Translations under genes and position numbers: made by a program
In this document: positions 1-64,000 of the stretch, one piece after another
Position numbering within the stretch: the first letter of the stretch is position 1
How the letters are laid out: the number at the start of each line of letters is the position of its first letter
Assembly (NCBI GenBank): GCA_029266425.1
Contig: JAQSWY010000009.1
Location: forward strand, 1-64,000
Direction of reading: 5' to 3'
Origin: Xanthobacteraceae bacterium
GTDB lineage: Bacteria; Pseudomonadota; Alphaproteobacteria; Rhizobiales; Xanthobacteraceae
DNA length: 64,000 nucleotides
Notes under the pieces: generated by a model
Database searches by the model: none
Seen by the model: the letters and a program-made list of their open reading frames with translations, nothing else
Told to the model about the DNA's origin: nothing

Positions 1-70
1 GCGCGAGGCCGCTAGATAAAGGGAACGTCTAGAGCATGACGAGCGTTGCTTCCTCATGAGAGGATTGCAC

Positions 71-355
71 ATGCCAAAGTATACGTTCGAGATTGAAGGC
101 GAGAACGAGCGCCAGCATGTTTACATGGCCGACGATAAAGCTGCGTGGTCAGAGCTCGTGACTTGGGTGGGAGAACTTCTTCGCGACGTTGATGGAGAGC
201 TTTCGCCTCGAGCGGAGATCAAGTGCCGGATGGCAAGTGAGTCCGGCAAGTGCTTGGCGACACTGCACATCGATGCGAACTGGAATGCGAGCGATGACGT
301 GCAGCCAGGGACCGGCTTCAGTCGTCAGCATCAAACATCGCCCGGACACCAATAG
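71..355 (+). CDS. Small DUF6894-like protein
   Basis: A 94-residue protein of unknown function. It opens with MPKYTFEI and then has an acidic middle and a second strand-like segment (CLATLHID), the layout of the small DUF6894-type proteins common in Rhizobiales. The start at 71 is preferred over the in-frame ATG at 56 because AGAGGA at 59-64 lies six bases before it. The last 20 residues look unstructured. The family assignment is by pattern memory only, and no role can be inferred from the neighbours. Confidence 0.55.
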   Translation: MPKYTFEIEGENERQHVYMADDKAAWSELVTWVGELLRDVDGELSPRAEIKCRMASESGKCLATLHIDANWNASDDVQPGTGFSRQHQTSPGHQ

Positions 356-387
356 CGGCAGGCGCGGGCGCCTTCGCCCGACGTTTT

Positions 388-573
388 TCACTGCACCTTT
401 GGCGGTCCATCGTCGGTAAGCTCGGTCCAGATCGTGTATATGAAGTCCTCGAACGCCGAATTGCTCTCTTCAGGGTCGGGGAAGGCCTGCTGGATCACCG
501 CGGTGGCGACCATCGCGACGCGAAGCTTGAACTCCGAAATTGCTCCCACCGTCGTTCGCGACTGATCAGTCAA
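388..573 (-). CDS. Possible small hypothetical protein
   Basis: A 61-codon reading frame in the gap between two better supported genes. It starts with TTG, and I see no clear ribosome binding site. The middle (alternating hydrophobic residues followed by PDPEESNSAFEDF) looks protein-like rather than like a GC-rich shadow. I recognise no family. It may be a short real gene or chance. Confidence 0.3.
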   Translation of the reverse strand: MTDQSRTTVGAISEFKLRVAMVATAVIQQAFPDPEESNSAFEDFIYTIWTELTDDGPPKVQ

Positions 574-620
574 TCAAGCGCCGGCGCGGATGCCGCGCCG
601 GCGCGCTCCGTTCGAAAACC

Positions 621-2054
621 TTACTGAGCGCCCAGGATTGGAAGTGCCAGAATCTTGGTAACTGGCGGCGGATCCCATCGGCCCGTGAGCACCTCGGACT
701 TCGGACCGTAGAGCCGCATTGTCAGATTGAAGCCGCTCTTCGGGGCTGGAAGCCAATTGGCCTCCTTGTCCTTGCCTGGGCTCTCGTTCTGGAAATAGAG
801 GTCGAGCGAGCCGTCGGCATTGTACTTGAAGGGCATCCAGCTGCTCACGGCGAAGCGGTTGAGACTATTCGCGACCTGGAAGCCTTCAGGGTCATAGAGC
901 GTAACCGACCAGAAGGCGTTCACCGGCGGCAGGGCGCTCTTGTCGAAATGCATCGTGTACTTGTTCGCGCCGTCGAGCGGCCTGCCAGCTTCGTCGCCGA
1001 GATTGAGCGGGTAGACCGCATCCTCGGGCAGGTTCGCGCCGAGGCCCTGCTGCGCGACGATGGCGCGCTTGAGATAGTAATTCCCATAGACGCCCATCGT
1101 GTCGGTGTTCATCGACCAATGGTTTGCGACCCGAGCGAGCGTCGGGAGCTTCCATTCCATCAGCTTCTGCCCGGCCTCCGGCGCAGCTTCGAGGCCCTTC
1201 TTCACGGCTGGCGGGAGCTTCTCGAAATCGAGGCTCTGGCCCGGCACGATGCCGATGCGCTTCATCTGCGCGACGATCGGCTCGTCGGTGAGGTGGGGCG
1301 GATGGAGTTTCATCAGCTCGGCGGCGTAAGCAAAGTACTTGGCCGCCGGCATGGTGTCGGCCTGAACCTTCGGTGCGGTTTTCATGTCGACGCTTGGATC
1401 GATCTTCACCTCGACCGGCTTTGGCGTCTTTCCCCAGTCTGACAGCGCTGTGATTTTGTAGCCGGCCTGGATCTTGTGAACCGCGTCATAGTCTGGCGGC
1501 CCGTCCGTCTTCGTCCGGCCGATAACCCAGACATAGGGCGTCGGCGCGGTGATACGCGTCATTCCGTCAGGAACCGTCCCGTTCCATCCAGAAGGTGTGA
1601 TCAGAAAATTACCCGCTTGCGTGCCGGTCGTGCGCCATCCCGGGGATGCAAAGACATCCGTCCACATGTCGAGCATCGGCAGGAGATAGTAGCGTCCGCT
1701 GGTATCTGGCGCGGAGACCACCAGTGGTTCCTTGGTGAGATCGAGCCATGCAACGGAATAGAGCGTATCGAAGTTGACCCGCACGACTATTTTCAGATCA
1801 GCAGGGGGAAATGCCGGGACGTTCACGAATGTGTTCATCGGGCCTTTGGCGAACTCTTTCCCGGGTTCGACGTTCGTGGATTGCTTTCGCGTGATGTCCA
1901 TCGAGACCAGCGGGTAGAAGTAGATGTAGGCATCGACGCCGATGGCGTGGGCCTCGGCCTCCGTAATCGCCGGCGGCACGCTTTGTGCGATCGCACCTTG
2001 CGTCAGCGCTGGGCTTAAAAGAAGACTCAAAGACAGTAAAATGGCGTTCCTCAT
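621..2054 (-). CDS. Exported DUF1254/DUF1214 domain protein
   Basis: A 477-residue protein with a cleavable signal peptide (MRNAILLSLSLLLSPALTQG, then a likely AIAQS cleavage region), so it should act in the periplasm. The N-terminal half carries the DUF1254 pattern (AYIYFYPL, then NFDTLYSVAWLDL and GRYYLLPMLDMWTDVFASPG). The C-terminal part carries DUF1214 (NKYTMHFDKSALPPVNAFWS, then LYDPEGF). Proteins with this pair of domains are widespread in alphaproteobacteria and have no settled biochemical role. The gene stands alone, and its length matches the family. Confidence 0.85.
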   Translation of the reverse strand: MRNAILLSLSLLLSPALTQGAIAQSVPPAITEAEAHAIGVDAYIYFYPLVSMDITRKQSTNVEPGKEFAKGPMNTFVNVPAFPPADLKIVVRVNFDTLYSVAWLDLTKEPLVVSAPDTSGRYYLLPMLDMWTDVFASPGWRTTGTQAGNFLITPSGWNGTVPDGMTRITAPTPYVWVIGRTKTDGPPDYDAVHKIQAGYKITALSDWGKTPKPVEVKIDPSVDMKTAPKVQADTMPAAKYFAYAAELMKLHPPHLTDEPIVAQMKRIGIVPGQSLDFEKLPPAVKKGLEAAPEAGQKLMEWKLPTLARVANHWSMNTDTMGVYGNYYLKRAIVAQQGLGANLPEDAVYPLNLGDEAGRPLDGANKYTMHFDKSALPPVNAFWSVTLYDPEGFQVANSLNRFAVSSWMPFKYNADGSLDLYFQNESPGKDKEANWLPAPKSGFNLTMRLYGPKSEVLTGRWDPPPVTKILALPILGAQ

Positions 2055-2184
2055 GTCGGCCTCTCATTGTAGTGGGTCCGATTGCGCGCCAATTGAGACG
2101 CCGCCGACGCCGGCCGATCATACCGCACGGTCGTGAGGGCAGGCCGCGAGCTAAGCAGTGCCGTTCAGTTCGGTCAACGTGTGA

Positions 2185-2292
2185 CTCGGAAAGCCGAGAA
2201 GGCGGCTCGCGACACGCTACGACAAGTCGGCAGAAAACTACCTTGCCGCTGTCAAACTCGTCGCTATCAGCATTTGGCTACGCAGTAATGAA
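2185..2292 (+). mobile_element. IS5-family transposase C-terminal remnant
   Basis: Reading the frame with codon TAC at 2218 gives ATRYDKSAENYLAAVKLV followed by AISIWLRSNES. This closely follows the C-terminal helix of IS5-family DDE transposases (typically TRYDK..., then ...WLR). The frame is closed by TGA at 2182-2184, so only about 36 codons survive. No terminal repeats or other transposase parts were found. It is a dead insertion-sequence scar between the DUF1254 gene and the ligase gene. Confidence 0.65.
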
Positions 2293-2311
2293 TCTACGGC
2301 CTATCATCGCC

Positions 2312-3277
2312 TCACGGCATCTCGGCGCCGAGCACCATGACCTCGCTCTGGTCCGCCTTCTCGCGCAGCCCCTTGTAGGAGGGATGACGCAGCTTCGGCT
2401 CGTCGGTCCAGCCGCGGAACTCGATCTCAGCGACGAGTTGCGGCTCGACGAACACCGCGCGCTTGCGCCGTAGCTTGACCGGCGGCTTCGTGGTGCGGAT
2501 CGCGTCGAGTTTCTTCTTCAATGCGCCGAGTTCGTCGCGGGTGAAGCCGGTGCCGACGCCGCCGACATAGACCAGATGGCCGCCGCGCCTAGCGCCGAGC
2601 TGCAGCCGGCCGATCACACCGCGCATCTTGTCGGAGAGCTCATAGCCGACGATGGCGAAGCTATCGCTCTGCACGCACTTGGCCTTGATCCAGTCGCCGA
2701 GCCGGCCGGAGCGGTAGGGCTTGTCGCGGCGCTTGCCGATGATGCCCTCGAGGCCGAGCTTGCAGGCGTGGTGAAGCAGCACCTTGCCGTCGCCCTCGAA
2801 CTCCTCTGAAAGCCGAATGAGGCCATCCTGGCCCGGCACGATGGTCTCAAGGAGCCGCCGGCGTTCGGAGAGCGGCTCGCGCGTCAGGTCTCGGCCGTCG
2901 AGATACAGCAGATCGAACGCATAGAAGATCGCCTCGCGGGTGAAGCGCTTGCCGCCGCGGCGGCCGAGCGCCTTCTGCAGCCGGCGGCCCTGCTCGTCCA
3001 GCACCACGGCCTCGCCGTCGAGGATCATGGTCGACGGGCCCCGTTTGCGGGCGGCCTCGGCGAGGTGCGCAAAGCGCGTCGTCCAATCATGTCCGCCGCG
3101 GGTGATCACCCGAACACCGCCGGGCTCGACATGGATCGCCGGGCGGTAACCATCCCACTTGATCTCGAATGCCCATGCCGGGCCGACTGGCGGCTTCGAG
3201 ACGAGGAGAGCAAGGCAGGGCTCGATGCGCTCGGGCATCGGGTCCGCGGCGACGGCTTTCCGTTTCCGCGCGACCAT
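2312..3277 (-). CDS. Stand-alone LigD-type ATP-dependent DNA ligase
   Basis: A 321-residue ATP-dependent ligase of the LigD ligase-domain type, which seals breaks in bacterial end joining. The adenylation motif EIKWDGYR gives the nucleotidyl lysine at about residue 40. Later motifs include ILDGEAVVLD, FYAFDLLYLDGRDL, EGIIGKR and DWIKAKC, and the OB-fold part ends in AEIEFRGWT. There is no polymerase or phosphoesterase domain, and no ku gene lies nearby. After DGEAVVLDEQGR the usual short S/D-F segment before LQKALG seems to be missing, an in-frame deletion of about four residues. ATG at 3277 was chosen; TTG at 3289 is also possible. Confidence 0.85.
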   Translation of the reverse strand: MVARKRKAVAADPMPERIEPCLALLVSKPPVGPAWAFEIKWDGYRPAIHVEPGGVRVITRGGHDWTTRFAHLAEAARKRGPSTMILDGEAVVLDEQGRRLQKALGRRGGKRFTREAIFYAFDLLYLDGRDLTREPLSERRRLLETIVPGQDGLIRLSEEFEGDGKVLLHHACKLGLEGIIGKRRDKPYRSGRLGDWIKAKCVQSDSFAIVGYELSDKMRGVIGRLQLGARRGGHLVYVGGVGTGFTRDELGALKKKLDAIRTTKPPVKLRRKRAVFVEPQLVAEIEFRGWTDEPKLRHPSYKGLREKADQSEVMVLGAEMP

Positions 3278-3460
3278 GGCGGGACTCAACTCGGCCGGGC
3301 CGCCGGGTTCGGTGCCGATCGCCCTTCAGGAGAACAAGCCGTGATTCCGCGTGTCAGATACGTGCCGCAATAGGCGCATGTTCATGCACCGTTCTGCACG
3401 ATGCGCGCGGCGTCGATTTTCGCCGGCTACGCCTAAGCAATTGTGATTACAGAAATAAAC

Positions 3461-3535
<75 letters not shown>

Positions 3536-3658
3536 GCCGTTGCACGGGAGACAAGGCTCACCGAAGCGGGGCGACGTTTGCCACAGCGACGGCATGTGTG
3601 CAAGCGTCCGCGATGCGGGAGTGGAAAAACTGCAGCACGAGGGTATATGTTTCCAGCC

Positions 3659-3898
3659 ATGAGCCGCGCTCCCGATAGCCACATCCCCGATAGCCGCACC
3701 CCCGATCCCGAAGCCAGCCGGGCCGACCGCCTCGCCGCGGCGCTGCGCGAGAACCTCAGGCGGCGCAAGGCGCAGGCCAAGGGGCGCGTTGCCGAAGAGC
3801 GCTCCGCTGTTGCCGGAACGACACCGGCGGGGGATAGCGCCGATCCTGCGGTAGCCGGGGAGGCCGGCCGCGTTGCCGGGTCCTCCGACAAGCGCTAG
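3659..3898 (+). CDS. Small conserved basic protein upstream of murA
   Basis: A 79-residue protein whose recognisable core is RADRLAAALRENLRRRKAQA, a short amphipathic and strongly basic helix. Small proteins with this AL-REN-L-RRKAQ core commonly sit just before murA in Rhizobiales. Their function is unknown, and the basic helix suggests nucleic-acid or ribosome contact (inference). The flanks are low-complexity, with PDS/PDP repeats at the N terminus and an Ala/Gly-rich C terminus. A second ATG at 3647 is in frame. It probably leads the housekeeping operon that follows. Confidence 0.75.
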   Translation: MSRAPDSHIPDSRTPDPEASRADRLAAALRENLRRRKAQAKGRVAEERSAVAGTTPAGDSADPAVAGEAGRVAGSSDKR

Positions 3899-4010
3899 AC
3901 GATAAGGTTTGGGGTGTGGGGCTGCGCTTCTCGCGGCTCTCGCCTTTATGCATGCCGGTATCCCGGGCGGCCTGTCGCCGGCCCGCGGCTTTCAGGAGGC
4001 GTTGAGCACG

Positions 4011-5300
4011 ATGGACCGCATCCGCATCGTCGGCGGCAACCCGCTCGCAGGCAATATCCCGATTTCCGGCGCCAAGAACGCCGCGCTGCCGCTGATGATC
4101 GCCGGTCTCCTCACCGAGGAGAAGCTGATCCTCGAGAACGTGCCGCGCCTCGCCGACGTCGTCCAGCTGCAGCGCATCCTCGGCAATCACGGCATCGACA
4201 TCACCGTGAACGGCAAGCGCAGGGGCGACGACGCCTATGCCGGCCAGACCATGGAGATCGACGCCCGCGTCATCGTCGACACCACCGCGCCTTATGAGCT
4301 GGTCTCGAAGATGCGCGCGAGCTTCTGGGTCATCGGCCCGCTGGTCGCCCGCATGGGCGAGGCGCGGGTCTCGCTTCCGGGCGGCTGCGCCATCGGCACG
4401 CGCCCTGTCGACTTCCACCTCGATGCGCTGCGCGCACTCGGCGCGGAGATCGAGATCGACGGCGGCTATGTCGTCGCCCGGGCGCCGAAGGGGCTGAAGG
4501 GCGCGCGCATCGACTTTCCCAGGGTCTCGGTCGGCGCCACCCACACCGCGATCATGGCGGCGAGCCTCGCCGACGGCGAGACGATCATCGAGAACGCCGC
4601 GCGCGAGCCGGAGATCGTCGATGTCGCCGACTGCATCAATGCCATGGGCGGGCGGATCGAGGGGCAGGGCACCGCGACCATCCGCATCGTCGGCGTGCCG
4701 CGGCTGAAGGGCGCCCGCCATCCCGTGCTGCCGGACCGCATCGAGACCGGCACCTATGCCATGGCGGTGGCGATGACCGGGGGCGACGTCATGCTCTCCG
4801 GCGCCCGTGCCGACCTGCTCGACACGGCGCTCGACACGCTGCGCGAAGCCGGCGCCGAAATAACCGTTTCCAATGAAGGACTGAGGGTGAAGCGCAACGG
4901 CGCCGGGCTCTCGCCGGTGGCGGTGACCACCGAACCCTTCCCGGGCTTTCCGACCGACCTCCAGGCGCAGCTCATGGCGCTGACCACCAGGGCCAAAGGC
5001 ACCTCGCGCATCACCGAGACCATCTTCGAGAACCGCTTCATGCATGTGCAGGAGCTGGCCCGGCTCGGCGCCCGCATCCACCTCGATGGCCAGAACGCCA
5101 CCATCGAGGGGGTCGAGCGGCTCACCGGCGCCCCGGTGATGGCGACGGACCTGCGTGCCTCGGTGTCGCTGGTGATCGGCGCGCTCGCTGCGGAAGGCGA
5201 GAGCATGATCCACCGCGTCTATCATCTCGACCGCGGCTTCGAGCGGCTGGAGGAGAAGCTCTCCGCCTGCGGCGCCGAGATCGAGCGCATCTCCGGCTGA
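4011..5300 (+). CDS. murA: UDP-N-acetylglucosamine 1-carboxyvinyltransferase MurA
   Basis: A 429-residue enzyme that transfers enolpyruvate from PEP to UDP-GlcNAc, the first committed cytoplasmic step of peptidoglycan synthesis. The start MDRIRIVGG is preceded by AGGAGG at 3994-3999. The N terminus has [11 protein letters not shown]. The catalytic loop [10 protein letters not shown] places the active-site cysteine at residue 126, equivalent to Cys115 of E. coli, which also predicts fosfomycin sensitivity of this copy. FPTDLQAQ and [10 protein letters not shown] are further family motifs. Length and order (before DUF2948 and hisD) are standard for this lineage. Confidence 0.98.
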
Positions 5301-5400
5301 TGCCTCACGGCGGCGCCTTCCGCCCCTTGCGGCAGGACGCCGCCGTTGCCATCTGCGCGAGCATGGATGCGGCGCGGGGACAGCAGTGGAGTAGACCGAC

Positions 5401-5889
5401 ATGGGCGGCGTTAAACTTATAGCGCTCGACGGCGAGGACCTCGCCGTGATGTCCGCGCATTTGCAGGATGCCGTCATCACAGTTGGCGACATGGCGTACC
5501 TCCCGCGCGAGCGCCGCTTCGCGCTGCTCGCCAATCGCTTCGACTGGGAGGCCGCAGTGAAGGCGGAGGCGATGCTCGGGCTGGTGCCTGCCTCCGGTGC
5601 CGTCGATGGTGCTCCGGTCAAGGGACCTTGCGTGCGCCGACGCGCCGGCATGCATTTCGAGCGGGTGCTGAGCGCCAAGGTGCGCGGCATCGACCTCAAG
5701 CAGAAGCAGGCGGTTCTGAACCTCCTGGCGCTCACCTTCGACGAGACCGACGCGCCTTCCGGCGTCGTCACCTTCATGTTCTCCGGTGGCGGCGAATTGC
5801 AGCTCACCGTCGAGTGCATGGAAGTCGGGCTCGAGGATCTCGGCCCGGCCTGGGACGCCAAGGGCACGCCCTGCCACGACGCGGCGTAG
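5401..5889 (+). CDS. DUF2948 family protein
   Basis: A 162-residue cytoplasmic protein of the DUF2948 family. Signature stretches are LIALDGEDLAVMSAHLQDAV near the N terminus and FMFSGGGELQLTVECMEVGL near the C terminus. Members are almost always found between murA and hisD in Rhizobiales, as here. The biochemical role is unknown. It follows murA by 100 bases, probably in the same transcription unit. Confidence 0.9.
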   Translation: MGGVKLIALDGEDLAVMSAHLQDAVITVGDMAYLPRERRFALLANRFDWEAAVKAEAMLGLVPASGAVDGAPVKGPCVRRRAGMHFERVLSAKVRGIDLKQKQAVLNLLALTFDETDAPSGVVTFMFSGGGELQLTVECMEVGLEDLGPAWDAKGTPCHDAA

Positions 5890-5910
5890 TGACGACGCGC
5901 TTCATGCCCT

Positions 5911-6004
5911 CGTCATCCCGGAATGGCCGTCAGGCCGTATCCGGGATCGCGTGACGCGCTGCACTTTCCCGCGCTCCCAGCTCTTCGCTGCGGCCGGGAC
6001 GACG
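5911..6004. repeat. REP-like palindromic intergenic repeat
   Basis: The gap before hisD begins a repeat with CGTCATCCCGG (5911-5921) and ends it with CCGGGACGACG (5994-6004), near-inverted copies of each other. Between them lie nested shorter palindromes around CGTATCCGGGATCG. This bordering pattern is typical of short mosaic intergenic repeats in Rhizobiales. Confidence 0.65.
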
Positions 6005-6084
6005 ACGTCGGGACGCCGCTCGCTCTTGTATTCCGAGGGCTCGATTGCGATAGGACAGTCGGACCTATCCGACTGGAACCCGAC

Positions 6085-7377
<1,293 letters not shown>

Positions 7378-7388
7378 CGGATGCATTG

Positions 7389-7886
7389 ATGGCCGAGGGC
7401 GATGATCCGCATCATTCGACGCGCCGCCTCGCCGCGGTGACGCTGGACGAGGCATCGATCGGCCATGCCTCCCGCGATATCGAGCACGAGCGCGCCATCG
7501 CCATCTACGACCTCGTCGAGGAGAACAGCTTCTGCCCGATCGGCGATCCCGAACCCGGGCCCTATCTCCTCGCCATCGCGCTTGCCGACAACCGGCTGGT
7601 GCTGGAGATCACCCGCGAGGATGGTGCGCCGGTCGTCACCCACCATCTCTCGCTCAGCCCGCTGCGCAAGGTGGTGAAGGACTATTTCCTGGTCTGTGAG
7701 AGCTATTACGCCGCCATCCGGACCTCGAGCCCGTCCAAGATCGAGGCGATCGATATGGGCCGGCGCGGCCTGCACAATGAGGGCTCCGAGGTCCTGCGCG
7801 AGCGGCTGCAGGACAAGATCGAGGTCGATCACAGCACCGCCCGGCGGCTCTTCACGCTGGTCTGCGCGCTGCACTGGAAGGGCTGA
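7389..7886 (+). CDS. UPF0262 family protein
   Basis: A 165-residue UPF0262 protein of unknown function. The family core is visible as [17 protein letters not shown], then [19 protein letters not shown] and [15 protein letters not shown]. The ATG at 7389 overlaps an in-frame TTG at 7386. It sits between hisD and the phosphatase gene in the conserved block, and its stop is one base before the next start, which suggests translational coupling. Confidence 0.93.
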
Positions 7887-7887
7887 G

Positions 7888-8361
7888 ATGGAACCGGCCC
7901 CCATCCTTCCCCGCGCGGTACCGCGTACGGAGCGCCCGCAATCCGTACTCTTCATGTGCGGGCAGAACAGCGTCCGCTCGCCGCTTGCCGCAACGCTGGC
8001 GAAGCACCTGTTCGGCCGCTCGCTCTATGTCGGCTCGGCCGGCGTGATGAAGGGCGAGGTCGACCCTTTCGTCGCCGCCGTGCTCGACGAGATCGGGCTC
8101 GAGAACCGCAGGCACCGCCCGCAGACGCTGGAGGAGCTGGAGGAGAATGAGGGGCTCGGCTTCGACCTCGTCATCACCTTGTCGCCGGATGCCCATCACC
8201 GTGCGCTGGAGCTCACCCGCACCAACGCCATCGCCATCGAATATTGGCCGACGCCGGACCCGACGCTGGCGATCGGAAACCGCGAACAGCAACTCGACGC
8301 CTATCGCGCGGTGCGCGACGAGCTGGAGATGCGCATCCGCGCCCGATTCCGTGCACGTTGA
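7888..8361 (+). CDS. Low-molecular-weight phosphotyrosine phosphatase family protein
   Basis: A 157-residue LMW-PTP/arsenate-reductase-fold protein. The P-loop CGQNSVR (CX5R) puts the catalytic cysteine at residue 24 and arginine at residue 30. The conserved aspartate loop appears as WPTPDPT. The fold also includes ArsC-type arsenate reductases, and nothing here separates them, although the housekeeping context favours a phosphatase. In many relatives infA follows this gene. Here an inverted repeat follows and no infA reading frame is present. Confidence 0.85.
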   Translation: MEPAPILPRAVPRTERPQSVLFMCGQNSVRSPLAATLAKHLFGRSLYVGSAGVMKGEVDPFVAAVLDEIGLENRRHRPQTLEELEENEGLGFDLVITLSPDAHHRALELTRTNAIAIEYWPTPDPTLAIGNREQQLDAYRAVRDELEMRIRARFRAR

Positions 8362-8384
8362 AGGCAAGGTTCATCCCCTGATGG

Positions 8385-8469
8385 CCGTCACGCCCGGGCT
8401 TATCCCGGTCATCCACGACCCTGACGGGGGGTTAGCCGTGGATGGCCGGGACAAGCCCAGCCATGACGG
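8385..8469. repeat. Large inverted intergenic repeat (REP/RIME-like)
   Basis: The arms at 8385-8417 and 8437-8469 are near-perfect inverted copies: CCGTCA...CCGGTCATCCACG against CGTGGATGGCCGGG...TGACGG, with a 19-base loop. This palindromic family is common between genes in Rhizobiales. It lies exactly where infA is expected. Confidence 0.75.
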
Positions 8470-8611
8470 AGGAAATGGCGGCTCGTAGTTCCGGCGCGGA
8501 ATTATGCCCAGCGGCCATCGGCAGGACCCGTTCACAGCCGCACGTCTTTCCATTAGCTTGCCCGCGCATTCGCATGCCGCCGGACCCTCCGGCGGAACAA
8601 GGAGCTCCCGC

Positions 8612-9235
8612 GTGAACGGCCGCCCGACCCTGGTGCTGGCCTCGGGCTCGCCGCGCCGCCTCGCGCTGCTTGCCCAGGCCGGCCTCGAACCCGATGCGCT
8701 CATGCCTGCCGAGATCGACGAGACGCCGGAGCGCGGCGAGCTGCCGCGCCGGCTCGCTCTGCGGCTCGCCAAGGAGAAGGCGCAGGCGGCGCAGACGCGG
8801 CGCGAGGCCAGCGGCGAATTCGCCGGCGCCTATCTCCTCGCCGCCGACACCGTGGTCGCGGTCGGCCGCCGCATCTTGCCGAAGCCGGAGATCACGGAGG
8901 AGGCGGCGGATTGCCTGCGCCTGCTGTCCGGCCGCGCCCACCGCGTCTATTCCGGCGTGGCGCTGGTGACGCCGAAGGGCGCGCTGCGCTCGCGCCTGGT
9001 CGAGACGAGGGTGCGCTTCAAGCGACTGTCGCGCGAGGATATCGACGCCTATCTCGCCTCGGGTGAATGGCGCGGCAAGGCCGGCGGCTATGCGGTGCAG
9101 GGCTTTGCCGCCACTTTCGTGGTCAAGCTGGTCGGCTCCTACACCAATGTGGTCGGCCTGCCGCTCACCGAGACCGTCGCGCTGCTCGCCGGTGAGGGCT
9201 ATCCGATCCGCTACAGCTGGACCAACCCGGCATGA
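8612..9235 (+). CDS. maf: Maf-like nucleoside triphosphate pyrophosphatase
   Basis: A 207-residue Maf/YhdE-family house-cleaning enzyme that hydrolyses non-canonical or excess nucleoside triphosphates (dTTP/UTP type) to monophosphates. The N terminus carries [17 protein letters not shown], the Maf signature. [13 protein letters not shown] holds the catalytic aspartate, and [15 protein letters not shown] is the C-terminal motif. The GTG at 8612 is preceded by AAGGAG at 8599-8604. It is followed by yacG, the conserved partner order. Confidence 0.93.
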
Positions 9236-9257
9236 GGCGGCGCGCAAGGAGCGCTTC

Positions 9258-9470
9258 ATGAGCGAGCCCGCAAAATCCACCCCCGAGAAGCCGTGCCCGA
9301 TCTGCGGCAAGCCCGCGGTCGAGAAGTATCGCCCGTTCTGCTCCTCGCGCTGCGCCGACATCGACCTGCATCGCTGGCTGAGCGGCAGCTACGCGATTCC
9401 TGCGGCCGAGGACGACGACGAGGATGGCGACGCGCCGCCGCTCGCCCCCGACCCGCCCCGGCGTGGTTGA
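9258..9470 (+). CDS. yacG: DNA gyrase inhibitor YacG
   Basis: A 70-residue zinc protein. The knuckles CPICGK (near residue 13) and CSSRCADIDLHRWLSG (near residue 30) give the CX2C...CX3C set of the YacG family, which binds and inhibits GyrB. The acidic tail EDDDEDGD is usual. AAGGAG lies at 9246-9251. It is the last protein gene before tRNA-Phe, the usual arrangement in this lineage. Confidence 0.95.
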   Translation: MSEPAKSTPEKPCPICGKPAVEKYRPFCSSRCADIDLHRWLSGSYAIPAAEDDDEDGDAPPLAPDPPRRG

Positions 9471-9527
9471 GGTCTTCCAACGGCCCGGTCCTCAAAGCCT
9501 GACCGAGAATTCGTTCGCGACGTCGTC

Positions 9528-9554
9528 CGAGGTGCCCGGCAAAGCCGGGCCTCG
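9528..9554. repeat. Hairpin downstream of yacG
   Basis: Arms CGAGG-CCCGGC and GCCGGGC-TCG around an AAA loop, with a two-base bulge. There is no T-run, so it may be a repeat fragment or a factor-dependent 3' structure rather than an intrinsic terminator. The rest of the 343-base gap 9471-9813 holds no gene that I can see. Confidence 0.45.
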
Positions 9555-9813
9555 ACGGATGTCCATTTCCGATGAACGCCTTCCGCTTCGATACCCTTCG
9601 AGGTGCGCTGCGCCCGCACTCTGGATGACGCGGTTCGATCCGGGTCGGCCTCTGAGATGCGCGTGAAGCGAGCTTCGAACGACACTGGGGCCGAGCGCGG
9701 GGCAGAAGCGTCTGGGGAAGGCTGCCATTTTCCGCTTTGCGCCGTATGGACAGAGCGGAAGCGAGACTCTATAACCCGCCCGCTCCGCACGGCCTGAGGC
9801 CGTTGCCGGCTAC

Positions 9814-9889
9814 GCCCAGGTAGCTCAGTTGGTAGAGCATGCGACTGAAAATCGCAGTGTCGGTGGTTCGATTCCGCCCCTGGGCACCA
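9814..9889 (+). tRNA. tRNA-Phe (anticodon GAA), integration target
   Basis: A complete 76-nt tRNA with encoded CCA. The acceptor is GCCCAGG/CCTGGGC, the anticodon stem TGCGA/TCGCA encloses CTGAAAA (anticodon GAA), and the T-arm is CGGTG-GTTCGAT. Its 3' end forms the left copy of the repeat that bounds the genomic island. Confidence 0.97.
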
Positions 9890-9905
9890 TTACCTCCCTA
9901 TCAGG
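9875..9905 (+). other. attL-like direct repeat at tRNA-Phe 3' end
   Basis: A 31-base sequence running from CGCCCCTGGG in the tRNA T-arm/acceptor through CCA into TTACCTCCCTATCAGG. The same sequence, lacking one G, recurs in direct orientation at 55662-55691. A tyrosine integrase gene starts about 185 bases to the right, as expected for an attachment site. Confidence 0.85.
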
Positions 9906-10090
9906 CCGGATCAGAGTGTCTCATATAGCATCATATCCACTTGATTTCACTAGATAAATTCTCGCGTAATCGTCTCCGACCGTATCATTTCGGCTCACGT
10001 TCGATCACCGCATCTCACGAATTTGTTGGCCTTGCTGTTGGCTCCGACCTGCGCTTTGTTGGCCTCGAAGCCAACGGGGCGGGGCGAATC

Positions 10091-11299
10091 ATGTCTATGT
10101 CGGATGCTGCGTGCCGGGCGGCCAAGGCAGCGGAACGCGAGTACAAGCTCTCCGACGGTGGCGGCCTCTATCTGCTTGTAAAGCCGAACGGAACTCGTCT
10201 GTGGAACCAGGCGTACCGGTTCGCCGGGAAGCAGAAGAAGCTCTCTCACGGTTCCTACCCGACCGTATCGCTGGCGGACGCCCGCCGGCTGCGTGATGAG
10301 GCCAAGAAGCTGTTGGCCTCGGGCGTCGACCCAGGGGCCAACAAGCGGATCCAGCGGCTCGCCGCAGTGACTTCGGCGGGAGACACCTTTGGCGGCCTTG
10401 CGGCGGAGTACCTCGCCCGCATTGAGGACGAAGGCGCCGCGCCGGCGACCGTCTCCAAGAACCGCTGGATGCTCATCGACCTCGCCGGCCCTTCGTTGGG
10501 CACGCGGCCGATCGCGGACATCACCCCGGCGGAGATCCTGGTGCTGCTCCAGCAGATCGAGCGCACCGGGCGCCGCGAGACGGCCCGCCGGCTGCGAAGC
10601 GTGATCGGGACGGTCTTTCGGCTGGCCGTCGCCACGCTTCGCGCCAAGGACGATCCCACGCTGCCGCTCCGCGGCGCGCTGAAGGCGCCAAAGGTGAAGC
10701 ACCGGGCGGCGATTACCGACGAGAAGCGCCTCGGCGCCCTGCTGGCGGCGATCGACGATTACGACGGCTGGCCGACGCTCCGTTGCGCCCTCCAGTTCGC
10801 GGCCCTTACGTTCGCGCGCCCGGGCGAGGTGCGCGGCGCCGTGTGGGACGAGATGGACATCGAGAACGCCGTTTGGCGGATCGACGGGAAGCGCACCAAG
10901 GTCCGCCGGCCACACGATGTGCCGCTCTCGCGCCAGGCGCTCGATGTGCTGCGTGAGGTGAAAGAGGTGGCGCGCGCCAGCACGCTCGTCTTCCCGTCCA
11001 TTCGTTCGAACAAGACACCCCTTTCAGAGAACGCCATGAACTCGGCGCTGCGGCGGCTCGGTTTTACGCAGGACGAAATGACGGCGCACGGCTTCCGCGC
11101 CGCGGCGAGCTCCATCCTTAACGAGAAGGGGTTCCGGCCCGACGTGATCGAAGCGGCGCTAGGCCATCAGGAGAAAAATGAGATCCGGCGTGCTTACAAT
11201 CGCGCGACCTACTGGCCTGAGCGCATCGAGCTGATGCAGGCTTGGGCGGATCACCTCGATTCGCTAAAGCGAATAGGTGATGCTGCAGTCGCCCTATGA
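10091..11299 (+). CDS. Tyrosine integrase (P4-like, DUF4102 N terminus)
   Basis: A 402-residue site-specific recombinase. The N terminus (REYKLSDGGGLYLLVKPNG, then LSHGSYPTVSLADAR) is the arm-binding domain of P4-type integrases. The middle is a SAM-like core-binding domain. The catalytic part shows FARPGEVRG (first Arg), HGFRAAAS (His-x-x-Arg), ALGHQ and a C-terminal Tyr in RAYNRATYWPER. It lies directly beside tRNA-Phe with the attL repeat, the standard arrangement for excision and integration at that tRNA. ATG at 10091 was chosen because upstream in-frame sequence lacks domain character. Confidence 0.93.
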   Translation: MSMSDAACRAAKAAEREYKLSDGGGLYLLVKPNGTRLWNQAYRFAGKQKKLSHGSYPTVSLADARRLRDEAKKLLASGVDPGANKRIQRLAAVTSAGDTFGGLAAEYLARIEDEGAAPATVSKNRWMLIDLAGPSLGTRPIADITPAEILVLLQQIERTGRRETARRLRSVIGTVFRLAVATLRAKDDPTLPLRGALKAPKVKHRAAITDEKRLGALLAAIDDYDGWPTLRCALQFAALTFARPGEVRGAVWDEMDIENAVWRIDGKRTKVRRPHDVPLSRQALDVLREVKEVARASTLVFPSIRSNKTPLSENAMNSALRRLGFTQDEMTAHGFRAAASSILNEKGFRPDVIEAALGHQEKNEIRRAYNRATYWPERIELMQAWADHLDSLKRIGDAAVAL

Positions 11300-11445
11300 A
11301 CTCGCTCTTCCCGTTCTGTTGCTATAGGCGCTTAATGTTCTCCGATCGCGCCCTTAGTTCGCGCAGCCGCGTTTCGGTCGGGGCGCAGAGCAGCGCGCCG
11401 AATTATGGAGATGCCGCGTCTCGCGACATCGCCGCCGTCTCGCTG

Positions 11446-12591
11446 CTATCTAGGGGCAGATCGGCGCATCCAACTCATATCGGGCTTTTCCTTCGGCGGA
11501 ATCTTTACTGTCTTTTGCGGCGCAAGCTTAAAATCCTTAACCGCCTTACCTTTGCAAATGTGCCTTAGAACTCGGCGAAAGAGGCGGACGTCGCCGAAGT
11601 AGTTTGGATAAGCTTCTTTAAGACTCTTTATCTTGTCCGCCTCAACCAAGACGGTTGTGTACCTCGCTCTGTGCTCCGCTACGTCGAAAGATGCCGCGCC
11701 CTCAAAGGGCCCGCTCATGGGAGACACAGCGACTTCGTCCAAATCATTGTCGTATATGATTAGATAGTACTCAGGCTGAAAGCTAGGGGATCGAATATAT
11801 TCATCGATAAAATTTACTGCGTGGGCAATCTTGTCCAGAGTGTAGGAAGCCTTGAGATCTTTGTTTAGCCTCTTTATTTCTCTTATTCGATCCTTGCCGA
11901 CCGATACGTCAGGCGGTTCGTTGCAGGCCTCCATAACCGCCAACTCTGCCGACATAAGCAGGAATAGTCGTCGCCATTCGGGTTTGCCGCCACCACCTTT
12001 AATATCCTCGCCCAAGAACAATCCGACGGCCTCGACCGCTGTCGCCCAAGCGTGTTGAATGCGCGTTCGAATTTGGACCTCCACCTTCCGACCCTCGAAG
12101 ATCGCCGCGTCGGGATCGGCCCCAGCGGTGAACCGGAAAACTATATGGTAGGATCGGTATCCATCTTTCTTCGGCGCAGCGATGTAGTCGTCGGGTCGCG
12201 TCGCTCGGTGTGGAAATGTAAGTGAAATTTGCTGTATTAGAGAATTTACGTCTTCAATAGAGTTCAGTATTGCCCGGCATCCCGCGAGGTCTTGAATGTC
12301 ATCAAGTTTGATCGGACGCTTTCGAAGCTTTTTTCGGATCGAAGGCATTCGCTTTATGCGTGCTGCGGTGAGGCCTTTCACCTTTGCACGCGCTAGATGG
12401 CCGATGAGCGCCCGCCTCATAACTGCCATCGGGTAAAGGTGAGAATCGCGCCAGCTATTCGCAATTTTGAATATTTCCCGAACATCGTCCTCAGCATCTG
12501 GCGCCCAGACGATCGCTTCGCGCAGCGCATCTCCCGCGCGCGACACCTGCTTTTTGCTGAATTCAAATTTCGGGAAGCCAATCGCACCCAA
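11446..12591 (-). CDS. RelA/SpoT synthetase-domain protein, candidate phage-defence toxin
   Basis: A 381-residue protein with one alarmone-synthetase fold and no hydrolase, TGS or ACT domains. Visible motifs are DLAGCRAIL (catalytic Asp about 101), YIAAPKKDGYRSYHIVF (Tyr136-Arg146), and EVQIRTRIQHAWA (Glu171, His180, Trp182), so the active site appears intact. The remaining 180 C-terminal residues match nothing I know. This size and island location fit single-gene fused toxin-antitoxins of the CapRel type, or other toxic small alarmone synthetases. An ordinary small alarmone synthetase is the alternative. The start is TTG, with GGAG at 12602-12605. It is convergent with the integrase gene and relatively AT-rich. 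Confidence 0.85.
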   Translation of the reverse strand: MGAIGFPKFEFSKKQVSRAGDALREAIVWAPDAEDDVREIFKIANSWRDSHLYPMAVMRRALIGHLARAKVKGLTAARIKRMPSIRKKLRKRPIKLDDIQDLAGCRAILNSIEDVNSLIQQISLTFPHRATRPDDYIAAPKKDGYRSYHIVFRFTAGADPDAAIFEGRKVEVQIRTRIQHAWATAVEAVGLFLGEDIKGGGGKPEWRRLFLLMSAELAVMEACNEPPDVSVGKDRIREIKRLNKDLKASYTLDKIAHAVNFIDEYIRSPSFQPEYYLIIYDNDLDEVAVSPMSGPFEGAASFDVAEHRARYTTVLVEADKIKSLKEAYPNYFGDVRLFRRVLRHICKGKAVKDFKLAPQKTVKIPPKEKPDMSWMRRSAPR

Positions 12592-12979
12592 TGCCTATCT
12601 CCAGGCGAATCGCCGATGAGATTCGATTGGTCCAATGGTAGCTCGGGCGCGGATTGCTGCAATCTCAAGTGGCAACCACGCCGCCTTCGGTGCGCTCCGT
12701 TTCCGTTTAGGTTGGGTGAACCTGTAGGTCTTTCGAGGCACTTGAGCCGAAGCCATAATTAACATCCACATCGATCCCAGCGATCATACTGTGAGGAAGG
12801 GGCATTTGGTAGCAGCTGACTGCCAAATGCGTAGCTTCAAATATTTTTCTATAGAAATCCAATGAAGTAATCTCGAAGCGACTACTCCTCTGATGAGGGA
12901 GGGGTCGCACTCTTATTCGCAATTCAAACGCGGAGACTGTAAGTTACGCCAATCGACAACATCCGACAGCGTGACACAC
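12592..12979. other. 388-base gap with a hairpin
   Basis: No convincing gene. It contains a perfect eight-base inverted repeat GCATTTGG/CCAAATGC (12802-12809 and 12823-12830) and a GATTGCTGCAATC palindrome (12652-12664). It separates the leftward RelA/SpoT-domain gene from the rightward excisionase-like operon, so it should hold divergent promoters. It is more AT-rich than its surroundings. Confidence 0.5.
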
Positions 12980-13216
12980 ATGAATTCCGCAGTTGCTCGA
13001 GCCTTCGTCACTTCACAGCCGGTTGCGCCCGGTGCCCTGTCGGTTGATCGCGCTGCCGAGTACCTGAGCATTTCCCGTGCCGGGCTGTACCGTATCTTCA
13101 AGTCGGGCGCGCTCAAGCCGGCCCGGATCGGCGGGCGCACCGTCGTGCGGCGCTTGGATCTCGATGAGTTTCTCGCAAGATCAGTTGGCGCCGATGCCTC
13201 CTCGCGCGGAGGATAG
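12980..13216 (+). CDS. AlpA/excisionase-like helix-turn-helix protein
   Basis: A 78-residue DNA-binding protein. The core LSVDRAAEYLSISRAGLYRI followed by FKSGALKPARIGGRTVVRR is the MerR-like winged helix of excisionase/AlpA family proteins. These bend DNA during prophage excision or activate the integrase gene. It is the first gene of the rightward operon, and the next start follows by two bases. Confidence 0.8.
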   Translation: MNSAVARAFVTSQPVAPGALSVDRAAEYLSISRAGLYRIFKSGALKPARIGGRTVVRRLDLDEFLARSVGADASSRGG

Positions 13217-13218
13217 CG

Positions 13219-14094
13219 ATGAGGCTCGACGATCCGGATGAAGAGAGCTTCATCTACTTTGCCTGCCGGTTGCGCGAGGATGATGAGCTTTGCGGAGCAG
13301 ATCCTGATCTGCTCATCTCGCGCAATGATTTTACCGACGCAGGCGCCGACGCGGTTCTCGCACATGTGCGCACTGCATACGAAAGCCGCAAGCTGCTGCA
13401 TCGACGTGCGCTCGAGATCGCGATCGCGGAGCAAGGCTTCGACCCTACGTCTCCAGGGACGCATATCGCAGTGGAATGCTTCGCCGAAGTGGCCGCTGCC
13501 TACAGCCTTCAGAAGTCCCTCCAGCTGCCTCACCCTCCCGAGCGCAAGCCGGATGGTCAGTGGCGACCGAGACGAAGTACCGCCCGAGCGGTGGCATTGG
13601 GGGCCTGGCTCGCGACTGGAGCGAAGAGCTATTCGGCAGCAGCATGCGAATTGAACCTGCACCGGCCTCGTGTCGAAGAGGTGACGCGCTTTGAGGTCAT
13701 GCGTGCCGTAGAGAACGAGATAGCCCGTCTCGCACGCCCGCGTGGCGACTATCGAGATAGACCCCTGGAACTGTATCGGCTCGTCGCCAGGCTTGGTGTT
13801 TTCGATCATCGGGTGACGATGGCGCTCTGGGGCCACCTCCACAGCACGAAAGGCCGCAAGCGCATTGACATGCACTGGCAATCATTGAGGCGAGATGGCC
13901 AGCTGTTCGCGATGAGAGCCAAGCTGGAAGACACCGTGCTCGTAACAAGCCCCGAGTTCGATGTGGAAGTCGAAAGCGCAGCGACGACGATCCATGCGCG
14001 CGTCCTTGCCCTGCTGATGAGAGCAGCGCGCCAGCATGGGCTGTTCGAAAAAGCGGGCGAATTGGCAGGCGCAACGCACACGCCACGACAGTAG
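13219..14094 (+). CDS. Uncharacterised island protein (291 aa)
   Basis: A 291-residue soluble protein with no family that I recognise. It is predicted mostly helical, with an acidic N terminus (MRLDDPDEESFIYFACRLRE), a basic middle and a long C-terminal helix rich in Ala/Arg. It begins two bases after the excisionase-like gene and is followed by a small HTH-like gene and the primase/helicase gene, so a role in replication or control of the element is likely by context only. Confidence 0.7.
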   Translation: MRLDDPDEESFIYFACRLREDDELCGADPDLLISRNDFTDAGADAVLAHVRTAYESRKLLHRRALEIAIAEQGFDPTSPGTHIAVECFAEVAAAYSLQKSLQLPHPPERKPDGQWRPRRSTARAVALGAWLATGAKSYSAAACELNLHRPRVEEVTRFEVMRAVENEIARLARPRGDYRDRPLELYRLVARLGVFDHRVTMALWGHLHSTKGRKRIDMHWQSLRRDGQLFAMRAKLEDTVLVTSPEFDVEVESAATTIHARVLALLMRAARQHGLFEKAGELAGATHTPRQ

Positions 14095-14105
14095 CGTTAC
14101 CGCGG

Positions 14106-14399
14106 ATGGAACAGATGCTCGAAATGAAGATCGACAGTGATCTCGTGTTCATAACCGAGGCCGCCGTGATGCTTCGCACGCAGAACGCTGGGATCCGCGT
14201 ATCGAAGGCCATGGTTCGCCGTTGGCGGCGCACTGGCGCGCTCGCTGCCGCAGAGAAGGATGGCCGCCCCGCCGTAACGCGTTCCAGCGTCCGCGCCCTT
14301 TCTGTCGAGCTGCGTGCCAATCCCGAACTGGCGAAGCAGCGACGCGCGCGCCATGGCACCAAGCGGCCCCACCTGCGCCTCGTCGTCGACAACACCTGA
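14106..14399 (+). CDS. Small HTH-like protein
   Basis: A 97-residue basic protein. The segment VSKAMVRRWRRTGALAAAEK followed by DGRPAVTRSSVRAL resembles a compact helix-turn-helix with a wing, as in phage regulators or replication initiator helpers. Family not identified. It lies 53 bases before the primase/helicase gene. Confidence 0.6.
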   Translation: MEQMLEMKIDSDLVFITEAAVMLRTQNAGIRVSKAMVRRWRRTGALAAAEKDGRPAVTRSSVRALSVELRANPELAKQRRARHGTKRPHLRLVVDNT

Positions 14400-14452
14400 A
14401 ATGAAGCGGCCGGCCGCTCCCGCGAAGAGCGCACCGGCCGGAAAGGTCTTCA

Positions 14453-16750
14453 GTGAACGCGCACAACATAAAGGACGTAACGCCAATACCGCAAGGCTTG
14501 GATGCGGACGTTGCGATCGATTTTTTGAAGTCTCTCGACGCGAACGGCTGGCACAATCTCGTGTCGATTCGGTACCGTGGCAACCCCGAGACGAAAGACA
14601 TTCGCGGTAAGACATTCCCGGCCGGAAAGTGGGATGAAATCCGCGCGTGGATCCTTGCCCAGGATCGAGATGCCAATCTCTATTACAGCTTGAACGAACC
14701 TAAGCCGGGCTCGCGCGATGACAAGCTGGGAAAGGCGGACATCGCTGCGATCCGCGCCGTTGCCGGCGACGTCGATCCTCACCCGGAGAACACCGCTTCC
14801 TATGACGACGCGCGGGGCGTTGTAATCGAGCGTATGGCGGGTCTCCACGTCGGCGACCTGCCGCCAACCTTCATCGTGGACAGCGGAGGCGGCGCGCAAC
14901 CCATATGGATGCTGGACGAAAAGGTTGCGGCCTCGGGGCTGGTCGCTGATGTCGAGAACATCGGCCGTGCGGTCGCGCGGGCAATCGGCGGGGACGCGGT
15001 GCAGGACATCAGTCGTATTCTCCGGCTGCCCGGCACCATCAATCACCCCAGTATGCAAAAGCTTGCGCGCGGGCAGATGAAGCGCGCCACGTCCGTCCTG
15101 CACCGGTCCGACCGGCGCCACTCCCTATCCATGCTCGCCGCGGTCTACGCGCCCTTGGAAGGTGGCCCTATGGTCGACATGTCGCCGCTGGTGGCGGAGA
15201 TCACTGCCGAGCTCGAATGCGCCGACCTGTACACCGTGCCGCCGGCGCTCCGCACCCGGTTCAGCGAGGCGAAGCTGCGCCATCCCAAACTGAACCTCCT
15301 CTGGCAGGGCAATCCTGAAGGGCTAATCGGCGAGGACAACTCCAGCAGCGGCTGGCGCTTCAGTCTTGCGGCGCGGCTCGGCGAAGCCGAATTCACCGCG
15401 ACCGATTACGCCCACATGGCGCTGGACTGGGAGATCGCTCAACTTGATCGCAGCGGGATCGATCCCGACGCGCCCGGCGGGCTGCGACAGCTCGCGCGGG
15501 ACTGGGCGCGCGGCGGGCACCCCCGGACGTCTGCCTTCCGCGCGGCGCGGTGGTTCGAAGAACCGAGCGAGCCCTTGTTTCCTGACGAGCCGACGCAATT
15601 GGCGCGCTCTACCGAGGCCGCTCCTATCCGTTGGATCAATCCCGAAGAATGGCGCGACAAGCCAATTCCTCCTCGAGAGTGGGAGGTTCCCAATTTCATT
15701 CCGCGCTTCGAGGTGTCGGCACTCTATGGCGACGGCGGTATCGGCAAGACGTTGTTGATCCACCAGTATGCCATCTGCGCGACCGCCGGCGTCCCATGGA
15801 TCGGGCAGGAAGTGCGGCAGGCCCGCGTCATGTGTTTCTTCTGCGAGGACAGCGAAGACGAGCTGCAGCGCCGGCATGCAGACATACTCTCGGCGCTCAC
15901 CCTAGACTTCAGCGCGACCAGCGACCGCCTGCGCCTCGCGAGCCGGCGTTTCATGGACAACGTTCTGGCGACATGGGATCGCCAATCCGGTCGAATGCAG
16001 CGCCTGGCCGTGTGGGACCAGCTTAGGGAAGCAGCACTGAACTTTCGCGCCGATGTTGTGATCATCGATACGCTGGCGGACGTGTTTGGCGGCGAAGAGC
16101 AGAACCGGATCCAAGCCACTGCTTTCATAAAAGCGTGCCTTGGGCGCCTCGCCCAGGAAATCGGCGGTTCGGTCATCGTGCTCGCGCATCCGTCGTTGAG
16201 TGGTCAGAGTTCCGGGCAGGGAACGTCCGGCTCGACCGCGTGGAACAACTCTGTTCGCTCGCGTCTCTACCTCCGTTATCCGAAGGGTGCAGCGAAAGGC
16301 GACTTTCGCGAGCTCGAAGGCATGAAAGCGAACTACGGGCCGAAGGGCGGTTTGCTGAAGCTACGTTGGAACCGCGGCGCGTTCGACGTGATCGCGGGAA
16401 CGGTGCCCGGCTCGGTGCCGCGCACGGCGTTTCCGAACCTTGACCACGCTGCGGACCAGGCGGTCGTCGCGGCCCTGCTCGATAGCCCAGGGGCCCGACA
16501 CTCGACGGCGCGGAACAGTCCCTACTTCGCCCCGCGAGCCCTCAAGCGCCAAGCCCCTGAAATTCTCGCGACGCTCACGGAGGCGGAGATCGCCGAGGCA
16601 CTTTCCCGTTTGGAGCGACGACGCCTCATCCGCCTCGAAGGCGTGCGGCGGGACGGCTCTCGACGGGAAGTCGAAGGCTACGTCGTCCTCTTGGACAATT
16701 TGTCCGGTGAGACGGCCGGCGCGGCCGAAACGGCCTCGATATTTACGTGA
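14453..16750 (+). CDS. Primase-like and RepA-type AAA helicase fusion
   Basis: A 765-residue replication protein. Residues 1-230 resemble the DNA primase/RepB-like domain of mobile-element initiators (TFIVDSGGGAQPIWMLDEKV, then SRILRLPGTINHP). Residues from about 410 form a RecA-like RepA/AAA_25 helicase: Walker A GDGGIGKTLL, then MCFFCEDSEDEL, Walker B VVIIDTLADVFGG, and SVIVLAHPSLSGQSSG. The last 100 residues look like a winged helix (LTEAEIAEALSRLERRRLI). The start is GTG at 14453. Iteron-like repeats follow at once, suggesting that the element can replicate from a nearby origin. Confidence 0.85.
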   Translation: MNAHNIKDVTPIPQGLDADVAIDFLKSLDANGWHNLVSIRYRGNPETKDIRGKTFPAGKWDEIRAWILAQDRDANLYYSLNEPKPGSRDDKLGKADIAAIRAVAGDVDPHPENTASYDDARGVVIERMAGLHVGDLPPTFIVDSGGGAQPIWMLDEKVAASGLVADVENIGRAVARAIGGDAVQDISRILRLPGTINHPSMQKLARGQMKRATSVLHRSDRRHSLSMLAAVYAPLEGGPMVDMSPLVAEITAELECADLYTVPPALRTRFSEAKLRHPKLNLLWQGNPEGLIGEDNSSSGWRFSLAARLGEAEFTATDYAHMALDWEIAQLDRSGIDPDAPGGLRQLARDWARGGHPRTSAFRAARWFEEPSEPLFPDEPTQLARSTEAAPIRWINPEEWRDKPIPPREWEVPNFIPRFEVSALYGDGGIGKTLLIHQYAICATAGVPWIGQEVRQARVMCFFCEDSEDELQRRHADILSALTLDFSATSDRLRLASRRFMDNVLATWDRQSGRMQRLAVWDQLREAALNFRADVVIIDTLADVFGGEEQNRIQATAFIKACLGRLAQEIGGSVIVLAHPSLSGQSSGQGTSGSTAWNNSVRSRLYLRYPKGAAKGDFRELEGMKANYGPKGGLLKLRWNRGAFDVIAGTVPGSVPRTAFPNLDHAADQAVVAALLDSPGARHSTARNSPYFAPRALKRQAPEILATLTEAEIAEALSRLERRRLIRLEGVRRDGSRREVEGYVVLLDNLSGETAGAAETASIFT

Positions 16751-16765
16751 AGGGTGCCCGACGAT

Positions 16766-16930
16766 GTGCTGCAAAGTGAACCGCCACTGCTGCAATGTCT
16801 CCGCTAAGTCATTGATTTTGCTGCTGCAAGGTACTTTGCGCAAAGTCGGTGCTCAAAGCGCTGCAAAGTGCAGCAAAGCCCATATTTTTCAACGGTTTGC
16901 GGTGCTGCAAAGTGAAGTGCAGCAAAGTCC
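16766..16930. repeat. Iteron-like CTGCAAAGTG repeats, candidate origin
   Basis: In 165 bases just after the helicase gene, the core CTGCAAAGTG or its close variants occur near 16769, 16790, 16823, 16861 and 16904, with GCAGCAAAG echoes at 16870 and 16919 and a TTTGCGCAAA palindrome at 16835. An inverted repeat GGGGGAAGGCC/GGCCTTCCCC follows (16939-16981). Clustered short repeats beside a helicase gene suggest a replication origin. The 351-base gap 16751-17101 shows no gene. Confidence 0.55.
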
Positions 16931-17101
16931 ACCCCTACGGGGGAAGGCCTGGCTTCGCCGCACTGAGGCACGGCCTTCCCCGCCGGGGGTGTGGGGGCAC
17001 TCGAATTCATGGAGATGCGTGGCGGACAACATGTCCGATAGCAGCTGGTGCACCTCCGAAACCCGATACCTCATGCGTCCGCTTTTCAGAAAGGCGTCGC
17101 G

Positions 17102-17731
17102 ATGAAGCGAAAGAAGGTCAGCAAGCCACGGCCGCGCACCCCCCGGCAACAGGCATGGGCAAACTCCGCGCGCTTCCGCTCGATGGGGCGCGCCATGATG
17201 AAGCGCTTCAACAATCTACGGCGCTCCGGACCGAAATGCGGCGCGCACACGAAAATCAACGGGCACCCGTGCCAGAACCCCGCGATGGCGAACGGGCGCT
17301 GCAGGGTTCATGGCGGCGCTACGCCGAAGGGTGACGGCTGGCACAAGCCGGTGTGGCCGGATGCCAACGCCGCGAACTGGAACGCGAAGCTCGCCCGCAA
17401 GCTGACGGATCTTGAGCGGGCGGCGAAGAAGCGCGCACGACGCCTTCGATCGATGACGCCGGAACAGCGGGCCGACCACGCCGCGTGGCAGAGGAGCCAC
17501 AAGCCAGGCTCCACCAAGGCACGCGAGGCCGCGAAAGCATATCGCCAACAAGAAGCAGATATGGCGGCGACGCTCCGCCGAGTTCGAGAACAGCCGATGA
17601 GTGAAGAGAGCCGCGCCATAGCGGCGCGCATTGCAGAGATTGAAGCCGAGAATGCTGTGCTGGCGGCACGCCTCGCCGAGCTCGACGCCCCAAACCCTCA
17701 ACCCTCAGACGACATGGGAATATTCGGATGA
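17102..17731 (+). CDS. HGGxSTG-like phage protein
   Basis: A 209-residue, very basic protein. The motif CGAHTKINGHPCQNPAMANG followed by RCRVHGGATPKG is a variant of the HGGxSTG zinc-knuckle-like domain common in prophages beside small-terminase genes. The C-terminal half is a charged helical region ending in an EIEAENAVLAARLAEL coiled coil. Function unknown. Its stop overlaps the next start by four bases (ATGA). Confidence 0.7.
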   Translation: MKRKKVSKPRPRTPRQQAWANSARFRSMGRAMMKRFNNLRRSGPKCGAHTKINGHPCQNPAMANGRCRVHGGATPKGDGWHKPVWPDANAANWNAKLARKLTDLERAAKKRARRLRSMTPEQRADHAAWQRSHKPGSTKAREAAKAYRQQEADMAATLRRVREQPMSEESRAIAARIAEIEAENAVLAARLAELDAPNPQPSDDMGIFG

Positions 17732-18111
17732 GCAATGGATATGACGACGAAGACGAGTTCGAGCTGCCGACGGACGCCGTTGCGAAGGCAAAATACCGGC
17801 TTCGCCATGAAGGCGTTAGCGCGGCAGTGGACGCGCTTATTGAGGTTTGTCGCGACAAGAAGGCTCCCGCTCCGGCGCGCGCTACCGCCGGAACCACGAT
17901 CCTGAGAGCGAATGGAATGCTCGCCACTGCCGCGGCGGACCTCGACGAAAAGCCGCCGGAGGAGCTGTCGGCAGCGGAGATCGCCGCACGCATCCGGCAG
18001 ATCAATCTCGAAAATCAGGAACTCGCTGAGCGACGGGCACGCCTCAACGAGCAAATCGCCGCAGACAAGGCGAACAAAATGGACAAATCGGACGACGGTC
18101 TTTTCGATTGA
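17728..18111 (+). CDS. Small-terminase-like helical protein
   Basis: A 127-residue acidic helical protein overlapping the previous gene. GVSAAVDALIEVCRDKKAPA then ARATAGTTILRANGM resembles the repeat-like helices of small terminase subunits or similar phage DNA-recognition proteins, and the C terminus is a coiled coil. No large terminase follows, so a packaging role is uncertain; it could redirect a helper phage terminase as in phage satellites (inference). Confidence 0.55.
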   Translation: MSNGYDDEDEFELPTDAVAKAKYRLRHEGVSAAVDALIEVCRDKKAPAPARATAGTTILRANGMLATAAADLDEKPPEELSAAEIAARIRQINLENQELAERRARLNEQIAADKANKMDKSDDGLFD

Positions 18112-18126
18112 GGTGAGTGAAGTGCA

Positions 18127-18145
18127 GACAAAAGTATATTTTGTC
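18127..18145. promoter_or_regulatory. 19-bp palindrome GACAAAA-N5-TTTTGTC
   Basis: A perfect inverted repeat with seven-base arms directly after the small-terminase-like gene, in an AT-rich stretch. Nearby 18187-18206 holds GGACAAAACGAACAAAACGG, and 18078-18092 holds another GGACAAAT. The half-site GGACAA recurs in the island palindromes, so this may be part of an operator region. Confidence 0.45.
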
Positions 18146-18317
18146 GTATTCGTCCGTCATAGTGCAATAATATCGTTTGCCATCGGACGGACAAAACGAA
18201 CAAAACGGACGATTACTTATCATCAAAATTTTATACGTTGACAATACGACGGGGATAGCCAAGCCTATGTCCCACGTCGGCGCGCCGAGTTGGCGGGCCG
18301 TAATGGGGGACCGCAGG

Positions 18318-18554
18318 ATGAATAAGTCGGCTGCGATGTGCGCTGGACTATGGCGCTATTGGTGCGAGATCAAAGACGCCCGAGACGCCATCCGTACAGG
18401 ACTGCTCCCGTCGAACCTTCCCGAGCTCGACGGCGAGTTTTTCGTGATTCAAGAATTCAGCGAATGGCCCCGTCTCAAAGCGCGCGCGGCGTTCGATAAG
18501 GCGTGGTGCGAACAGATCTCGCAGCCGCGGGCAGCTCGGGGCGTTACCGGCTGA
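18318..18554 (+). CDS. Small hypothetical protein
   Basis: A 78-residue protein with no recognised family. It contains several Trp and Cys residues (CAGLWRYWCEIKDARDAIR) and a helical C-terminal half. ATG at 18318 lies after CCGCAGG; in-frame ATGs at 18267 and 18303 are alternatives. It sits in the phage-like block and is probably accessory. Confidence 0.5.
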   Translation: MNKSAAMCAGLWRYWCEIKDARDAIRTGLLPSNLPELDGEFFVIQEFSEWPRLKARAAFDKAWCEQISQPRAARGVTG

Positions 18555-18606
18555 ACTAGTTCGTCCTAAGCGGCGTTTCACTCACGGAGGCGCGTTGGCA
18601 TTCGGT

Positions 18607-19230
18607 CTAAGCTCGCCCCGACTTTCGGCGTGAGCCAAAAAAGAGCACCGCGGTCCACCACAGCGCCAGTGCCGCCCAGAAAAATGGCTGGGTCTCGCTC
18701 CAAGCAGTGTCCGCGAGCCGTTTCCAGACGTCAAAGCCGTTGGTAAGTGACAATTTGAGTGGCGCCTTGTCCATCCAACTGCATGTATCAGCACGTGCAT
18801 CCGGCTTTTTCGTGCGCACGCCTGCCAATGTCTGGGTAGCCCGCGAAATCGAGTAGACGTAGTCGACGCATATGGGCGACTTGTCAGTGAACACTAAGGT
18901 GTCAATAGTCCATGCTTCTATTCTGTAGTCGCTCGCGTCGACGGATAGCATGCCGCTCGCAATTTGAGCGGTCGACGAGGTGCATTGCTGGTTTCTGACA
19001 CAAGTGAGGCTGGTGACTTGGAGAGGGAATGCCTGCGCCTGGCTCTCGATTATCCAGGTGCCTTCAGCGTGAACATATCCGTGGTCCCACGCATCGACGT
19101 ATACACGAGGCCCAGTAGGAAGTGAGGCGCGGGGATAGTCGGTGAACAGCACCGCGAGGCAGAGAATGAGCGCCGTGCCCACAATACCCAGCGCGATGAA
19201 GCCGCACGCCCGAAGTATCCAGCGCCACAT
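18607..19230 (-). CDS. Membrane protein with two terminal TM segments
   Basis: A 207-residue protein. Residues 5-30 form a strong transmembrane helix (FIALGIVGTALILCLAVLF), the middle is extracytoplasmic with six cysteines, and residues 180-200 form a second helix (FFWAALALWWTAVLFFG). It is unrelated to any family I recognise. It is encoded opposite to the surrounding phage-like genes, as cargo (moron) genes often are. A role in superinfection exclusion is possible, but nothing in the sequence proves it. Confidence 0.65.
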   Translation of the reverse strand: MWRWILRACGFIALGIVGTALILCLAVLFTDYPRASLPTGPRVYVDAWDHGYVHAEGTWIIESQAQAFPLQVTSLTCVRNQQCTSSTAQIASGMLSVDASDYRIEAWTIDTLVFTDKSPICVDYVYSISRATQTLAGVRTKKPDARADTCSWMDKAPLKLSLTNGFDVWKRLADTAWSETQPFFWAALALWWTAVLFFGSRRKSGRA

Positions 19231-19428
19231 AGTTTCCTCTGCCTAACGGACGCTGGTGCCACGGTAAACCCACTGGTTTCCGTACACTAAATTCGACCTT
19301 CTCAAGCCATTGAAAATACGGCGCTCAATGAGAAGCATTCGCGTATGGTTTTCCGTACACCCCGACAGGGCAAGCCGCGGCTCGCCGCAGCGACTTGCCG
19401 CAATCTTTTGTTTTGGGTCGGACTGACG

Positions 19429-19830
19429 CTACGCTAGGCGTGGCTCGCCGCGCTCGGCCATGGCTGCACGGCACATCCTCCGCACTCGTGCGTTCCTCGT
19501 GCTGAGGGCTATCGAGAGTAGCTGCGCGTGATGACGGTCGGTATCTGCAGGTGACGTTGACCGCCGCAGCGCAGTAGCGTGCTCCCAAGCGGCGGCCACC
19601 TCTTGGTGTAGGTTGCCAAACCCGTCGCCGGAATGCGGGCTTGGCATCGCCGGCGCGCGTGCGGCCGGCTCGTCGTTGAGCAGCCCGGCGACATGCTCCC
19701 AAGCCATGCGGGCGAGCCGCTGCAAGCGATCCCGATCCGTCGGCGCACACTCCGTGCGATCGAGCTCGCGCCGCAGCACGTTCAGCGCCGCGACGGCGCA
19801 ACGGCTGTTAGTCTCCACGTCTGCCAACAT
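19429..19830 (-). CDS. Small helical hypothetical protein
   Basis: A 133-residue helical protein starting MLADVETNSRCAVAALNVLR. GAAGGGGAT precedes the ATG at 19830 with good spacing, so the start is preferred over a long in-frame extension upstream. Family not recognised. It is divergent from the pair starting at 20108, and the 277-base gap between them holds a GGACAATTTGTCC palindrome. Confidence 0.6.
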   Translation of the reverse strand: MLADVETNSRCAVAALNVLRRELDRTECAPTDRDRLQRLARMAWEHVAGLLNDEPAARAPAMPSPHSGDGFGNLHQEVAAAWEHATALRRSTSPADTDRHHAQLLSIALSTRNARVRRMCRAAMAERGEPRLA

Positions 19831-19956
19831 CGTTGATCCCCTTCGCTCATACATCGTGCGACCCGACCCCCGAACCCGACCCCTGGGTGGCAGTCCGGCG
19901 CCACCGCCGCCGGCGCGCTTGATGCCGCTACAAAATTTCGGGCGCTGGAACTTTTC

Positions 19957-19969
19957 GGACAATTTGTCC
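19957..19969. promoter_or_regulatory. GGACAATTTGTCC operator-like palindrome
   Basis: A perfect 13-bp palindrome in the gap between divergent genes at 19830 and 20108. The same form occurs inside genes at 16693-16705 (end of the helicase gene) and as GGACAAATTGTCC at 25109-25121. Three copies in one element and none noticed elsewhere in the window suggest a recognition site for an element-specific protein. Confidence 0.5.
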
Positions 19970-20107
19970 GCCGCCGACTCCTCACCCTCAGCGGCTGTTA
20001 CAAGCGCGTAGCGCAATAGAGCGTGCGGTTCTGTTCGATGAAAGCGGGGTAGTTTCGAACATTCAGCATTCATATTCTTGAACGCGACGCTGCAGGAGAG
20101 CGCTCGC

Positions 20108-20650
20108 ATGGCCGTCCCGAAAGTGGTTTCGATGTTCGCTCCTTTGTCCCCGGCCCGGTGCCGTCGGGACGGAGAGAATGGCTCGCGCCAGCGCAATATA
20201 TTCGCGTGCAGCGTCCAGCTGACCGTCGAATGTTTGACAGAAGCCGGCCAGCTTAAAGAGCGGGTCGAAATAGCACTCGCGATCTCCGTTGCCCTTCTCA
20301 ACTTTCGCGACATATCCAGCTCCGATCAGTTGTCACAACATCTGACGGGACAGCATCGCGACAAGGTCGTCGAGGCCTCTATCTCGGCTCAAGTCGCCGT
20401 CGAGACATGTTTCGCCGACCTGGAGTGCGCGCGGCTGGTCGATGCGCTCCGAGCTCTGAGAATGCTGGCGATCATCTTCGCCGACCCTCGCACCCGCAAG
20501 AATACACCGAGTGATCGGCTCCACGACTTGCGGGCGCTTATTCAACTTGGTCGTCACACAGCAGACGAGGTCGGTATTGTTCACGACATGGCGCTTCGTG
20601 CTGAAGCGCGCGCGATGTCCACGCTCAATTATTGCGAGGAATGGGCATGA
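20108..20650 (+). CDS. Uncharacterised phage-block protein
   Basis: A 180-residue soluble helical protein with no recognised family. AGGAGAG at 20094-20100 supports the ATG at 20108 (MAVPKVVSMFAPL) rather than the ATG at 20078. It is coupled by an ATGA overlap to the next gene, so the two products probably work together. Nothing indicates a structural role. Confidence 0.6.
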   Translation: MAVPKVVSMFAPLSPARCRRDGENGSRQRNIFACSVQLTVECLTEAGQLKERVEIALAISVALLNFRDISSSDQLSQHLTGQHRDKVVEASISAQVAVETCFADLECARLVDALRALRMLAIIFADPRTRKNTPSDRLHDLRALIQLGRHTADEVGIVHDMALRAEARAMSTLNYCEEWA

Positions 20651-21159
20651 GTACGGTCAAGACAGCCGCCGATCTCGAGCGGGCGACCGAAGCGAGGCTC
20701 TCGCACATTCGGAGCGCGTGGCAATCCTTCGCTGATGCCGCTGCTGGCATTGAGCCGCTCAAATCCGCCGCGGAGGCCTTGATGAACTTGTGCGCCGCGA
20801 TCAGCACCGGCGGGGCGCACATCGAGCGGTCGGTCTATGACGACATTTCGCGCGTCTCTCGGGAAGCCATGTTCAGGGTAGTCGAGGCGGCCGGCGACGA
20901 CCTTTGCAGTGACCGCATCGCGCTCTCGATGGGAACCGCGGTGAATGTCTTCTGGCTGGCCTGCGGCAAATCCGAAGAAGTCGAACACATCGAGCCGGAT
21001 GAGGCCGTGGTTCTGGCGGAGGCGCTGGGTTGGATCCAGAACGCGCTGCTGGAGCTCCACTATCGCCGTCGCCTGCAGGTCAGTGGCGACAAGCTTCACC
21101 GCCGCGTGCTCGGCAATCTCGCATTCAGCCACGCCGTGCCCGGCGAGCACTTGCACTGA
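20647..21159 (+). CDS. Uncharacterised phage-block protein
   Basis: A 170-residue, largely helical protein of unknown family (MSTVKTAADLERATEARLSH). The start at 20647 is preferred to the ATG at 20641 because GAGGA at 20636-20640 has proper spacing, and it overlaps the previous stop. It precedes the large virion-like gene by nine bases, in the place where a capsid or portal-associated gene might be expected, but no such motif is seen. Confidence 0.6.
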   Translation: MSTVKTAADLERATEARLSHIRSAWQSFADAAAGIEPLKSAAEALMNLCAAISTGGAHIERSVYDDISRVSREAMFRVVEAAGDDLCSDRIALSMGTAVNVFWLACGKSEEVEHIEPDEAVVLAEALGWIQNALLELHYRRRLQVSGDKLHRRVLGNLAFSHAVPGEHLH

Positions 21160-21168
21160 GGTCCCGCC

Positions 21169-22767
21169 ATGGCAATCCGCAGCTCGAATTTCTACAATGA
21201 TCCCGCCTTTGCTCAGGCGGCATCGAACCTCTCCGAGCTGTTCAAGCCGCCGAGCGGCGCGGACGCAGCCGGCTGGGCAAACGCCAACGCCAAGAACGCC
21301 GAGGCGAAGCGGCTGGCTGAGATTTACGCCTCGGCGGTCGCCCCGGATTTCAACCAGCAGGTCTTCGACCGCCGCAACATCGCCGTCGGCAATTACAGCC
21401 CGACGTCGTCCTACTATGCGCAGGACCAGAACAATTCGACCGCGCAGCGCGGCCAGGACGTCAGCGCGTCCACGGCGCGGCGCGGGCAGGACATCGCGGC
21501 TTCGACGTCGCGCGCCAACAACGCGCAGGACAACCAGCGGTCGCTGATTGGCGCCCTCTACGGGCCGCTGAGCGAGGGACAGGTACGTCCGGCCCTGCCG
21601 ACCAGCATCGCCGACATGTACAAGCTGCCGGCGATCCCGCAGGCCGTCGGCGCGCCGAAGCCGCTCAGCGAGAGCGAGTGGAAGGCCAGCCAGAACCAGC
21701 GGCTGCTCGACACCGGCGGGATCAACGACCAGATGCTGATCGACGCGCTGGTCGGCGACAAGACGCCGGTGCAGGCCGTCGGGTCCAACGGCGCTCCCGT
21801 CTTCATGTCGCCCGGCGCCGCCGTGCGCCAGGGCGCACAGCCCTATGAGAAACCGCCCGCGTCGAACCTCGATGGCGACAATTACCTTGGCATCGGGCCA
21901 GATGGGCAAGAGGCTCGTTTTGTTGGCCGTCCGGATGCATCCGGCAACATCGTCGACATCAACACCGGCAAGCCGTTCCCGGGCCAGATCGTGCGCCGCG
22001 AGGGAACCGGTGGTGGCATGTCGCTCGAGGTCGGCAAGGATGGCACCGTCCGGATGGTGACCGGCAACGGCGCCGGCCAGACCAACAGCCGCGTCACCGA
22101 TCTGCAGCGCCAGGAGGCTGAAGCGGGCCGCGCGGTGAACGAGCTCACTGCGCTGTTCGACACCCTGCGTCCTGATGACATCGGCGCCGCCGGCAACATC
22201 AATGAGGTTCTGACGAACTACGGCGCGCAGGTGTTTCCCGGCGTCGCACGGCCCGACGTTGCCGGCACCCGGTCGCAGCTCAACGCCACGACATTGAGCC
22301 TGGCGAAAGCGCTGTTGGGCGATGATCGCCTGTCGGACGCCGATCGGCGCGCGGCCAAAGAGGTGATGGTGTCCGGTGGTCTTGGCGAGAGCCTGCCCGG
22401 AGCGCAGGCCAAGCTCGCATCGCTGATCGCCCTGAACGCCTATCGCCAGAAGTATACGAGCTCGGTGCGCACCGGCGGCGAGGCGCTGCCGCCGCTGGAT
22501 GCGCGCATGCTCGGCCGGCTTGTGGACGAAGGTGCCATCTCGCCGCGCGTGGCCCAGACCTACGCGAAGAATGTCCTGTCACGCGGTCCTCAGGCGACGA
22601 CTTCGCCCGTGCCCGGCGTCAACGTCCCGACGTCGGTGTCGCCGCTTGCAGGCGCGCCTTCGACCCCCAGTGAGCTTCCCGTCGTGCGCACGCCGCAGGA
22701 GGCTGCAGCCCTCCCATCCGGCACGCGATTTCGCACGCCCGACGGCCGAGAGAAGGTTCGACCCTGA
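21169..22767 (+). CDS. Putative phage virion/ejection protein
   Basis: A 532-residue protein rich in Gln, Asn, Ala and Gly, with degenerate repeats such as RGQDVSAST and RGQDIAAST near residues 88-105, then glycine-rich stretches and a helical C-terminal domain. Such composition and size are usual for internal virion or ejection proteins of short-tailed phages. The stop overlaps the start of the next, 1001-residue gene. The assignment rests on composition, position and neighbour rather than a named family. Confidence 0.6.
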   Translation: MAIRSSNFYNDPAFAQAASNLSELFKPPSGADAAGWANANAKNAEAKRLAEIYASAVAPDFNQQVFDRRNIAVGNYSPTSSYYAQDQNNSTAQRGQDVSASTARRGQDIAASTSRANNAQDNQRSLIGALYGPLSEGQVRPALPTSIADMYKLPAIPQAVGAPKPLSESEWKASQNQRLLDTGGINDQMLIDALVGDKTPVQAVGSNGAPVFMSPGAAVRQGAQPYEKPPASNLDGDNYLGIGPDGQEARFVGRPDASGNIVDINTGKPFPGQIVRREGTGGGMSLEVGKDGTVRMVTGNGAGQTNSRVTDLQRQEAEAGRAVNELTALFDTLRPDDIGAAGNINEVLTNYGAQVFPGVARPDVAGTRSQLNATTLSLAKALLGDDRLSDADRRAAKEVMVSGGLGESLPGAQAKLASLIALNAYRQKYTSSVRTGGEALPPLDARMLGRLVDEGAISPRVAQTYAKNVLSRGPQATTSPVPGVNVPTSVSPLAGAPSTPSELPVVRTPQEAAALPSGTRFRTPDGREKVRP

Positions 22768-25700
22768 TGGCTGATGTTTGGGATCAATTCCCCGATGCGC
22801 CGCCGCGCGAGCCGGCCGATCTGTGGGCTCAGTTCCCGGATGCGCCCGTCCAGGCTGCACCCGCGGTTTCGGCGGCGCCCAAGCCCGCGCCGCCTCAACC
22901 CTTCAATTCGACCGTTCCGTACAGCGATCGGCCGATCGGTGCGCGCGTGCTCGGTGCGCCGATCGACGGGATGAATTACGTGCTCGACGCTTTGGGCGCG
23001 CCCACGAGCGAGAAGCCTTTCATGGGTTCAGCGCAGTTCGATGATGTGATCCAGGCGATCACCGGGACGCGGGAAGCCGAGGACATTGCCAAAGCTCGTC
23101 CCGATCTCGCCAGCCAGGGCGGGGCCGGGGCAGGGCAGCGCGCTTACGCATCCTTCATGAACACCCCCGAGGCGCGCGAGCGCTATTTTGATAGTGAGTT
23201 CGGACCGCAAGGGCAGGGCTGGTACTACCTCAACGATCGCTTCGGTAATCGCACCGATCGCGTTGTGACACGCGGCCCGGACGGCAAAGAGACGTTGTTC
23301 AATCCGCCCGGTGTCGATATGGGCGACGTCGCCAGCATGGCGGGCGGCGTTCCGGACTTCGCCGGCGCGGTTGTCGGCGGTGCTGCCAGCGTGCCGGCAT
23401 ATGCGGCGGGGCCGGCGGTTGGCATCACCGCGACCGCCGCGACGAGCTCCGGACTTGCGCAGCTCTTCGGTGAGGCGGTCGGCAGGCTCTTTCCGGAGAA
23501 CCGAGCGGCCGAACCCAGCGTGGTCGAAGATGTCCTCCCCCGTGCTGGGCAAGAGGCTGCCACCGATGCGCTTATCGGTGTCCTGACGGGCGGCGCCGGC
23601 CGGATCGGAAATGCTGTGCTGAACAAGGTCCGCGCCCCGTTCGCGCCGAGCGCCTCCGATCCGCTGGCCGCCGAATTCCGCGCCGCGACCGATCGCCTGC
23701 AGGGGCAGGGCTACGATGTCCGGCCGTTGCCGTCCGAGAGCGGCGCCGGCGGCTTCGTGCCGCGGATGGAAGGCATGCTGGAGAAGCTGCCGGGCTCGGC
23801 GGAGAAGATGCGGCAGAACCGCGAAGCTGGCGACCTGGCGATCAGCCGCTACCAGGAAGATATGGTCGGCGGCGCCGCTCCGGCCGCGGTCGGCCGCGAT
23901 GTCGTTTCCGAACTCGGGACGCAGCGCAAGAACCTGATCATCGACCAGAACGAGGCGCTCGCTCGTGCCGACGATGCAATTGCCGGCAATGAAGCGGCGC
24001 TCACCTCGCGCCAGGGCCCGCAGATGAGCACCGAGGCCGCCGGCCAGCAGGCGCGGGGAGGGCTCGAGCGCGCGCGCAACGAGTTCCGCACGCAGACCGG
24101 CCAGCTGTATGACGCCGCGCGCAATGCGCCGGGCGGCCGCGATGCCATCGTCGACATGACGCCGGTGCGCGAGCAGGTGGCGCAGATCCGCTCCAGCCTG
24201 CCGCCGACCCGTGAGCGCATCGTCGACGGCCAGCCGGTGGCCGGCGGTCCGAGCGCCGAATTCACACCGCAGGGCCTGAACCGGCTGCTGACGGGTGTCG
24301 ACGATATCGCCGACACCATCTCGATCGACCAGGCGCGGCAGATGCGCTCGATCGTCAGCGATGCGATCGACGACAAGACCATCCTGCCGGGCGTGCCGGA
24401 GCGCAATCTGCTGCAGCTCCGCCAGTCGCTCACCGCGGCGATCGACGGCAGCGTCGAGCGTGCCGGCAGCCCGGCACTGCGCAACGCCCTCGGCCAGGCC
24501 AACAGCTATTACCGGGACAATGTCGACCGCTTCTCCCGCTCCGGCGTTCGCGAGACCTATCTCGAGCCAACGCAGACCGGCTTCGTGGAAGACAACCAGA
24601 TCGTCTCGCGGCTGCTGTCCGGCCGCGGCAATCCGGGCGCGATCCGCGAGATCCGCGACACCATGGGAGCGGAGAGCCCGGAATGGGCGGCGACCCGGCG
24701 CAACGCGATTGAGCAGATCCTCGATACGGGGCGCAACAAGACGCTCTATGGCCGCCGCGTCGTCGACATGAATGGCCTGAACGCGCGGCTGAACTCGCTC
24801 GACGACGAGACGGTGCAGGAGCTGTTCGGCGTCAGCAATGCGCAGCAGCTGCGCAATCTGGCGGCGGACATCTCCAACCGCACCCGCTATCTCGACGCCG
24901 ACGCCATGTCGAACTCCGGCTCGCCGAGCATCCTCGGCCAGCTGCGCGCCGCCGCCGTAGCCGACGACCAGATCGCCCGTGAATATCGTGACGGCGTCAT
25001 TGGTCCGTTCCTGCGCGGCGAGACCGGCGCACCGGCGAAGATGCAGCCGGAAGAACTGATCCCCTGGCTCTATCGCAAGGCCGCACCGGGTGAGGCCCGC
25101 CAGGTGTTGGACAAATTGTCCGTTCCAGTGCGCGCTCAGGTCGAGCGTGGCATTGTTGCCGACGTTGTCGAGAGCGCGATTTCGAAGGGTCGCGGCGATC
25201 TCGGCGACGTTCGCCGGCTGGTGACCGGCACAGCGAACCCGGCGGACAGCACAGGCCTTGCCGAGATCCTCGGCGCCGGCGGCGATGCGGCCAGCCGACA
25301 GCAGTCGGCGCGCGTCGAGGCGCTGCTCTCACCCGAGAGCCGCCAGGCGCTGCGCGATCTCGCGCTGATCACCGCTAAGCGCCAGCAGCGCGACGCCACG
25401 ACGTCGGCGATCGGCGGCCTTGCTGCCGGCGCGGCGATGACCGGCATTCTCGCGAAGCCGATGAGCGCGCTGCATGCGGCGGCGATCTCCCGCGGCCTCG
25501 CCCAGGCCATCACCAGCGAGCCAGTGCGCCGCTGGCTGACCAACACCCGACGCGTCACCATCAGCCCGACGAGCCAGGCGCAGATGGTCGCCACTGCGCC
25601 GGCGCTGGCCGATGTGCTGGTCGGCGCTCTCGGTGAGAGCGAGGACGTGCAGGCCGCAGCCGATTGGCTTCGCGAGGGCGAGAGCCAGATTGACGCGTTG

Positions 25701-25772
25701 GGCAAGCGCGTCAGCCGGCCGCCCGAAGGTGCGGGGAGCTGGGAGCAGTTCTTTTCGGGAGGCGCCCAGTAG
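22767..25772 (+). CDS. Large phage internal virion/DNA-ejection-like protein
   Basis: A 1001-residue protein starting with two copies of the motif WxQFPDAP (VWDQFPDAPP, LWAQFPDAPV), a hallmark of N termini of large internal virion proteins of podovirus-like prophages. It continues with a hydrophobic Gly/Ala segment near residues 190-240 (membrane-active in ejection proteins), long coiled-coil helices, and a hydrophobic stretch near 880-920. The tail DWLREGESQIDAL...EQFFSGGAQ recurs as a remnant at 49744-49866. A role in building a DNA-ejection channel is inferred. Confidence 0.65.
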   Translation: MADVWDQFPDAPPREPADLWAQFPDAPVQAAPAVSAAPKPAPPQPFNSTVPYSDRPIGARVLGAPIDGMNYVLDALGAPTSEKPFMGSAQFDDVIQAITGTREAEDIAKARPDLASQGGAGAGQRAYASFMNTPEARERYFDSEFGPQGQGWYYLNDRFGNRTDRVVTRGPDGKETLFNPPGVDMGDVASMAGGVPDFAGAVVGGAASVPAYAAGPAVGITATAATSSGLAQLFGEAVGRLFPENRAAEPSVVEDVLPRAGQEAATDALIGVLTGGAGRIGNAVLNKVRAPFAPSASDPLAAEFRAATDRLQGQGYDVRPLPSESGAGGFVPRMEGMLEKLPGSAEKMRQNREAGDLAISRYQEDMVGGAAPAAVGRDVVSELGTQRKNLIIDQNEALARADDAIAGNEAALTSRQGPQMSTEAAGQQARGGLERARNEFRTQTGQLYDAARNAPGGRDAIVDMTPVREQVAQIRSSLPPTRERIVDGQPVAGGPSAEFTPQGLNRLLTGVDDIADTISIDQARQMRSIVSDAIDDKTILPGVPERNLLQLRQSLTAAIDGSVERAGSPALRNALGQANSYYRDNVDRFSRSGVRETYLEPTQTGFVEDNQIVSRLLSGRGNPGAIREIRDTMGAESPEWAATRRNAIEQILDTGRNKTLYGRRVVDMNGLNARLNSLDDETVQELFGVSNAQQLRNLAADISNRTRYLDADAMSNSGSPSILGQLRAAAVADDQIAREYRDGVIGPFLRGETGAPAKMQPEELIPWLYRKAAPGEARQVLDKLSVPVRAQVERGIVADVVESAISKGRGDLGDVRRLVTGTANPADSTGLAEILGAGGDAASRQQSARVEALLSPESRQALRDLALITAKRQQRDATTSAIGGLAAGAAMTGILAKPMSALHAAAISRGLAQAITSEPVRRWLTNTRRVTISPTSQAQMVATAPALADVLVGALGESEDVQAAADWLREGESQIDALGKRVSRPPEGAGSWEQFFSGGAQ

Positions 25773-25850
25773 GCGGCCCCAGTCACAAACAAATCTCAGT
25801 CTTGCGGACGCAGCACGTAGCTGCAGCGGACGTTCCATGAGGATTCGAAT

Positions 25851-27833
25851 ATGCGAGGAGCTCTCAGTCTGCTGATGCGCGGCAGGAGTGGCGGTGCGCC
25901 GTCTCTTGAGCCGCTCGATCCCATGCAGGCCAGCCAGCCGCCGGCGGCGATCTACAGCGTGCGCAAGGTGAACCCGGCCTATGCCGGCGCGGCGTTCCAG
26001 ATCCGCGACAGCGGCAACGTGCTGCGCACCGTCAATTTCGGCGTAGATGGCCTGCCGGACCTCGCCGGCGCGCCTGGATGGGGCAACGGCACTTTCTTCA
26101 CTGTCGCGCAGTGGTACGACCAGAGCGGCAATGGCCGGCACCTTACCAGCCCGAACAATGTTCGCCCGCGCCTGGTGCTCAATGCTTTCACCGATGCGCA
26201 GGGTCGCTCGCTGCCGTGGGTCGACTATCAGGCGAAGAACGATCACCTGTGCTCGTCCGCGACCTTCCTCAACGTGGGCGGCACGAGCAACCTCGCGATC
26301 CTCGCGGTCGCGGGCACCTTCGGCTGGTCGAGTGCCGGCACGCATGCTCGAAATCCGGGCGTTTTCGGCGTCAACGGCCCGCTGATCGGCTACGGCACCG
26401 GAGCCAACAATGTCATTGTTCATGGCGCGTATCTCTCCGTCGGAGAGACCGTCATGTATTTCAAGAACGGCGAGCTGTTCGTTGAGCGCAACGGCTCGAT
26501 CCCCGATCTCTCGCGCTTCCGGAATTTCTGGTTCAACCAGAAAGGCGCTGTGGTCTCCGGCGGTGCCGACACCCGGCATTTGTGGTCGGATCGCCCGCAC
26601 GGCAACGCCGAGGCGCTGGCGCAGCGTGTCACCATCGGCTCGAACGGCGCGCTCAACCAGAGCCACAACGGCCCGGCGGTCGAGCTGATCTTCTTCAACC
26701 CCGTCGAGCCGGTGACGGACCTTGAATGCCAGCGCATGGCACTGGCGCAGCGCGCCGTCTTCGGCAGCCTGGCGCCGGCCCGCTACCCGGATCAATTCGA
26801 GCTCATCATGGCGGGGCAGTCGCTCTCGCTCATGCTGGCGACGGTAGATAGTGCCGCGTCGGGCGTGACCGCGGACAACGTGGTGACCCGCAAGATGACG
26901 CCGGACATCAAGGCGCGCCTTGGAATCGACGACATCAATTCGACCCTCGAGCTCTACTGCCTCGACACCGCCTATGGCGGCACGTCGCTGCTCAAGAAGT
27001 CCGATCAGACCACGGGTTATTGGTGGGATCAGGATCTCGACCAGCCCGGCGACATGGCACTGCAATGGAATACGAACGCGCTCGCGCAGACGCGCCGCGC
27101 GCCGAAGTACAAGAAGACGGCACTCTATTGGGATCAGGGGCAGGCCGACGCGCTCGTGCTCAACGGCGGCGCCGGCAGCGGCACCTATACGATCGCCAAT
27201 TACAAAGCGTGCCTGATCGAGCTGTTCAACTATTTCCGCGCGCAGATCGGCGCCGATGTGCGGATCGGCATCGGCCCACTCGGCCGGCAGACCGGGCAAG
27301 ATGCGAGCATGCGCGCGCTGCGCAAGATCCAAGCGGAGGTGGCGGCCGAGATGGTCGATGTCGACCTCCTCGCCGACGACTTCCACTATGCCCGGCAGGA
27401 CAGCGTGCACCTCGCCAAGAGCCCGCCGGACACCGACGGCTTCGGTGCCCGCGGCGAACAAATCCTCCGCTGGTATTGCAGCCTGTGGGGCGACATGGTG
27501 CCGTGGGACGCGCCCTATATCTCCAGCGCAACGCTGGTGAGCGGCACGGCGATCGACGTGCATGTTGCCTGGCCGAACGACGGTGCTGGCGGGAACGACA
27601 TCTCCCCGGCGGTGGGGATCGAGGGCTTCCTGGTTACCGGCAGGGCCTTGACGGGCGTGGTTCGGCTGAACGCGAGCACCATCCGGCTCACCGGCACCGG
27701 CTTCGTCGCCGGCGACCTGGTGCAGTACGATCCCCAGCGCGACAGCGTGACCCGCGGAAACATGGTGGTCGACAACACTGCTGGCCTGCCGATGCCGCTG
27801 CGCCCGGCCTGGGATATCGCCGCTGCGGCGTGA
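25851..27833 (+). CDS. Tailspike-like protein with SGNH/sialate O-acetylesterase domain
   Basis: A 660-residue protein. Residues 30-300 resemble the arabinofuranosidase-B-type catalytic/lectin fold (QWYDQSGNGRHLT at about 88-100). Residues 310-550 form an SGNH hydrolase of the sialate O-acetylesterase kind: block I MAGQSLSLML (about 321), DQGQAD (about 428) and the Asp/His block DSVHL (about 517). A beta-rich C-terminal domain follows. Position after the virion genes suggests a tailspike that trims surface polysaccharide of the host. It could alternatively be a lysogenic O-antigen-modifying enzyme. Confidence 0.7.
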   Translation: MRGALSLLMRGRSGGAPSLEPLDPMQASQPPAAIYSVRKVNPAYAGAAFQIRDSGNVLRTVNFGVDGLPDLAGAPGWGNGTFFTVAQWYDQSGNGRHLTSPNNVRPRLVLNAFTDAQGRSLPWVDYQAKNDHLCSSATFLNVGGTSNLAILAVAGTFGWSSAGTHARNPGVFGVNGPLIGYGTGANNVIVHGAYLSVGETVMYFKNGELFVERNGSIPDLSRFRNFWFNQKGAVVSGGADTRHLWSDRPHGNAEALAQRVTIGSNGALNQSHNGPAVELIFFNPVEPVTDLECQRMALAQRAVFGSLAPARYPDQFELIMAGQSLSLMLATVDSAASGVTADNVVTRKMTPDIKARLGIDDINSTLELYCLDTAYGGTSLLKKSDQTTGYWWDQDLDQPGDMALQWNTNALAQTRRAPKYKKTALYWDQGQADALVLNGGAGSGTYTIANYKACLIELFNYFRAQIGADVRIGIGPLGRQTGQDASMRALRKIQAEVAAEMVDVDLLADDFHYARQDSVHLAKSPPDTDGFGARGEQILRWYCSLWGDMVPWDAPYISSATLVSGTAIDVHVAWPNDGAGGNDISPAVGIEGFLVTGRALTGVVRLNASTIRLTGTGFVAGDLVQYDPQRDSVTRGNMVVDNTAGLPMPLRPAWDIAAAA

Positions 27834-28246
27834 CGGGCACCCGAGCTATAACTCCGTGCCTGCGTGCGCACACTTGCCAAACCGATCGCCGGCAGGACGC
27901 ATGCCGTCGCCGCGCGGTCGACCGGGCTATCGCTATGATGGAAGCTGTAGGAGGTGAACTAACTTCCCGAGGGATATGGTGTGGCGGGCGATGGCGCGAC
28001 CGTGCTTGTTGAAGCGCTTTTCAATGTTATCGAACAGGAACCTCGACACCACGAGCGTCAGCGGGAAGCGTTGCTCGTTCGCGGTTGGAGAGTTCGAACG
28101 ATTGGCGCGGCGGCGAAATTCTTGTGCTCACTGCAAGAAGGTTGGGCGCCGACGTCCTCACCAGGTCCCGCTGCCTCTCGGACGTGCGTCATGCCGTGGC
28201 GAGTGGCAAACTCAGCAATTTTCTACCTGGCACTTGTGCGGCCAAT
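27834..28246. other. 413-base gap, no supported gene
   Basis: This lies between the tailspike-like gene and the ParB/RepB-like gene, where the two blocks converge. Short open frames exist on the plus strand (for example 27981-28340), but none has a clear start site or family. The junction of the phage-like block with the serine-recombinase module must fall here or close by. Confidence 0.5.
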
Positions 28247-29146
28247 TCATTCTCGCGCACGCGACCGGGCGTCGCGAGATACAGCGCTCATCATTGCAGC
28301 TAGTTCCGAAAGAAGGTCACCATGGTGCCGCTGCAAATAGCGTCTCACTGCGTCGTTGCGCGTCAATCGAGTGACATAGCCTTTGGCGACGACCAACACC
28401 AACATGGTTTCGCCAAGGCAATCTTCCACAGATCTGTAGTCCTGATAGAGCTTCTCCATCTGTCGCTCCATCCGAGCGATGTCTACGGAACTCGCCTCAG
28501 GATGGATGGGCTTCGAGCCCGCAACTAAAGCTTCGGGCCGAGAAGCCGCTAATATCATCTTGGCATATGGCAAAGTCAGTCGCTCGGCTGAGATCATCAT
28601 TTCCGCCGCTTCGATCTGGCGAAGCGGCTTCATCTTGCGAAGGACGCTGAACACACCGCGGCTCACCATGCTCCTCTTCAGGAGCTCGGTTGCCTCGGGC
28701 GCGATGCCGTCGAGCAAACGTTCTCTCTCCCGAACTCGCTCGACGTCGACGTCCAAAGCTTTTGCGATCCTCTCGGGCTCTACCCCTTTGCCGAGCGCAC
28801 GTACGATCATTGCATGCTCTTGGATGGGGCTGAGGCGATTGATTTGGCGGTTGTAGGTGTAGCCCTCGTCGTCAGTGGCGACGAGACAAACCGCGTCGCT
28901 AGCTTCAAGACATTTAAGCGCTTCGTACCGAAGGTGGCCATCGAGCAGTGAGTACCCGCAATTTGCATTGCCTTCAGATGGCAAGCGGTGAACGGCCAAC
29001 GGCTCGATAATTCCGACTTCCTTTACCGAAGCCAGAATCTTCCGGAATTTGGACGTGCTTCTCACGTCCTTGCTCAGCGAACGGGTAGGCAGGATGCGCT
29101 CCAGAGGGATACGAATTGTTTTTGGCTCGAATGCTTGCCGGGTCAT
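28247..29146 (-). CDS. ParB/RepB-like protein (second copy)
   Basis: A 299-residue ParB-superfamily protein. The N-terminal ParB/Srx fold has RKILASVKEVGIIEPLAVHR and LLDGHLRYEALKCLE, followed by a helix-turn-helix region (LSPIQEHAMIVRALGKGVEP) and a RepB-type C-terminal domain ending DAVRRYLQRHHGDLLSELA. Classical ParB carries GERR in its nucleotide motif; here it is GHLRYE, so CTPase activity is uncertain. It overlaps the preceding ParB-like gene by four bases. No parA gene is present. Confidence 0.8.
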   Translation of the reverse strand: MTRQAFEPKTIRIPLERILPTRSLSKDVRSTSKFRKILASVKEVGIIEPLAVHRLPSEGNANCGYSLLDGHLRYEALKCLEASDAVCLVATDDEGYTYNRQINRLSPIQEHAMIVRALGKGVEPERIAKALDVDVERVRERERLLDGIAPEATELLKRSMVSRGVFSVLRKMKPLRQIEAAEMMISAERLTLPYAKMILAASRPEALVAGSKPIHPEASSVDIARMERQMEKLYQDYRSVEDCLGETMLVLVVAKGYVTRLTRNDAVRRYLQRHHGDLLSELAAMMSAVSRDARSRARE

Positions 29147-30054
29147 GGCAGCGCTTTCCGGACGACGCGTTGCGCGAGTGGCGTCGGCATGTCCTCGATA
29201 TTCTCTGCCCTCAGAAGCGTTACGAAGTTCTCATCCGCAAGCATGCGCCGGAGAGCGGTGACTACAAAAAGCAAGCGCTCCTCTGCCATCTCGCACTTCT
29301 TGATAACTAGCTGCTGGCGATGCACTTCGGATTTGAACATTTGGGCCAGCTTGCTAGGTGTGACCCGTTGAGTTCCTTTCCGACGCAGCCCGGCATATCC
29401 GGCGCCGCTGGCTCGACGACGGTCGATAAGGTGGCGCACCTTGAGAAGCTCTTCGCCTCGGAGCAGACCATTCTGGTAGGCCTCCATCATGGCCAGTTGG
29501 ACTTCATCGTCACTCAATTTGGCAATCTGCGTCGCAAGCCTTATTGGCAACCATCCCTTTTCCACCGCGCCGATGAGGCGTGCTTCTCCTCCCTTCAGGA
29601 GTTGCAGAACATCCGAGATGTAACTGGGGTCAAGCCCGGTCTTCCGACCGATTTCGGTCGGTCCATAGCCTTGGTCCTCCAGCACGCGGACCGCCTCGAG
29701 CAGGTCTCGATTCGAGTGCTTTCTGCGAGCCAGGTTTTCAATGAGGCTCATAAGAAAGCGGTCGACCTCGGAGGCTTTTATGACCACGGCAGGAATCGCG
29801 CTTTCGCCGAGCGCCTGAAAAGCCTCCAGTCGACCCTGCCCGCAAACCAAGTCGTAGTCGGACCCATCAGCCCGGCACTCTGCCACGGTAATGGGCCGTT
29901 TGAGGCCAACGGTAGCGATGCTTTCGACAATGCCGGCAAACACGCGCGCGTTACGAGCACGTGGGTTGGCAATGCGAATCCTTCCTATCGCTATCGAGGT
30001 TAAGTTTTGCTCAGCCCCGACGTGATGCGGTATGCAGGTTGCTAGCTTTTCCAT
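29143..30054 (-). CDS. ParB/RepB-like protein (first copy)
   Basis: A 303-residue ParB/RepB/Spo0J-type protein. The N-terminal domain shows SIATVGLKRPITVAECRADG, then LVCGQGRLEAFQALGESAIP and SLIENLARRKHSNRDLLEAV (the NIxR region). An HTH follows with GPTEIGRKTGLDPSYISDVL. It is encoded upstream of a second, divergent ParB-like gene and downstream of a serine recombinase. Without a ParA partner, a role in partition is unlikely; it may regulate or assist the recombinase (inference). ATG 30054 is preferred over TTG 30060. Confidence 0.82.
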   Translation of the reverse strand: MEKLATCIPHHVGAEQNLTSIAIGRIRIANPRARNARVFAGIVESIATVGLKRPITVAECRADGSDYDLVCGQGRLEAFQALGESAIPAVVIKASEVDRFLMSLIENLARRKHSNRDLLEAVRVLEDQGYGPTEIGRKTGLDPSYISDVLQLLKGGEARLIGAVEKGWLPIRLATQIAKLSDDEVQLAMMEAYQNGLLRGEELLKVRHLIDRRRASGAGYAGLRRKGTQRVTPSKLAQMFKSEVHRQQLVIKKCEMAEERLLFVVTALRRMLADENFVTLLRAENIEDMPTPLAQRVVRKALP

Positions 30055-30154
30055 GGTCAAGATACCTCGCGAACGGGTGCTCGGCGAACAAGGTCGTATA
30101 GAGCGTCGAGAGTATCAACGCGATAGGCATCAATTTCGAATTTGTTACGTGTGC

Positions 30155-31621
30155 TTAACGTAGTTTCTTCATTCGAACAAAGGCAGATGGCAACAAAAAG
30201 TAATCGAGGACGGTGTAATCATCTGGCTCTAGTCGCGCGACAATTGTAAGATCTGGAGATGCCGCGGGAAAGCGAATTACCCAGCGACGTGTCCCGCCGG
30301 ACTTCTCGATGCACCGGCTTAGAATGAGCCTGGCCGAAATTTCTCCATTCACTGTCAAGAGACCTGAATCTCGGTCAAAGGTGAGGTCCGCGCCTACAAT
30401 CTTCCCTCTCTCTAGGATTTCGGCGAGCATTTGAGCTGAGCGCAAACGCATTTGCTTGACCCAGTCTAGGAAAGTTAGATCGACGTCTTGCGTATACCCG
30501 ATGAGAGAATATGCCTTGCGAAGCGTACCAAATTTCCTTGTGTACGTTGAGCTGTCGGGTAAGTCGTTGGCGTCAATGCAACGTCGAGATAGCCGACCTT
30601 GCTTTTCCAAAAGCTTGCGCAGCATCTCGAGCATAACGTCCGTTGAGAATCGTGTTCTGCGATCGAGAAGGATATTCCGAGCCTTCTCAAATTTCCTTTG
30701 ATCAACAATAGCGCAAAAGGCGTCTGGCACCCGCATCCACAACGATCGGGGGTTTTGGACGCACTTGCCTCTGAGTTTCTGCGAGCTCCGGTTCCATGTA
30801 TTGCTGCCGACGTACTTCTCACCCTCGAGCACGCCATTAACGGCGTTGCGAGTCCATTTTCGCCCAAGCTCGGCGCAAATGCCCTGTGCATTCAAGATCG
30901 CGGCTATCTCACGTTCATTCTTTCCATGGTCGGTAAACAGCTTAAATATTCGGCGGACTACTTTCACTTCAATGGCCGGTCCAGGAACAAGAATTACATG
31001 ATCTGATTTGAGATATTTCTGATCGCCGCGATCGAGTGAAGCTTTTGTTTGCCTCGAGGCATCGAGAAGCTCGCGTCGGAGGCCGTATCCAGCTGTGCCA
31101 CCCTGGCGGAAGCCAAGCTCTATTTGTCGGCATTGCCCGGCAAACGTCTTAACCGAAAGTTCTCGGCTGTATTCGGCCGCCATCTTTCGTTTCAATATTT
31201 TCTGAATATCAGAGCTAAGGCTGCCGTCATTCTCGAACAACTCAGCGCAATACTCAACGCGAACGCCAGCCCTCTTGCATAGGTATTCATAGTAGGCGCT
31301 CTCGTCGGTGTCCTGGAATCGACCCCACCGACTCACGTCATAGACGAGAATAACGCTGAAATCGGCTTGGCCAGCGGTGACGTCTGCTAGGAGCTGCCTC
31401 AGTCCATCGCGCCGATCTAATGTGAGCCCGCTCCTTCCTTCATCCGCGTAGGTGCGCACGAGAGCATAGTCGCGCGCCGTGGCATAGGCCTTGATGGCAT
31501 CTGCCTGATTGGCGGTTGAGTAGCATTGGCTCTCGGTTGACATCCGCACATACTGTGCGGCTCGCGCTGACTGTTGGGGGGTGTCAGGGCCGCTCGCGGT
31601 GTTACAATTGGACGAGCCCAT
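30155..31621 (-). CDS. Large serine recombinase
   Basis: A 488-residue large serine recombinase. The catalytic resolvase domain begins AAQYVRMSTESQCYSTANQA with the nucleophilic Ser in RMST. It continues with YADEGRSGLTLDRRDGLRQL and VILVYDVSRWGRFQDTDES. The recombinase DNA-binding domain follows (IFKLFTDHGKNEREIAAILN, then WTRNAVNGVLEGEKYVG). The last 180 residues are not the usual zinc-ribbon coiled coil. It forms a module with two downstream ParB/RepB-like genes and a divergent HTH gene. The region is AT-richer than its surroundings, suggesting separate transfer. Confidence 0.88.
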   Translation of the reverse strand: MGSSNCNTASGPDTPQQSARAAQYVRMSTESQCYSTANQADAIKAYATARDYALVRTYADEGRSGLTLDRRDGLRQLLADVTAGQADFSVILVYDVSRWGRFQDTDESAYYEYLCKRAGVRVEYCAELFENDGSLSSDIQKILKRKMAAEYSRELSVKTFAGQCRQIELGFRQGGTAGYGLRRELLDASRQTKASLDRGDQKYLKSDHVILVPGPAIEVKVVRRIFKLFTDHGKNEREIAAILNAQGICAELGRKWTRNAVNGVLEGEKYVGSNTWNRSSQKLRGKCVQNPRSLWMRVPDAFCAIVDQRKFEKARNILLDRRTRFSTDVMLEMLRKLLEKQGRLSRRCIDANDLPDSSTYTRKFGTLRKAYSLIGYTQDVDLTFLDWVKQMRLRSAQMLAEILERGKIVGADLTFDRDSGLLTVNGEISARLILSRCIEKSGGTRRWVIRFPAASPDLTIVARLEPDDYTVLDYFLLPSAFVRMKKLR

Positions 31622-31722
31622 CACGCTTTGGCTCCGTCTACAAATCGCGACTGGCGTCCGCGTTCAATGGGCACGTGGGAGGCTCGCCGCATCTCGAAAG
31701 TCTAGCGGGATCGAGCGGAATT

Positions 31723-32367
31723 ATGTTGCCGAAGAGGGGCAGACAACTGCCGTCGGATGGCGGCGATCCGCGGGAGCCTGTGCGTAGCTACGCAGAGGTC
31801 GTCTCCATTGCGCTTCGGAGCGAGCTTGGCGACACACATCGCGCCGTAAAGACCGTCCAACGATGGACCGGTGCGAGCGAGCGAAGCGTGAAGAATTGGT
31901 TCTCTGCTAAGTCGGGGCCGGAGGGCAAACATCTGATTTCGATGCTCATTCACTCCGACACGGTGCTGGAGATGCTGCTGCTCGCAAGTCGGCGCGTTGA
32001 ACTTCTTGATCTTTTCATTGGATCCGTCACGACTTTTCGGGAACCGTCTGCCGGGGCGACGTGGAGCGGAGCAGACCGCGGTGAGACTTCCAAATTGAGG
32101 GGGCCCCGTGTTGTCCCTAATGGCGACCCTGGTCGTGACCCCGGACATGACCCTGAAGATGAATTCGACCTCAACGACCGAGAGCGCTGGTTCCTTGAGG
32201 AGTTGGGGACCGGCCGGCGCCAGACAGCCAGAGGCGTTCAGGAACGCTTCGGCGTCTCGGAAAAAACAGCAAAGCGCGATCTCGCCTATTTAAAGGCTGC
32301 TGGGCGAGTCGAGTTTGTCGGGACGCGCCGAAAAGGGCGCTACCGACTGGCGAAAAAATTGGACTAG
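31723..32367 (+). CDS. HTH regulator-like protein divergent from the recombinase
   Basis: A 214-residue protein. The N-terminal part (residues 20-90) includes KTVQRWTGASERSVKNWFSA, a helix-turn-helix. The C-terminal part (about 145-214) is a winged helix of the DeoR/penicillinase-repressor kind: WFLEELGTGRRQTARGVQER, then FGVSEKTAKRDLAYLKAAGR. A charged linker with PGRDPGHDPED joins them. It is divergent from the recombinase with about 100 bases between starts, so it probably controls the module. Confidence 0.7.
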   Translation: MLPKRGRQLPSDGGDPREPVRSYAEVVSIALRSELGDTHRAVKTVQRWTGASERSVKNWFSAKSGPEGKHLISMLIHSDTVLEMLLLASRRVELLDLFIGSVTTFREPSAGATWSGADRGETSKLRGPRVVPNGDPGRDPGHDPEDEFDLNDRERWFLEELGTGRRQTARGVQERFGVSEKTAKRDLAYLKAAGRVEFVGTRRKGRYRLAKKLD

Positions 32368-32504
32368 CTCGAGGTCAACTTGCGCCGTCTGGCCGGCCGG
32401 TGTTCGGATGGATGCCTGACACATCGGGACGGAGTGGACGAGGCTCGCAGGAGGCTCATCCATCTCGCGGCGGCCCACGCCAACGACGACGGTGGTCATC
32501 GCCG

Positions 32505-32930
32505 CTAGCGCTCCAGCATCCAGTTGCGTGCCTCGCGCTTGTCCCTGAGCACGACGCCAACGCCAAGCTGTCCGCAGCGGCAGCGTTGGCGCTCGGCCCA
32601 TACGCGAAGCGTCAATTCACGGTCGCTCGTGGAGGACTTCACGATATCGGGCGGCTGCGCGGTGCGGCGCAGGCAGCTCGGGCATTGGGTGCATATGGTG
32701 GAAAATTCGATCGTCGAGATCTTTCGATCCAGCTCGCTCACCAGCATCCCGCCAAATCCGCGCTGCTCGCCCTGCTGGAGGCGCTGGAGCTTGGCCTGCA
32801 ACACCCGCACATAGAGCAGCAGGCTGCGTATCGCCCGGCGCCAGTCGCCGCCGCCCTCATGACGCACGATGTAATCGACATCGTCTTCGATGTCGTCGCG
32901 AGCCCCGTCGTCGGGCTTCTGGCCGGCCAT
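32505..32930 (-). CDS. SOS-operon zinc-ribbon protein
   Basis: A 141-residue protein. The N-terminal half is acidic and helical (DDIEDDVDYIVRHEGGGDW, then a coiled coil). The C-terminal half has CTQCPSCLRR and, further on, QRCRCGQLG, which form a probable zinc ribbon. Its ATG overlaps the stop of the upstream gene as TGATG, so the pair is translationally coupled and shares the LexA-type box at 33166-33180. It may bind DNA or RNA during damage; no family was recognised. Confidence 0.7.
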   Translation of the reverse strand: MAGQKPDDGARDDIEDDVDYIVRHEGGGDWRRAIRSLLLYVRVLQAKLQRLQQGEQRGFGGMLVSELDRKISTIEFSTICTQCPSCLRRTAQPPDIVKSSTSDRELTLRVWAERQRCRCGQLGVGVVLRDKREARNWMLER

Positions 32931-33127
32931 CAGTGCACCCGCCCCGGGCGCCGGCGTACATAGCCGGACGAGACCGCGCCCTGCGCCTGTTCCTGGAGCA
33001 TGGTGTAAGCGATGAACATCGCGCGCAGCGCCAATCGCGCATCGCCGCCGCACAGCGCGATTGCGGCGTCGAGGTCGTCGTCGGTGACAATGGGTGCCCG
33101 TTCGGCGGGCTGCTGCTCGCTCGGCAT
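32930..33127 (-). CDS. Small SOS-controlled protein
   Basis: A 65-residue protein MPSEQQPAERAPIVTDDDLD, then AAIALCGGDARLALRAMFIA and an Arg-rich tail. Short proteins of this type (a DLDAAI-CGGDAR-A-R core) are frequent in alphaproteobacteria and of unknown function. It lies 38 bases downstream of a perfect LexA-type box and is coupled to the zinc-ribbon gene. A decayed second copy with a mutated box lies at 55697-55812, just outside the right end of the island. Confidence 0.75.
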   Translation of the reverse strand: MPSEQQPAERAPIVTDDDLDAAIALCGGDARLALRAMFIAYTMLQEQAQGAVSSGYVRRRPGRVH

Positions 33128-33165
33128 GGTCGCTCTCCGGATTTGATGCGGAGATGATTCCATGA

Positions 33166-33180
33166 GAACAAAACGAGAAC
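33166..33180 (-). promoter_or_regulatory. LexA (SOS) box
   Basis: On the minus strand it reads GTTCTCGTTTTGTTC, exactly the alphaproteobacterial LexA consensus GTTC-N7-GTTC. It is placed 38 bases upstream of the small gene that starts at 33127, and so should repress that two-gene operon until DNA damage. Confidence 0.85.
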
Positions 33181-33341
33181 AAGCCCAATGATTGACGCGT
33201 CCTGCGCGGACGATGTGGGCGATATGCGTAAAGCAGGAGATTCCGCCGATTTCCCTGCCTTTTCGCCCGCAAGCACGGAACTCGCCGCATTTCGCGCTGT
33301 TATCGCGCCAGCCAATCATGGCGGCACCGCTGGAGAGCAAG

Positions 33342-33530
33342 ATGGGCAGCACGGCAGACAAGGCGAAGGGCATGGCCAACGAGGCCGCCGGCAAGGTCAA
33401 GCAGGGCGCAGGCCGGATGACCGGCGACCGTGACCTCGAAGCCAAGGGCGCCGCGCAGGAGTTGAAGGGCAAGAGCCAGAAGACGATCGGCAAGGCCAAG
33501 AGCGCGGTGAAGAAAGCCGCGAACCTCTGA
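33342..33530 (+). CDS. CsbD-family stress protein
   Basis: A 62-residue CsbD-like protein. It is built of the family pattern [20 protein letters not shown], then [20 protein letters not shown] and [18 protein letters not shown]. Proteins of this type accumulate under general stress and are intrinsically helical; their biochemical role is unknown. GGAGAG at 33332-33337 supports the ATG at 33342. An intrinsic terminator follows. Confidence 0.93.
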
Positions 33531-33558
33531 GCGATCCGCCGTCCGGAACTTGCCCGAA

Positions 33559-33589
33559 GGGCCGCGTATCCGAGCGGCCCTTTTGTTTT
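33559..33589 (+). terminator. Intrinsic terminator after the CsbD gene
   Basis: Stem GGGCCGC/GCGGCCC (33559-33565 with 33574-33580), eight-base loop, followed by TTTTGTTTT. Confidence 0.85.
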
Positions 33590-33621
33590 CGCGCCAGCCT
33601 CTTTCACCGTCGGGAGCGCGC

Positions 33622-34140
33622 ATGACCGAGATATCCATCGTCGAGCCGTCGCAGGAAATCGCCGACGAGCTTGCCGCCGCGTTTGACGGAACCGGGATCG
33701 CGATCGTCTGCGGCACGCTCGACGACGCGCCGGCCGAGGCATTCGCCATCGTCTCCACCACCTCGGGAGAACTGCTGTTCGAGATGCCGGAGCGCCCCTT
33801 CGATCCGGGCCTGCGCATAGCCATGCGACAGGAATTTGACCGCACCGCCCCCCTCCCTATCGGCGAGTGGAGAAGCTTCGTCACTGGCGACACCGGCGGC
33901 TTCTCCACCATCGTGGTTGTGCCGATGGTGGAATTTCCCGACGCCGCGCTGCTCGGCACCGGCAGCATCCTCGAAGCGATGCGCGCTGTGTTCCGCTGTG
34001 GCGAGGCGCTCGGACTAGCGAGCCTAGCGGTGCGGTTTCCATTGCTGCCCCAGCCCGGCCTGCCGGCGGCGTTCGTCATCCAGCAGGCGCGGCAGGCTTT
34101 CGCCCTGGAGCGCGAGGAAGGCACGCAAGCCAATGAGTAG
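33622..34140 (+). CDS. Hypothetical protein (172 aa)
   Basis: A 172-residue soluble protein, preceded by GGGAG at 33612. The N-terminal third is acidic, and the C-terminal half (FSTIVVVPMVEFPDAALLG, then AMRAVFRCGEALGLASLAVR) loosely recalls the alternating strands and helices of a macro-like domain, but key ligand loops are not recognisable. It has its own terminator downstream and no operon partner. Function unknown. Confidence 0.7.
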   Translation: MTEISIVEPSQEIADELAAAFDGTGIAIVCGTLDDAPAEAFAIVSTTSGELLFEMPERPFDPGLRIAMRQEFDRTAPLPIGEWRSFVTGDTGGFSTIVVVPMVEFPDAALLGTGSILEAMRAVFRCGEALGLASLAVRFPLLPQPGLPAAFVIQQARQAFALEREEGTQANE

Positions 34141-34227
34141 TGGAAAACTGCGCAGGCGCGGAACAACTGCGCGGCACGCCCGTTTTGCCCCCGCTTGCGA
34201 TGGCTTCCCCTGCTCGTCGACAGGCTG

Positions 34228-34258
34228 GCCGCTCCGCCCCCCGCGGAGCGGCTTTTTT
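34228..34258 (+). terminator. Strong intrinsic terminator
   Basis: Perfect ten-base stem GCCGCTCCGC/GCGGAGCGGC (34228-34237 with 34243-34252), five-C loop, then TTTTTT. It ends the upstream gene and insulates the SRAP gene that starts 30 bases later. Confidence 0.9.
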
Positions 34259-34287
34259 CTTGGGAGGATGCTCGCTAGGCTGCGCCC

Positions 34288-35055
34288 ATGTGCAACCTCT
34301 ACAGCATCACGACCAATCAGGAAGCCATTCGCCGCCTCGCAAAGGTGATGGTGGACAACACCGGCAACATGCCGCCGCTGCCGGGCATCTTTCCCGATTA
34401 CAGCGCGCCCATCGTGCGCAATGCCGAAGCCGGCCGGGAACTCGCCATGGCCCGCTGGGGCATGCCGACGCCGAAGAACGTGCTCATGGAAGCCACGAAG
34501 AAGCGCGCGGCGCGGCTGGAGGCCAAGGGCAACCAGATCGATTTCGCCGAACTGCTGCGCATGGAGCCGGACCTCGGCGTCACCAATATCCGCAACCTAG
34601 ACAGCGGGCACTGGAAGCGCTGGACCGGGGTCGAGTATCGCTGCCTCGTCCCCTTCACCAGCTTCAGCGAGAACGAGCTACTGCCGAACGGCTCGCGCCC
34701 GCCGATCTGGTTCGCTCTCGACGACAGCCGCCCCCTTGCCTTCTTCGCCGGCGTATGGACCGGCTGGACGAGCGTGCGCAAGGCGAAGGAGGGCGAGGTG
34801 ACGGCGGATATCTTCGCCTTCCTCACCACCGAGCCGAACGGCATCGTGCAGCCCTATCACCCCAAGGCGATGCCGGTGATCCTCACCACCGAGGAAGAGC
34901 GCGATGTCTGGATGCGCGCCCCATGGGGCGAAGCGAGGATGCTCCAGCGCCCGCTGCCCGATCACATGCTGAAGGTCGTCGCGCGCGGCGCGAAACAGGA
35001 CCCGCCGCCGGCCGTGGAGCCGGCGCCCGTGCCGGAACAGCCGACGCTGTTCTGA
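34288..35055 (+). CDS. SRAP-family abasic-site processing protein
   Basis: A 255-residue SOS response-associated peptidase-like (YedK/HMCES) protein, which forms a covalent link to abasic sites in single-stranded DNA and shields replication forks. The start [10 protein letters not shown] exposes the catalytic Cys2 after Met removal. The conserved [30 protein letters not shown] and [10 protein letters not shown] (His) segments are present. No LexA-type box was seen in the 147 bases upstream. The Pro-rich tail is a common family extension. Confidence 0.95.
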
Positions 35056-35171
35056 GCCCGCCCTAAACGCCTGAGCTCGTCGCGTCTGCCGTGCGGCGCG
35101 CTCCCGGCCGAGCCCTGAGACGCTTCGCGCTCAGGGCAAGGGGCGCTCGGCTCGTCAGATAATTCGGCCTG

Positions 35172-35453
35172 TCACTGGTTGTTCTGCTGCTGGCAGTAGT
35201 TGCCGACGAGGCATTGCGGGTTGTCTGCCGTCTGTATCCAGGCCGGCGCGATGAAGGTGTTGATGTCGCAATATTCCTGGCCCGATACATAGCGGCCGAG
35301 GACGTTCGGCCCGTTCCAGAGCACCACGACGCCCTGCTGCTTCACCATTTGCTGCGCGGCCGCGCAGCTCATGGTGGACGCGTTCGGGCCGCCCTGCGCG
35401 AAGGCTGCACTCCCCACGAGTATGAAAGAGATAGTGAGAATATAAGACCGCAT
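35172..35453 (-). CDS. Small secreted four-cysteine protein, copy 1
   Basis: A 93-residue exported protein with signal peptide MRSYILTISFILVGSAAFAQ. The mature part carries STMSCAAAQQMVKQQG, WNGPNVLGRY, EYC, APAWIQTADNPQCLVGNYC. The four cysteines are conserved in three neighbours (35576, 35924, 37690), so two disulfide bonds are likely. I know no named family. Four paralogs within 3 kb suggest local duplication and a periplasmic or secreted role. Confidence 0.75.
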   Translation of the reverse strand: MRSYILTISFILVGSAAFAQGGPNASTMSCAAAQQMVKQQGVVVLWNGPNVLGRYVSGQEYCDINTFIAPAWIQTADNPQCLVGNYCQQQNNQ

Positions 35454-35575
35454 TGTCAGCCTCCCCTATAACGGCGCGCACTACCTCGTCGCACCCAGCC
35501 GACGGTAGCGTCAACGATTGAAGCTTTCGTGTAGTTAACAAGTGTCGCGCCGCGGCGTTAACCCCCGCCGTGGAA

Positions 35576-35833
35576 TCAGCGGAACCACTCCTCGATTTCC
35601 TTGCAGCGATAGACCGGGCAGCGCCGCGCATCCCGCGTGCGCACCCAAGTATAGTCGATCGTCTCGCCGCCCATGCAGAAATAGGGGCTGGAGACGAAGC
35701 GATCGAAGATATCCGGCCCCGAGCCGATCACAATCCCGCCCCGCTGCTGGATGAGCGCCTGCACGCTCGAGCAGCTCATGGCCAGAGAATTCGGCCGACC
35801 CTGCGCAAGCGCCGCATCGGCCATCATACGCAT
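35576..35833 (-). CDS. Small four-cysteine protein, copy 2 (signal peptide lost)
   Basis: An 85-residue paralog of its neighbours (PNSLAMSCSSVQALIQQRG, SGPDIFDRFV, TWVRTRDARRCPVYRC). It starts MRMMADAALAQ, keeping only the end of a signal peptide. An in-frame stop not far upstream (TAA near 35865) prevents a longer start, so the export signal has been truncated. It keeps all four cysteines but loses the CLVG spacing. It is probably a decaying copy, although expression as a cytoplasmic protein cannot be excluded. Confidence 0.55.
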   Translation of the reverse strand: MRMMADAALAQGRPNSLAMSCSSVQALIQQRGGIVIGSGPDIFDRFVSSPYFCMGGETIDYTWVRTRDARRCPVYRCKEIEEWFR

Positions 35834-35923
35834 GATCCAGCCTCGCCCATGACTCAGCCTATATTACAGCCTCGCCTGCACCTTGCGGTAGAGGCGCCGG
35901 GATGACGCCTGTGTGAAGTGCGT

Positions 35924-36211
35924 TCAGCGCATCGGCCCCTCGACCTGCTTGCAGCGCTGCCCGACGAGGCAATCCTGCTGGTCCTGCGTGGGGATCCAGG
36001 CTGGGATGGGATATTCGTCGCGCTGGCATTGCGCCTGACCGACGACGAAGCGATCGAAGATGTTAGGGCCGCTCCACATGACCACCGCGCCGCGCTCCTG
36101 CACCAGCCGCTGCGCGCTGGCGCAGCTCATGGCCAGCGAGTTCGGCCCGTCCTGCGCGAAAGCCGCGCCGGCGAAAAGAACAAAAGGGATAGTCAAGATA
36201 GTAGTCCGCAC
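35924..36211 (-). CDS. Small secreted four-cysteine protein, copy 3
   Basis: A 95-residue exported protein with signal peptide MRTTILTIPFVLFAGAAFAQ and the family core PNSLAMSCASAQRLVQERG, MWSGPNIFDRFV, QCQ, PAWIPTQDQQDCLVGQRC. This is the clearest member of the four-copy family. The copies share the same orientation and are separated by 90-120 bases, each probably with its own promoter. Confidence 0.78.
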   Translation of the reverse strand: MRTTILTIPFVLFAGAAFAQDGPNSLAMSCASAQRLVQERGAVVMWSGPNIFDRFVVGQAQCQRDEYPIPAWIPTQDQQDCLVGQRCKQVEGPMR

Positions 36212-36495
36212 GTGCCAGCCTCCCCGATAACGCGCTTACGCTGAGGTAGCGTACAGGGATGAAGCTTTCGTGAGGTTAATACCTTATCGACAGGACCGTG
36301 TAGTCGTAGGGCGAACGCTTCCAGCGGCATCGGCTGACATTTCGATCCGAAGATGCTTCGGCCTGCCGCTAGAGCGAGCACCCGCTTAATCCGCCGTCGT
36401 CGCCTGATCGCGGCCCACCGCGCTCAGTTAGAGTTTGTCGATATGGGCGGAACGCTACATAGATAGCCCCGGAATATCCGGGGTGACACATCGAC

Positions 36496-37590
36496 ATGAA
36501 AATCGACGACATGGTCGCAGCACGGGCACCGCGGTGGACCTGGGGCTGGCCGCTGCTTGCCTGGTTGATCTTGCCGGCCACCTTCATCCTGGGCGGCGGC
36601 GGGGTGATCGTCTCGATCGCTGCGATTGCACTGTTTGGAACCGTGTTCGCCGCGGTCTACCACGCAGAAGTGGTTGCGCACCGCGTCGGCGAGCCCTTCG
36701 GCACATTGATCCTGGCGCTCGCCGTGACGGTGATCGAGACGGCGCTGATCGTCTCGGTCATGATCGCGGCGCCGGAGGAGAAAGCCGGGCTGGCGCGGGA
36801 CACGGTGTTCGCCGCCGTTATGATCGTCTGCAACGGGATCGTCGGGGCGTGCCTGCTCTGGGGCGGCGCCCAGCATCGCGAGCAGGGATTCCAGCTTCAG
36901 GGCGCCAGCGCCGCGCTCGCGGTCCTGGCTGCGCTCACCAGCCTGACCATGATCCTGCCGAACTACACGGCCGCCGATCTCGGGGCCCGCTACAGCACGT
37001 CACAGCTCATCTTCGCGGCGATCGTGTCGCTGGTGCTGTACTGCTCGTTCGTGTTCGTCCAGACCGTGCGGCACCGCGACTATTTCCTGCCCGTCAAGAG
37101 TAGCGAGCCCGAGGCCCACCTGCCTCCTCCGACCGGCAGAGCAACCGCTGCGAGCGCCGGCCTGTTGCTCGTCGCGCTCGTCGCCGTCGTCGGCCTGGCC
37201 AAGGTCCTGACCCCCATGGTGGAGCTTGGGATAAGCTATGCCGGCGTTCCGAAAGCCGTGGTGGGCATCGTCATCGCCGGGCTGGTGCTGCTGCCCGAAG
37301 GTCTCGCCGCGCTCAAGGCTGCAGGGAGCAACCGCTTGCAGACCAGCTTGAACCTGGCGCTCGGGTCGGCACTCGCGACTATCGGCTTGACCATCCCGGC
37401 GGTGGCCGCAGTCTCGCTCCTGATCGGGCAGCCGCTCGATCTGGGCCTCGATGGCAAGGAGCAGGCGCTGCTGGCCTTGACCCTGTTCCTGGGCGTGATC
37501 ACCCTCGGCACCGGGCGGACCACTGTGCTTCAGGGCATCGTCCATCTGGTCATCTTCGCCGCCTTCCTGTTCTTCGCGGTGGTGCCGTGA
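36496..37590 (+). CDS. Calcium/proton antiporter (ChaA/y4hA-like)
   Basis: A 364-residue inner-membrane cation/proton antiporter of the CaCA superfamily, expelling Ca2+ (or Na+/K+) in exchange for protons. It has about eleven hydrophobic segments. The two alpha-repeats are visible as GEPFGTLILALAVTVIE near residue 62 and VPKAVVGIVIAGLVLLPEGL near residue 250, each with the ion-binding Glu. It stands between two copies of the secreted four-Cys family, on the opposite strand. Confidence 0.9.
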   Translation: MKIDDMVAARAPRWTWGWPLLAWLILPATFILGGGGVIVSIAAIALFGTVFAAVYHAEVVAHRVGEPFGTLILALAVTVIETALIVSVMIAAPEEKAGLARDTVFAAVMIVCNGIVGACLLWGGAQHREQGFQLQGASAALAVLAALTSLTMILPNYTAADLGARYSTSQLIFAAIVSLVLYCSFVFVQTVRHRDYFLPVKSSEPEAHLPPPTGRATAASAGLLLVALVAVVGLAKVLTPMVELGISYAGVPKAVVGIVIAGLVLLPEGLAALKAAGSNRLQTSLNLALGSALATIGLTIPAVAAVSLLIGQPLDLGLDGKEQALLALTLFLGVITLGTGRTTVLQGIVHLVIFAAFLFFAVVP

Positions 37591-37689
37591 ACACCTCGGC
37601 TCGTTGACGAAAAGCCCGACGGGCGCCCCGGCCGGCGGGCCAGGGCGCCAAGGGTTCGCTCAACGCAAGGCAGGTCGCCTGCTTTAGGC

Positions 37690-37977
37690 TCAGCGCCGGC
37701 GGATGCGACGCTCGACACAGCGCCGGCCGACCAGGCACTCCGGCTCGTCCGCCGTCGCGATCCACGCTGGCTCGGCCTTCTGCGTGAGTGTGCAGTAGCC
37801 GGCATCGACCACGAAGCGATCATAGAGGTTCGCCCCGGTGCCGATGACTATAGCGCCCGTGTTCTGGACCAGGCCGCGCGTGGAAGCGCAGCTCATGGCT
37901 AGGGAATTCGGGCGCGCCTCGGCAAGCGTCGCGCTTGCGATGAGGATAAAGGGTACAGTGAAAAGAACGGTTTTCAT
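37690..37977 (-). CDS. Small secreted four-cysteine protein, copy 4
   Basis: A 95-residue exported protein: signal peptide MKTVLFTVPFILIASATLAE, then RPNSLAMSCASTRGLVQNTG, GTGANLYDRFV, GYC, PAWIATADEPECLVGRRC and an Arg-rich end. It is a paralog of the three genes at 35.2-36.2 kb, separated from them by the antiporter. Start at 37977; a longer frame upstream is non-coding in character. Confidence 0.75.
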   Translation of the reverse strand: MKTVLFTVPFILIASATLAEARPNSLAMSCASTRGLVQNTGAIVIGTGANLYDRFVVDAGYCTLTQKAEPAWIATADEPECLVGRRCVERRIRRR

Positions 37978-39163
37978 GTTTCCAGCCTCGTCCACGACCC
38001 AACCGCACAAACGGTGCCCATTCGGTAGCGCCGGCCAGATGAATGTTTGGTGAAGGTCGCCTTCCGCTCCCAAAATCAGCATCGCCGACATATTAGCGGG
38101 TCGACAGTATCGCCACGGCCAAGGACGCGCGGCTGGTCGAGTTCGATGCCAGCAGCGCTGGCAGTGCAGCGACGAAGTCGGCGATGCGCTCGCCGTGAAC
38201 TGCGCCGATGTGGATACCGTGTTGTCCGATCCTGCGAAATACGGTTTCTGACCAAGCCCTGATTGTCGAAACTGTACTGAGATGAGAGGGAGCGGACGCT
38301 GGCGGCGTGGAGTGTGTCGCAGGTGTGACGAGCAATCTCTAGATTTGGGGAGTCGGGTGCTCACAAGAGTTAGATCGGGCGGGCCGCCGATGCGCAGTTC
38401 TCGACCGATCTTCAGACAATTATCGATACGGCGCTGTCGGCGTTGAAAGATACTCCCGATGGTGGACATCACCGAACTATTCGGATCGTGGGGCGCGGCT
38501 TCGGCGGCGGGTTACACGGTCGACACCTTCCACCCCGTCAACCAGTGGCTATGACCTAATCGCTGACCAGTACGTCAGCATGCTGCGTCACACCGAGGCC
38601 GGCGTCTGAGCCGCGCTCTCTACCGGATGCCGCGGCGCAGGCCTTGCAACTCTTCGAGTTGCGAGCGCACGACCTCGAAATCGCGATTGGTCCGCTGAAT
38701 GTGCGCCAGCAGCAATTCGCCAGCGCTGGTCAGCCGCATGCCGCGCGCGAGGCGCTGGAAAAGCGGGACGCCGATATTCAAGGTCGAGGATCTGCCGGTT
38801 GACCGCGGAGGCGGCTATATTCAGCACGTCGGCGGCGCGCCGCACCGATCCGTGCTTCGCCACGGCAGCGAAGTATGACAAGGATCGGGAAGTGCTCTCC
38901 GCCTTCAATCTCGCGAGTCCAATCTGCACGCATTCACGGTGATAGACGTAATCGTGTCGCACGTCGCCCGCGGGAAGGCGCCCGCGTATCGGCGTTCTAC
39001 TGCAATGGCGGGCTCCGTTGGCGAAGGGTTGATCTTCGCGGGCGATCGCCGGCTACGCGCCGCCGGTGCGAGCAACGCGGGATCAGGGGCCTAGTCCCTG
39101 CCCCGCGCAAGACACGGCAATGCGCCCGGTCAACTTTCCGGCAATTTGAACTCGCACAGAAAA
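37978..39163. other. Decayed 1.2-kb region
   Basis: Apart from the LysR pseudogene described separately, there is no intact gene. A coding-like tail GYDLIADQYVSMLRHTEAGV followed by a stop ends near 38609 on the plus strand, but it has no upstream frame. The region looks like remains of several genes broken by insertions and deletions, marking the boundary between the chromosomal-type genes and the oxidoreductase clusters. Confidence 0.5.
38620..38962 (-). pseudogene. LysR-type regulator pseudogene
   Basis: The first frame gives the LysR helix-turn-helix SYFAAVAKHGSVRRAADVLN followed by IAASAVNRQILDLE. After a frameshift near 38785, the reading continues in another frame as IGVPLFQRLARGMRLTSAGE, LLLAHIQRTNRDFEVV, ending in a stop at 38620-38622. 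The effector domain is missing. It is therefore a frameshifted and truncated gene. Confidence 0.75.
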
Positions 39164-40171
39164 CTAGGCTTGTGGGATAGAGACGACGATTTTTCCGGCA
39201 CCAGTCCCGCTGACGACCGCAGCATAGGCATCCTCGACCGCCTCGAGCCAGAAACCGCGCGGATCCACGCGAGGGCGAAGCTTTCCGGCTTCAACTAGGT
39301 TCGCGGCTCTCTTCAGAATGTCGCCATAGTGAGCGCGGCCGACACCAGTCAACAGCGGTGCAAGGGTGAACACTCCCGAATAACTGCCATTCTTGAACGA
39401 CAAAGGCGCGAGGGAATGCGTGCCCCAGCCAAGGGCGCTGACCACATGGCCGAAGCGCTTCACAGCTTGGAAGGAGGCGTCTAGGACGGCGCCGCCGCCA
39501 GTGTCGTAGATGAGATCGAAGCCTTCGCCCCTCGTGTGACGGGCGACGTAGTCCTCAACGGACTCGCTCGCGTAATCGATGGGCGTCGCTCCCACGGAGC
39601 GGATGTAATCTGCGCCAGTCGCACTTCCCGTCGCAAAGACCTTCGCGCCAGAGGCGAGACCGATCTGCACCGCGACATGCCCAACGCCACCCGCGCCACC
39701 CTGCACCAGCAAGGTCTGATTGGGCTGGAGCTTTGCGCGGTCGACCAAGCCCTCCCAAGCAGTGATAGTCACGAGCGGCAAGGCCGCGGCCTCTCGCATG
39801 GTTAGATTGGCCGGCTTGATCGCCAGCAGGTCGGCATCGACAGCTGCGTATTCCGCCAGCGTCCCTTGGATGCCACCGACACCTCCCGTCATGCCATAGA
39901 CTTCATCACCTGGACGAAAGGCCGTGACATCAGGCGCAACGTCCTCCACCACGCCGGCGAGATCTAGGCCGAGAATGGCGGGAAGCGGATGACGCGCATG
40001 CTCTGCAACGCCCGCCCTGATCTTGATATCCAAGGGATTGACGCCGCTCGCGTGGATGCGCACGAGGACCTCGCCGCCGTTGAGGGTCGGACGGTCGAGC
40101 TCCGTCACCCGGAATGCGCCGCCCGCCTCCTCTACGAGAGCGGCCTTCATCGTCTGTCTTGACCAAGTCAT
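39164..40171 (-). CDS. Zinc-independent NADP-dependent alcohol dehydrogenase/quinone oxidoreductase
   Basis: A 335-residue medium-chain dehydrogenase of the quinone-oxidoreductase group. It has the GroES-like N terminus (VRIHASGVNPLDIKIRAG, then PGDEVYGMTGGVGG) and the nucleotide-binding loop VQGGAGGVGHVAVQIG. It lacks the catalytic zinc ligands. It probably reduces quinones or alpha,beta-unsaturated carbonyls with NADPH. The start at 40171 is preceded by AAAAGGAGACG. It is divergent from a LysR gene across a palindromic operator-like site. Confidence 0.9.
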   Translation of the reverse strand: MTWSRQTMKAALVEEAGGAFRVTELDRPTLNGGEVLVRIHASGVNPLDIKIRAGVAEHARHPLPAILGLDLAGVVEDVAPDVTAFRPGDEVYGMTGGVGGIQGTLAEYAAVDADLLAIKPANLTMREAAALPLVTITAWEGLVDRAKLQPNQTLLVQGGAGGVGHVAVQIGLASGAKVFATGSATGADYIRSVGATPIDYASESVEDYVARHTRGEGFDLIYDTGGGAVLDASFQAVKRFGHVVSALGWGTHSLAPLSFKNGSYSGVFTLAPLLTGVGRAHYGDILKRAANLVEAGKLRPRVDPRGFWLEAVEDAYAAVVSGTGAGKIVVSIPQA

Positions 40172-40230
40172 TGTGTCGTCTCCTTTTCGGACCGAATTTG
40201 GGCTAGACGAGACGGCATGGCGAGAATAAG

Positions 40231-40253
40231 TTCTGTACATCTTCCATACAGAA
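40231..40253. promoter_or_regulatory. Palindromic LysR operator candidate
   Basis: TTCTGTA (40231-40237) and its exact inverse TACAGAA (40247-40253) are separated by nine bases in the 101-base gap between the divergent oxidoreductase and LysR genes. It contains a T-N11-A-type core, as LysR regulators prefer. Confidence 0.65.
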
Positions 40254-40272
40254 TTGCATGGGCGTGTAAGGC

Positions 40273-41136
40273 GTGCGGAGCCTCGAGTGGAGCGACCTTC
40301 CCATCTTCCTAGCAATCGCGAGGGAAGGCACGCTGGGAGCAGCAGCCCGACGCCTTGGTCAGACGCAGCCGACCATGGGCCGTCGACTTCGTGCGCTTGA
40401 GGAATCGATCGGCGCCACGCTGTTCCAGCGCACCAGCGACGGCTTCGTCCTGACGGATGAGGGCCAGGCGATGTATACGCACGCGGTGCGCATGGAAGAC
40501 GAGGCGCTCTCCATGCAGCGTCAGCTGGCCGGCAGTGCTGGCGGCCTCGAAGGCCTCCTGCGGCTGTCCTGCTCGGACTGGTTCGGGACGACCCTGCTCA
40601 GCCCGGTGCTGGCGGAGTTCGCGGACCTTCATCCGAAGGTCACGGTCGAGCTGCTGACAGATCCCCGAATCTACAGCCTTGCGCGGCGCGAGGCGGATCT
40701 CGTCATGCGCATCACTCCTTTCGACGAGCCCGAGGTAATCGCGCGCAAGCTGGTGACGATTTCCTACGGGCTTTATACCGGGTCCGATCGGTGGACGCCG
40801 CAGGCAGGCAACGGCGACGGGTGCCGGCTCGTTCTGATGGACACCGCGTTTGGAGGAATGCCGGACGTCGGATGGGCAAGACGCGTCCTGCCCAACGCGA
40901 CGATCATATCCCGCAGCAACAGTCGCGAGGTACAGGCCCGCCTGTGCGCCCACGGTGCCGGGCTGGCGGTGCTGCCGCGCCCGCTGGGTGATGCCATCCC
41001 CAGCATTGCCCTTGTTGACCTGGGAGAGCAGCCACCATCCCGCGACACCTGGATAGGCTATCATCGGGACTTGCGGAGGCTGCCACGCCTGAGGGCACTC
41101 CTCGACTTGATTATCGAGCGGATCGCGCGTGACTGA
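40273..41136 (+). CDS. LysR-family transcriptional regulator
   Basis: A 287-residue LysR regulator. The N-terminal HTH is FLAIAREGTLGAAARRLGQT then QPTMGRRLRALEESIGATLF. The rest is the substrate-binding-like effector domain. It starts with GTG at 40273. It is divergent from the oxidoreductase gene at 40171, whose promoter it most likely controls through the palindrome between them. The effector is unknown. Confidence 0.92.
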   Translation: MRSLEWSDLPIFLAIAREGTLGAAARRLGQTQPTMGRRLRALEESIGATLFQRTSDGFVLTDEGQAMYTHAVRMEDEALSMQRQLAGSAGGLEGLLRLSCSDWFGTTLLSPVLAEFADLHPKVTVELLTDPRIYSLARREADLVMRITPFDEPEVIARKLVTISYGLYTGSDRWTPQAGNGDGCRLVLMDTAFGGMPDVGWARRVLPNATIISRSNSREVQARLCAHGAGLAVLPRPLGDAIPSIALVDLGEQPPSRDTWIGYHRDLRRLPRLRALLDLIIERIARD

Positions 41137-41206
41137 TCGCTGCTGCGCGACGACATTTTAGGTGCACTTTTGCCGAGGTGCGTCGGCGTCCGGCACCGCT
41201 GATCCT

Positions 41207-41977
41207 TCATTTCGACGAGGCTGCCTCGATGATTGCCGCGGCCACCTCCCTGGGATGGCTGAGTGCGGCTGCGTGATCGCTCTCGAGGCGCGTCACCTTG
41301 GCCTTGATCTTCTGCGCCATCGACTCCTGCAGCGCCGGCTGGATCATCTGGTCCTTCCCAGTCAGCACGAACCAGCTCGGCTTTGTCTTCCAGGCGGCAT
41401 GCTGGACCTTCTCGCCGAAACTTGCCGCCTTGATCGGTCCCTGGGTGGCGATGAGAAGCGCCTGCTCGGCCTTGCCAGCCTGCGGCGCGAAAAACTCGCG
41501 CACACCCTTGGCGCTCAGTCGGGCAAACCCATCCTTATCGGCGACCACCTCAGCAAGGCCCGGGGCGGGCGGGAACTTGCCGGCGAGATCCTCGAAATTG
41601 GTGTTCTCGTCATTGGCGAATGCGGTGACATAGACGAGTGCCTTCACCTTGTCCGCCGTTCCTGCCTCGGTGATCACCGAGCCGCCCCAGCTGTGTCCGA
41701 CCAGTGTCACCGGACCCGAGGCGCGCGCGATCGCGCGTTGCGTGGCGGCCACGTCATCGGCGAGTGAGGTGAGCGGAAGCTGGACGGCGATTACCTCCAG
41801 CTTTCTCTCCTCCAGCAATGGGATGACCTTACTCCACGACGAGCCGTCGCCGAACGCGCCGTGGACGAGGACGATAGAGCCCGTCGCCTGAGCGGCTGCG
41901 GGCGAGAAGGGCGCCAAGACGGCCGCGGCAATCAAAGTGAGTGCCGCAAAGGCGGCAGGAGGCATGGTCCGTAACAT
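41207..41977 (-). CDS. Exported alpha/beta hydrolase
   Basis: A 256-residue serine hydrolase with signal peptide (AFAALTLIAAAVLAPFSPA). It shows the oxyanion segment IVLVHGAFGDGSSWSKVIP, nucleophile elbow GHSWGG and His in ESDHAAALSHP. This is the salicylate-esterase/EstC-like branch. The substrate is an ester or similar small molecule in the periplasm. It is the last gene of a six-gene leftward operon (46788 to 41207). Confidence 0.9.
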   Translation of the reverse strand: MLRTMPPAAFAALTLIAAAVLAPFSPAAAQATGSIVLVHGAFGDGSSWSKVIPLLEERKLEVIAVQLPLTSLADDVAATQRAIARASGPVTLVGHSWGGSVITEAGTADKVKALVYVTAFANDENTNFEDLAGKFPPAPGLAEVVADKDGFARLSAKGVREFFAPQAGKAEQALLIATQGPIKAASFGEKVQHAAWKTKPSWFVLTGKDQMIQPALQESMAQKIKAKVTRLESDHAAALSHPREVAAAIIEAASSK

Positions 41978-42016
41978 GTTTGCGTCCTTCGACGATGTTC
42001 AGGTGGCGGTTTTCAT

Positions 42017-43033
42017 TCAACCAGGGAAGCCTTCCAGCACGGCCTTTCCGCGCGCACGCCCACTCTCGACGAAGGCATGGGCGTGCTTCAGGTTTTCCGC
42101 GCTGATTGACCCGAAGTGCTCCGCGAGCGTGGTTCGGATCGTGCCGGCGTCGACGAGACGGGCGAGCTCATCAAGGAGATGCGCCTGCTCGATCATGTCG
42201 GCAGTCTTGTGCATCGGCCGCGCGAACATGAGCTCCCAGTGAACGGAGACCGTCTTGATCTTGAGCGGAACGATGTCGAACACCTCGGGATCATCGATCA
42301 AGGCGAGACGTCCCTGCGGCGCAATGAGCCGGGTTATCTCAGGCAGGTGAGCCTCGGTGTGCGTCGTCGAAAACACGAAGCCGGGGGCCGAGAGCCTGGC
42401 CGCCTCGATTTCCGCGGAGAGCGGCTTCCTGTGGTCGATGACATGGTGGGCTCCAAGTTGCGCGACCCATTCGCGCGTGTCCTGGCGCGAGGCGGTGGCA
42501 ATGACCTCGAGGTCGGTCAATTGTCTTGCAAGCTGAACTGCGATCGACCCGACGCCACCAGCTCCGCCGATGATCAGAAGGCTGTTCGCACCGGAAACAG
42601 AGCGCTTCACATCTAGCCGATCAAATAGCGCTTCCCAGGCCGCAATGCTGGTTAGCGGCAGCGCCGCCGCCTCGGCCCAGCCGAGCGAACGGGGCTTGTG
42701 GCCGACAATCCGCTCGTCGACGAGATGGAACTCCGCATTTCCGCCGGATCGGGTGATGTCGCCCGCGTAGAACACCTCGTCCCCATGGGCGAACATTGTC
42801 ACCTCTGGCCCGATCTCGACCACGATGCCCGCGACGTCATAGCCAAGCACCTTCCACTCTCCGGCGGGTGGCCGCGCGCTGGCACGAAGCTTCGTATCAG
42901 CCGGATTTACTGAGATTGCCCGAACCTGGACCAGGATGTCGCGGCCGGCTGGCTGAGGGCGCGGCAGCTCAATATCGAGAAGAGAATCGGGCCGGTCGAT
43001 CGGACCAGGAACGGTGTATCCCACGGCACGCAT
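42017..43033 (-). CDS. Zinc-type alcohol dehydrogenase-like oxidoreductase
   Basis: A 338-residue medium-chain reductase of the zinc-binding-alcohol-dehydrogenase-like (TIGR02817-type) group. It has VRAISVNPADTKLRASARPP, GYDVAGIVVEIG, the NADPH loop IIGGAGGVGSIAVQLARQLT, and a tail typical of the group. No zinc-ligand cysteines were seen. The start at 43033 has GGAG six bases upstream, better than the ATG at 43039. It belongs to the leftward operon. Confidence 0.88.
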   Translation of the reverse strand: MRAVGYTVPGPIDRPDSLLDIELPRPQPAGRDILVQVRAISVNPADTKLRASARPPAGEWKVLGYDVAGIVVEIGPEVTMFAHGDEVFYAGDITRSGGNAEFHLVDERIVGHKPRSLGWAEAAALPLTSIAAWEALFDRLDVKRSVSGANSLLIIGGAGGVGSIAVQLARQLTDLEVIATASRQDTREWVAQLGAHHVIDHRKPLSAEIEAARLSAPGFVFSTTHTEAHLPEITRLIAPQGRLALIDDPEVFDIVPLKIKTVSVHWELMFARPMHKTADMIEQAHLLDELARLVDAGTIRTTLAEHFGSISAENLKHAHAFVESGRARGKAVLEGFPG

Positions 43034-43103
43034 GCGCATCTCCGATTGCCGATATCGGTGGTCCGCCGGCAGCCGAGCTGGCGGGTTTTCCGTTCCCGTG
43101 AGT

Positions 43104-43646
43104 TCAGGGCGCGGTCGGCGGCACGGACGCGGCAGCGGAAGCGCGGCCATCCAGCCAGTCCTGACGGGCGGGGGCGAAGAAATCGATGTCGACGGTATCT
43201 TCCGTGCACACGAACTCGTGGGGCACATTGGGCGGGATGATGAGAATGGTCCCGGTCGTCATCACGAACATCTTGCCCTGCGAGTAGACTTCACACCGTC
43301 CCTCGGTGATCCAGGTGATCTGCTCGTAGGCGTGATGATGGAGAGCGAAGGTCCCACCCTTCTTCACCGTCCACTTAACGAAGGTAGATTGCGAGCCACT
43401 GAGGAACTGCCGCTGCACCAAAGGCGAGATCTGTTCAATTGGCTGCTTGTCGAGTTCGTATAGCATCGGTAGAGCGGCCATGTGGCTGCTGACGCTCGGG
43501 ATGATGCCACGTCCCGGCGCATCTACGACCGCCGGAGGCGTAGTAATCGCAGGCGCGGGTGCTCCCTGAGCCAGCGCTGCGGAGGTGGATGTGGTTATGG
43601 TCATGAGAAGGAGCAGCGCCGCGCTGCAAAGATTCAAAGGTGTCAT
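43104..43646 (-). CDS. Exported cupin-domain protein
   Basis: A 180-residue protein with a signal peptide ending near ALAQG. The cupin motif appears as GGTFALHHHAYEQITWITEG and, further on, PPNVPHEFVCTE, giving the His/Glu metal ligands. Such small cupins bind metal and may act as dioxygenases or isomerases. Its ATG overlaps the stop of the gene upstream by four bases, so it is coupled to the yellow/MRJP-like protein. Confidence 0.85.
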   Translation of the reverse strand: MTPLNLCSAALLLLMTITTSTSAALAQGAPAPAITTPPAVVDAPGRGIIPSVSSHMAALPMLYELDKQPIEQISPLVQRQFLSGSQSTFVKWTVKKGGTFALHHHAYEQITWITEGRCEVYSQGKMFVMTTGTILIIPPNVPHEFVCTEDTVDIDFFAPARQDWLDGRASAAASVPPTAP

Positions 43647-44740
43647 TTCTTCAGTCCCAGATCGATGCGGAAGAGCTGGACCGGCCATTGGATCTTAGAC
43701 TTGGCGCCGTTGAACAGCGCCACCCGGTCCATCTGCGGCACTGGCAGCCACATGGCGCCCACGTCATCAATGAAGGGCGCATCGACCCAGTGCAGTCGCG
43801 GATCCTTCACGATCGTCGTCACCTCGCCGTCCGGAGCACGCCGCTTAAGCGCGTCCTCTGCAAGATCGGTGAAATAAAAGTCGCCGCTCGCCGCCATGGC
43901 GGTGCCGCCGACCGGCGGAATGTCGGCCCAAGGCTCGACCTTCATGGCGAGCTCGGCTGACGGCATGGCGGGATCGTCGAGCCATCGCGTCTCAATGCGT
44001 GACCATGGCCCGGTCAGCGGGCCGTAATAGAGCCATTTGCCGTCGGGCGAGAGTTCGAGCGGGTCGCTGTGCACGCGCAGCGGCGAGCCGTCAGGTGCCT
44101 TCAAAACTGCGCCGCCGAGAACGATCGGCCGGTTAGGCGGCGCGGTGGTAGAGGGATGATCATCCAGCACCCGGCGCGCCTCGCCCGTAGCAGTGTTGAA
44201 GATGATAAGTCCGGGACGGCCGGCATCGGTCAGATAGCCGATGTCCCCTTTCAGGCGGATGTCATCGACATAGCTGCCAGCCTTGGCGACTTCAGGTCCA
44301 AGCGGATAGATGCGTGCTACGCGATTGGTGGCGAGGTCGATCTTCACGAGTTTGGCGCCGCCGGGCAGCGGATCCCTGCCGAAGTCCGGTGATCCCGTAT
44401 CGACTACCCAGAGGGCGCCCGCGCGATCGAGATGGATTGCGTTGATGTTGACGAAGGCGCTCCTTGTGTCAGCCCCTGGCCGCCAGCCGTTCCAGTCTTC
44501 ATCGGGATAGGGCAGGGGTCGACCTTGGCCATCGATGAGGGCGAGCCCCGGTCCTCTCGTGCCAGTCCAGCGCGGGCCGGCAACGAAGATGCGCCCGCGG
44601 TCGACCGCGACCGCATTCCAGATCATATCCGGACTTTCGGCGGCCACGGTGAGTGCCGGCGCCACCGGTTGAGCGAACATGGGGTGAGCGGCGAGGAACG
44701 CCGTGCTCGCGAGGAGCGCGGTCAGCAGGGTCGGCTTCAT
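43643..44740 (-). CDS. Yellow/major-royal-jelly-like beta-propeller protein, copy 1
   Basis: A 365-residue exported protein (signal peptide MKPTLLTALLASTAFLAAHP). The blades show repeated short motifs such as DRGRIFVAGPRWTG, NINAIHLDRAGALWVVDTG, YVDDIRLKGDIGYLTDAG and HSDPLELSPDGKWLYYGPL, typical of bacterial MRJP/yellow (dopachrome-tautomerase-related) proteins. The reaction is unknown for bacterial members, and sugar-acid or phenolic substrates have been suggested. A paralog lies at 48513. Confidence 0.88.
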   Translation of the reverse strand: MKPTLLTALLASTAFLAAHPMFAQPVAPALTVAAESPDMIWNAVAVDRGRIFVAGPRWTGTRGPGLALIDGQGRPLPYPDEDWNGWRPGADTRSAFVNINAIHLDRAGALWVVDTGSPDFGRDPLPGGAKLVKIDLATNRVARIYPLGPEVAKAGSYVDDIRLKGDIGYLTDAGRPGLIIFNTATGEARRVLDDHPSTTAPPNRPIVLGGAVLKAPDGSPLRVHSDPLELSPDGKWLYYGPLTGPWSRIETRWLDDPAMPSAELAMKVEPWADIPPVGGTAMAASGDFYFTDLAEDALKRRAPDGEVTTIVKDPRLHWVDAPFIDDVGAMWLPVPQMDRVALFNGAKSKIQWPVQLFRIDLGLKK

Positions 44741-44741
44741 C

Positions 44742-45767
44742 TCAGCCTCTCGTGACGGGTAAAGGGGAAGGCTGCTGCGCCTTCTTCGAGATAGGCCGGG
44801 ATGATCCGGCCAGGGCGGTTACGGCGATGCCGGCAAGAATAGCGAGGGAGCCGGCGGCAAGTCCCAAGGTCAGCGGCTCGCCAAACAAGGCGACCGACAA
44901 GGCGACACCCGTGACGGGCACGCCGAGCATCGCGGTGGACATGGTGCCGGCGGGCAGCCAGGTGCTCGCGGCATTGACCACGCAGAAGCAGAACGCCGTC
45001 GCCAGTGGTCCGACGAAGAGCAGGATGGCCCAGAAACTCATTGAGCCGTCGCCCGTGAACGGCCCTTCCACGTAATTGGCGCCGATGGCAAGCAGGCCGG
45101 CCGCCAGCAGCATCTGCCATGGTGCCAGTTCGAACGCCGAGGATGGGCTGCGGAAGTAGCGCAGATGCAATATGCAGAGCGCCCAGCAAAGCGAAGCGGC
45201 GAGCAGCATTGCGTTTGCGCCGGCGATGCTGCCGTTGCTCCAGTCGATGGTTGCCGGGTTCATCAGGACGACGATCCCGGCCGCGCAGATCGCCACACCT
45301 GCGACGACACGGATTGAGGCCCGCTCCCCGAAGATCAGCATCGAAGCCGGCACAACCCAGAGGGGCGTGACATAGGAGAGCATCGCCGAGCGGCCTGCCG
45401 GCAGATGCGTCATCGCCGCCGCGCCAAGCGCGGTGAAGGCCAACATCTGCAGTAAGCCGACCGAGGCGATGAACGGTGCGTCGCCGCGGCGCGGAAGACG
45501 AATCTCTCCACGTATTGCCTGCCAGACGAAGAGACACAGCGAGCCCGAGGCAAAACGCAGGCTGGAGAACCAGAGTGGCGAGACGTGGTCCAGGCCGATC
45601 TTCATCACGGGCCAGTTGGCACCCCAGATCGCGATGGCCGCGACGAGCGCGACGAAGCCCACTTTCGACGATCCCACCGTTGGCGTCAGCCACAATGGCG
45701 GCTCAGTGGCGCGCAAAGCGCAGCTACCGAGCGTGCCGACGCACGGTTCTTCGAGGTTAAGACGCAT
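44742..45767 (-). CDS. EamA/DMT-family exporter
   Basis: A 341-residue inner-membrane protein with about ten transmembrane helices in two EamA repeats. The repeats show LVAAIAIWGANWPVMK and PAGRSAMLSYVTPLWVVPAS in the first half, and LLAASLCWALCILHLRYF and LGVPVTGVALSVALFGEP in the second. EamA/DMT transporters move small metabolites, drugs or amino acids outward. It is separated by one base from the MRJP-like gene, so it probably exports a substrate or product of that operon. Confidence 0.9.
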   Translation of the reverse strand: MRLNLEEPCVGTLGSCALRATEPPLWLTPTVGSSKVGFVALVAAIAIWGANWPVMKIGLDHVSPLWFSSLRFASGSLCLFVWQAIRGEIRLPRRGDAPFIASVGLLQMLAFTALGAAAMTHLPAGRSAMLSYVTPLWVVPASMLIFGERASIRVVAGVAICAAGIVVLMNPATIDWSNGSIAGANAMLLAASLCWALCILHLRYFRSPSSAFELAPWQMLLAAGLLAIGANYVEGPFTGDGSMSFWAILLFVGPLATAFCFCVVNAASTWLPAGTMSTAMLGVPVTGVALSVALFGEPLTLGLAAGSLAILAGIAVTALAGSSRPISKKAQQPSPLPVTRG

Positions 45768-45801
45768 GGGTCTGTTCCTGCCGCCCCGCGAGAGGACGGT
45801 C

Positions 45802-46788
45802 TCAATTGATGTCGATGACGATCTTTCCGGTCGCGTGGCCGGACTCGAGATGCCGGTAAGCGTCAGGTACCTGCTCGAGCGTGAAGCGGCGGTCGTCGAT
45901 GAGCGGGCGCAGCTTGCCTGCGTCAGCGAGGGTTGCGAGCTCGCGCAGGACACGTCCGTGCCATTCGCGGCCGATGCCGTAGAGCATCGGGATCATGACG
46001 AAGACGATGCTGAGCGATAGCGCCTTGCCGTGCATCGGCGTCAGATCGTTGGTGCTCCGGCCGGCAGTGCCGACGATCCGGCCATAGAGCGCAGCCGCTT
46101 CGAAGGACCTGTCGAGATTTGCACCGCCGACGGTATCGATCACGACGTCAAAGCCGCGTCCCTCCGTCAGGCGTTCAACATAGGCGGCGACAGCTTCGCG
46201 AGTGAAGTCGATCGTCTCGTCCGCACCGAACGTGCGGGCAACCATAGCCGCTTCGTCCGAAGGAACAGTCGTGGCCACGCGAGCCCCGCGGGCCTTGGCA
46301 AGCTGAACGCCCACGTGCCCCACGCCGCCCACGCCGCCATGAACCAGCACGTGGTCTCGAGTCCTGACCTCGGCGCGATCAAGAGCATCCCAGGCGGTTA
46401 TCGAGACGAGTGGCAGCGCTGCTGCCTCGCGCGTCGACAGGTTACGAGGCTTTGGCGCGACCAGGCGAGCGTCAGCCAGAATATACTCGGCGAGCGCGCC
46501 ACCGTCCTGCCCCTTCACGCCGCCGGCGAAGCCGTAGACGACATCGCCTGGGTGGAAGTCGGCGACGTCATCGCCGACAGCAACCACCTCGCCCGCGAAG
46601 TCCGAGCCGAGTATCGACGGCAGTTCTGCCCCGATCGGCAGCCCCTCGCGGATGCGAACATCGATGCGATTGATCGCCGCCGCGACGATCCGCACGAGCA
46701 CCATGCCCGCCCGAATGACCGGCCTGTCGACATTCTGGAGCTCAAACTTCTCCGGGCCGCCATGGGATTTGAGAACCTGAGCCCGCAT
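45802..46788 (-). CDS. NADPH:quinone oxidoreductase-like protein
   Basis: A 328-residue medium-chain reductase of the quinone-oxidoreductase type. It has VRIVAAAINRIDVRIREG, PGDVVYGFAGGVKG, and the nucleotide-binding loop VHGGVGGVGHVGVQLAKARG. No zinc ligands were seen. It is the first gene of the six-gene leftward operon. The ATG at 46788 was chosen over TTG 46800. The promoter gap faces the LysR gene and contains the 16-bp site at 46860-46875. Confidence 0.9.
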   Translation of the reverse strand: MRAQVLKSHGGPEKFELQNVDRPVIRAGMVLVRIVAAAINRIDVRIREGLPIGAELPSILGSDFAGEVVAVGDDVADFHPGDVVYGFAGGVKGQDGGALAEYILADARLVAPKPRNLSTREAAALPLVSITAWDALDRAEVRTRDHVLVHGGVGGVGHVGVQLAKARGARVATTVPSDEAAMVARTFGADETIDFTREAVAAYVERLTEGRGFDVVIDTVGGANLDRSFEAAALYGRIVGTAGRSTNDLTPMHGKALSLSIVFVMIPMLYGIGREWHGRVLRELATLADAGKLRPLIDDRRFTLEQVPDAYRHLESGHATGKIVIDIN

Positions 46789-46859
46789 CGCTCGCCCCAA
46801 CCGTTCTATTGACGTGGGGAGGCTATGTGCGGATTACTTATAAAGGAAACGCATTGTTC

Positions 46860-46875
46860 TAATTGCAGCAATCGG
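46860..46875 (+). promoter_or_regulatory. Duplicated LysR-site candidate (left copy)
   Basis: TAATTGCAGCAATCGG lies between the divergent oxidoreductase operon and the LysR gene. Its exact inverse recurs at 47887-47902 before the GlcG-like operon. The core ATTGCAGCAAT is itself a palindrome. Confidence 0.7.
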
Positions 46876-46916
46876 CCGATCAACTAGATCGCGTCGCTGG
46901 GAAAAGGGGTACCGAA

Positions 46917-47816
46917 GTGCGCTATCCGGATCTTGAGATCGATCTATTGCGCGCCTTCGTGGCCGTCGCGGAGACCGGTAGCTTTACTGCAGCGGCGGAG
47001 GTGGTTGGCCGCTCGCAGTCGGCGGTTAGCCAGAAGATATTGCGCCTGGAGGAACTGCTGGGAAGACGGTTGTTCGAGCGCACGAGTCGCTCGCTCAGTC
47101 TGACGCGTGATGGCGAGGCATTCCTTGTCTCCGCACGGCGCATGCTCGAGCTCAATGACCTGACGATGCGCAGCCTTCTGGAACCTGCGCCTATGGGAAG
47201 CTTACGACTCGGGGTTTCTGAGGACTTCATTCCGCGTCAGCTTCCGGCGGTACTCGCGCGCTTCCGGCGGCTCTACCCGCAGGTCAATCTGGAGCTGAAG
47301 ACCGGGCTTAGCTGCGACCTGCTCGATGCTTATGACGCGCAGGCGCTCGACGTCGTCATCGCCAAGAAGGACGGACGTGCCCAGCGCGGCCGGGTAATCT
47401 GGCGCGAACCGTTGGTGTGGATGGCGGCGGCCGATTTCATGCCCGACGTCACGCAACCCGTGCCTCTCGTTCTGCTTGCTCCCCCCTGCACCTATCGCGA
47501 GGTCATGGTTCGTGTGCTGGGTGAATCCCGGCGCGAGTGGTTCGCGGCTTGCACTGCGTCCAGCCTGATGGGTGTCCAGGCGGCCGTCGAGGGTGGTTTG
47601 GGAGTTACGGTCCTGGGCCGCTCCTTCGTACAGGATGGCATGCAGGTTCTTCAGTCGCCAGAGCACTGGCCGCCTTTGCCGATGACCGAGATCGTCCTCC
47701 TGGGGGAGGAAACGGCGCAATCTGACCTGGTGCGACCTCTGCTCTCCTACGTGACCGAGAGCCTTTCGACGTCGAAAACTCAATCGGATTACGCAACCTT
47801 GCTCAGATGGCATTGA
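46917..47816 (+). CDS. LysR-family regulator of the flanking clusters
   Basis: A 299-residue LysR regulator. The HTH is FVAVAETGSFTAAAEVVGRS followed by QSAVSQKILRLEELLGRRLF, and the effector domain has the usual length. GTG at 46917 with AAGGGG about eight bases upstream is a better start than the TTG at 46863, which lies inside the putative operator. It sits between a leftward six-gene operon and a rightward two-gene operon, both of which carry the same 16-bp site in front, so it is likely the common regulator. Confidence 0.93.
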   Translation: MRYPDLEIDLLRAFVAVAETGSFTAAAEVVGRSQSAVSQKILRLEELLGRRLFERTSRSLSLTRDGEAFLVSARRMLELNDLTMRSLLEPAPMGSLRLGVSEDFIPRQLPAVLARFRRLYPQVNLELKTGLSCDLLDAYDAQALDVVIAKKDGRAQRGRVIWREPLVWMAAADFMPDVTQPVPLVLLAPPCTYREVMVRVLGESRREWFAACTASSLMGVQAAVEGGLGVTVLGRSFVQDGMQVLQSPEHWPPLPMTEIVLLGEETAQSDLVRPLLSYVTESLSTSKTQSDYATLLRWH

Positions 47817-47886
47817 GCGACGCCCTGCTAGGCTAGCACTCTTAAAAAGGCCCGATATCGGACTATCAATTCGTTTATTCGCCCAC

Positions 47887-47902
47887 CCGATTGCTGCAAT
47901 TA
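47887..47902 (-). promoter_or_regulatory. Duplicated LysR-site candidate (right copy)
   Basis: CCGATTGCTGCAATTA is the exact reverse complement of the site at 46860-46875. It sits in the 238-base gap between the LysR gene and the GlcG-like gene, about 150 bases before the latter. Confidence 0.7.
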
Positions 47903-48054
47903 AAACTATGCGTTTCTAATTACCGACCGCTCCCGGCAATAGTTTGTCCCGAATTCAGGCCACGCGCTTAGATCAGCGGCGGTCTGTGGCTCTTTTCACG
48001 CTTCTGTACGTCTCTTGAACGAGTCGTGCGGCACGCGACCAGGGATCCCGTCAA

Positions 48055-48504
48055 ATGCCACATGCTGAATTGCTCCAAACGACGCGACAGCTAACTTATG
48101 CCGCGGCCGTCATCGGCGTCTCCGCCGCGGTTGCAAAATCCCATGAGATCGGAGCGCCCGAGTGCATCGCCATCGTTGACGCGGCTGGCCACCTTCTCGC
48201 TTATGCGCGCGTGGAGGGAGCGGCCACGCTGGCGCTTGAACCGGCCGTCGCCAAGGCCGCCACCGCTGCTGCTCTCGGCACGGCAAGCGGCACAATCCCC
48301 TTTGAATTTGGCATCAACCTCGGCATCGCCAGCCGGAACGCCATCGTCAATCTCGGGGGCGGCTTGCCGATCATCCATGATGGCCATGTGGTTGGCGCCG
48401 TCGGCGTCGGCTCGGGTACAACCGAACAGGACATGGCTGTGGCCGAAGCTGGGCGCGATGCCATACTCGCGGCACTGGCGACTGACCAACCGATCGCGCG
48501 CTGA
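48055..48504 (+). CDS. GlcG/HbpS-family protein
   Basis: A 149-residue protein of the GlcG/HbpS (PF03928) fold. Signature elements are ECIAIVDAAGHLLAYARVEG, KAATAAALGTASGTIPFEFG and a glycine-rich GGLPIIHDGHVVGAVGVGSG loop. Members bind haem or small acids and often sit with catabolic oxidoreductases. It has no signal peptide. It is the first gene of a two-gene operon with the MRJP-like gene, nine bases away. Confidence 0.9.
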   Translation: MPHAELLQTTRQLTYAAAVIGVSAAVAKSHEIGAPECIAIVDAAGHLLAYARVEGAATLALEPAVAKAATAAALGTASGTIPFEFGINLGIASRNAIVNLGGGLPIIHDGHVVGAVGVGSGTTEQDMAVAEAGRDAILAALATDQPIAR

Positions 48505-48512
48505 CATAGAAC

Positions 48513-49742
48513 ATGGCCATGCCTCTATCCAGACGCACCGTAATCATGTCGGCGCTTGTGTCGACTGTTCCGATGAGCCTCGGTTCCCGCGAGGCCCTAA
48601 CTGAAACCCGTGGAGACGACGGCATGATTGCAAACGCATCCGCCGCGGCAACCCGTAAATTTGCAAGCGATCGCACGATCGGCGAGATCGAGCCGATGTT
48701 CGAGTTCTACGATGCCATGCCAACGGGCGTGACCGTCGCCGCCGATGGACGCATCTTCGTCAACTACCCACGGTGGGGCGATGACGTGCCTTTCACGGTT
48801 GCCGAGCTCCGTGACGGCAGGGCCGTTCCGTTTCCCGACGCGGCGAGCAACGTCTTCGATCCGGCACGCCCCGACAAAACGCTGAGCAGCGTCCAGAGCG
48901 TCGTAGTTGATCCGGCGAACCGGGTGTGGCTGCTCGACACGGCCGCGCCTGGTTTTGCCACGCCGATCGAGGACGCCGTCAAGCTGGTCGCGGTCGACCT
49001 CGCGACCGACAAGGTGAGCCGCACGATCGTCCTGTCGGGTCCTGCCATCTTCCCGACCACCTACGTGAATGACGTGCGCTTCGACTTGCGCAAGGGCGAA
49101 GCCGGTGTCGCTTACATCACCGATTCCTCGATCAGCGGGCCGGGCGGCATTATCGTCGTTGACCTCGCCAGCGGCGAGAGCTGGCGAAAGCTGAGCGGCC
49201 ATATCTCGACCTCTCCGGACCCGGCCTTCATCCCGGTGGTGGAAGGCAGCCGCTTCGCGGTACGCGACAAGGGAAAGCCGCCCGCCTCGCTCACAGTAGC
49301 CTCCGATGGAATCGCCATCTCGGCAGACGGCGAGACGCTGTATTACTGCCCACTTTCGAGCCGTCACCTTTATTCCGTTCCCACGAAGTTGCTGTTGGAC
49401 CGCTCAGCCTCGGAGGAGGTGGTTGCTGCCGCTGTCCTCGATCTTGGTGAGAAGGGTGCCTCGGACGGGCTGGAATCGGACGATCAGGGCCGTGTCTATG
49501 CCGGTGATTATGAGCGCAACAGCATCCGACGCCGCGGGATCGACGGTGAATGGGTCACCGTCGCGCATGATCCACGTATCCTCTGGCCCGACACGCTGTC
49601 AGTCGCTGCCGACGGTTATCTCTACTTTACCGCCAACCAGCTACACCGGCAGCCCCAATTTCACGAAGGGGACGATCAGCGCGAGAAGCCTTATGTACTG
49701 TTCCGCGTTCGCATTGATGCCGCTCCGGTACTGCTCAGATAG
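48513..49742 (+). CDS. Yellow/major-royal-jelly-like protein, copy 2
   Basis: A 409-residue exported protein. The N terminus MAMPLSRRTVIMSALVSTVP has a twin-arginine-type signal, in contrast to the Sec-type signal of the paralog at 43643. Blade motifs include GVTVAADGRIFVNYPRWGDD, SVVVDPANRVWLLDTAAPGF, YVNDVRFD and GIAISADGETLYYCPLSSRH. It probably acts with the GlcG-like protein in the same undefined pathway. Directly after its stop a phage gene remnant begins. Confidence 0.85.
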   Translation: MAMPLSRRTVIMSALVSTVPMSLGSREALTETRGDDGMIANASAAATRKFASDRTIGEIEPMFEFYDAMPTGVTVAADGRIFVNYPRWGDDVPFTVAELRDGRAVPFPDAASNVFDPARPDKTLSSVQSVVVDPANRVWLLDTAAPGFATPIEDAVKLVAVDLATDKVSRTIVLSGPAIFPTTYVNDVRFDLRKGEAGVAYITDSSISGPGGIIVVDLASGESWRKLSGHISTSPDPAFIPVVEGSRFAVRDKGKPPASLTVASDGIAISADGETLYYCPLSSRHLYSVPTKLLLDRSASEEVVAAAVLDLGEKGASDGLESDDQGRVYAGDYERNSIRRRGIDGEWVTVAHDPRILWPDTLSVAADGYLYFTANQLHRQPQFHEGDDQREKPYVLFRVRIDAAPVLLR

Positions 49743-49743
49743 G

Positions 49744-49866
49744 GCTCGCCGCGCGGACTGGCTGCGGGAGGGCGAGAGCAAAATCGATGCGCTGGCCGGG
49801 CGCGTCGACCGGTCGCCGAACGGTGCGAAGAGCCGGGAAGAATTTTTCTCGGGAAGCGATCGATGA
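49744..49866 (+). pseudogene. C-terminal remnant of a phage ejection protein
   Basis: The sequence reads RRADWLREGESKIDALAGRV then DRSPNGAKSREEFFSGSDR and a stop. It matches the last 40 residues of the 1001-residue phage protein at 22767-25772 (ADWLREGESQIDALGKRV...EQFFSGGAQ) with clear divergence at both protein and DNA level. The rest of the gene is absent, replaced upstream by the MRJP-like gene. It shows that a second, related prophage once lay here. Confidence 0.8.
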
Positions 49867-50265
49867 TCGCTGCTGTAGATGCCTCGGCATCTCAATATTG
49901 ATTGTCTCTTGGCTCCCCTACACGTGCTGCGGTGGAGCGGCGCCGGGCGAGGTTGGGCACTGCGCGAGCGCACCGGCGGCGGAAATCGCCGGCTTCATCT
50001 TGCATCGATGCATTACGGGTCATTCCTTCACGATGAGGTTGCACGCAGGAACGACCTGACGCTACGGAACTTATCGATGTCTTACATCGAGAAAAGTCGA
50101 TGTAAGCTTCGCTTTATTTCTATTTTCGACCAGCTCGTTTTGGTCGATCATGCGTTCAAATCTCAATAATAACTGGAATTCTACCCGGTCCGGGGAAGCA
50201 CTACGCCAATGAAAGCGACGTATTTCTAAATAGAATACATCACTCATGCTGCGGGGGCAAAAGAC
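49867..50265. other. 399-base gap with TCGATGT palindromes
   Basis: No supported gene. It contains TCGATGT-CTT-ACATCGA (50074-50090) and a further TCGATGT at 50097-50103, an arrangement that resembles a repressor operator. The sequence becomes AT-rich from about 50090, consistent with the promoter of the ABC transporter operon that starts at 50266. Confidence 0.5.
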
Positions 50266-51111
50266 ATGACACCTTCTTGCGGGCTCAGGGATAGCCGTCC
50301 TTCGTCGAAGATCGTTGCGACCATAGCGGCTTCGTGGCTGTGCTTGCTTCCGGGCGCTTATGCGGAGGCAAAGGATGCCCTGTCTTCCGTTAAGGCAAAC
50401 GGGAAGATCGTCTATTGCAGCGACCTCTCCGCACCGCCCTTCATATATCTCAACCCGACCTCGATGCAGCCCGATGGCTTCGATGTCGACGTCGGGATCG
50501 CGGTCGCGAAGGAAATGGGCGTTATCGCCGAGTACAAGAACATGGCGTTCGAGGGGCTCATCCCGGCTCTGCAGGCCGGCCAGTGCAACGCCATCTTGTC
50601 CTCGCTGTACGACAAGCCGGCGCGGCGCGCCATCGTCGACTTCGTCAATTATGCGCTGGTCGGCAATGCCGTCATCGTCAAGTCGGACAGCACTCTCGCG
50701 GTCAAGGATCTGCTCGGGCTGTCCGGCAAGAAGGTCTCGGTCGAGCGCGGTTCGGTGAACGAGGAAGAGGCGCTCCAGGCCAGCAACGAACTGAAGAAAC
50801 AAGGCAAGCCGCCGATCGACGTCGTCTCGCTGCCGAAGGTGACGGATGCCATCCAGCAGCTTCTCGCCGGCCTGGTCGATGCCTTCTACAGCGGCACCGC
50901 CACCGAGGCGGATTTCAACAAGAAGAATACCGTCAAGGTCAAGCTTGCCGGCCCGCAGACGACGACCTTCTATACCGGCATCGCCACGCTGAAGGACGAT
51001 GCCGATCTGCACACCGCCATCGATGCCGCCTTCAAGAAGGCGCAGGCCGACGGCAGCTATGACGGCATCATCAAGAAGTGGAGCTTTGAGTCGATGGCCA
51101 TCGCGCCCTAG
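50266..51111 (+). CDS. Polar amino-acid ABC transporter substrate-binding protein
   Basis: A 281-residue periplasmic binding protein of family 3, with a signal peptide (VATIAASWLCLLPGAYAEA). The opening VYCSDLSAPPFIYLNPTSMQ is followed by DGFDVDVGIAVAKEMGV and FEGLIPALQAGQCNAILSSL, the usual ligand-cleft motifs. It captures a polar amino acid or a related compound such as an opine or gamma-glutamyl derivative (inferred from the gene at 52708). It is first in the four-gene operon. Confidence 0.92.
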   Translation: MTPSCGLRDSRPSSKIVATIAASWLCLLPGAYAEAKDALSSVKANGKIVYCSDLSAPPFIYLNPTSMQPDGFDVDVGIAVAKEMGVIAEYKNMAFEGLIPALQAGQCNAILSSLYDKPARRAIVDFVNYALVGNAVIVKSDSTLAVKDLLGLSGKKVSVERGSVNEEEALQASNELKKQGKPPIDVVSLPKVTDAIQQLLAGLVDAFYSGTATEADFNKKNTVKVKLAGPQTTTFYTGIATLKDDADLHTAIDAAFKKAQADGSYDGIIKKWSFESMAIAP

Positions 51112-51143
51112 CAATCCATCCGGGGACGCAAGGGTTACGCCCG

Positions 51144-51905
51144 ATGGATTTCGGCTACTTCCTCAACTTCCTGCTCAACCCTCCCGCCATCGTGTGGGAG
51201 GGGCTGCTGGTGACCATCTATATCTCGGTGCTGGCGCAGGCCTTGGGCGTGGTGCTGGGGCTCGGGGTCGCTTTGGCGCGGCTCTCCACCAGTTCCTGGC
51301 TGCGTGGCTTCGCGATCTTCTATGTCTGGTTCTGGCGCGGCACGCCGCTACTGGTGCAATTGATGCTGGCCTATACCGGCGTCGCTGCCGCGGGCATCTA
51401 CCGTTATCCCGACCTGGTGCTGGGGCCGTTCGTCTTTACCGGGCCGCTGCAGGCGGCGTTGCTCACGCTGGCGCTCAACGAGGCCGCCTATATGAGCGAG
51501 ATCTTCCGCTCCGCCATCTCGACCATCGACAACGGCCAGACCGATGCCGCGCGGGCGCTCGGCATGAGGCCCGCCGTCTCGTTCCGCTGGGTGATCTTTC
51601 CGCAAGCGCTGCGGATCGTCATCCCGCCGCTGGGCAATGAGTTCACGCTGATGATCAAGGGCACGTCACTGCTCAGCATCATCGGCGTCCGCGAGTTCTT
51701 CGGGACGTTGCAGAACATCAATTCGGCGACGTTCCGGACCTTCGAGCTCTTCCTCTACGCCGCCATCTGGTACCTGATCCTGACGACGATCCTCGGCTTT
51801 GCGCAGAAATCGCTTGAGCGCCGCATGGCGCGGCACGAGGCGCCGGGCGCGCGGCGCCTGTCTGCTGCGCTTTCCAAGCGGTCCTTGCTGGCGGGTCAGA
51901 GATGA
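51144..51905 (+). CDS. Polar amino-acid ABC transporter permease
   Basis: A 253-residue inner-membrane permease of the HisMQ type. It has five or six transmembrane segments. The permease loop EIFRSAISTIDNGQTDAARA then LGM (EAA motif) marks the contact with the ATPase. There is only one permease gene, so it probably forms a homodimer. Its stop overlaps the ATPase start by four bases. Confidence 0.93.
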   Translation: MDFGYFLNFLLNPPAIVWEGLLVTIYISVLAQALGVVLGLGVALARLSTSSWLRGFAIFYVWFWRGTPLLVQLMLAYTGVAAAGIYRYPDLVLGPFVFTGPLQAALLTLALNEAAYMSEIFRSAISTIDNGQTDAARALGMRPAVSFRWVIFPQALRIVIPPLGNEFTLMIKGTSLLSIIGVREFFGTLQNINSATFRTFELFLYAAIWYLILTTILGFAQKSLERRMARHEAPGARRLSAALSKRSLLAGQR

Positions 51906-52696
51906 GCCTCGCCGCGGTCGCATCCCCGCCAGAGTCAGCGCCTGTGCTGCGCGTGGTGGACGTCTCGAAGAAGCATGGCAGCAACTGGATCCTGCGCGGT
52001 GTCTCGCTGGAAGTGGCGAAAGGCGAAGTGCTTGCCGTCATCGGTCCCTCGGGCTCGGGCAAGACCACGCTGGTTCGCTGCATCAACCAGCTTGAGCCCA
52101 TAGACGGCGGCCGCATCTATCTTGACGAAAGCCTCGTCGGCTATCGCGACCGCAATGGCCGCATGGAGCGGCTCTCCGAGCGGCAGATCGCCGGCCAGCG
52201 CACCCACATCGGCATGGTGTTCCAGCGCTTCAACCTGTTCCCGCACATGGACGCGCTTGCCAACGTCATGGTGGGCCCGTTGCGCGTGCTGCATCGCCCG
52301 GAGCCGGAGGTCCGGCCGGAGGCGATCGAACTGCTGCGGCGCGTCGGCCTCGGCGAGAAACTGCACGCCTATCCCGGCCAACTCTCGGGTGGCCAGCAGC
52401 AGCGCGTCGCCATTGCCCGCGCTTTGGCGATGCGCCCAAGGCTGATGCTGTTCGACGAGCCGACCAGCGCGCTCGACCCGGAGACGGTCGGCGAAGTGCT
52501 CGACGCGATGCGTGAACTCGCCATGTCCGGCACGACGATGATCGTCGTGACCCACGAGATGGGCTTTGCCCGCGATGTCGCCGACCATGTGATGGTCATG
52601 GACGCCGGGGTCGTCATTGAACGCGGGCTATCGCGCGAAGTCTTCGCCAGACCCGCGCACGAGCGAACCCGCGCCTTCCTCCAGGCGGTACGCTGA
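51902..52696 (+). CDS. Polar amino-acid ABC transporter ATPase
   Basis: A 264-residue ABC ATPase of the HisP/GlnQ type. It has Walker A GPSGSGKTT, Q-loop MVFQRFNLFPHM, signature LSGGQQQR, Walker B LMLFDEPTSALDPE and the His switch VVTHEM. It energises the transporter encoded by the two genes before it. The stop is followed by 11 bases and then the gamma-glutamyltransferase-like gene. Confidence 0.96.
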   Translation: MSLAAVASPPESAPVLRVVDVSKKHGSNWILRGVSLEVAKGEVLAVIGPSGSGKTTLVRCINQLEPIDGGRIYLDESLVGYRDRNGRMERLSERQIAGQRTHIGMVFQRFNLFPHMDALANVMVGPLRVLHRPEPEVRPEAIELLRRVGLGEKLHAYPGQLSGGQQQRVAIARALAMRPRLMLFDEPTSALDPETVGEVLDAMRELAMSGTTMIVVTHEMGFARDVADHVMVMDAGVVIERGLSREVFARPAHERTRAFLQAVR

Positions 52697-52707
52697 GCGA
52701 GCGCGGC

Positions 52708-54351
52708 ATGAGCATCCCGCAGAGCGGGCCGACCTGGCCGCACCTCGACGCCTATGAGCAATTCCCTCAACTCGCCGGGCACCGGCCGGTACTGGGCACG
52801 CGGGGCATGGTCTCCTCGCCTCACGCGATGGCCTCAACCATCGGCTGCGATGTTCTCAAGGCGGGCGGCAATGCGGTGGACGCCGCCATCGCGACCAGCG
52901 CCGCACTGATGGTCGCCTGTCCGATGCAATGTGGTCCCGGCGGCGATGCCTTCTGGCTGATCGCGGAGCCAAGCGGGGAGGTTCACGCGCTCGATGCCTC
53001 CGGCCGCGCCTCGCGTCATGCCGACGCGGGAAGGCTGCTCGCGCAGGGCCATCCCGCCATCCCGCCGCGCTCGGGGTTCGCGGTGACCGCACCGGGTGCG
53101 ATCGACGGCTGGAGCGCGGCGCATCGGCGCTTCGCTTCGCAGCCGCTCGCCGGGCTTCTGGAGCCGGCCGCGGCACTGGCTGAAGGCGGGGTGGTCGTCT
53201 CGCGCCACCTTCATGCCAGCTTCCAGATCTGCACGGCCGAACTCGCCGCCAAGGATGCGCTGCGCCTCTGGGGCGGGAAAGGCCCGCGTGTCTATGATCG
53301 GCTGAAGCAGCCGGCACTGGCGGCGCTGCTACGCGGCATTGGTCGCAACGGCGCCGGCCATTTCTATGGCGGCGCCATGGCTGGTGCCGTCGCCCGCGCC
53401 GTCGCGACTGCCGGCGGCTGGCTCGATGAGGCGGACCTCGCCGCGCATGCCAGCGACTGGGTGGCGCCGCTGCAGGGCCGGTTCCGCGACCTCGACGTCC
53501 TCACCACCCCGCCATCGTCGCAGGGCTTCAGCCTGCTGATGGCACTGGGCTTCGTGGAGAGCGTCCCTAGCGGCACTGGCCGGTTTGAACTGGCGAACCT
53601 GCATCTGGAGATCGAGGCGGTAGCCGCCGCGCTTGCCGAGCGCGATGCCATCAATGATGACCGCGCGCGGCTTGCCGTGCCGATAGAGCGCACATGGGGA
53701 AGTGAGCGCCGCGTCGCTTTTGCCCGCGCCTTCGGCATGCAGGCTCGCAGCGTGGCAGGAATGCAGGGTACCGATCGCATCACGCGGGGCGATACCGCCC
53801 ACCTGTGCGTGGTCGATGGCTCCGGCATGGCGGTGTCCCTGATCCAGAGCCTGTTCTTCGATTTCGGCGCCTGCATCCCGGTGCCTGAAGGCGGCTTCGT
53901 GCTGCAGAACCGTGGTGCCGCCTTCACGCTCGACGGCCCGGTCGCACGGCTCGCGCCCGGCATGCGGCCACCGAACACGTTGATGCCGACCATCGCGTTG
54001 CGCGAAGGAAAACCGGCCATTGTGCTCGGCTGCATGGGAGGTGACGGACAGATGCAGGCGCAGCTGCAATTGCTATTGGATCTGTGCGACGGCGGGCTCG
54101 ATCCCCAACAGGCGGTATCGCGGCCGCGCTGGTATCTCGACCGCTCGGCACCAGGCGGGCCCCGCCTCATGATGGAAGACGGCCTTGACGAGGTTCTCAT
54201 CGACGGCTTGAGGGGGGTGGGCCACAAAGTCGAACGCCTCGGGCGGTTCGAGGACCGCATGGGCCACGCGCAAATCATCGCAATCCGGGACGACGGCGTC
54301 CTGGTCGGGGCCGCGGATCCCCGCTCTGACGGACAGGTCGCCGCATTCTAG
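52708..54351 (+). CDS. Gamma-glutamyltransferase family protein
   Basis: A 547-residue Ntn-hydrolase of the gamma-glutamyltransferase group. The N-terminal part shows MVSSPHAMASTIGCDVLKAG then GNAVDAAIATSAALMVACPM and GPGGDAFWL. The self-cleavage Thr lies in RGDTAHLCVVDGSGMAVSLI, and GCMGGDGQMQAQLQLLLDL is further downstream. It has no signal peptide, so the enzyme should be cytoplasmic, cleaving a gamma-glutamyl compound (or acylated amide) brought in by the transporter. Confidence 0.9.
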   Translation: MSIPQSGPTWPHLDAYEQFPQLAGHRPVLGTRGMVSSPHAMASTIGCDVLKAGGNAVDAAIATSAALMVACPMQCGPGGDAFWLIAEPSGEVHALDASGRASRHADAGRLLAQGHPAIPPRSGFAVTAPGAIDGWSAAHRRFASQPLAGLLEPAAALAEGGVVVSRHLHASFQICTAELAAKDALRLWGGKGPRVYDRLKQPALAALLRGIGRNGAGHFYGGAMAGAVARAVATAGGWLDEADLAAHASDWVAPLQGRFRDLDVLTTPPSSQGFSLLMALGFVESVPSGTGRFELANLHLEIEAVAAALAERDAINDDRARLAVPIERTWGSERRVAFARAFGMQARSVAGMQGTDRITRGDTAHLCVVDGSGMAVSLIQSLFFDFGACIPVPEGGFVLQNRGAAFTLDGPVARLAPGMRPPNTLMPTIALREGKPAIVLGCMGGDGQMQAQLQLLLDLCDGGLDPQQAVSRPRWYLDRSAPGGPRLMMEDGLDEVLIDGLRGVGHKVERLGRFEDRMGHAQIIAIRDDGVLVGAADPRSDGQVAAF

Positions 54352-54689
54352 GTCACCGGCCGCCTTTACTTCGAAGCCTGGGCGGCCCGACGAGGCCAGG
54401 AGCAGCAAGCTTCCCGATCGGCAAGCCTTGGCATGTCTGAGCCGGCAACTGGGTCCCGGCGGGCGAGTATCTTGTCTATCCGCCTGGCGTCCATATCGAC
54501 GAACGGCAATGGGAAGTCGGATGCACAGTATTCGATGCTGCGGCGCGTGATGCCTCCGCCGTTACCAGCGCGCCTTATCCTTTGGTCACACCTTCAGCAG
54601 ATGTCTGGCTGCGGTCTGGCCGGGCGCTAAATCATGCACGTGCCATCTGATTTGGGTCGGCGCGGCCGATGGAAGCGCTGCCCAGTAGC
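54352..54689. other. 338-base gap with an orphan coding-like stretch
   Basis: The plus-strand frame 54441-54650 is open for 69 codons between two stops and reads like protein (AGEYLVYPPGVHIDERQWEV, later PYPLVTPSADVWLRSGRALN) but has no start codon. It may be the end of a lost gene. No family was recognised. No other gene is seen in the gap. Confidence 0.4.
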
Positions 54690-55037
54690 CTAGCCCCCAC
54701 GGGGCGGCGCTTCTCCGGCCTCTATGCGCAGGCTGTTGCCGCCCGCGCCTGGACCGAACACTGATGACGTGGTGCATGCCATAGTGGTGAGAGGTGCTAG
54801 TTCGCGACCTCCGACGCTACTGACCGGTGCTTGGGGACTCCAGTATTTCCTGATCCCAACCGCGAGAGCAGCGCACGCGAGCTCGACTGTTCGGGGAATA
54901 ACCACACGCCGCCCTTCGGGTCGTGCGCCGGCTTCATAGCTCTGCACCGCGCCGCTCGAAAGATCGAGTGCTTCGGCTGCCTCGCGCAGCGTGTAGCCCA
55001 TGTAGGCACGCCACTCTCTAAACTGTTCCGGCGTCAT
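54690..55037 (-). CDS. XRE-family helix-turn-helix regulator
   Basis: A 115-residue regulator with an N-terminal helix-turn-helix MTPEQFREWRAYMGYTLREA then AEALDLSSGAVQSYEAGARP, the Cro/cI type. The C-terminal 50 residues are low complexity. Its start is two bases after the stop of the small upstream gene, so it is coupled to the lipoprotein operon. It lies at the right end of the island, 0.6 kb from attR, and is the only cI-like regulator seen in it. Confidence 0.8.
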   Translation of the reverse strand: MTPEQFREWRAYMGYTLREAAEALDLSSGAVQSYEAGARPEGRRVVIPRTVELACAALAVGIRKYWSPQAPVSSVGGRELAPLTTMACTTSSVFGPGAGGNSLRIEAGEAPPRGG

Positions 55038-55039
55038 GG

Positions 55040-55204
55040 TCAGATTCCCCCGCTGTGCCGTTGACCCCAGTCGGTTCCCGCGGACAGAAGGCGGCGCCCC
55101 TCGGGGGTCAGCGAACCGAAGAGCACCGCCTGCCGAAGACCCGCCCCGCGCGCCTTGACCCGTCGACATTCCTGCAAGCATGCTCGGTACGATGTGACCG
55201 CCAT
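55040..55204 (-). CDS. Small protein coupled to the lipoprotein and XRE genes
   Basis: A 54-residue basic protein MAVTSYRACLQECRRVKARG, then AGLRQAVLFGSLTPEGRRLL. Its ATG overlaps the stop of the upstream lipoprotein gene as TGATG and it ends two bases before the XRE start, so it is likely a real member of the operon. No family was recognised. Confidence 0.55.
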   Translation of the reverse strand: MAVTSYRACLQECRRVKARGAGLRQAVLFGSLTPEGRRLLSAGTDWGQRHSGGI

Positions 55205-55614
55205 CACGAAATGCCCCTTTGTTGCGCGATTCGGCATGTCAGGCTGTTCGCCACCATGGGCGCCCTGTAGGAGCCTGGCACCACCGTAGCGACGGTTCGC
55301 CCCTGAACGACGAAAACGCGCCGGCCAGACACGTCGTAGGCATCAGACGGTGTGAGCCCGGCCCGCGCCGAGAACTCCGCCATTGTCAGCCCGACGACGC
55401 TCTGCATCTGCGCTTGTTGGGCCTGTTGCACCTCGGCAGCCGTCTGACATCCGCCGAGCGTCATCGCCAGGAGCGCCAGAACGAGAAGCGCCAGCACTGT
55501 TCGGATCGGCCGTCGCCTCAGCGGGCCTGGCGCCCTTTCCGCACCGCTTTTTGATTCCCGTAGGGGAGAAAAATCGGCTGTTGGCCTCGGCGCGGGCCTC
55601 GACCAAAACCACAC
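55204..55614 (-). CDS. Small lipoprotein
   Basis: A 136-residue protein. After a long basic N terminus (RRRPIRT) there is a hydrophobic segment VLALLVLALLAMTLGGC, whose lipobox (TLGGC) marks a lipid-modified cysteine. The mature part (AEVQQAQQAQMQSVVGLTMA, then VFVVQGRTVATVVPGSYRAP) resembles small host or phage-encoded outer-membrane lipoproteins of unknown role. A shorter start within the basic stretch is possible. It leads the three-gene coupled operon. Confidence 0.6.
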   Translation of the reverse strand: MWFWSRPAPRPTADFSPLRESKSGAERAPGPLRRRPIRTVLALLVLALLAMTLGGCQTAAEVQQAQQAQMQSVVGLTMAEFSARAGLTPSDAYDVSGRRVFVVQGRTVATVVPGSYRAPMVANSLTCRIAQQRGIS

Positions 55615-55661
55615 CGAGAAAGTTATATGAAAATCAATGTCTTGTGAGACATTTGCGATGA

Positions 55662-55691
55662 CGCCCCTGGCACCATTACCTCCCTATCAGG
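55662..55691 (+). other. attR-like direct repeat
   Basis: A 30-base copy of the sequence at 9875-9905, identical except for one missing G in the GGG run (CGCCCCTGGCACCATTACCT is the first part). It lies between the lipoprotein operon and the remnant of the SOS-controlled gene. It marks the right boundary of the island. Confidence 0.8.
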
Positions 55692-55696
55692 GCGTG

Positions 55697-55812
55697 GCCG
55701 CATCTAGATCTTCGTCAGAGACAATGGGCTGCTGTTCGGCAAGTGGTGCTCGCTCGGCATGGTCTTGTCCAGCTGGATCTGGAGATTGGTCCCACGAGAG
55801 CAAAACGAGAAC
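55697..55812 (-). pseudogene. Remnant of the SOS-controlled small gene
   Basis: The minus strand starts MPSEHHL at 55760 and, after a frameshift, reads PIVSDEDLDAA, matching the 5' end of the gene at 32930-33127 (MPSEQQPAERAPIVTDDDLD). Similarity stops about five bases from attR. Upstream, GAGC-AAAACGA-GAAC at 55798-55812 is the LexA-type box with one half-site changed. The gene has been cut by integration at the neighbouring att site or by an earlier event. Confidence 0.75.
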
Positions 55813-55858
55813 AGTGACAATATGCAGCCTGGCCTCCGGTTTCTGAAGGGCGGCCGCG

Positions 55859-56230
55859 CTACTGGGCGCGCTGCCAGGTCTCGCTGCTGCAAAGAACCAC
55901 CATGACGCAGCCCTCCAGCCTCAACCCACTGTCGCGCAAGGTTATCGTACCCGCGTATCTTTTCCCGCTTTCGACGTCGATGAGTTCGCCTTTCCAGGTG
56001 CCGTTGCCCATTGGTTTGGCACCATCAAGAATGTGCTTGCCTATGGTGGTCGTGTCGGACTTGTCGTCGACCGACACTATTTTCCCGCACAGATTTCCGC
56101 CGCAGTCGTAAAACTCCACGGTTGTGTCGGAACCTGGTCGCGTGAATCTTCCAAGATCGGCGGCTTCCGAAGTCGCGCACATCGCTATCGTAAAGAGGAA
56201 GATTCCGACCGCGCGAGTCTGATCAATCAT
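55859..56230 (-). CDS. DUF2147 exported protein
   Basis: A 123-residue protein of the DUF2147 family with a signal peptide ending near SEAAD. The usual order of motifs is present: TVEFYDCGGNLCGKIVSV, LDGAKPMGNGTWKGELIDVE, YAGTITL and LRLEGCVMVVLCSSETWQR. Members are small periplasmic beta-barrel proteins of unknown function. It is the first intact gene outside the island on the right and faces away from the hopanoid operon. Confidence 0.88.
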   Translation of the reverse strand: MIDQTRAVGIFLFTIAMCATSEAADLGRFTRPGSDTTVEFYDCGGNLCGKIVSVDDKSDTTTIGKHILDGAKPMGNGTWKGELIDVESGKRYAGTITLRDSGLRLEGCVMVVLCSSETWQRAQ

Positions 56231-56426
56231 CCGGCACCTCCCCTTCCATGCAGTGGCATCTTACGATGCGGCGCCCGACTCGCCTAATAGAGAGCGAAAC
56301 TGAGCCATCGGACCTCGCAAGGGCGGGCCCGTCGCGTGCGCTCCCGCTTTCGCCTGGTGCCTGAGCAAACGCGATCCCGTTGTGCCCGGTACATTCTGGC
56401 CATAGGCTGCTAATGGAGGCATCGGT

Positions 56427-57425
56427 GTGGGCACGCGATCGGATGTCACCTTGGTGACGGGCGCGGCGGGCTTTGTGGGTTCGGCCGTGGTGCTGGCGTT
56501 GGGCGCAACCGGGCGACCGGTGCGCGCGTTCGTCCGCAATCCAAATGCTTCGCTCGAAATTGCACATGCATGCGAACTGTTCGAAGGCGATCTGCGCGAC
56601 ACCGCCAGCGTCCTGCGAGCGATGGAGGGAGTTCGCCATGTCTTCCACGTCGCGGCCGATTATCGGCTCTGGGCGCGCGATCCCGAGGAGATCGTGCGCA
56701 ATAATCGCGAGACGACGCGCAACGTGATGGAAGCGGCGCTTGCCGCCGGCGTCAGGCGGGTCGTCTACACCAGCAGCGTCGCCACGCTGCTGCCCGACCC
56801 CACTGGTGCCGCGGACGAAACCCGGCCGGCCAGCGAAACGACGGTAATCGGCGCCTACAAGCGCAGCAAGGTGATTGCTGAGCGACTCGTCGAGGCGATG
56901 GTAGCGGAGAAGGGGCTCCCGGCGGTGATCGTCAACCCCTCGACGCCGATCGGCCCGCGCGATCCACGACCGACGCCGACCGGCCGGATCGTCGTCGAGG
57001 CCGCCAACGGCAAGATGCCGGCCTTCCTGGACAGCGGCCTCAATCTGGTCCACGTCGACGACGTCGCCGCAGGTCATCTGGCTGCGCTCGAGAATGGGCG
57101 CATCGGCGAACGCTACGTGCTGGGAGGGCAGGACGTGAGCCTGGCCGAGATGCTGCGCGAAATCGCCGTGCTGGTCGGTCGTCGCCCGTCGACGCTGGCT
57201 TTGCCACGTGCGCCCCTGTTCCCGCTCGCCTGGGCCAATGAGCAGGTCGCGCGCGTCACCGGGCGCGAGCCCTTCCTCACGCTCGACGGGCTGCGCATGG
57301 CGAAACACCACATGTTCTACAGTTCGGCCAAGGCGGAGCGCGAACTCGGCTACCGTGCGCGGCCTTATGCCGAGGCACTGGCCGACGCGATCGCCTGGTT
57401 CCGCGGTGCGGGGATGGTGCGTTGA
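56427..57425 (+). CDS. hpnA: Hopanoid-associated sugar epimerase HpnA
   Basis: A 332-residue NAD-dependent epimerase/dehydratase of the HpnA group. The Rossmann motif VTGAAGFVGSAVVLALGA opens the protein, and the catalytic Tyr-x-x-x-Lys is in AYKRSK. VNPSTPIGPRDPRPTPTGRI is characteristic of HpnA. It is thought to help make sugar-modified hopanoid side chains. The start is GTG with GGAGG at 56414-56418. It leads the operon, and hpnB starts inside its stop codon. Confidence 0.92.
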   Translation: MGTRSDVTLVTGAAGFVGSAVVLALGATGRPVRAFVRNPNASLEIAHACELFEGDLRDTASVLRAMEGVRHVFHVAADYRLWARDPEEIVRNNRETTRNVMEAALAAGVRRVVYTSSVATLLPDPTGAADETRPASETTVIGAYKRSKVIAERLVEAMVAEKGLPAVIVNPSTPIGPRDPRPTPTGRIVVEAANGKMPAFLDSGLNLVHVDDVAAGHLAALENGRIGERYVLGGQDVSLAEMLREIAVLVGRRPSTLALPRAPLFPLAWANEQVARVTGREPFLTLDGLRMAKHHMFYSSAKAERELGYRARPYAEALADAIAWFRGAGMVR

Positions 57426-58546
57426 TCGGCATTGCGATCGGTGTCGCCGTGCTGGCGATCTGGTGCGGGCTGCTGGCCGCCAATGGTGGCTTCTGGCTGG
57501 CGCGCGAGCGCGATACCGCCCCGCTGCCGGCGCCTGACCCGTGGCCCGAGGTGGTGGCGGTGGTGCCTGCGCGCGACGAGGCGGACGTGATCGCTCATGC
57601 GATCGGCAGCCTGGCCGCGCAAGACTATCCGGGGCCGTTCCGCATCGTGCTGGTCGACGATGGCAGCAGCGACGACACCGCCGAGCGGGCTCGGAGCGCC
57701 GGCGGCGCGCGCCTCACGGTGTGCACGGGCGCGCCGCTCGCACCCGGCTGGACCGGCAAGCTCTGGGCGGTTTGCCAGGGCGTCACTGCTGCCGGCGCGC
57801 CGCGATACCTGTGGCTGACCGATGCCGATATCGTCCATGCGCCGGACACGTTGCGCTCTCTCGTCGCGCGGGCAGAGCTGAACGGGCTGGCGCTGGTCTC
57901 GCTGATGGCGAAGCTGCGCTGTGCGACGCTCGCCGAACGCACGCTGGTACCGGCCTTCGTGTTCTTCTTCCAGATGCTCTATCCGTTCGGCCGTGTGAAC
58001 CGGCCGGGACGCACCGCGGCGGCCGCGGGCGGCTGCATGCTGGCGCGGCGGGACGCGCTCGAGCGCGCCGGCGGCATCGCAGCGATCCGTGACGCGCTGA
58101 TCGACGATTGTGCGTTGGGGGCAATGCTCAAGCGGCAGGGGCCGATCTGGCTCGGCCTCACCAATCGCTCGCGGAGTATTCGCGCCTATGAGGATTGGGG
58201 ATCGATCGCCGACATGATCGCCCGTTCCGCCTATGCCCAACTCGGCTACAATCCACTGGCACTGCTCGGCACGCTGCTGGGCCTGGCTTTGGTCTATGCC
58301 GCGCCACCGTTGCTTGCCCTGTTCGGCCATGGTCTCGCGCAGGGGCTCGGCCTTGCCGCCTGGTTGCTGATGGCGATCTCGTTCCAACCAATGCTGCACT
58401 TCTATCACCGCTCGCCGCTCTGGGGAGCGGCGCTTCCGCTCATCGCCGCCTTCTATGCCGGCTGCACCTTCCTGTCGGCGCTGCGGCACTGGCAGGGGCG
58501 CGGCGGCATGTGGAAGGGCCGCGTCCAGGCGGCGGCGGGCCGATGA
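57422..58546 (+). CDS. hpnB: Hopanoid biosynthesis glycosyltransferase HpnB
   Basis: A 374-residue family 2 glycosyltransferase with one N-terminal and several C-terminal membrane helices. The catalytic part has VVPARDEADVIAHAIGSLAA, VLVDDGSSDDTAERA, and YLWLTDADIVHAPDTL. The third acidic motif is in ALIDDCALGAMLK. It probably attaches a sugar to the hopanoid side chain at the inner membrane. TTG start at 57422 overlaps the hpnA stop; the end overlaps hpnC as ATGA. Confidence 0.92.
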   Translation: MIGIAIGVAVLAIWCGLLAANGGFWLARERDTAPLPAPDPWPEVVAVVPARDEADVIAHAIGSLAAQDYPGPFRIVLVDDGSSDDTAERARSAGGARLTVCTGAPLAPGWTGKLWAVCQGVTAAGAPRYLWLTDADIVHAPDTLRSLVARAELNGLALVSLMAKLRCATLAERTLVPAFVFFFQMLYPFGRVNRPGRTAAAAGGCMLARRDALERAGGIAAIRDALIDDCALGAMLKRQGPIWLGLTNRSRSIRAYEDWGSIADMIARSAYAQLGYNPLALLGTLLGLALVYAAPPLLALFGHGLAQGLGLAAWLLMAISFQPMLHFYHRSPLWGAALPLIAAFYAGCTFLSALRHWQGRGGMWKGRVQAAAGR

Positions 58547-59430
58547 ACGCGCGCGCCACCGATTTCGCCTCGGGCAAGGGGCATCGCGACGAGAATTTCC
58601 CCGTCGCGAGCTGGCTGATTGCGCCCGCCCATCGCGCACCGATCATGGCCTTCTATCGCTTCGCCCGCGCCGCCGACGATATTGGCGACCACCCGACAGC
58701 CACGGCCGAGGACAGGCTGGCAGGGTTGGCGGCGATGCGCGCCGGGCTGAAGGGCGAAGGGGCAGCGGAAGCCGAGGCGCTGCGCGAGGTGATGGCGGCG
58801 CATGGCATCGACCCGGTACATGCCCACGAATTGCTCGATGCCTTCGAACAGGACGTGCGGGTCAGCCGCTATGCCGACTGGCCGGGCCTGATGGCCTATT
58901 GCCGGGTGTCGGCGGCACCGGTCGGGCGCTTCGTGCTCGACGTGCATGGCGAGGACCGGGCATGCTGGCCGGCCTCCGACGCGCTGTGCGCGGCCTTGCA
59001 GGTGATCAACCATCTGCAGGATTGCGGCAAGGATTACCGGGCGATCGATCGCGTCTATCTACCGCTAGACCTGCTTTCCGCGAACGGTGCGCGCGTCGAG
59101 GATCTCGGTGCAGCTTCGGCTACACCGGAACTGCGTGCGACGATCGTGGCTCTGGCCGCCCGGACGCAGGGATTGCTCGCGGCGAGTGCGCCGTTCGCGT
59201 CCATGATACGGAGCCGGCGGCTGGGGATGGAAGTGGCAGTGATCCAGCGGCTCGCCGAGAGCCTGGTCGAGCGGCTGCTCGTGCACGATCCATTGAGGGA
59301 ACGCGTGCATCATAGCAAGGTCGAGGCTGGTCTGCTGGCGCTGAGCGCGGCGGCGCGGCGTTGCTTCGCGGGAGGGCCGAATGAGTGCCGAAATGTCTCT
59401 GGCGACCGTGCACGCGCGCGTCCGCGGTAG
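58543..59430 (+). CDS. hpnC: Hydroxysqualene synthase HpnC
   Basis: A 295-residue squalene/phytoene-synthase-fold enzyme. In the HpnCDE route it converts presqualene diphosphate to hydroxysqualene. It has FYRFARAADDIGDHP (first Asp-rich motif) and INHLQDCGKDYRAIDRVYLP (second). The last 50 bases of the gene overlap the start of hpnD, so its final residues (NECRNVSGDRARARPR) may be a frame-overrun extension of this copy. Confidence 0.93.
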   Translation: MNARATDFASGKGHRDENFPVASWLIAPAHRAPIMAFYRFARAADDIGDHPTATAEDRLAGLAAMRAGLKGEGAAEAEALREVMAAHGIDPVHAHELLDAFEQDVRVSRYADWPGLMAYCRVSAAPVGRFVLDVHGEDRACWPASDALCAALQVINHLQDCGKDYRAIDRVYLPLDLLSANGARVEDLGAASATPELRATIVALAARTQGLLAASAPFASMIRSRRLGMEVAVIQRLAESLVERLLVHDPLRERVHHSKVEAGLLALSAAARRCFAGGPNECRNVSGDRARARPR

Positions 59431-60220
59431 CTCCTTCTATGCCGGGATGCGCGCGTTGCCTCGTGCCGAGCGGGAGGCGATGTATACGATCTATGCCTTC
59501 TGCCGCGCGGTCGACGACATCGCCGACAACGAAGAGGGCACGCGCGAGACACGAGCTGCAGCGCTCGAGTCCTGGCGCGCCGATATCGATTCGCTCTATG
59601 CCGGTGGTGAGCCGGGGCGGGCTGCGCTGGTCACTGAGGCGGTGCGGCGCTTCGGGCTCGACCGCGCCGACTTCCACGAAGTGATCAATGGCATGGCGAT
59701 GGACGTGGCGCGCGATATATGCGGGCCCACGGCCGCGGAACTCGACCTCTATTGCGATCGCGTCGCCTCGGCGGTCGGGCGGCTGTCGGTGAAGATATTC
59801 GGCATGGAGGAAGCGCCAGGTACGGCTTTGGCGCATCATCTCGGCCGCGCGCTGCAACTGACCAACATTCTGCGCGATATCGACGAGGATGCCGCGATCG
59901 GTCGCGTCTATCTGCCCGCGGAAGGACTGGCTGCGGTGGGAATCGAGCCGGTCACGCCGGCACAGGTCATCGCCGACGCGCGCATCGATGGCGTCGCGCG
60001 CGGCCTCGCCAAGCAGGCCGAGGCCCATTTCGCCGAGGCGCAGGCAATCCTGGCGCGGCGCCCGTGCGGCCATCTGATCGCGGCGCAGCTGATGGCGGCG
60101 GCCTATTCCCGGCTGCTTGGGCAGATGATGAAGGCCGGATGGCTGCCGCCGCGCCGGCGGCTGAGGGTCTCGAAGTCGCGGCTGCTGCTGACCGTCCTGC
60201 GGCTGTTGGTGGCACGTTGA
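59381..60220 (+). CDS. hpnD: Presqualene diphosphate synthase HpnD
   Basis: A 279-residue enzyme joining two farnesyl diphosphates into presqualene diphosphate, first step of the HpnCDE squalene route. The two Asp-rich motifs are intact: YAFCRAVDDIADNEEG near residue 38 and TNILRDIDEDAAIGRVYLP near residue 160. It overlaps hpnC by 50 bases, and the next gene starts within its stop codon. Confidence 0.94.
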   Translation: MSAEMSLATVHARVRGSSFYAGMRALPRAEREAMYTIYAFCRAVDDIADNEEGTRETRAAALESWRADIDSLYAGGEPGRAALVTEAVRRFGLDRADFHEVINGMAMDVARDICGPTAAELDLYCDRVASAVGRLSVKIFGMEEAPGTALAHHLGRALQLTNILRDIDEDAAIGRVYLPAEGLAAVGIEPVTPAQVIADARIDGVARGLAKQAEAHFAEAQAILARRPCGHLIAAQLMAAAYSRLLGQMMKAGWLPPRRRLRVSKSRLLLTVLRLLVAR

Positions 60221-61470
60221 GCTTTCGGCATGTGACGGTCGCGGGCGCGGGCCTCGCCGGGCTTTCGGCCGCGGTGGCGCTTCGCAGCGCCGGGCTGGAG
60301 GTGGCGATCGCCGATTCGGCGGCGCAGGCGGGCGGCCGCTGCCGTTCCTATGACGACCCGCAGATCGGTCGCATGATCGACAATGGCAATCACCTGGTCT
60401 TGTCGGGGAACCAGGCTGTTGCGCGCTTCCGTGCCGCAGTCGGCGCGACCGTGCCGCTGGCCGGGCCGGATCAAGCCGACTTCGCCTTCCTCGATCTCGC
60501 CGACCGCACAAGTTGGACCGTGCGTATCAATGACGGCCCGCTCCCGTGGTGGATCGCCGCGCCGTCGCGCCGCGTGCCCGGCAGCAGGCTCGCGGACTAT
60601 GTGCCCCTGATCGGCCTGCTCCGTGGCGGCGAGGGGCGCCTCGATGCCCGCATCGCGACGCGCGGGCCGGTCTGGAAGAAGCTGCTCGAGCCGGTACTGC
60701 TCGCCGCGCTCAACACCGCGCCGGGCGAAAGCTCCGCCCGGCTTACCGCAGCGGTGCTGCGCGAGACGATTGCCAAAGGCGGCAGGATGATGCGCCCGCT
60801 GATCGCGCATCCGACGCTATCGGCGGCCTTCATCGATCCCGCAGTCGACTGGCTCGCCCGGCACGACAGCCCACTCGCGCTCGGCAGGCGGCTGCGCGCG
60901 ATCGGGTTCGCGGGCGATCGGGTTGCGAGCCTCGACTGGGGCGCGGGGCCGGTACCGGTTGCTCCGGACGAAGCCGTGGTGCTTGCTGTGCCGTCCTGGG
61001 TGGCGGCCGGCCTGGTGCCCGGCCTCGTCGTGCCCGACGCGTTCCGCGCTATCGTCAACGCGCATTTCGACTTCGCGCCACCCGCCGGGACACCGCCGAT
61101 GCTCGGCCTCATCAACGCCACAGCCGAGTGGATCTTCGCCTTTCACGACCGGCTTTCGGTGACAGTGAGCGCCGCAGACCGCCTGATCGACACCGAGCGC
61201 GAGGCACTGGCGCGGATCTTCTGGGCCGATATCAGTACCGCGCTCGGCATCACAGCACCGCTGCCGCGCTGGCAGATCGTCAGGGAGAAGCGCGCGACCT
61301 TCGCCGCCACGCCGGAGCAGAACGCCAAACGCCCGGCCGCGCGCACACAATGGCGCAATCTGTTCCTCGCCGGCGATTGGACAGACACCGGCCTGCCGGC
61401 GACCATCGAAGGTGCGCTACGCTCGGGCGAAGCCGCGGCACGCTTGGCATCGGGCCACGGATCGGCGTAA
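60217..61470 (+). CDS. hpnE: Hydroxysqualene dehydroxylase HpnE
   Basis: A 417-residue FAD-dependent amine-oxidase-like enzyme that reduces hydroxysqualene to squalene. The dinucleotide fold is VTVAGAGLAGLSAAVALRSA, and the C-terminal FAD-contact is NLFLAGDWTDTGLPATIEGA. The TTG at 60217 overlaps the hpnD stop; GTG at 60232 is a second possible start. It is followed nine bases later by shc. Confidence 0.93.
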   Translation: MSFRHVTVAGAGLAGLSAAVALRSAGLEVAIADSAAQAGGRCRSYDDPQIGRMIDNGNHLVLSGNQAVARFRAAVGATVPLAGPDQADFAFLDLADRTSWTVRINDGPLPWWIAAPSRRVPGSRLADYVPLIGLLRGGEGRLDARIATRGPVWKKLLEPVLLAALNTAPGESSARLTAAVLRETIAKGGRMMRPLIAHPTLSAAFIDPAVDWLARHDSPLALGRRLRAIGFAGDRVASLDWGAGPVPVAPDEAVVLAVPSWVAAGLVPGLVVPDAFRAIVNAHFDFAPPAGTPPMLGLINATAEWIFAFHDRLSVTVSAADRLIDTEREALARIFWADISTALGITAPLPRWQIVREKRATFAATPEQNAKRPAARTQWRNLFLAGDWTDTGLPATIEGALRSGEAAARLASGHGSA

Positions 61471-61478
61471 GGGCAGCC

Positions 61479-63422
61479 ATGTTCGACACTCTTGCCTCCG
61501 CACCGTCGCTCGATACCGTCGACCGCGCCGTCGAGCGCGCGGCCGGGGCCTTGGCGGCGGCGCAGCGCCCGGACGGTCACTGGGTATTCGAGCTGGAGGC
61601 GGACTGCACCATCCCTGCCGAATATGTCCTGCTCCGCCATTATCTCGGCGAGCCGATCGATGTCGTGCTGGAGGCCAAGATCGGCCGCTATCTGCGCCGC
61701 ATCCAGTCCGGCGCGCATGACGGCTGGGCGCTCTACCATGATGGCGGTTTCGACATCAGCGCGAGCGTGAAGGCTTATTACGCGCTCAAGATGATCGGCG
61801 ACGACATCGAGGCACCGCACATGGCGCGCGCCCGCGCGGCGATCCGGGCGAGGGGTGGCGCCGAGGCGGTCAATGTCTTCACCCGCATCCAGCTCGCTTT
61901 GTTCGATGCCGGCACATGGCAGGTGGTGCCGACCATGCCGCCCGAACTGATCCTGCTGCCGCGCTGGTTCCCGATCCATCTGTCGAAGATGAGCTATTGG
62001 GCGCGCACGGTGGTGGTGCCGCTGCTGGTGCTCGGCGCGCTCCAGCCGGTTGCGCGCAACCCGCGCGGGATCAAGGTCGACGAGCTCTATACAGGCCGCG
62101 CCGCGCGCCGCATTTCGCAGGCGGCGGACCCGAAATGGCTCTGGACCAAGGGCTTCAACGGGCTCGACCGGCTGCTCAAGGCCGGCAATGGGCTGTGGCC
62201 GAAAAAGCTGCGCGCGCGGGCGATCCAGGCGTGTGCCGACTGGGTGGTCGAACGGCTCAACGGCCATGACGGACTCGGTGCGATCTATCCTGCGATGGCG
62301 AACAGCGTGATGATGTTCGACTGCCTGGCTTATGCAGAGGACCATCCGGCGCGCGCGGCCGCGCGGCAATCGGTCGAGCGGCTGCTGGTGATCGGCGCGG
62401 AGGAAGCCTATTGCCAGCCCTGCGTCTCGCCGATCTGGGACACCGTGCTTGCCGCGCATGCGATGATGGAGGCCGGCGGTGGCGCCAACGAAGCGCGCGC
62501 CGACGCCGCGCTCGCCTGGCTCGAGCCGCGACAGGTGCTGGATGTCGAGGGCGACTGGGCCGAGGAGCGGCCCGGCATACGCCCGGGCGGCTGGGCGTTC
62601 CAGTATCGTAACGATCACTATCCCGACCTCGACGACACGGCGGTGGTGGTGATGGCGATGGACCGGGCGAGGCACCGTACCGGCCGCCATAGTGAGGCGA
62701 TCGCTCGCGGCGTCGAATGGACGTGCGGCCTGCAGAGCGCGGACGGTGGCTGGGGCGCGTTCGACGCCGACAATGCATACCACTATCTCAACAATCTGCC
62801 CTTCGCCGACCATGGCGCGCTCCTCGATCCTCCTACCGCCGACGTGACGGCGCGCGCGGTCTCGATGCTTGCGCAGTTGGGCGAGCGTCAGGGGCCGCGG
62901 ATGCAGGCGGCACTCACCTGGCTCAAGCGCGCGCAAGAGCCGGATGGCAGCTGGTTCGGCCGCTGGGGCGTGAACTATGTCTACGGCACCTGGTCGGTGC
63001 TGTGCGCGCTCAACGCGGCGGGCCTGCCACCGAGCCATCCGATGGTGGCGCGCGCGGTTGACTGGCTCAGAGCGATCCAGAATCCGGACGGGGGATGGGG
63101 CGAGAGCTGCAACAGCTATGCGCTCGACCGCACGGGCCACGTTCCCGCCCGGTCGACGGCCTCACAAACCAGCTGGGCGGTGCTGGGGCTGATGGCGGCG
63201 GGCGAGGTGGGTTCGCCCGCGGTCGAGCGCGGCATCGCCTGGCTCGCAGCCAACCAGGACGCAGACGGTCTCTGGGGTCAGGAGATGTACACCGGCGGCG
63301 GTTTTCCGCGCGTCTTCTATCTGCGCTACCACGGCTATCCGAAATACTTCCCGCTCTGGGCCATGGCGCGCTACCGCAACCTGAAGCGCTCGAACCATGC
63401 GGCGGTGGAGCACGGCATGTGA
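61479..63422 (+). CDS. shc: Squalene-hopene cyclase
   Basis: A 647-residue membrane-bound cyclase (HpnF) that folds squalene into hopene and diplopterol. The catalytic acid motif DLDD (DXDD) is at residues 383-386 in YPDLDDTAVVVMAMDRA. QW repeats are seen in QSADGGWGAFDADN, QEPDGSWFGRWGVNYVYGTW, QNPDGGWGES and ANQDADGLWGQE. Length fits the family. It completes the squalene-to-hopene steps of the operon, and hpnG follows with an overlap. Confidence 0.97.
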   Translation: MFDTLASAPSLDTVDRAVERAAGALAAAQRPDGHWVFELEADCTIPAEYVLLRHYLGEPIDVVLEAKIGRYLRRIQSGAHDGWALYHDGGFDISASVKAYYALKMIGDDIEAPHMARARAAIRARGGAEAVNVFTRIQLALFDAGTWQVVPTMPPELILLPRWFPIHLSKMSYWARTVVVPLLVLGALQPVARNPRGIKVDELYTGRAARRISQAADPKWLWTKGFNGLDRLLKAGNGLWPKKLRARAIQACADWVVERLNGHDGLGAIYPAMANSVMMFDCLAYAEDHPARAAARQSVERLLVIGAEEAYCQPCVSPIWDTVLAAHAMMEAGGGANEARADAALAWLEPRQVLDVEGDWAEERPGIRPGGWAFQYRNDHYPDLDDTAVVVMAMDRARHRTGRHSEAIARGVEWTCGLQSADGGWGAFDADNAYHYLNNLPFADHGALLDPPTADVTARAVSMLAQLGERQGPRMQAALTWLKRAQEPDGSWFGRWGVNYVYGTWSVLCALNAAGLPPSHPMVARAVDWLRAIQNPDGGWGESCNSYALDRTGHVPARSTASQTSWAVLGLMAAGEVGSPAVERGIAWLAANQDADGLWGQEMYTGGGFPRVFYLRYHGYPKYFPLWAMARYRNLKRSNHAAVEHGM

Positions 63423-64000
63423 GCCAGGGCATCGCACGGGTCATCGTCGTCACCGGCACGAGGCAGGAAGCCGCGACGCTGCGGTCACCCGCGCTGGTGG
63501 TGATCGCAGGGGGAGGCGATGCGGCGAGCCTGCGCGCCAAGCTGGAAGCGGCGGTGGCAGGGGCGGTGGAAGGTGCGGCCGGTATCATCAGCTTCGGCAT
63601 GGCTGGTGCGCTGGCCGATGGCCTCGCGATCGGCGACTGGGTCGTAGGCGACCGGCTGACCGGCGAAGTCGAGCGCGACTGCGATCCGGCGTGGTGCGAT
63701 GCGCTGCTGGCATCGCTTCCCCGCGCCCGCGCCGGCACCGTCTATGCCGACGGGCGGATGATCGACACCGTGGCGGAAAAGCGTGTGCTGGCAGCGCGGC
63801 ACCATGCCCTGGCCGTTGACATGGAAAGCCACGTCGCAGCCGCTATTGCCGGCGCGAATGGCCTGCCCTTCGCGGTCGCGCGCTGCATTTCCGACGGCCC
63901 CGACCACGCCTTGCCGCATGCGATCACGGTGGCGATGCGCCCCGGCGGCGGCCTCGACCTGCAGGCGATGCTGCGCTCGCTCGCAACCCGCCCCGGCCAG
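63419..64000 (+). CDS. hpnG: Hopanoid-associated phosphorylase HpnG (partial)
   Basis: The window cuts this gene after 194 codons, with no stop. It starts GTG at 63419, overlapping the shc stop (ATGTGA). The sequence RVIVVTGTRQEAATLRSPAL, IISFGMAGALADGLAIGDWV, VDMESHVAAAIAGANGLPFA and VARCISDGPDHALP is that of the nucleoside-phosphorylase-like HpnG, which releases adenine from adenosylhopane in the route to bacteriohopanetetrol. The C terminus and probably hpnH lie beyond the window. Confidence 0.9.
   Translation, partial: MSQGIARVIVVTGTRQEAATLRSPALVVIAGGGDAASLRAKLEAAVAGAVEGAAGIISFGMAGALADGLAIGDWVVGDRLTGEVERDCDPAWCDALLASLPRARAGTVYADGRMIDTVAEKRVLAARHHALAVDMESHVAAAIAGANGLPFAVARCISDGPDHALPHAITVAMRPGGGLDLQAMLRSLATRPGQ

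Follow-up and report, generated by a model that had tools for sequence, protein, structure and literature searches.

The 64,000-nt stretch of DNA analyzed here (the window) comes from a draft genome of 222 contigs (91.65% complete, 7.51% contamination), where it is part of contig 14 (175.7 kb). An intact tRNA-Phe(GAA) gene, the integration target at this locus, was found at 9814-9889 on the forward strand (ARAGORN; Rfam tRNA, 71 bits). The original prediction of a 31-nt repeat of the tRNA-Phe end with a one-base deletion was borne out by repeat search and alignment, with 30 of 31 bases in agreement and the final 21 bases the same in both copies. The left copy (9875-9905, +), on the attL side, consists of just 14-15 nt of the tRNA 3' end and 16 nt beyond it, and the right copy (55662-55691, +) is missing one G. 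The tyrosine integrase predicted just inside the left copy is also there, at 10097-11299 (+), about 210 bp beyond tRNA-Phe, with the Pfam domains Arm-DNA-bind_3, Phage_int_M and Phage_integrase. An integrase directly 3' of a tRNA gene and a far-side direct repeat of the tRNA 3' end, both marks of a tRNA-integrated island or prophage, are found together at this locus.

Two patterns of 20 and 21 nt, allowing up to 3 mismatches, match the window at the two att places only, with a chance expectation of 0.00 matches per shuffle (100 shuffles), and nothing further turned up in the interval of 9.9-55.7 kb. In local alignment the repeat scores 27, compared to at most 16 for control 31-mers (n=150). 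Sequence 5' of the repeat in the right copy bears at most a weak likeness to the tRNA, which was equaled by 39 of 2000 real stretches in local alignment and by 209 of 2000 in global alignment. Since one base has been lost, the right copy may be inactive. The same deletion (CCCTGG-CACCA) is present in three of four displaced copies, namely that of the window and two of the three in G022, the closest relative examined (about 89% DNA identity). We also considered a swap of the tRNA 3' half by an island. The tRNA allele GGTTCGATTCCGCCCC was found in four of 30 genus genomes. The first two displaced copies in G022 start in the vicinity of CCGTCCC, which would put the core further along and allow for an older origin of the allele.

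Relatives of the integrase were compared at 20 loci in public genomes, 16 of which were examined upstream; those omitted start at a contig end (L204 and L205), match only from residue 244 (L213) or are 33% identical (L217). ARAGORN identified a tRNA gene directly 5' of the integrase at 14 of the 16 loci examined and no upstream tRNA at the other two. This gene is tRNA-Phe at six loci, and the other eight are Arg, Gly, Glu, Met, Thr (twice), Asn and Val. The integrase family thus inserts at several tRNAs, with a preference of its near branch for tRNA-Phe, where all five full-length homologs with 79-87% identity and available upstream DNA are located. An integrase with 64% identity is also encoded on two viral contigs. 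In one of them, CCGCCCCTGGGCACCAT separates late genes (tail, head decoration, endolysin) from the integrase-primase, at the place expected for attP; the other has the end of a different tRNA. Together, the near homologs at tRNA-Phe, the phage contig with the same core and the displaced tRNA-Phe ends in G022 show the repeat to be an attachment-site relic. A 21-nt att string had a single match in the viral contigs, which we judged to be due to chance; ARAGORN found no tRNA there.

Genes at 10-28 kb are arranged in the order integrase, RelA/SpoT-domain protein, HTH protein, primase-helicase and four late-phage-like genes. The RelA/SpoT-domain protein (11446-12591, -; Pfam) is a candidate for phage defense (PDC-S33; PADLOC, E 1.8e-97), and the replication protein (14453-16750, +) resembles primase-helicases (AAA_25; PHROG DNA polymerase/primase, E 2.3e-33). 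The late-phage-like genes (20647-27833, +) encode proteins of 170, 532, 1001 and about 640-660 aa with no Pfam match. When these were compared to PHROGs, the last was the sole one of the four with phage matches, which are weak and to tail or virion proteins (E 1.4e-5 and 1.7e-4). Its homolog in G022, 62% identical, adjoins a phage tail protein; no homolog of the tail-like 636-aa protein was found among phage records. The 1001-aa gene has no homolog in genome contigs or phage records and one 30-residue match in viral contigs. No terminase, portal or capsid was recognized by Pfam or PHROGs among the scanned proteins of 10-28 kb, and the segment does not qualify as an intact prophage in this respect. 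Ancylobacter aquaticus DSM 101 has, also at tRNA-Phe, an eroded sister element with an 87% identical integrase and replication genes at 37-56%. Its middle is gone, and of the 1001-aa gene 108 residues close to the end are retained at 80%. Downstream there are a GHKL ATPase, a response-receiver protein and a C5 methylase. The 10-28 kb segment looks like a decayed prophage, of a type that seems to decay in place.

Next to it, two RepB-like genes and a large serine recombinase form a low-GC unit at 28247-31624 (-), recognized by Pfam/PHROG scan and GC content; the ends of this unit were not found. An accessory bacterial block follows at 32505-38056 (domain scan and comparison with G022), with a 65-aa gene, CsbD, SRAP, repeated small secreted-type genes and a Na/Ca exchanger. 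G022 has homologs of this block at 1.77 Mb. In G024 and G008, too, SRAP adjoins the 65-aa gene, and an SRAP with a relative of the 65-aa gene is also present within the first tRNA-Phe interval of G022. The domain scan further identified a catabolic block at 39164-49742 (zinc dehydrogenases, LysR regulators, MRJP-like, EamA and HbpS-like proteins), parts of which have 67-72% homologs in G004 and G024 among the matches listed. Genes for an ABC transporter and a gamma-glutamyltransferase (50028-54351, +) are 89% identical to G022:3032784-3037105, the surroundings of which map to contig 23 of the window's genome, where a different 10 kb fills the slot. Of the predicted modules, the recombinase, catabolic and transport ones are present, and the phage-like part comes down to the primase-helicase and the weak tail/virion matches of one protein. 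No relaxase or type IV secretion gene was recognized by Pfam among the 50 proteins scanned at 10.1-55.6 kb, nor do these proteins qualify the region as an integrative conjugative element.

Two short scraps of genes from within the stack point to a second, related element. One (49748-49858, +) resembles the 3' end of the 1001-aa gene (25653-25764) with 75% identity over 112 bases. The other is a cut-off fragment (55697-55813, -), 6 bp beyond the right copy, which matches the gene at 32930-33127 in its start and upstream portion, with 76% identity over 120 bases; the regions at 33063 and 55697 form a second scrap pair. The integrase-side sequence in A. aquaticus starts almost like the 16 nt beyond the tRNA end, and the right copy may therefore carry the integrase-side end of an earlier relative. 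These scraps and the att copy are the sole traces of the second element, and another route of duplication is possible.

Tetranucleotide deviation was scored against 45 backbone windows, which are themselves part of the reference. It peaks at 16-20 kb (z 8.0), followed by 28-32 kb (z 6.0). DNA at 40-46 kb is near native (z 0.6-1.0) despite lying between the att copies, and so is most of 56-82 kb (z 0-2.6). The measure draws no boundaries, since z is 2.9 at 1-4 kb of the window, outside the att copies.

The left flank aligns up to the tRNA in six relatives (G022, G002, G007, G008, G013 and G020) and is 77-82% identical to that of A. aquaticus at the DNA level, which points to Ancylobacter as the probable genus. 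The sequence after tRNA-Phe is common to none of the 23 relatives listed; a 24th locus in this comparison (G004) fell short of that sequence. Translated comparisons gave mostly noise and were used only where tblastn agreed. In G022, tRNA-Phe is followed by an integrase and tandem copies of the tRNA end. Using a gapped script search, we located three more copies of the 3' end at 46.8, 83.3 and 104.7 kb beyond the tRNA: an integrase with 52.6% identity to that of the window comes after the first, another integrase adjoins the second, and the third contains about 45 nt of tRNA. An att copy between stacked units, absent from the window according to the 20- and 21-nt patterns, is present in G022. 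When 30 genus genomes were searched for displaced tRNA ends with a gapless 25-nt pattern (up to 3 mismatches), no displaced copy was recognized; each genome gave tRNA-Phe, one 2-mismatch match that is apparently another tRNA, and there were a few 3-mismatch matches. Inspection by eye of 80 kb past the tRNA in G002, G010, G011, G020 and G021 gave no convincing displaced copy. An empty site, with tRNA-Phe joined directly to the 55.7-kb flank, had been predicted for relatives; it is absent in G022, the sole relative able to test this. A clean native flank beyond the far repeat was not found either: the G022 flank differs, and beyond its third copy it has at best a distant counterpart (72%) in the window's genome.

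Past the right copy, 55.7-79.9 kb holds a DUF2147 gene and a 19-kb hopanoid cluster, which extends to 75368 on the contig and whose left part (56314-64000, +) is within the window and inside a larger variable region. NCBIfam models for HpnA, B, C, D and E, squalene-hopene cyclase, HpnN and dxs matched above or near cut-off. The cluster is approximately 89-90% identical in G022, where it is located some 264 kb from tRNA-Phe on the opposite side, and HpnA-like matches (E 1e-60 or better) were found in two of 30 genus genomes. At its right edge lies a dispersed repeat, which is not an att site, and the searches gave no copy of the tRNA end in the vicinity of 79.9 kb. From 79.9 to at least 131 kb of the contig, as far as it was followed, collinearity is kept with a segment of G022 that begins 143.7 kb beyond the tRNA there. 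The variable region thus measures 70 kb in the window's genome and 144 kb in G022. It extends past the right att copy, since shared backbone resumes at 79.9 kb.

We consider it probable that 9.9-55.7 kb is a hotspot stack, in which repeated integration together with deletion or rearrangement trapped accessory DNA between att copies. It looks like a composite genomic island of the ordinary kind, in which displaced genes of bacterial origin have piled up with a decayed prophage and a second recombinase module. Two features of a composite island, more than one recombinase (tyrosine and serine) and signs of more than one element (the scraps and the tandem copies in G022), were found. The tRNA-Phe gene would serve as a standing integration hotspot, where the integrase of the 10-28 kb element would recombine the last tRNA-Phe bases with an identical core on the excised element, keeping the tRNA intact and duplicating its 3' end on the far side. 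This site may have been entered by related elements more than once. Deletions and rearrangements could then have stripped a second element down to little more than its att copy at 55.66 kb and the late-gene scrap at 49.75 kb, and could have placed accessory bacterial DNA (32.5-54.6 kb) between both att copies. We infer this order of integration and deletion events, and the integrase could be able to excise 9.9-55.7 kb as one composite unit.

The original prediction allowed for one mobile unit or a stack of units; the stack is supported, and the single unit is the less likely of the two. The att sequences, an integrase from a family common at tRNA-Phe and the variability of the site agree with the prediction, and the missing empty site in G022 does not. 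An integrative element of 46 kb, either an island or a cargo-bearing prophage, that arrived whole with the 55.66-kb copy as its attR, seems unlikely to us. It agrees with the direct orientation of the att copies, the integrase inside the left one, the absence of a third copy between them and a size close to the 46.8 kb of the first interval in G022, but not with the scraps of a second element, the lack of recognized conjugation genes among the scanned proteins or the counterparts of 32.5-38 and 50.0-54.35 kb elsewhere in G022, the latter at a backbone-typical 89%. These counterparts also bear on the opposite reading. The original prediction was to be abandoned if relatives carried the 32-54 kb genes in the same order without the repeat copy at 55.66 kb; G022 does have counterparts of two blocks, 32.5-38 and 50.0-54.35 kb, but in separate places, and because the pieces of 32-55 kb lie apart there, we ruled out that this segment is native chromosome in place. 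Limits of the units, said to be otherwise invisible, can in part be seen.

A larger unit, reaching from tRNA-Phe to about 79.9 kb, carrying the hopanoid cluster and retaining the 55.66-kb copy as an internal scar, is improbable. The late return of the backbone common with G022, the different location of the cluster there and the rarity of HpnA-like matches in the genus would suit such a unit; the dispersed repeat at the right edge of the cluster, the near-native composition and the missing tRNA-end copy near 79.9 kb would not. Chance similarity or faulty assembly as the source of the right copy is hardly credible, even in a draft genome with reported contamination: zero chance matches are expected, both outer sides of the contig are collinear with G022, and a misjoin at an exact repeat is unlikely because the copies differ by a deletion.

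The hotspot stack proposed here has likenesses to known systems. The accessible text on Bordetella petrii describes tandem islands with related integrases and att sites, which may take in non-island DNA (PMC2717098); repeated att use and trapped outside DNA are also proposed for the window. However, PCR revealed excised circles in B. petrii, one of whose islands is conjugative, whereas the left element here is prophage-like. CGI48 of Shewanella putrefaciens, as portrayed in the available portion of its report, is a 48-kb composite at tRNA-Trp with an element within an element (PMC8978831). It is comparable to 9.9-55.7 kb in its size of about 48 kb and position at a tRNA gene, but its inner element still excises, while the parts in the window look decayed and their nesting is less clear. 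Certain tRNA genes are likewise preferred, with attP/attB homology kept, in Sinorhizobium meliloti according to the excerpted account (PMC11476347), although these are other tRNA genes in other bacteria and the account does not deal with the present site. Titles and abstract openings of the literature on Ancylobacter and genomic islands contain nothing on this tRNA-Phe site.

With none of the 23 listed relatives alike and tandem copies in G022, this locus illustrates the turnover of a tRNA hotspot in Ancylobacter-like bacteria. It also advises caution, as a stretch between two tRNA repeats need not be one transferred island. A bolder idea, which we regard as a long shot, is that the tRNA-Phe site serves as a capture zone, where native chromosomal operons become trapped among att relics or next to them, such as the transporter/gamma-glutamyltransferase block between the att copies and the hopanoid cluster that separates the right copy from the shared backbone; an integrase could then move core-type metabolism as cargo between Ancylobacter-like species. 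The site offers a concrete test of whether integrases mobilize trapped host genes.

The copies of the tRNA-Phe 3' end that lie away from the tRNA gene itself number four, one in the window (55662-55691) and three past tRNA-Phe in the closest relative examined (G022, ~89% DNA identity; loci L077, L174 and L175). Three of these four displaced copies, found across the two species, carry an identical one-base deletion, CCCTGG-CACCA.

A hopanoid cluster adjoins the stack, the 9.9-55.7 kb segment bounded by tRNA-Phe ends, and runs from 56314 to 64000 of the window and on to 75368 of contig 14 in the draft genome that holds the window (G000). Matches to HpnA at E 1e-60 or better were found in only two of the 30 genomes of the genus, and the cluster occupies differing chromosomal sites in these two. 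At the right edge of the cluster lies a dispersed repeat of ~118 bp (contig 14: 75368-75485). A 90% copy of it on contig 29 (39212-39329) adjoins DNA which in G022 flanks the hopanoid cluster.

Between 35172 and 37977 of the window, a family of small secreted-type genes (129-nt repeat family D1) is present in four copies; several homologues are present in G022, at 1.77 Mb.

Adjoining the tyrosine integrase gene is a gene for a RelA/SpoT-domain protein (11446-12591, minus strand), which PADLOC matched to the phage-defence candidate PDC-S33 (E 1.8e-97). The stretch holding this gene is low in GC. In Ancylobacter aquaticus DSM 101, positions 15701-21165 of locus L200, past the related decayed prophage at tRNA-Phe, hold genes for a GHKL ATPase that has a HEF_HK domain, for a response-receiver protein and for a C5 DNA methylase; this set is perhaps a defence module.
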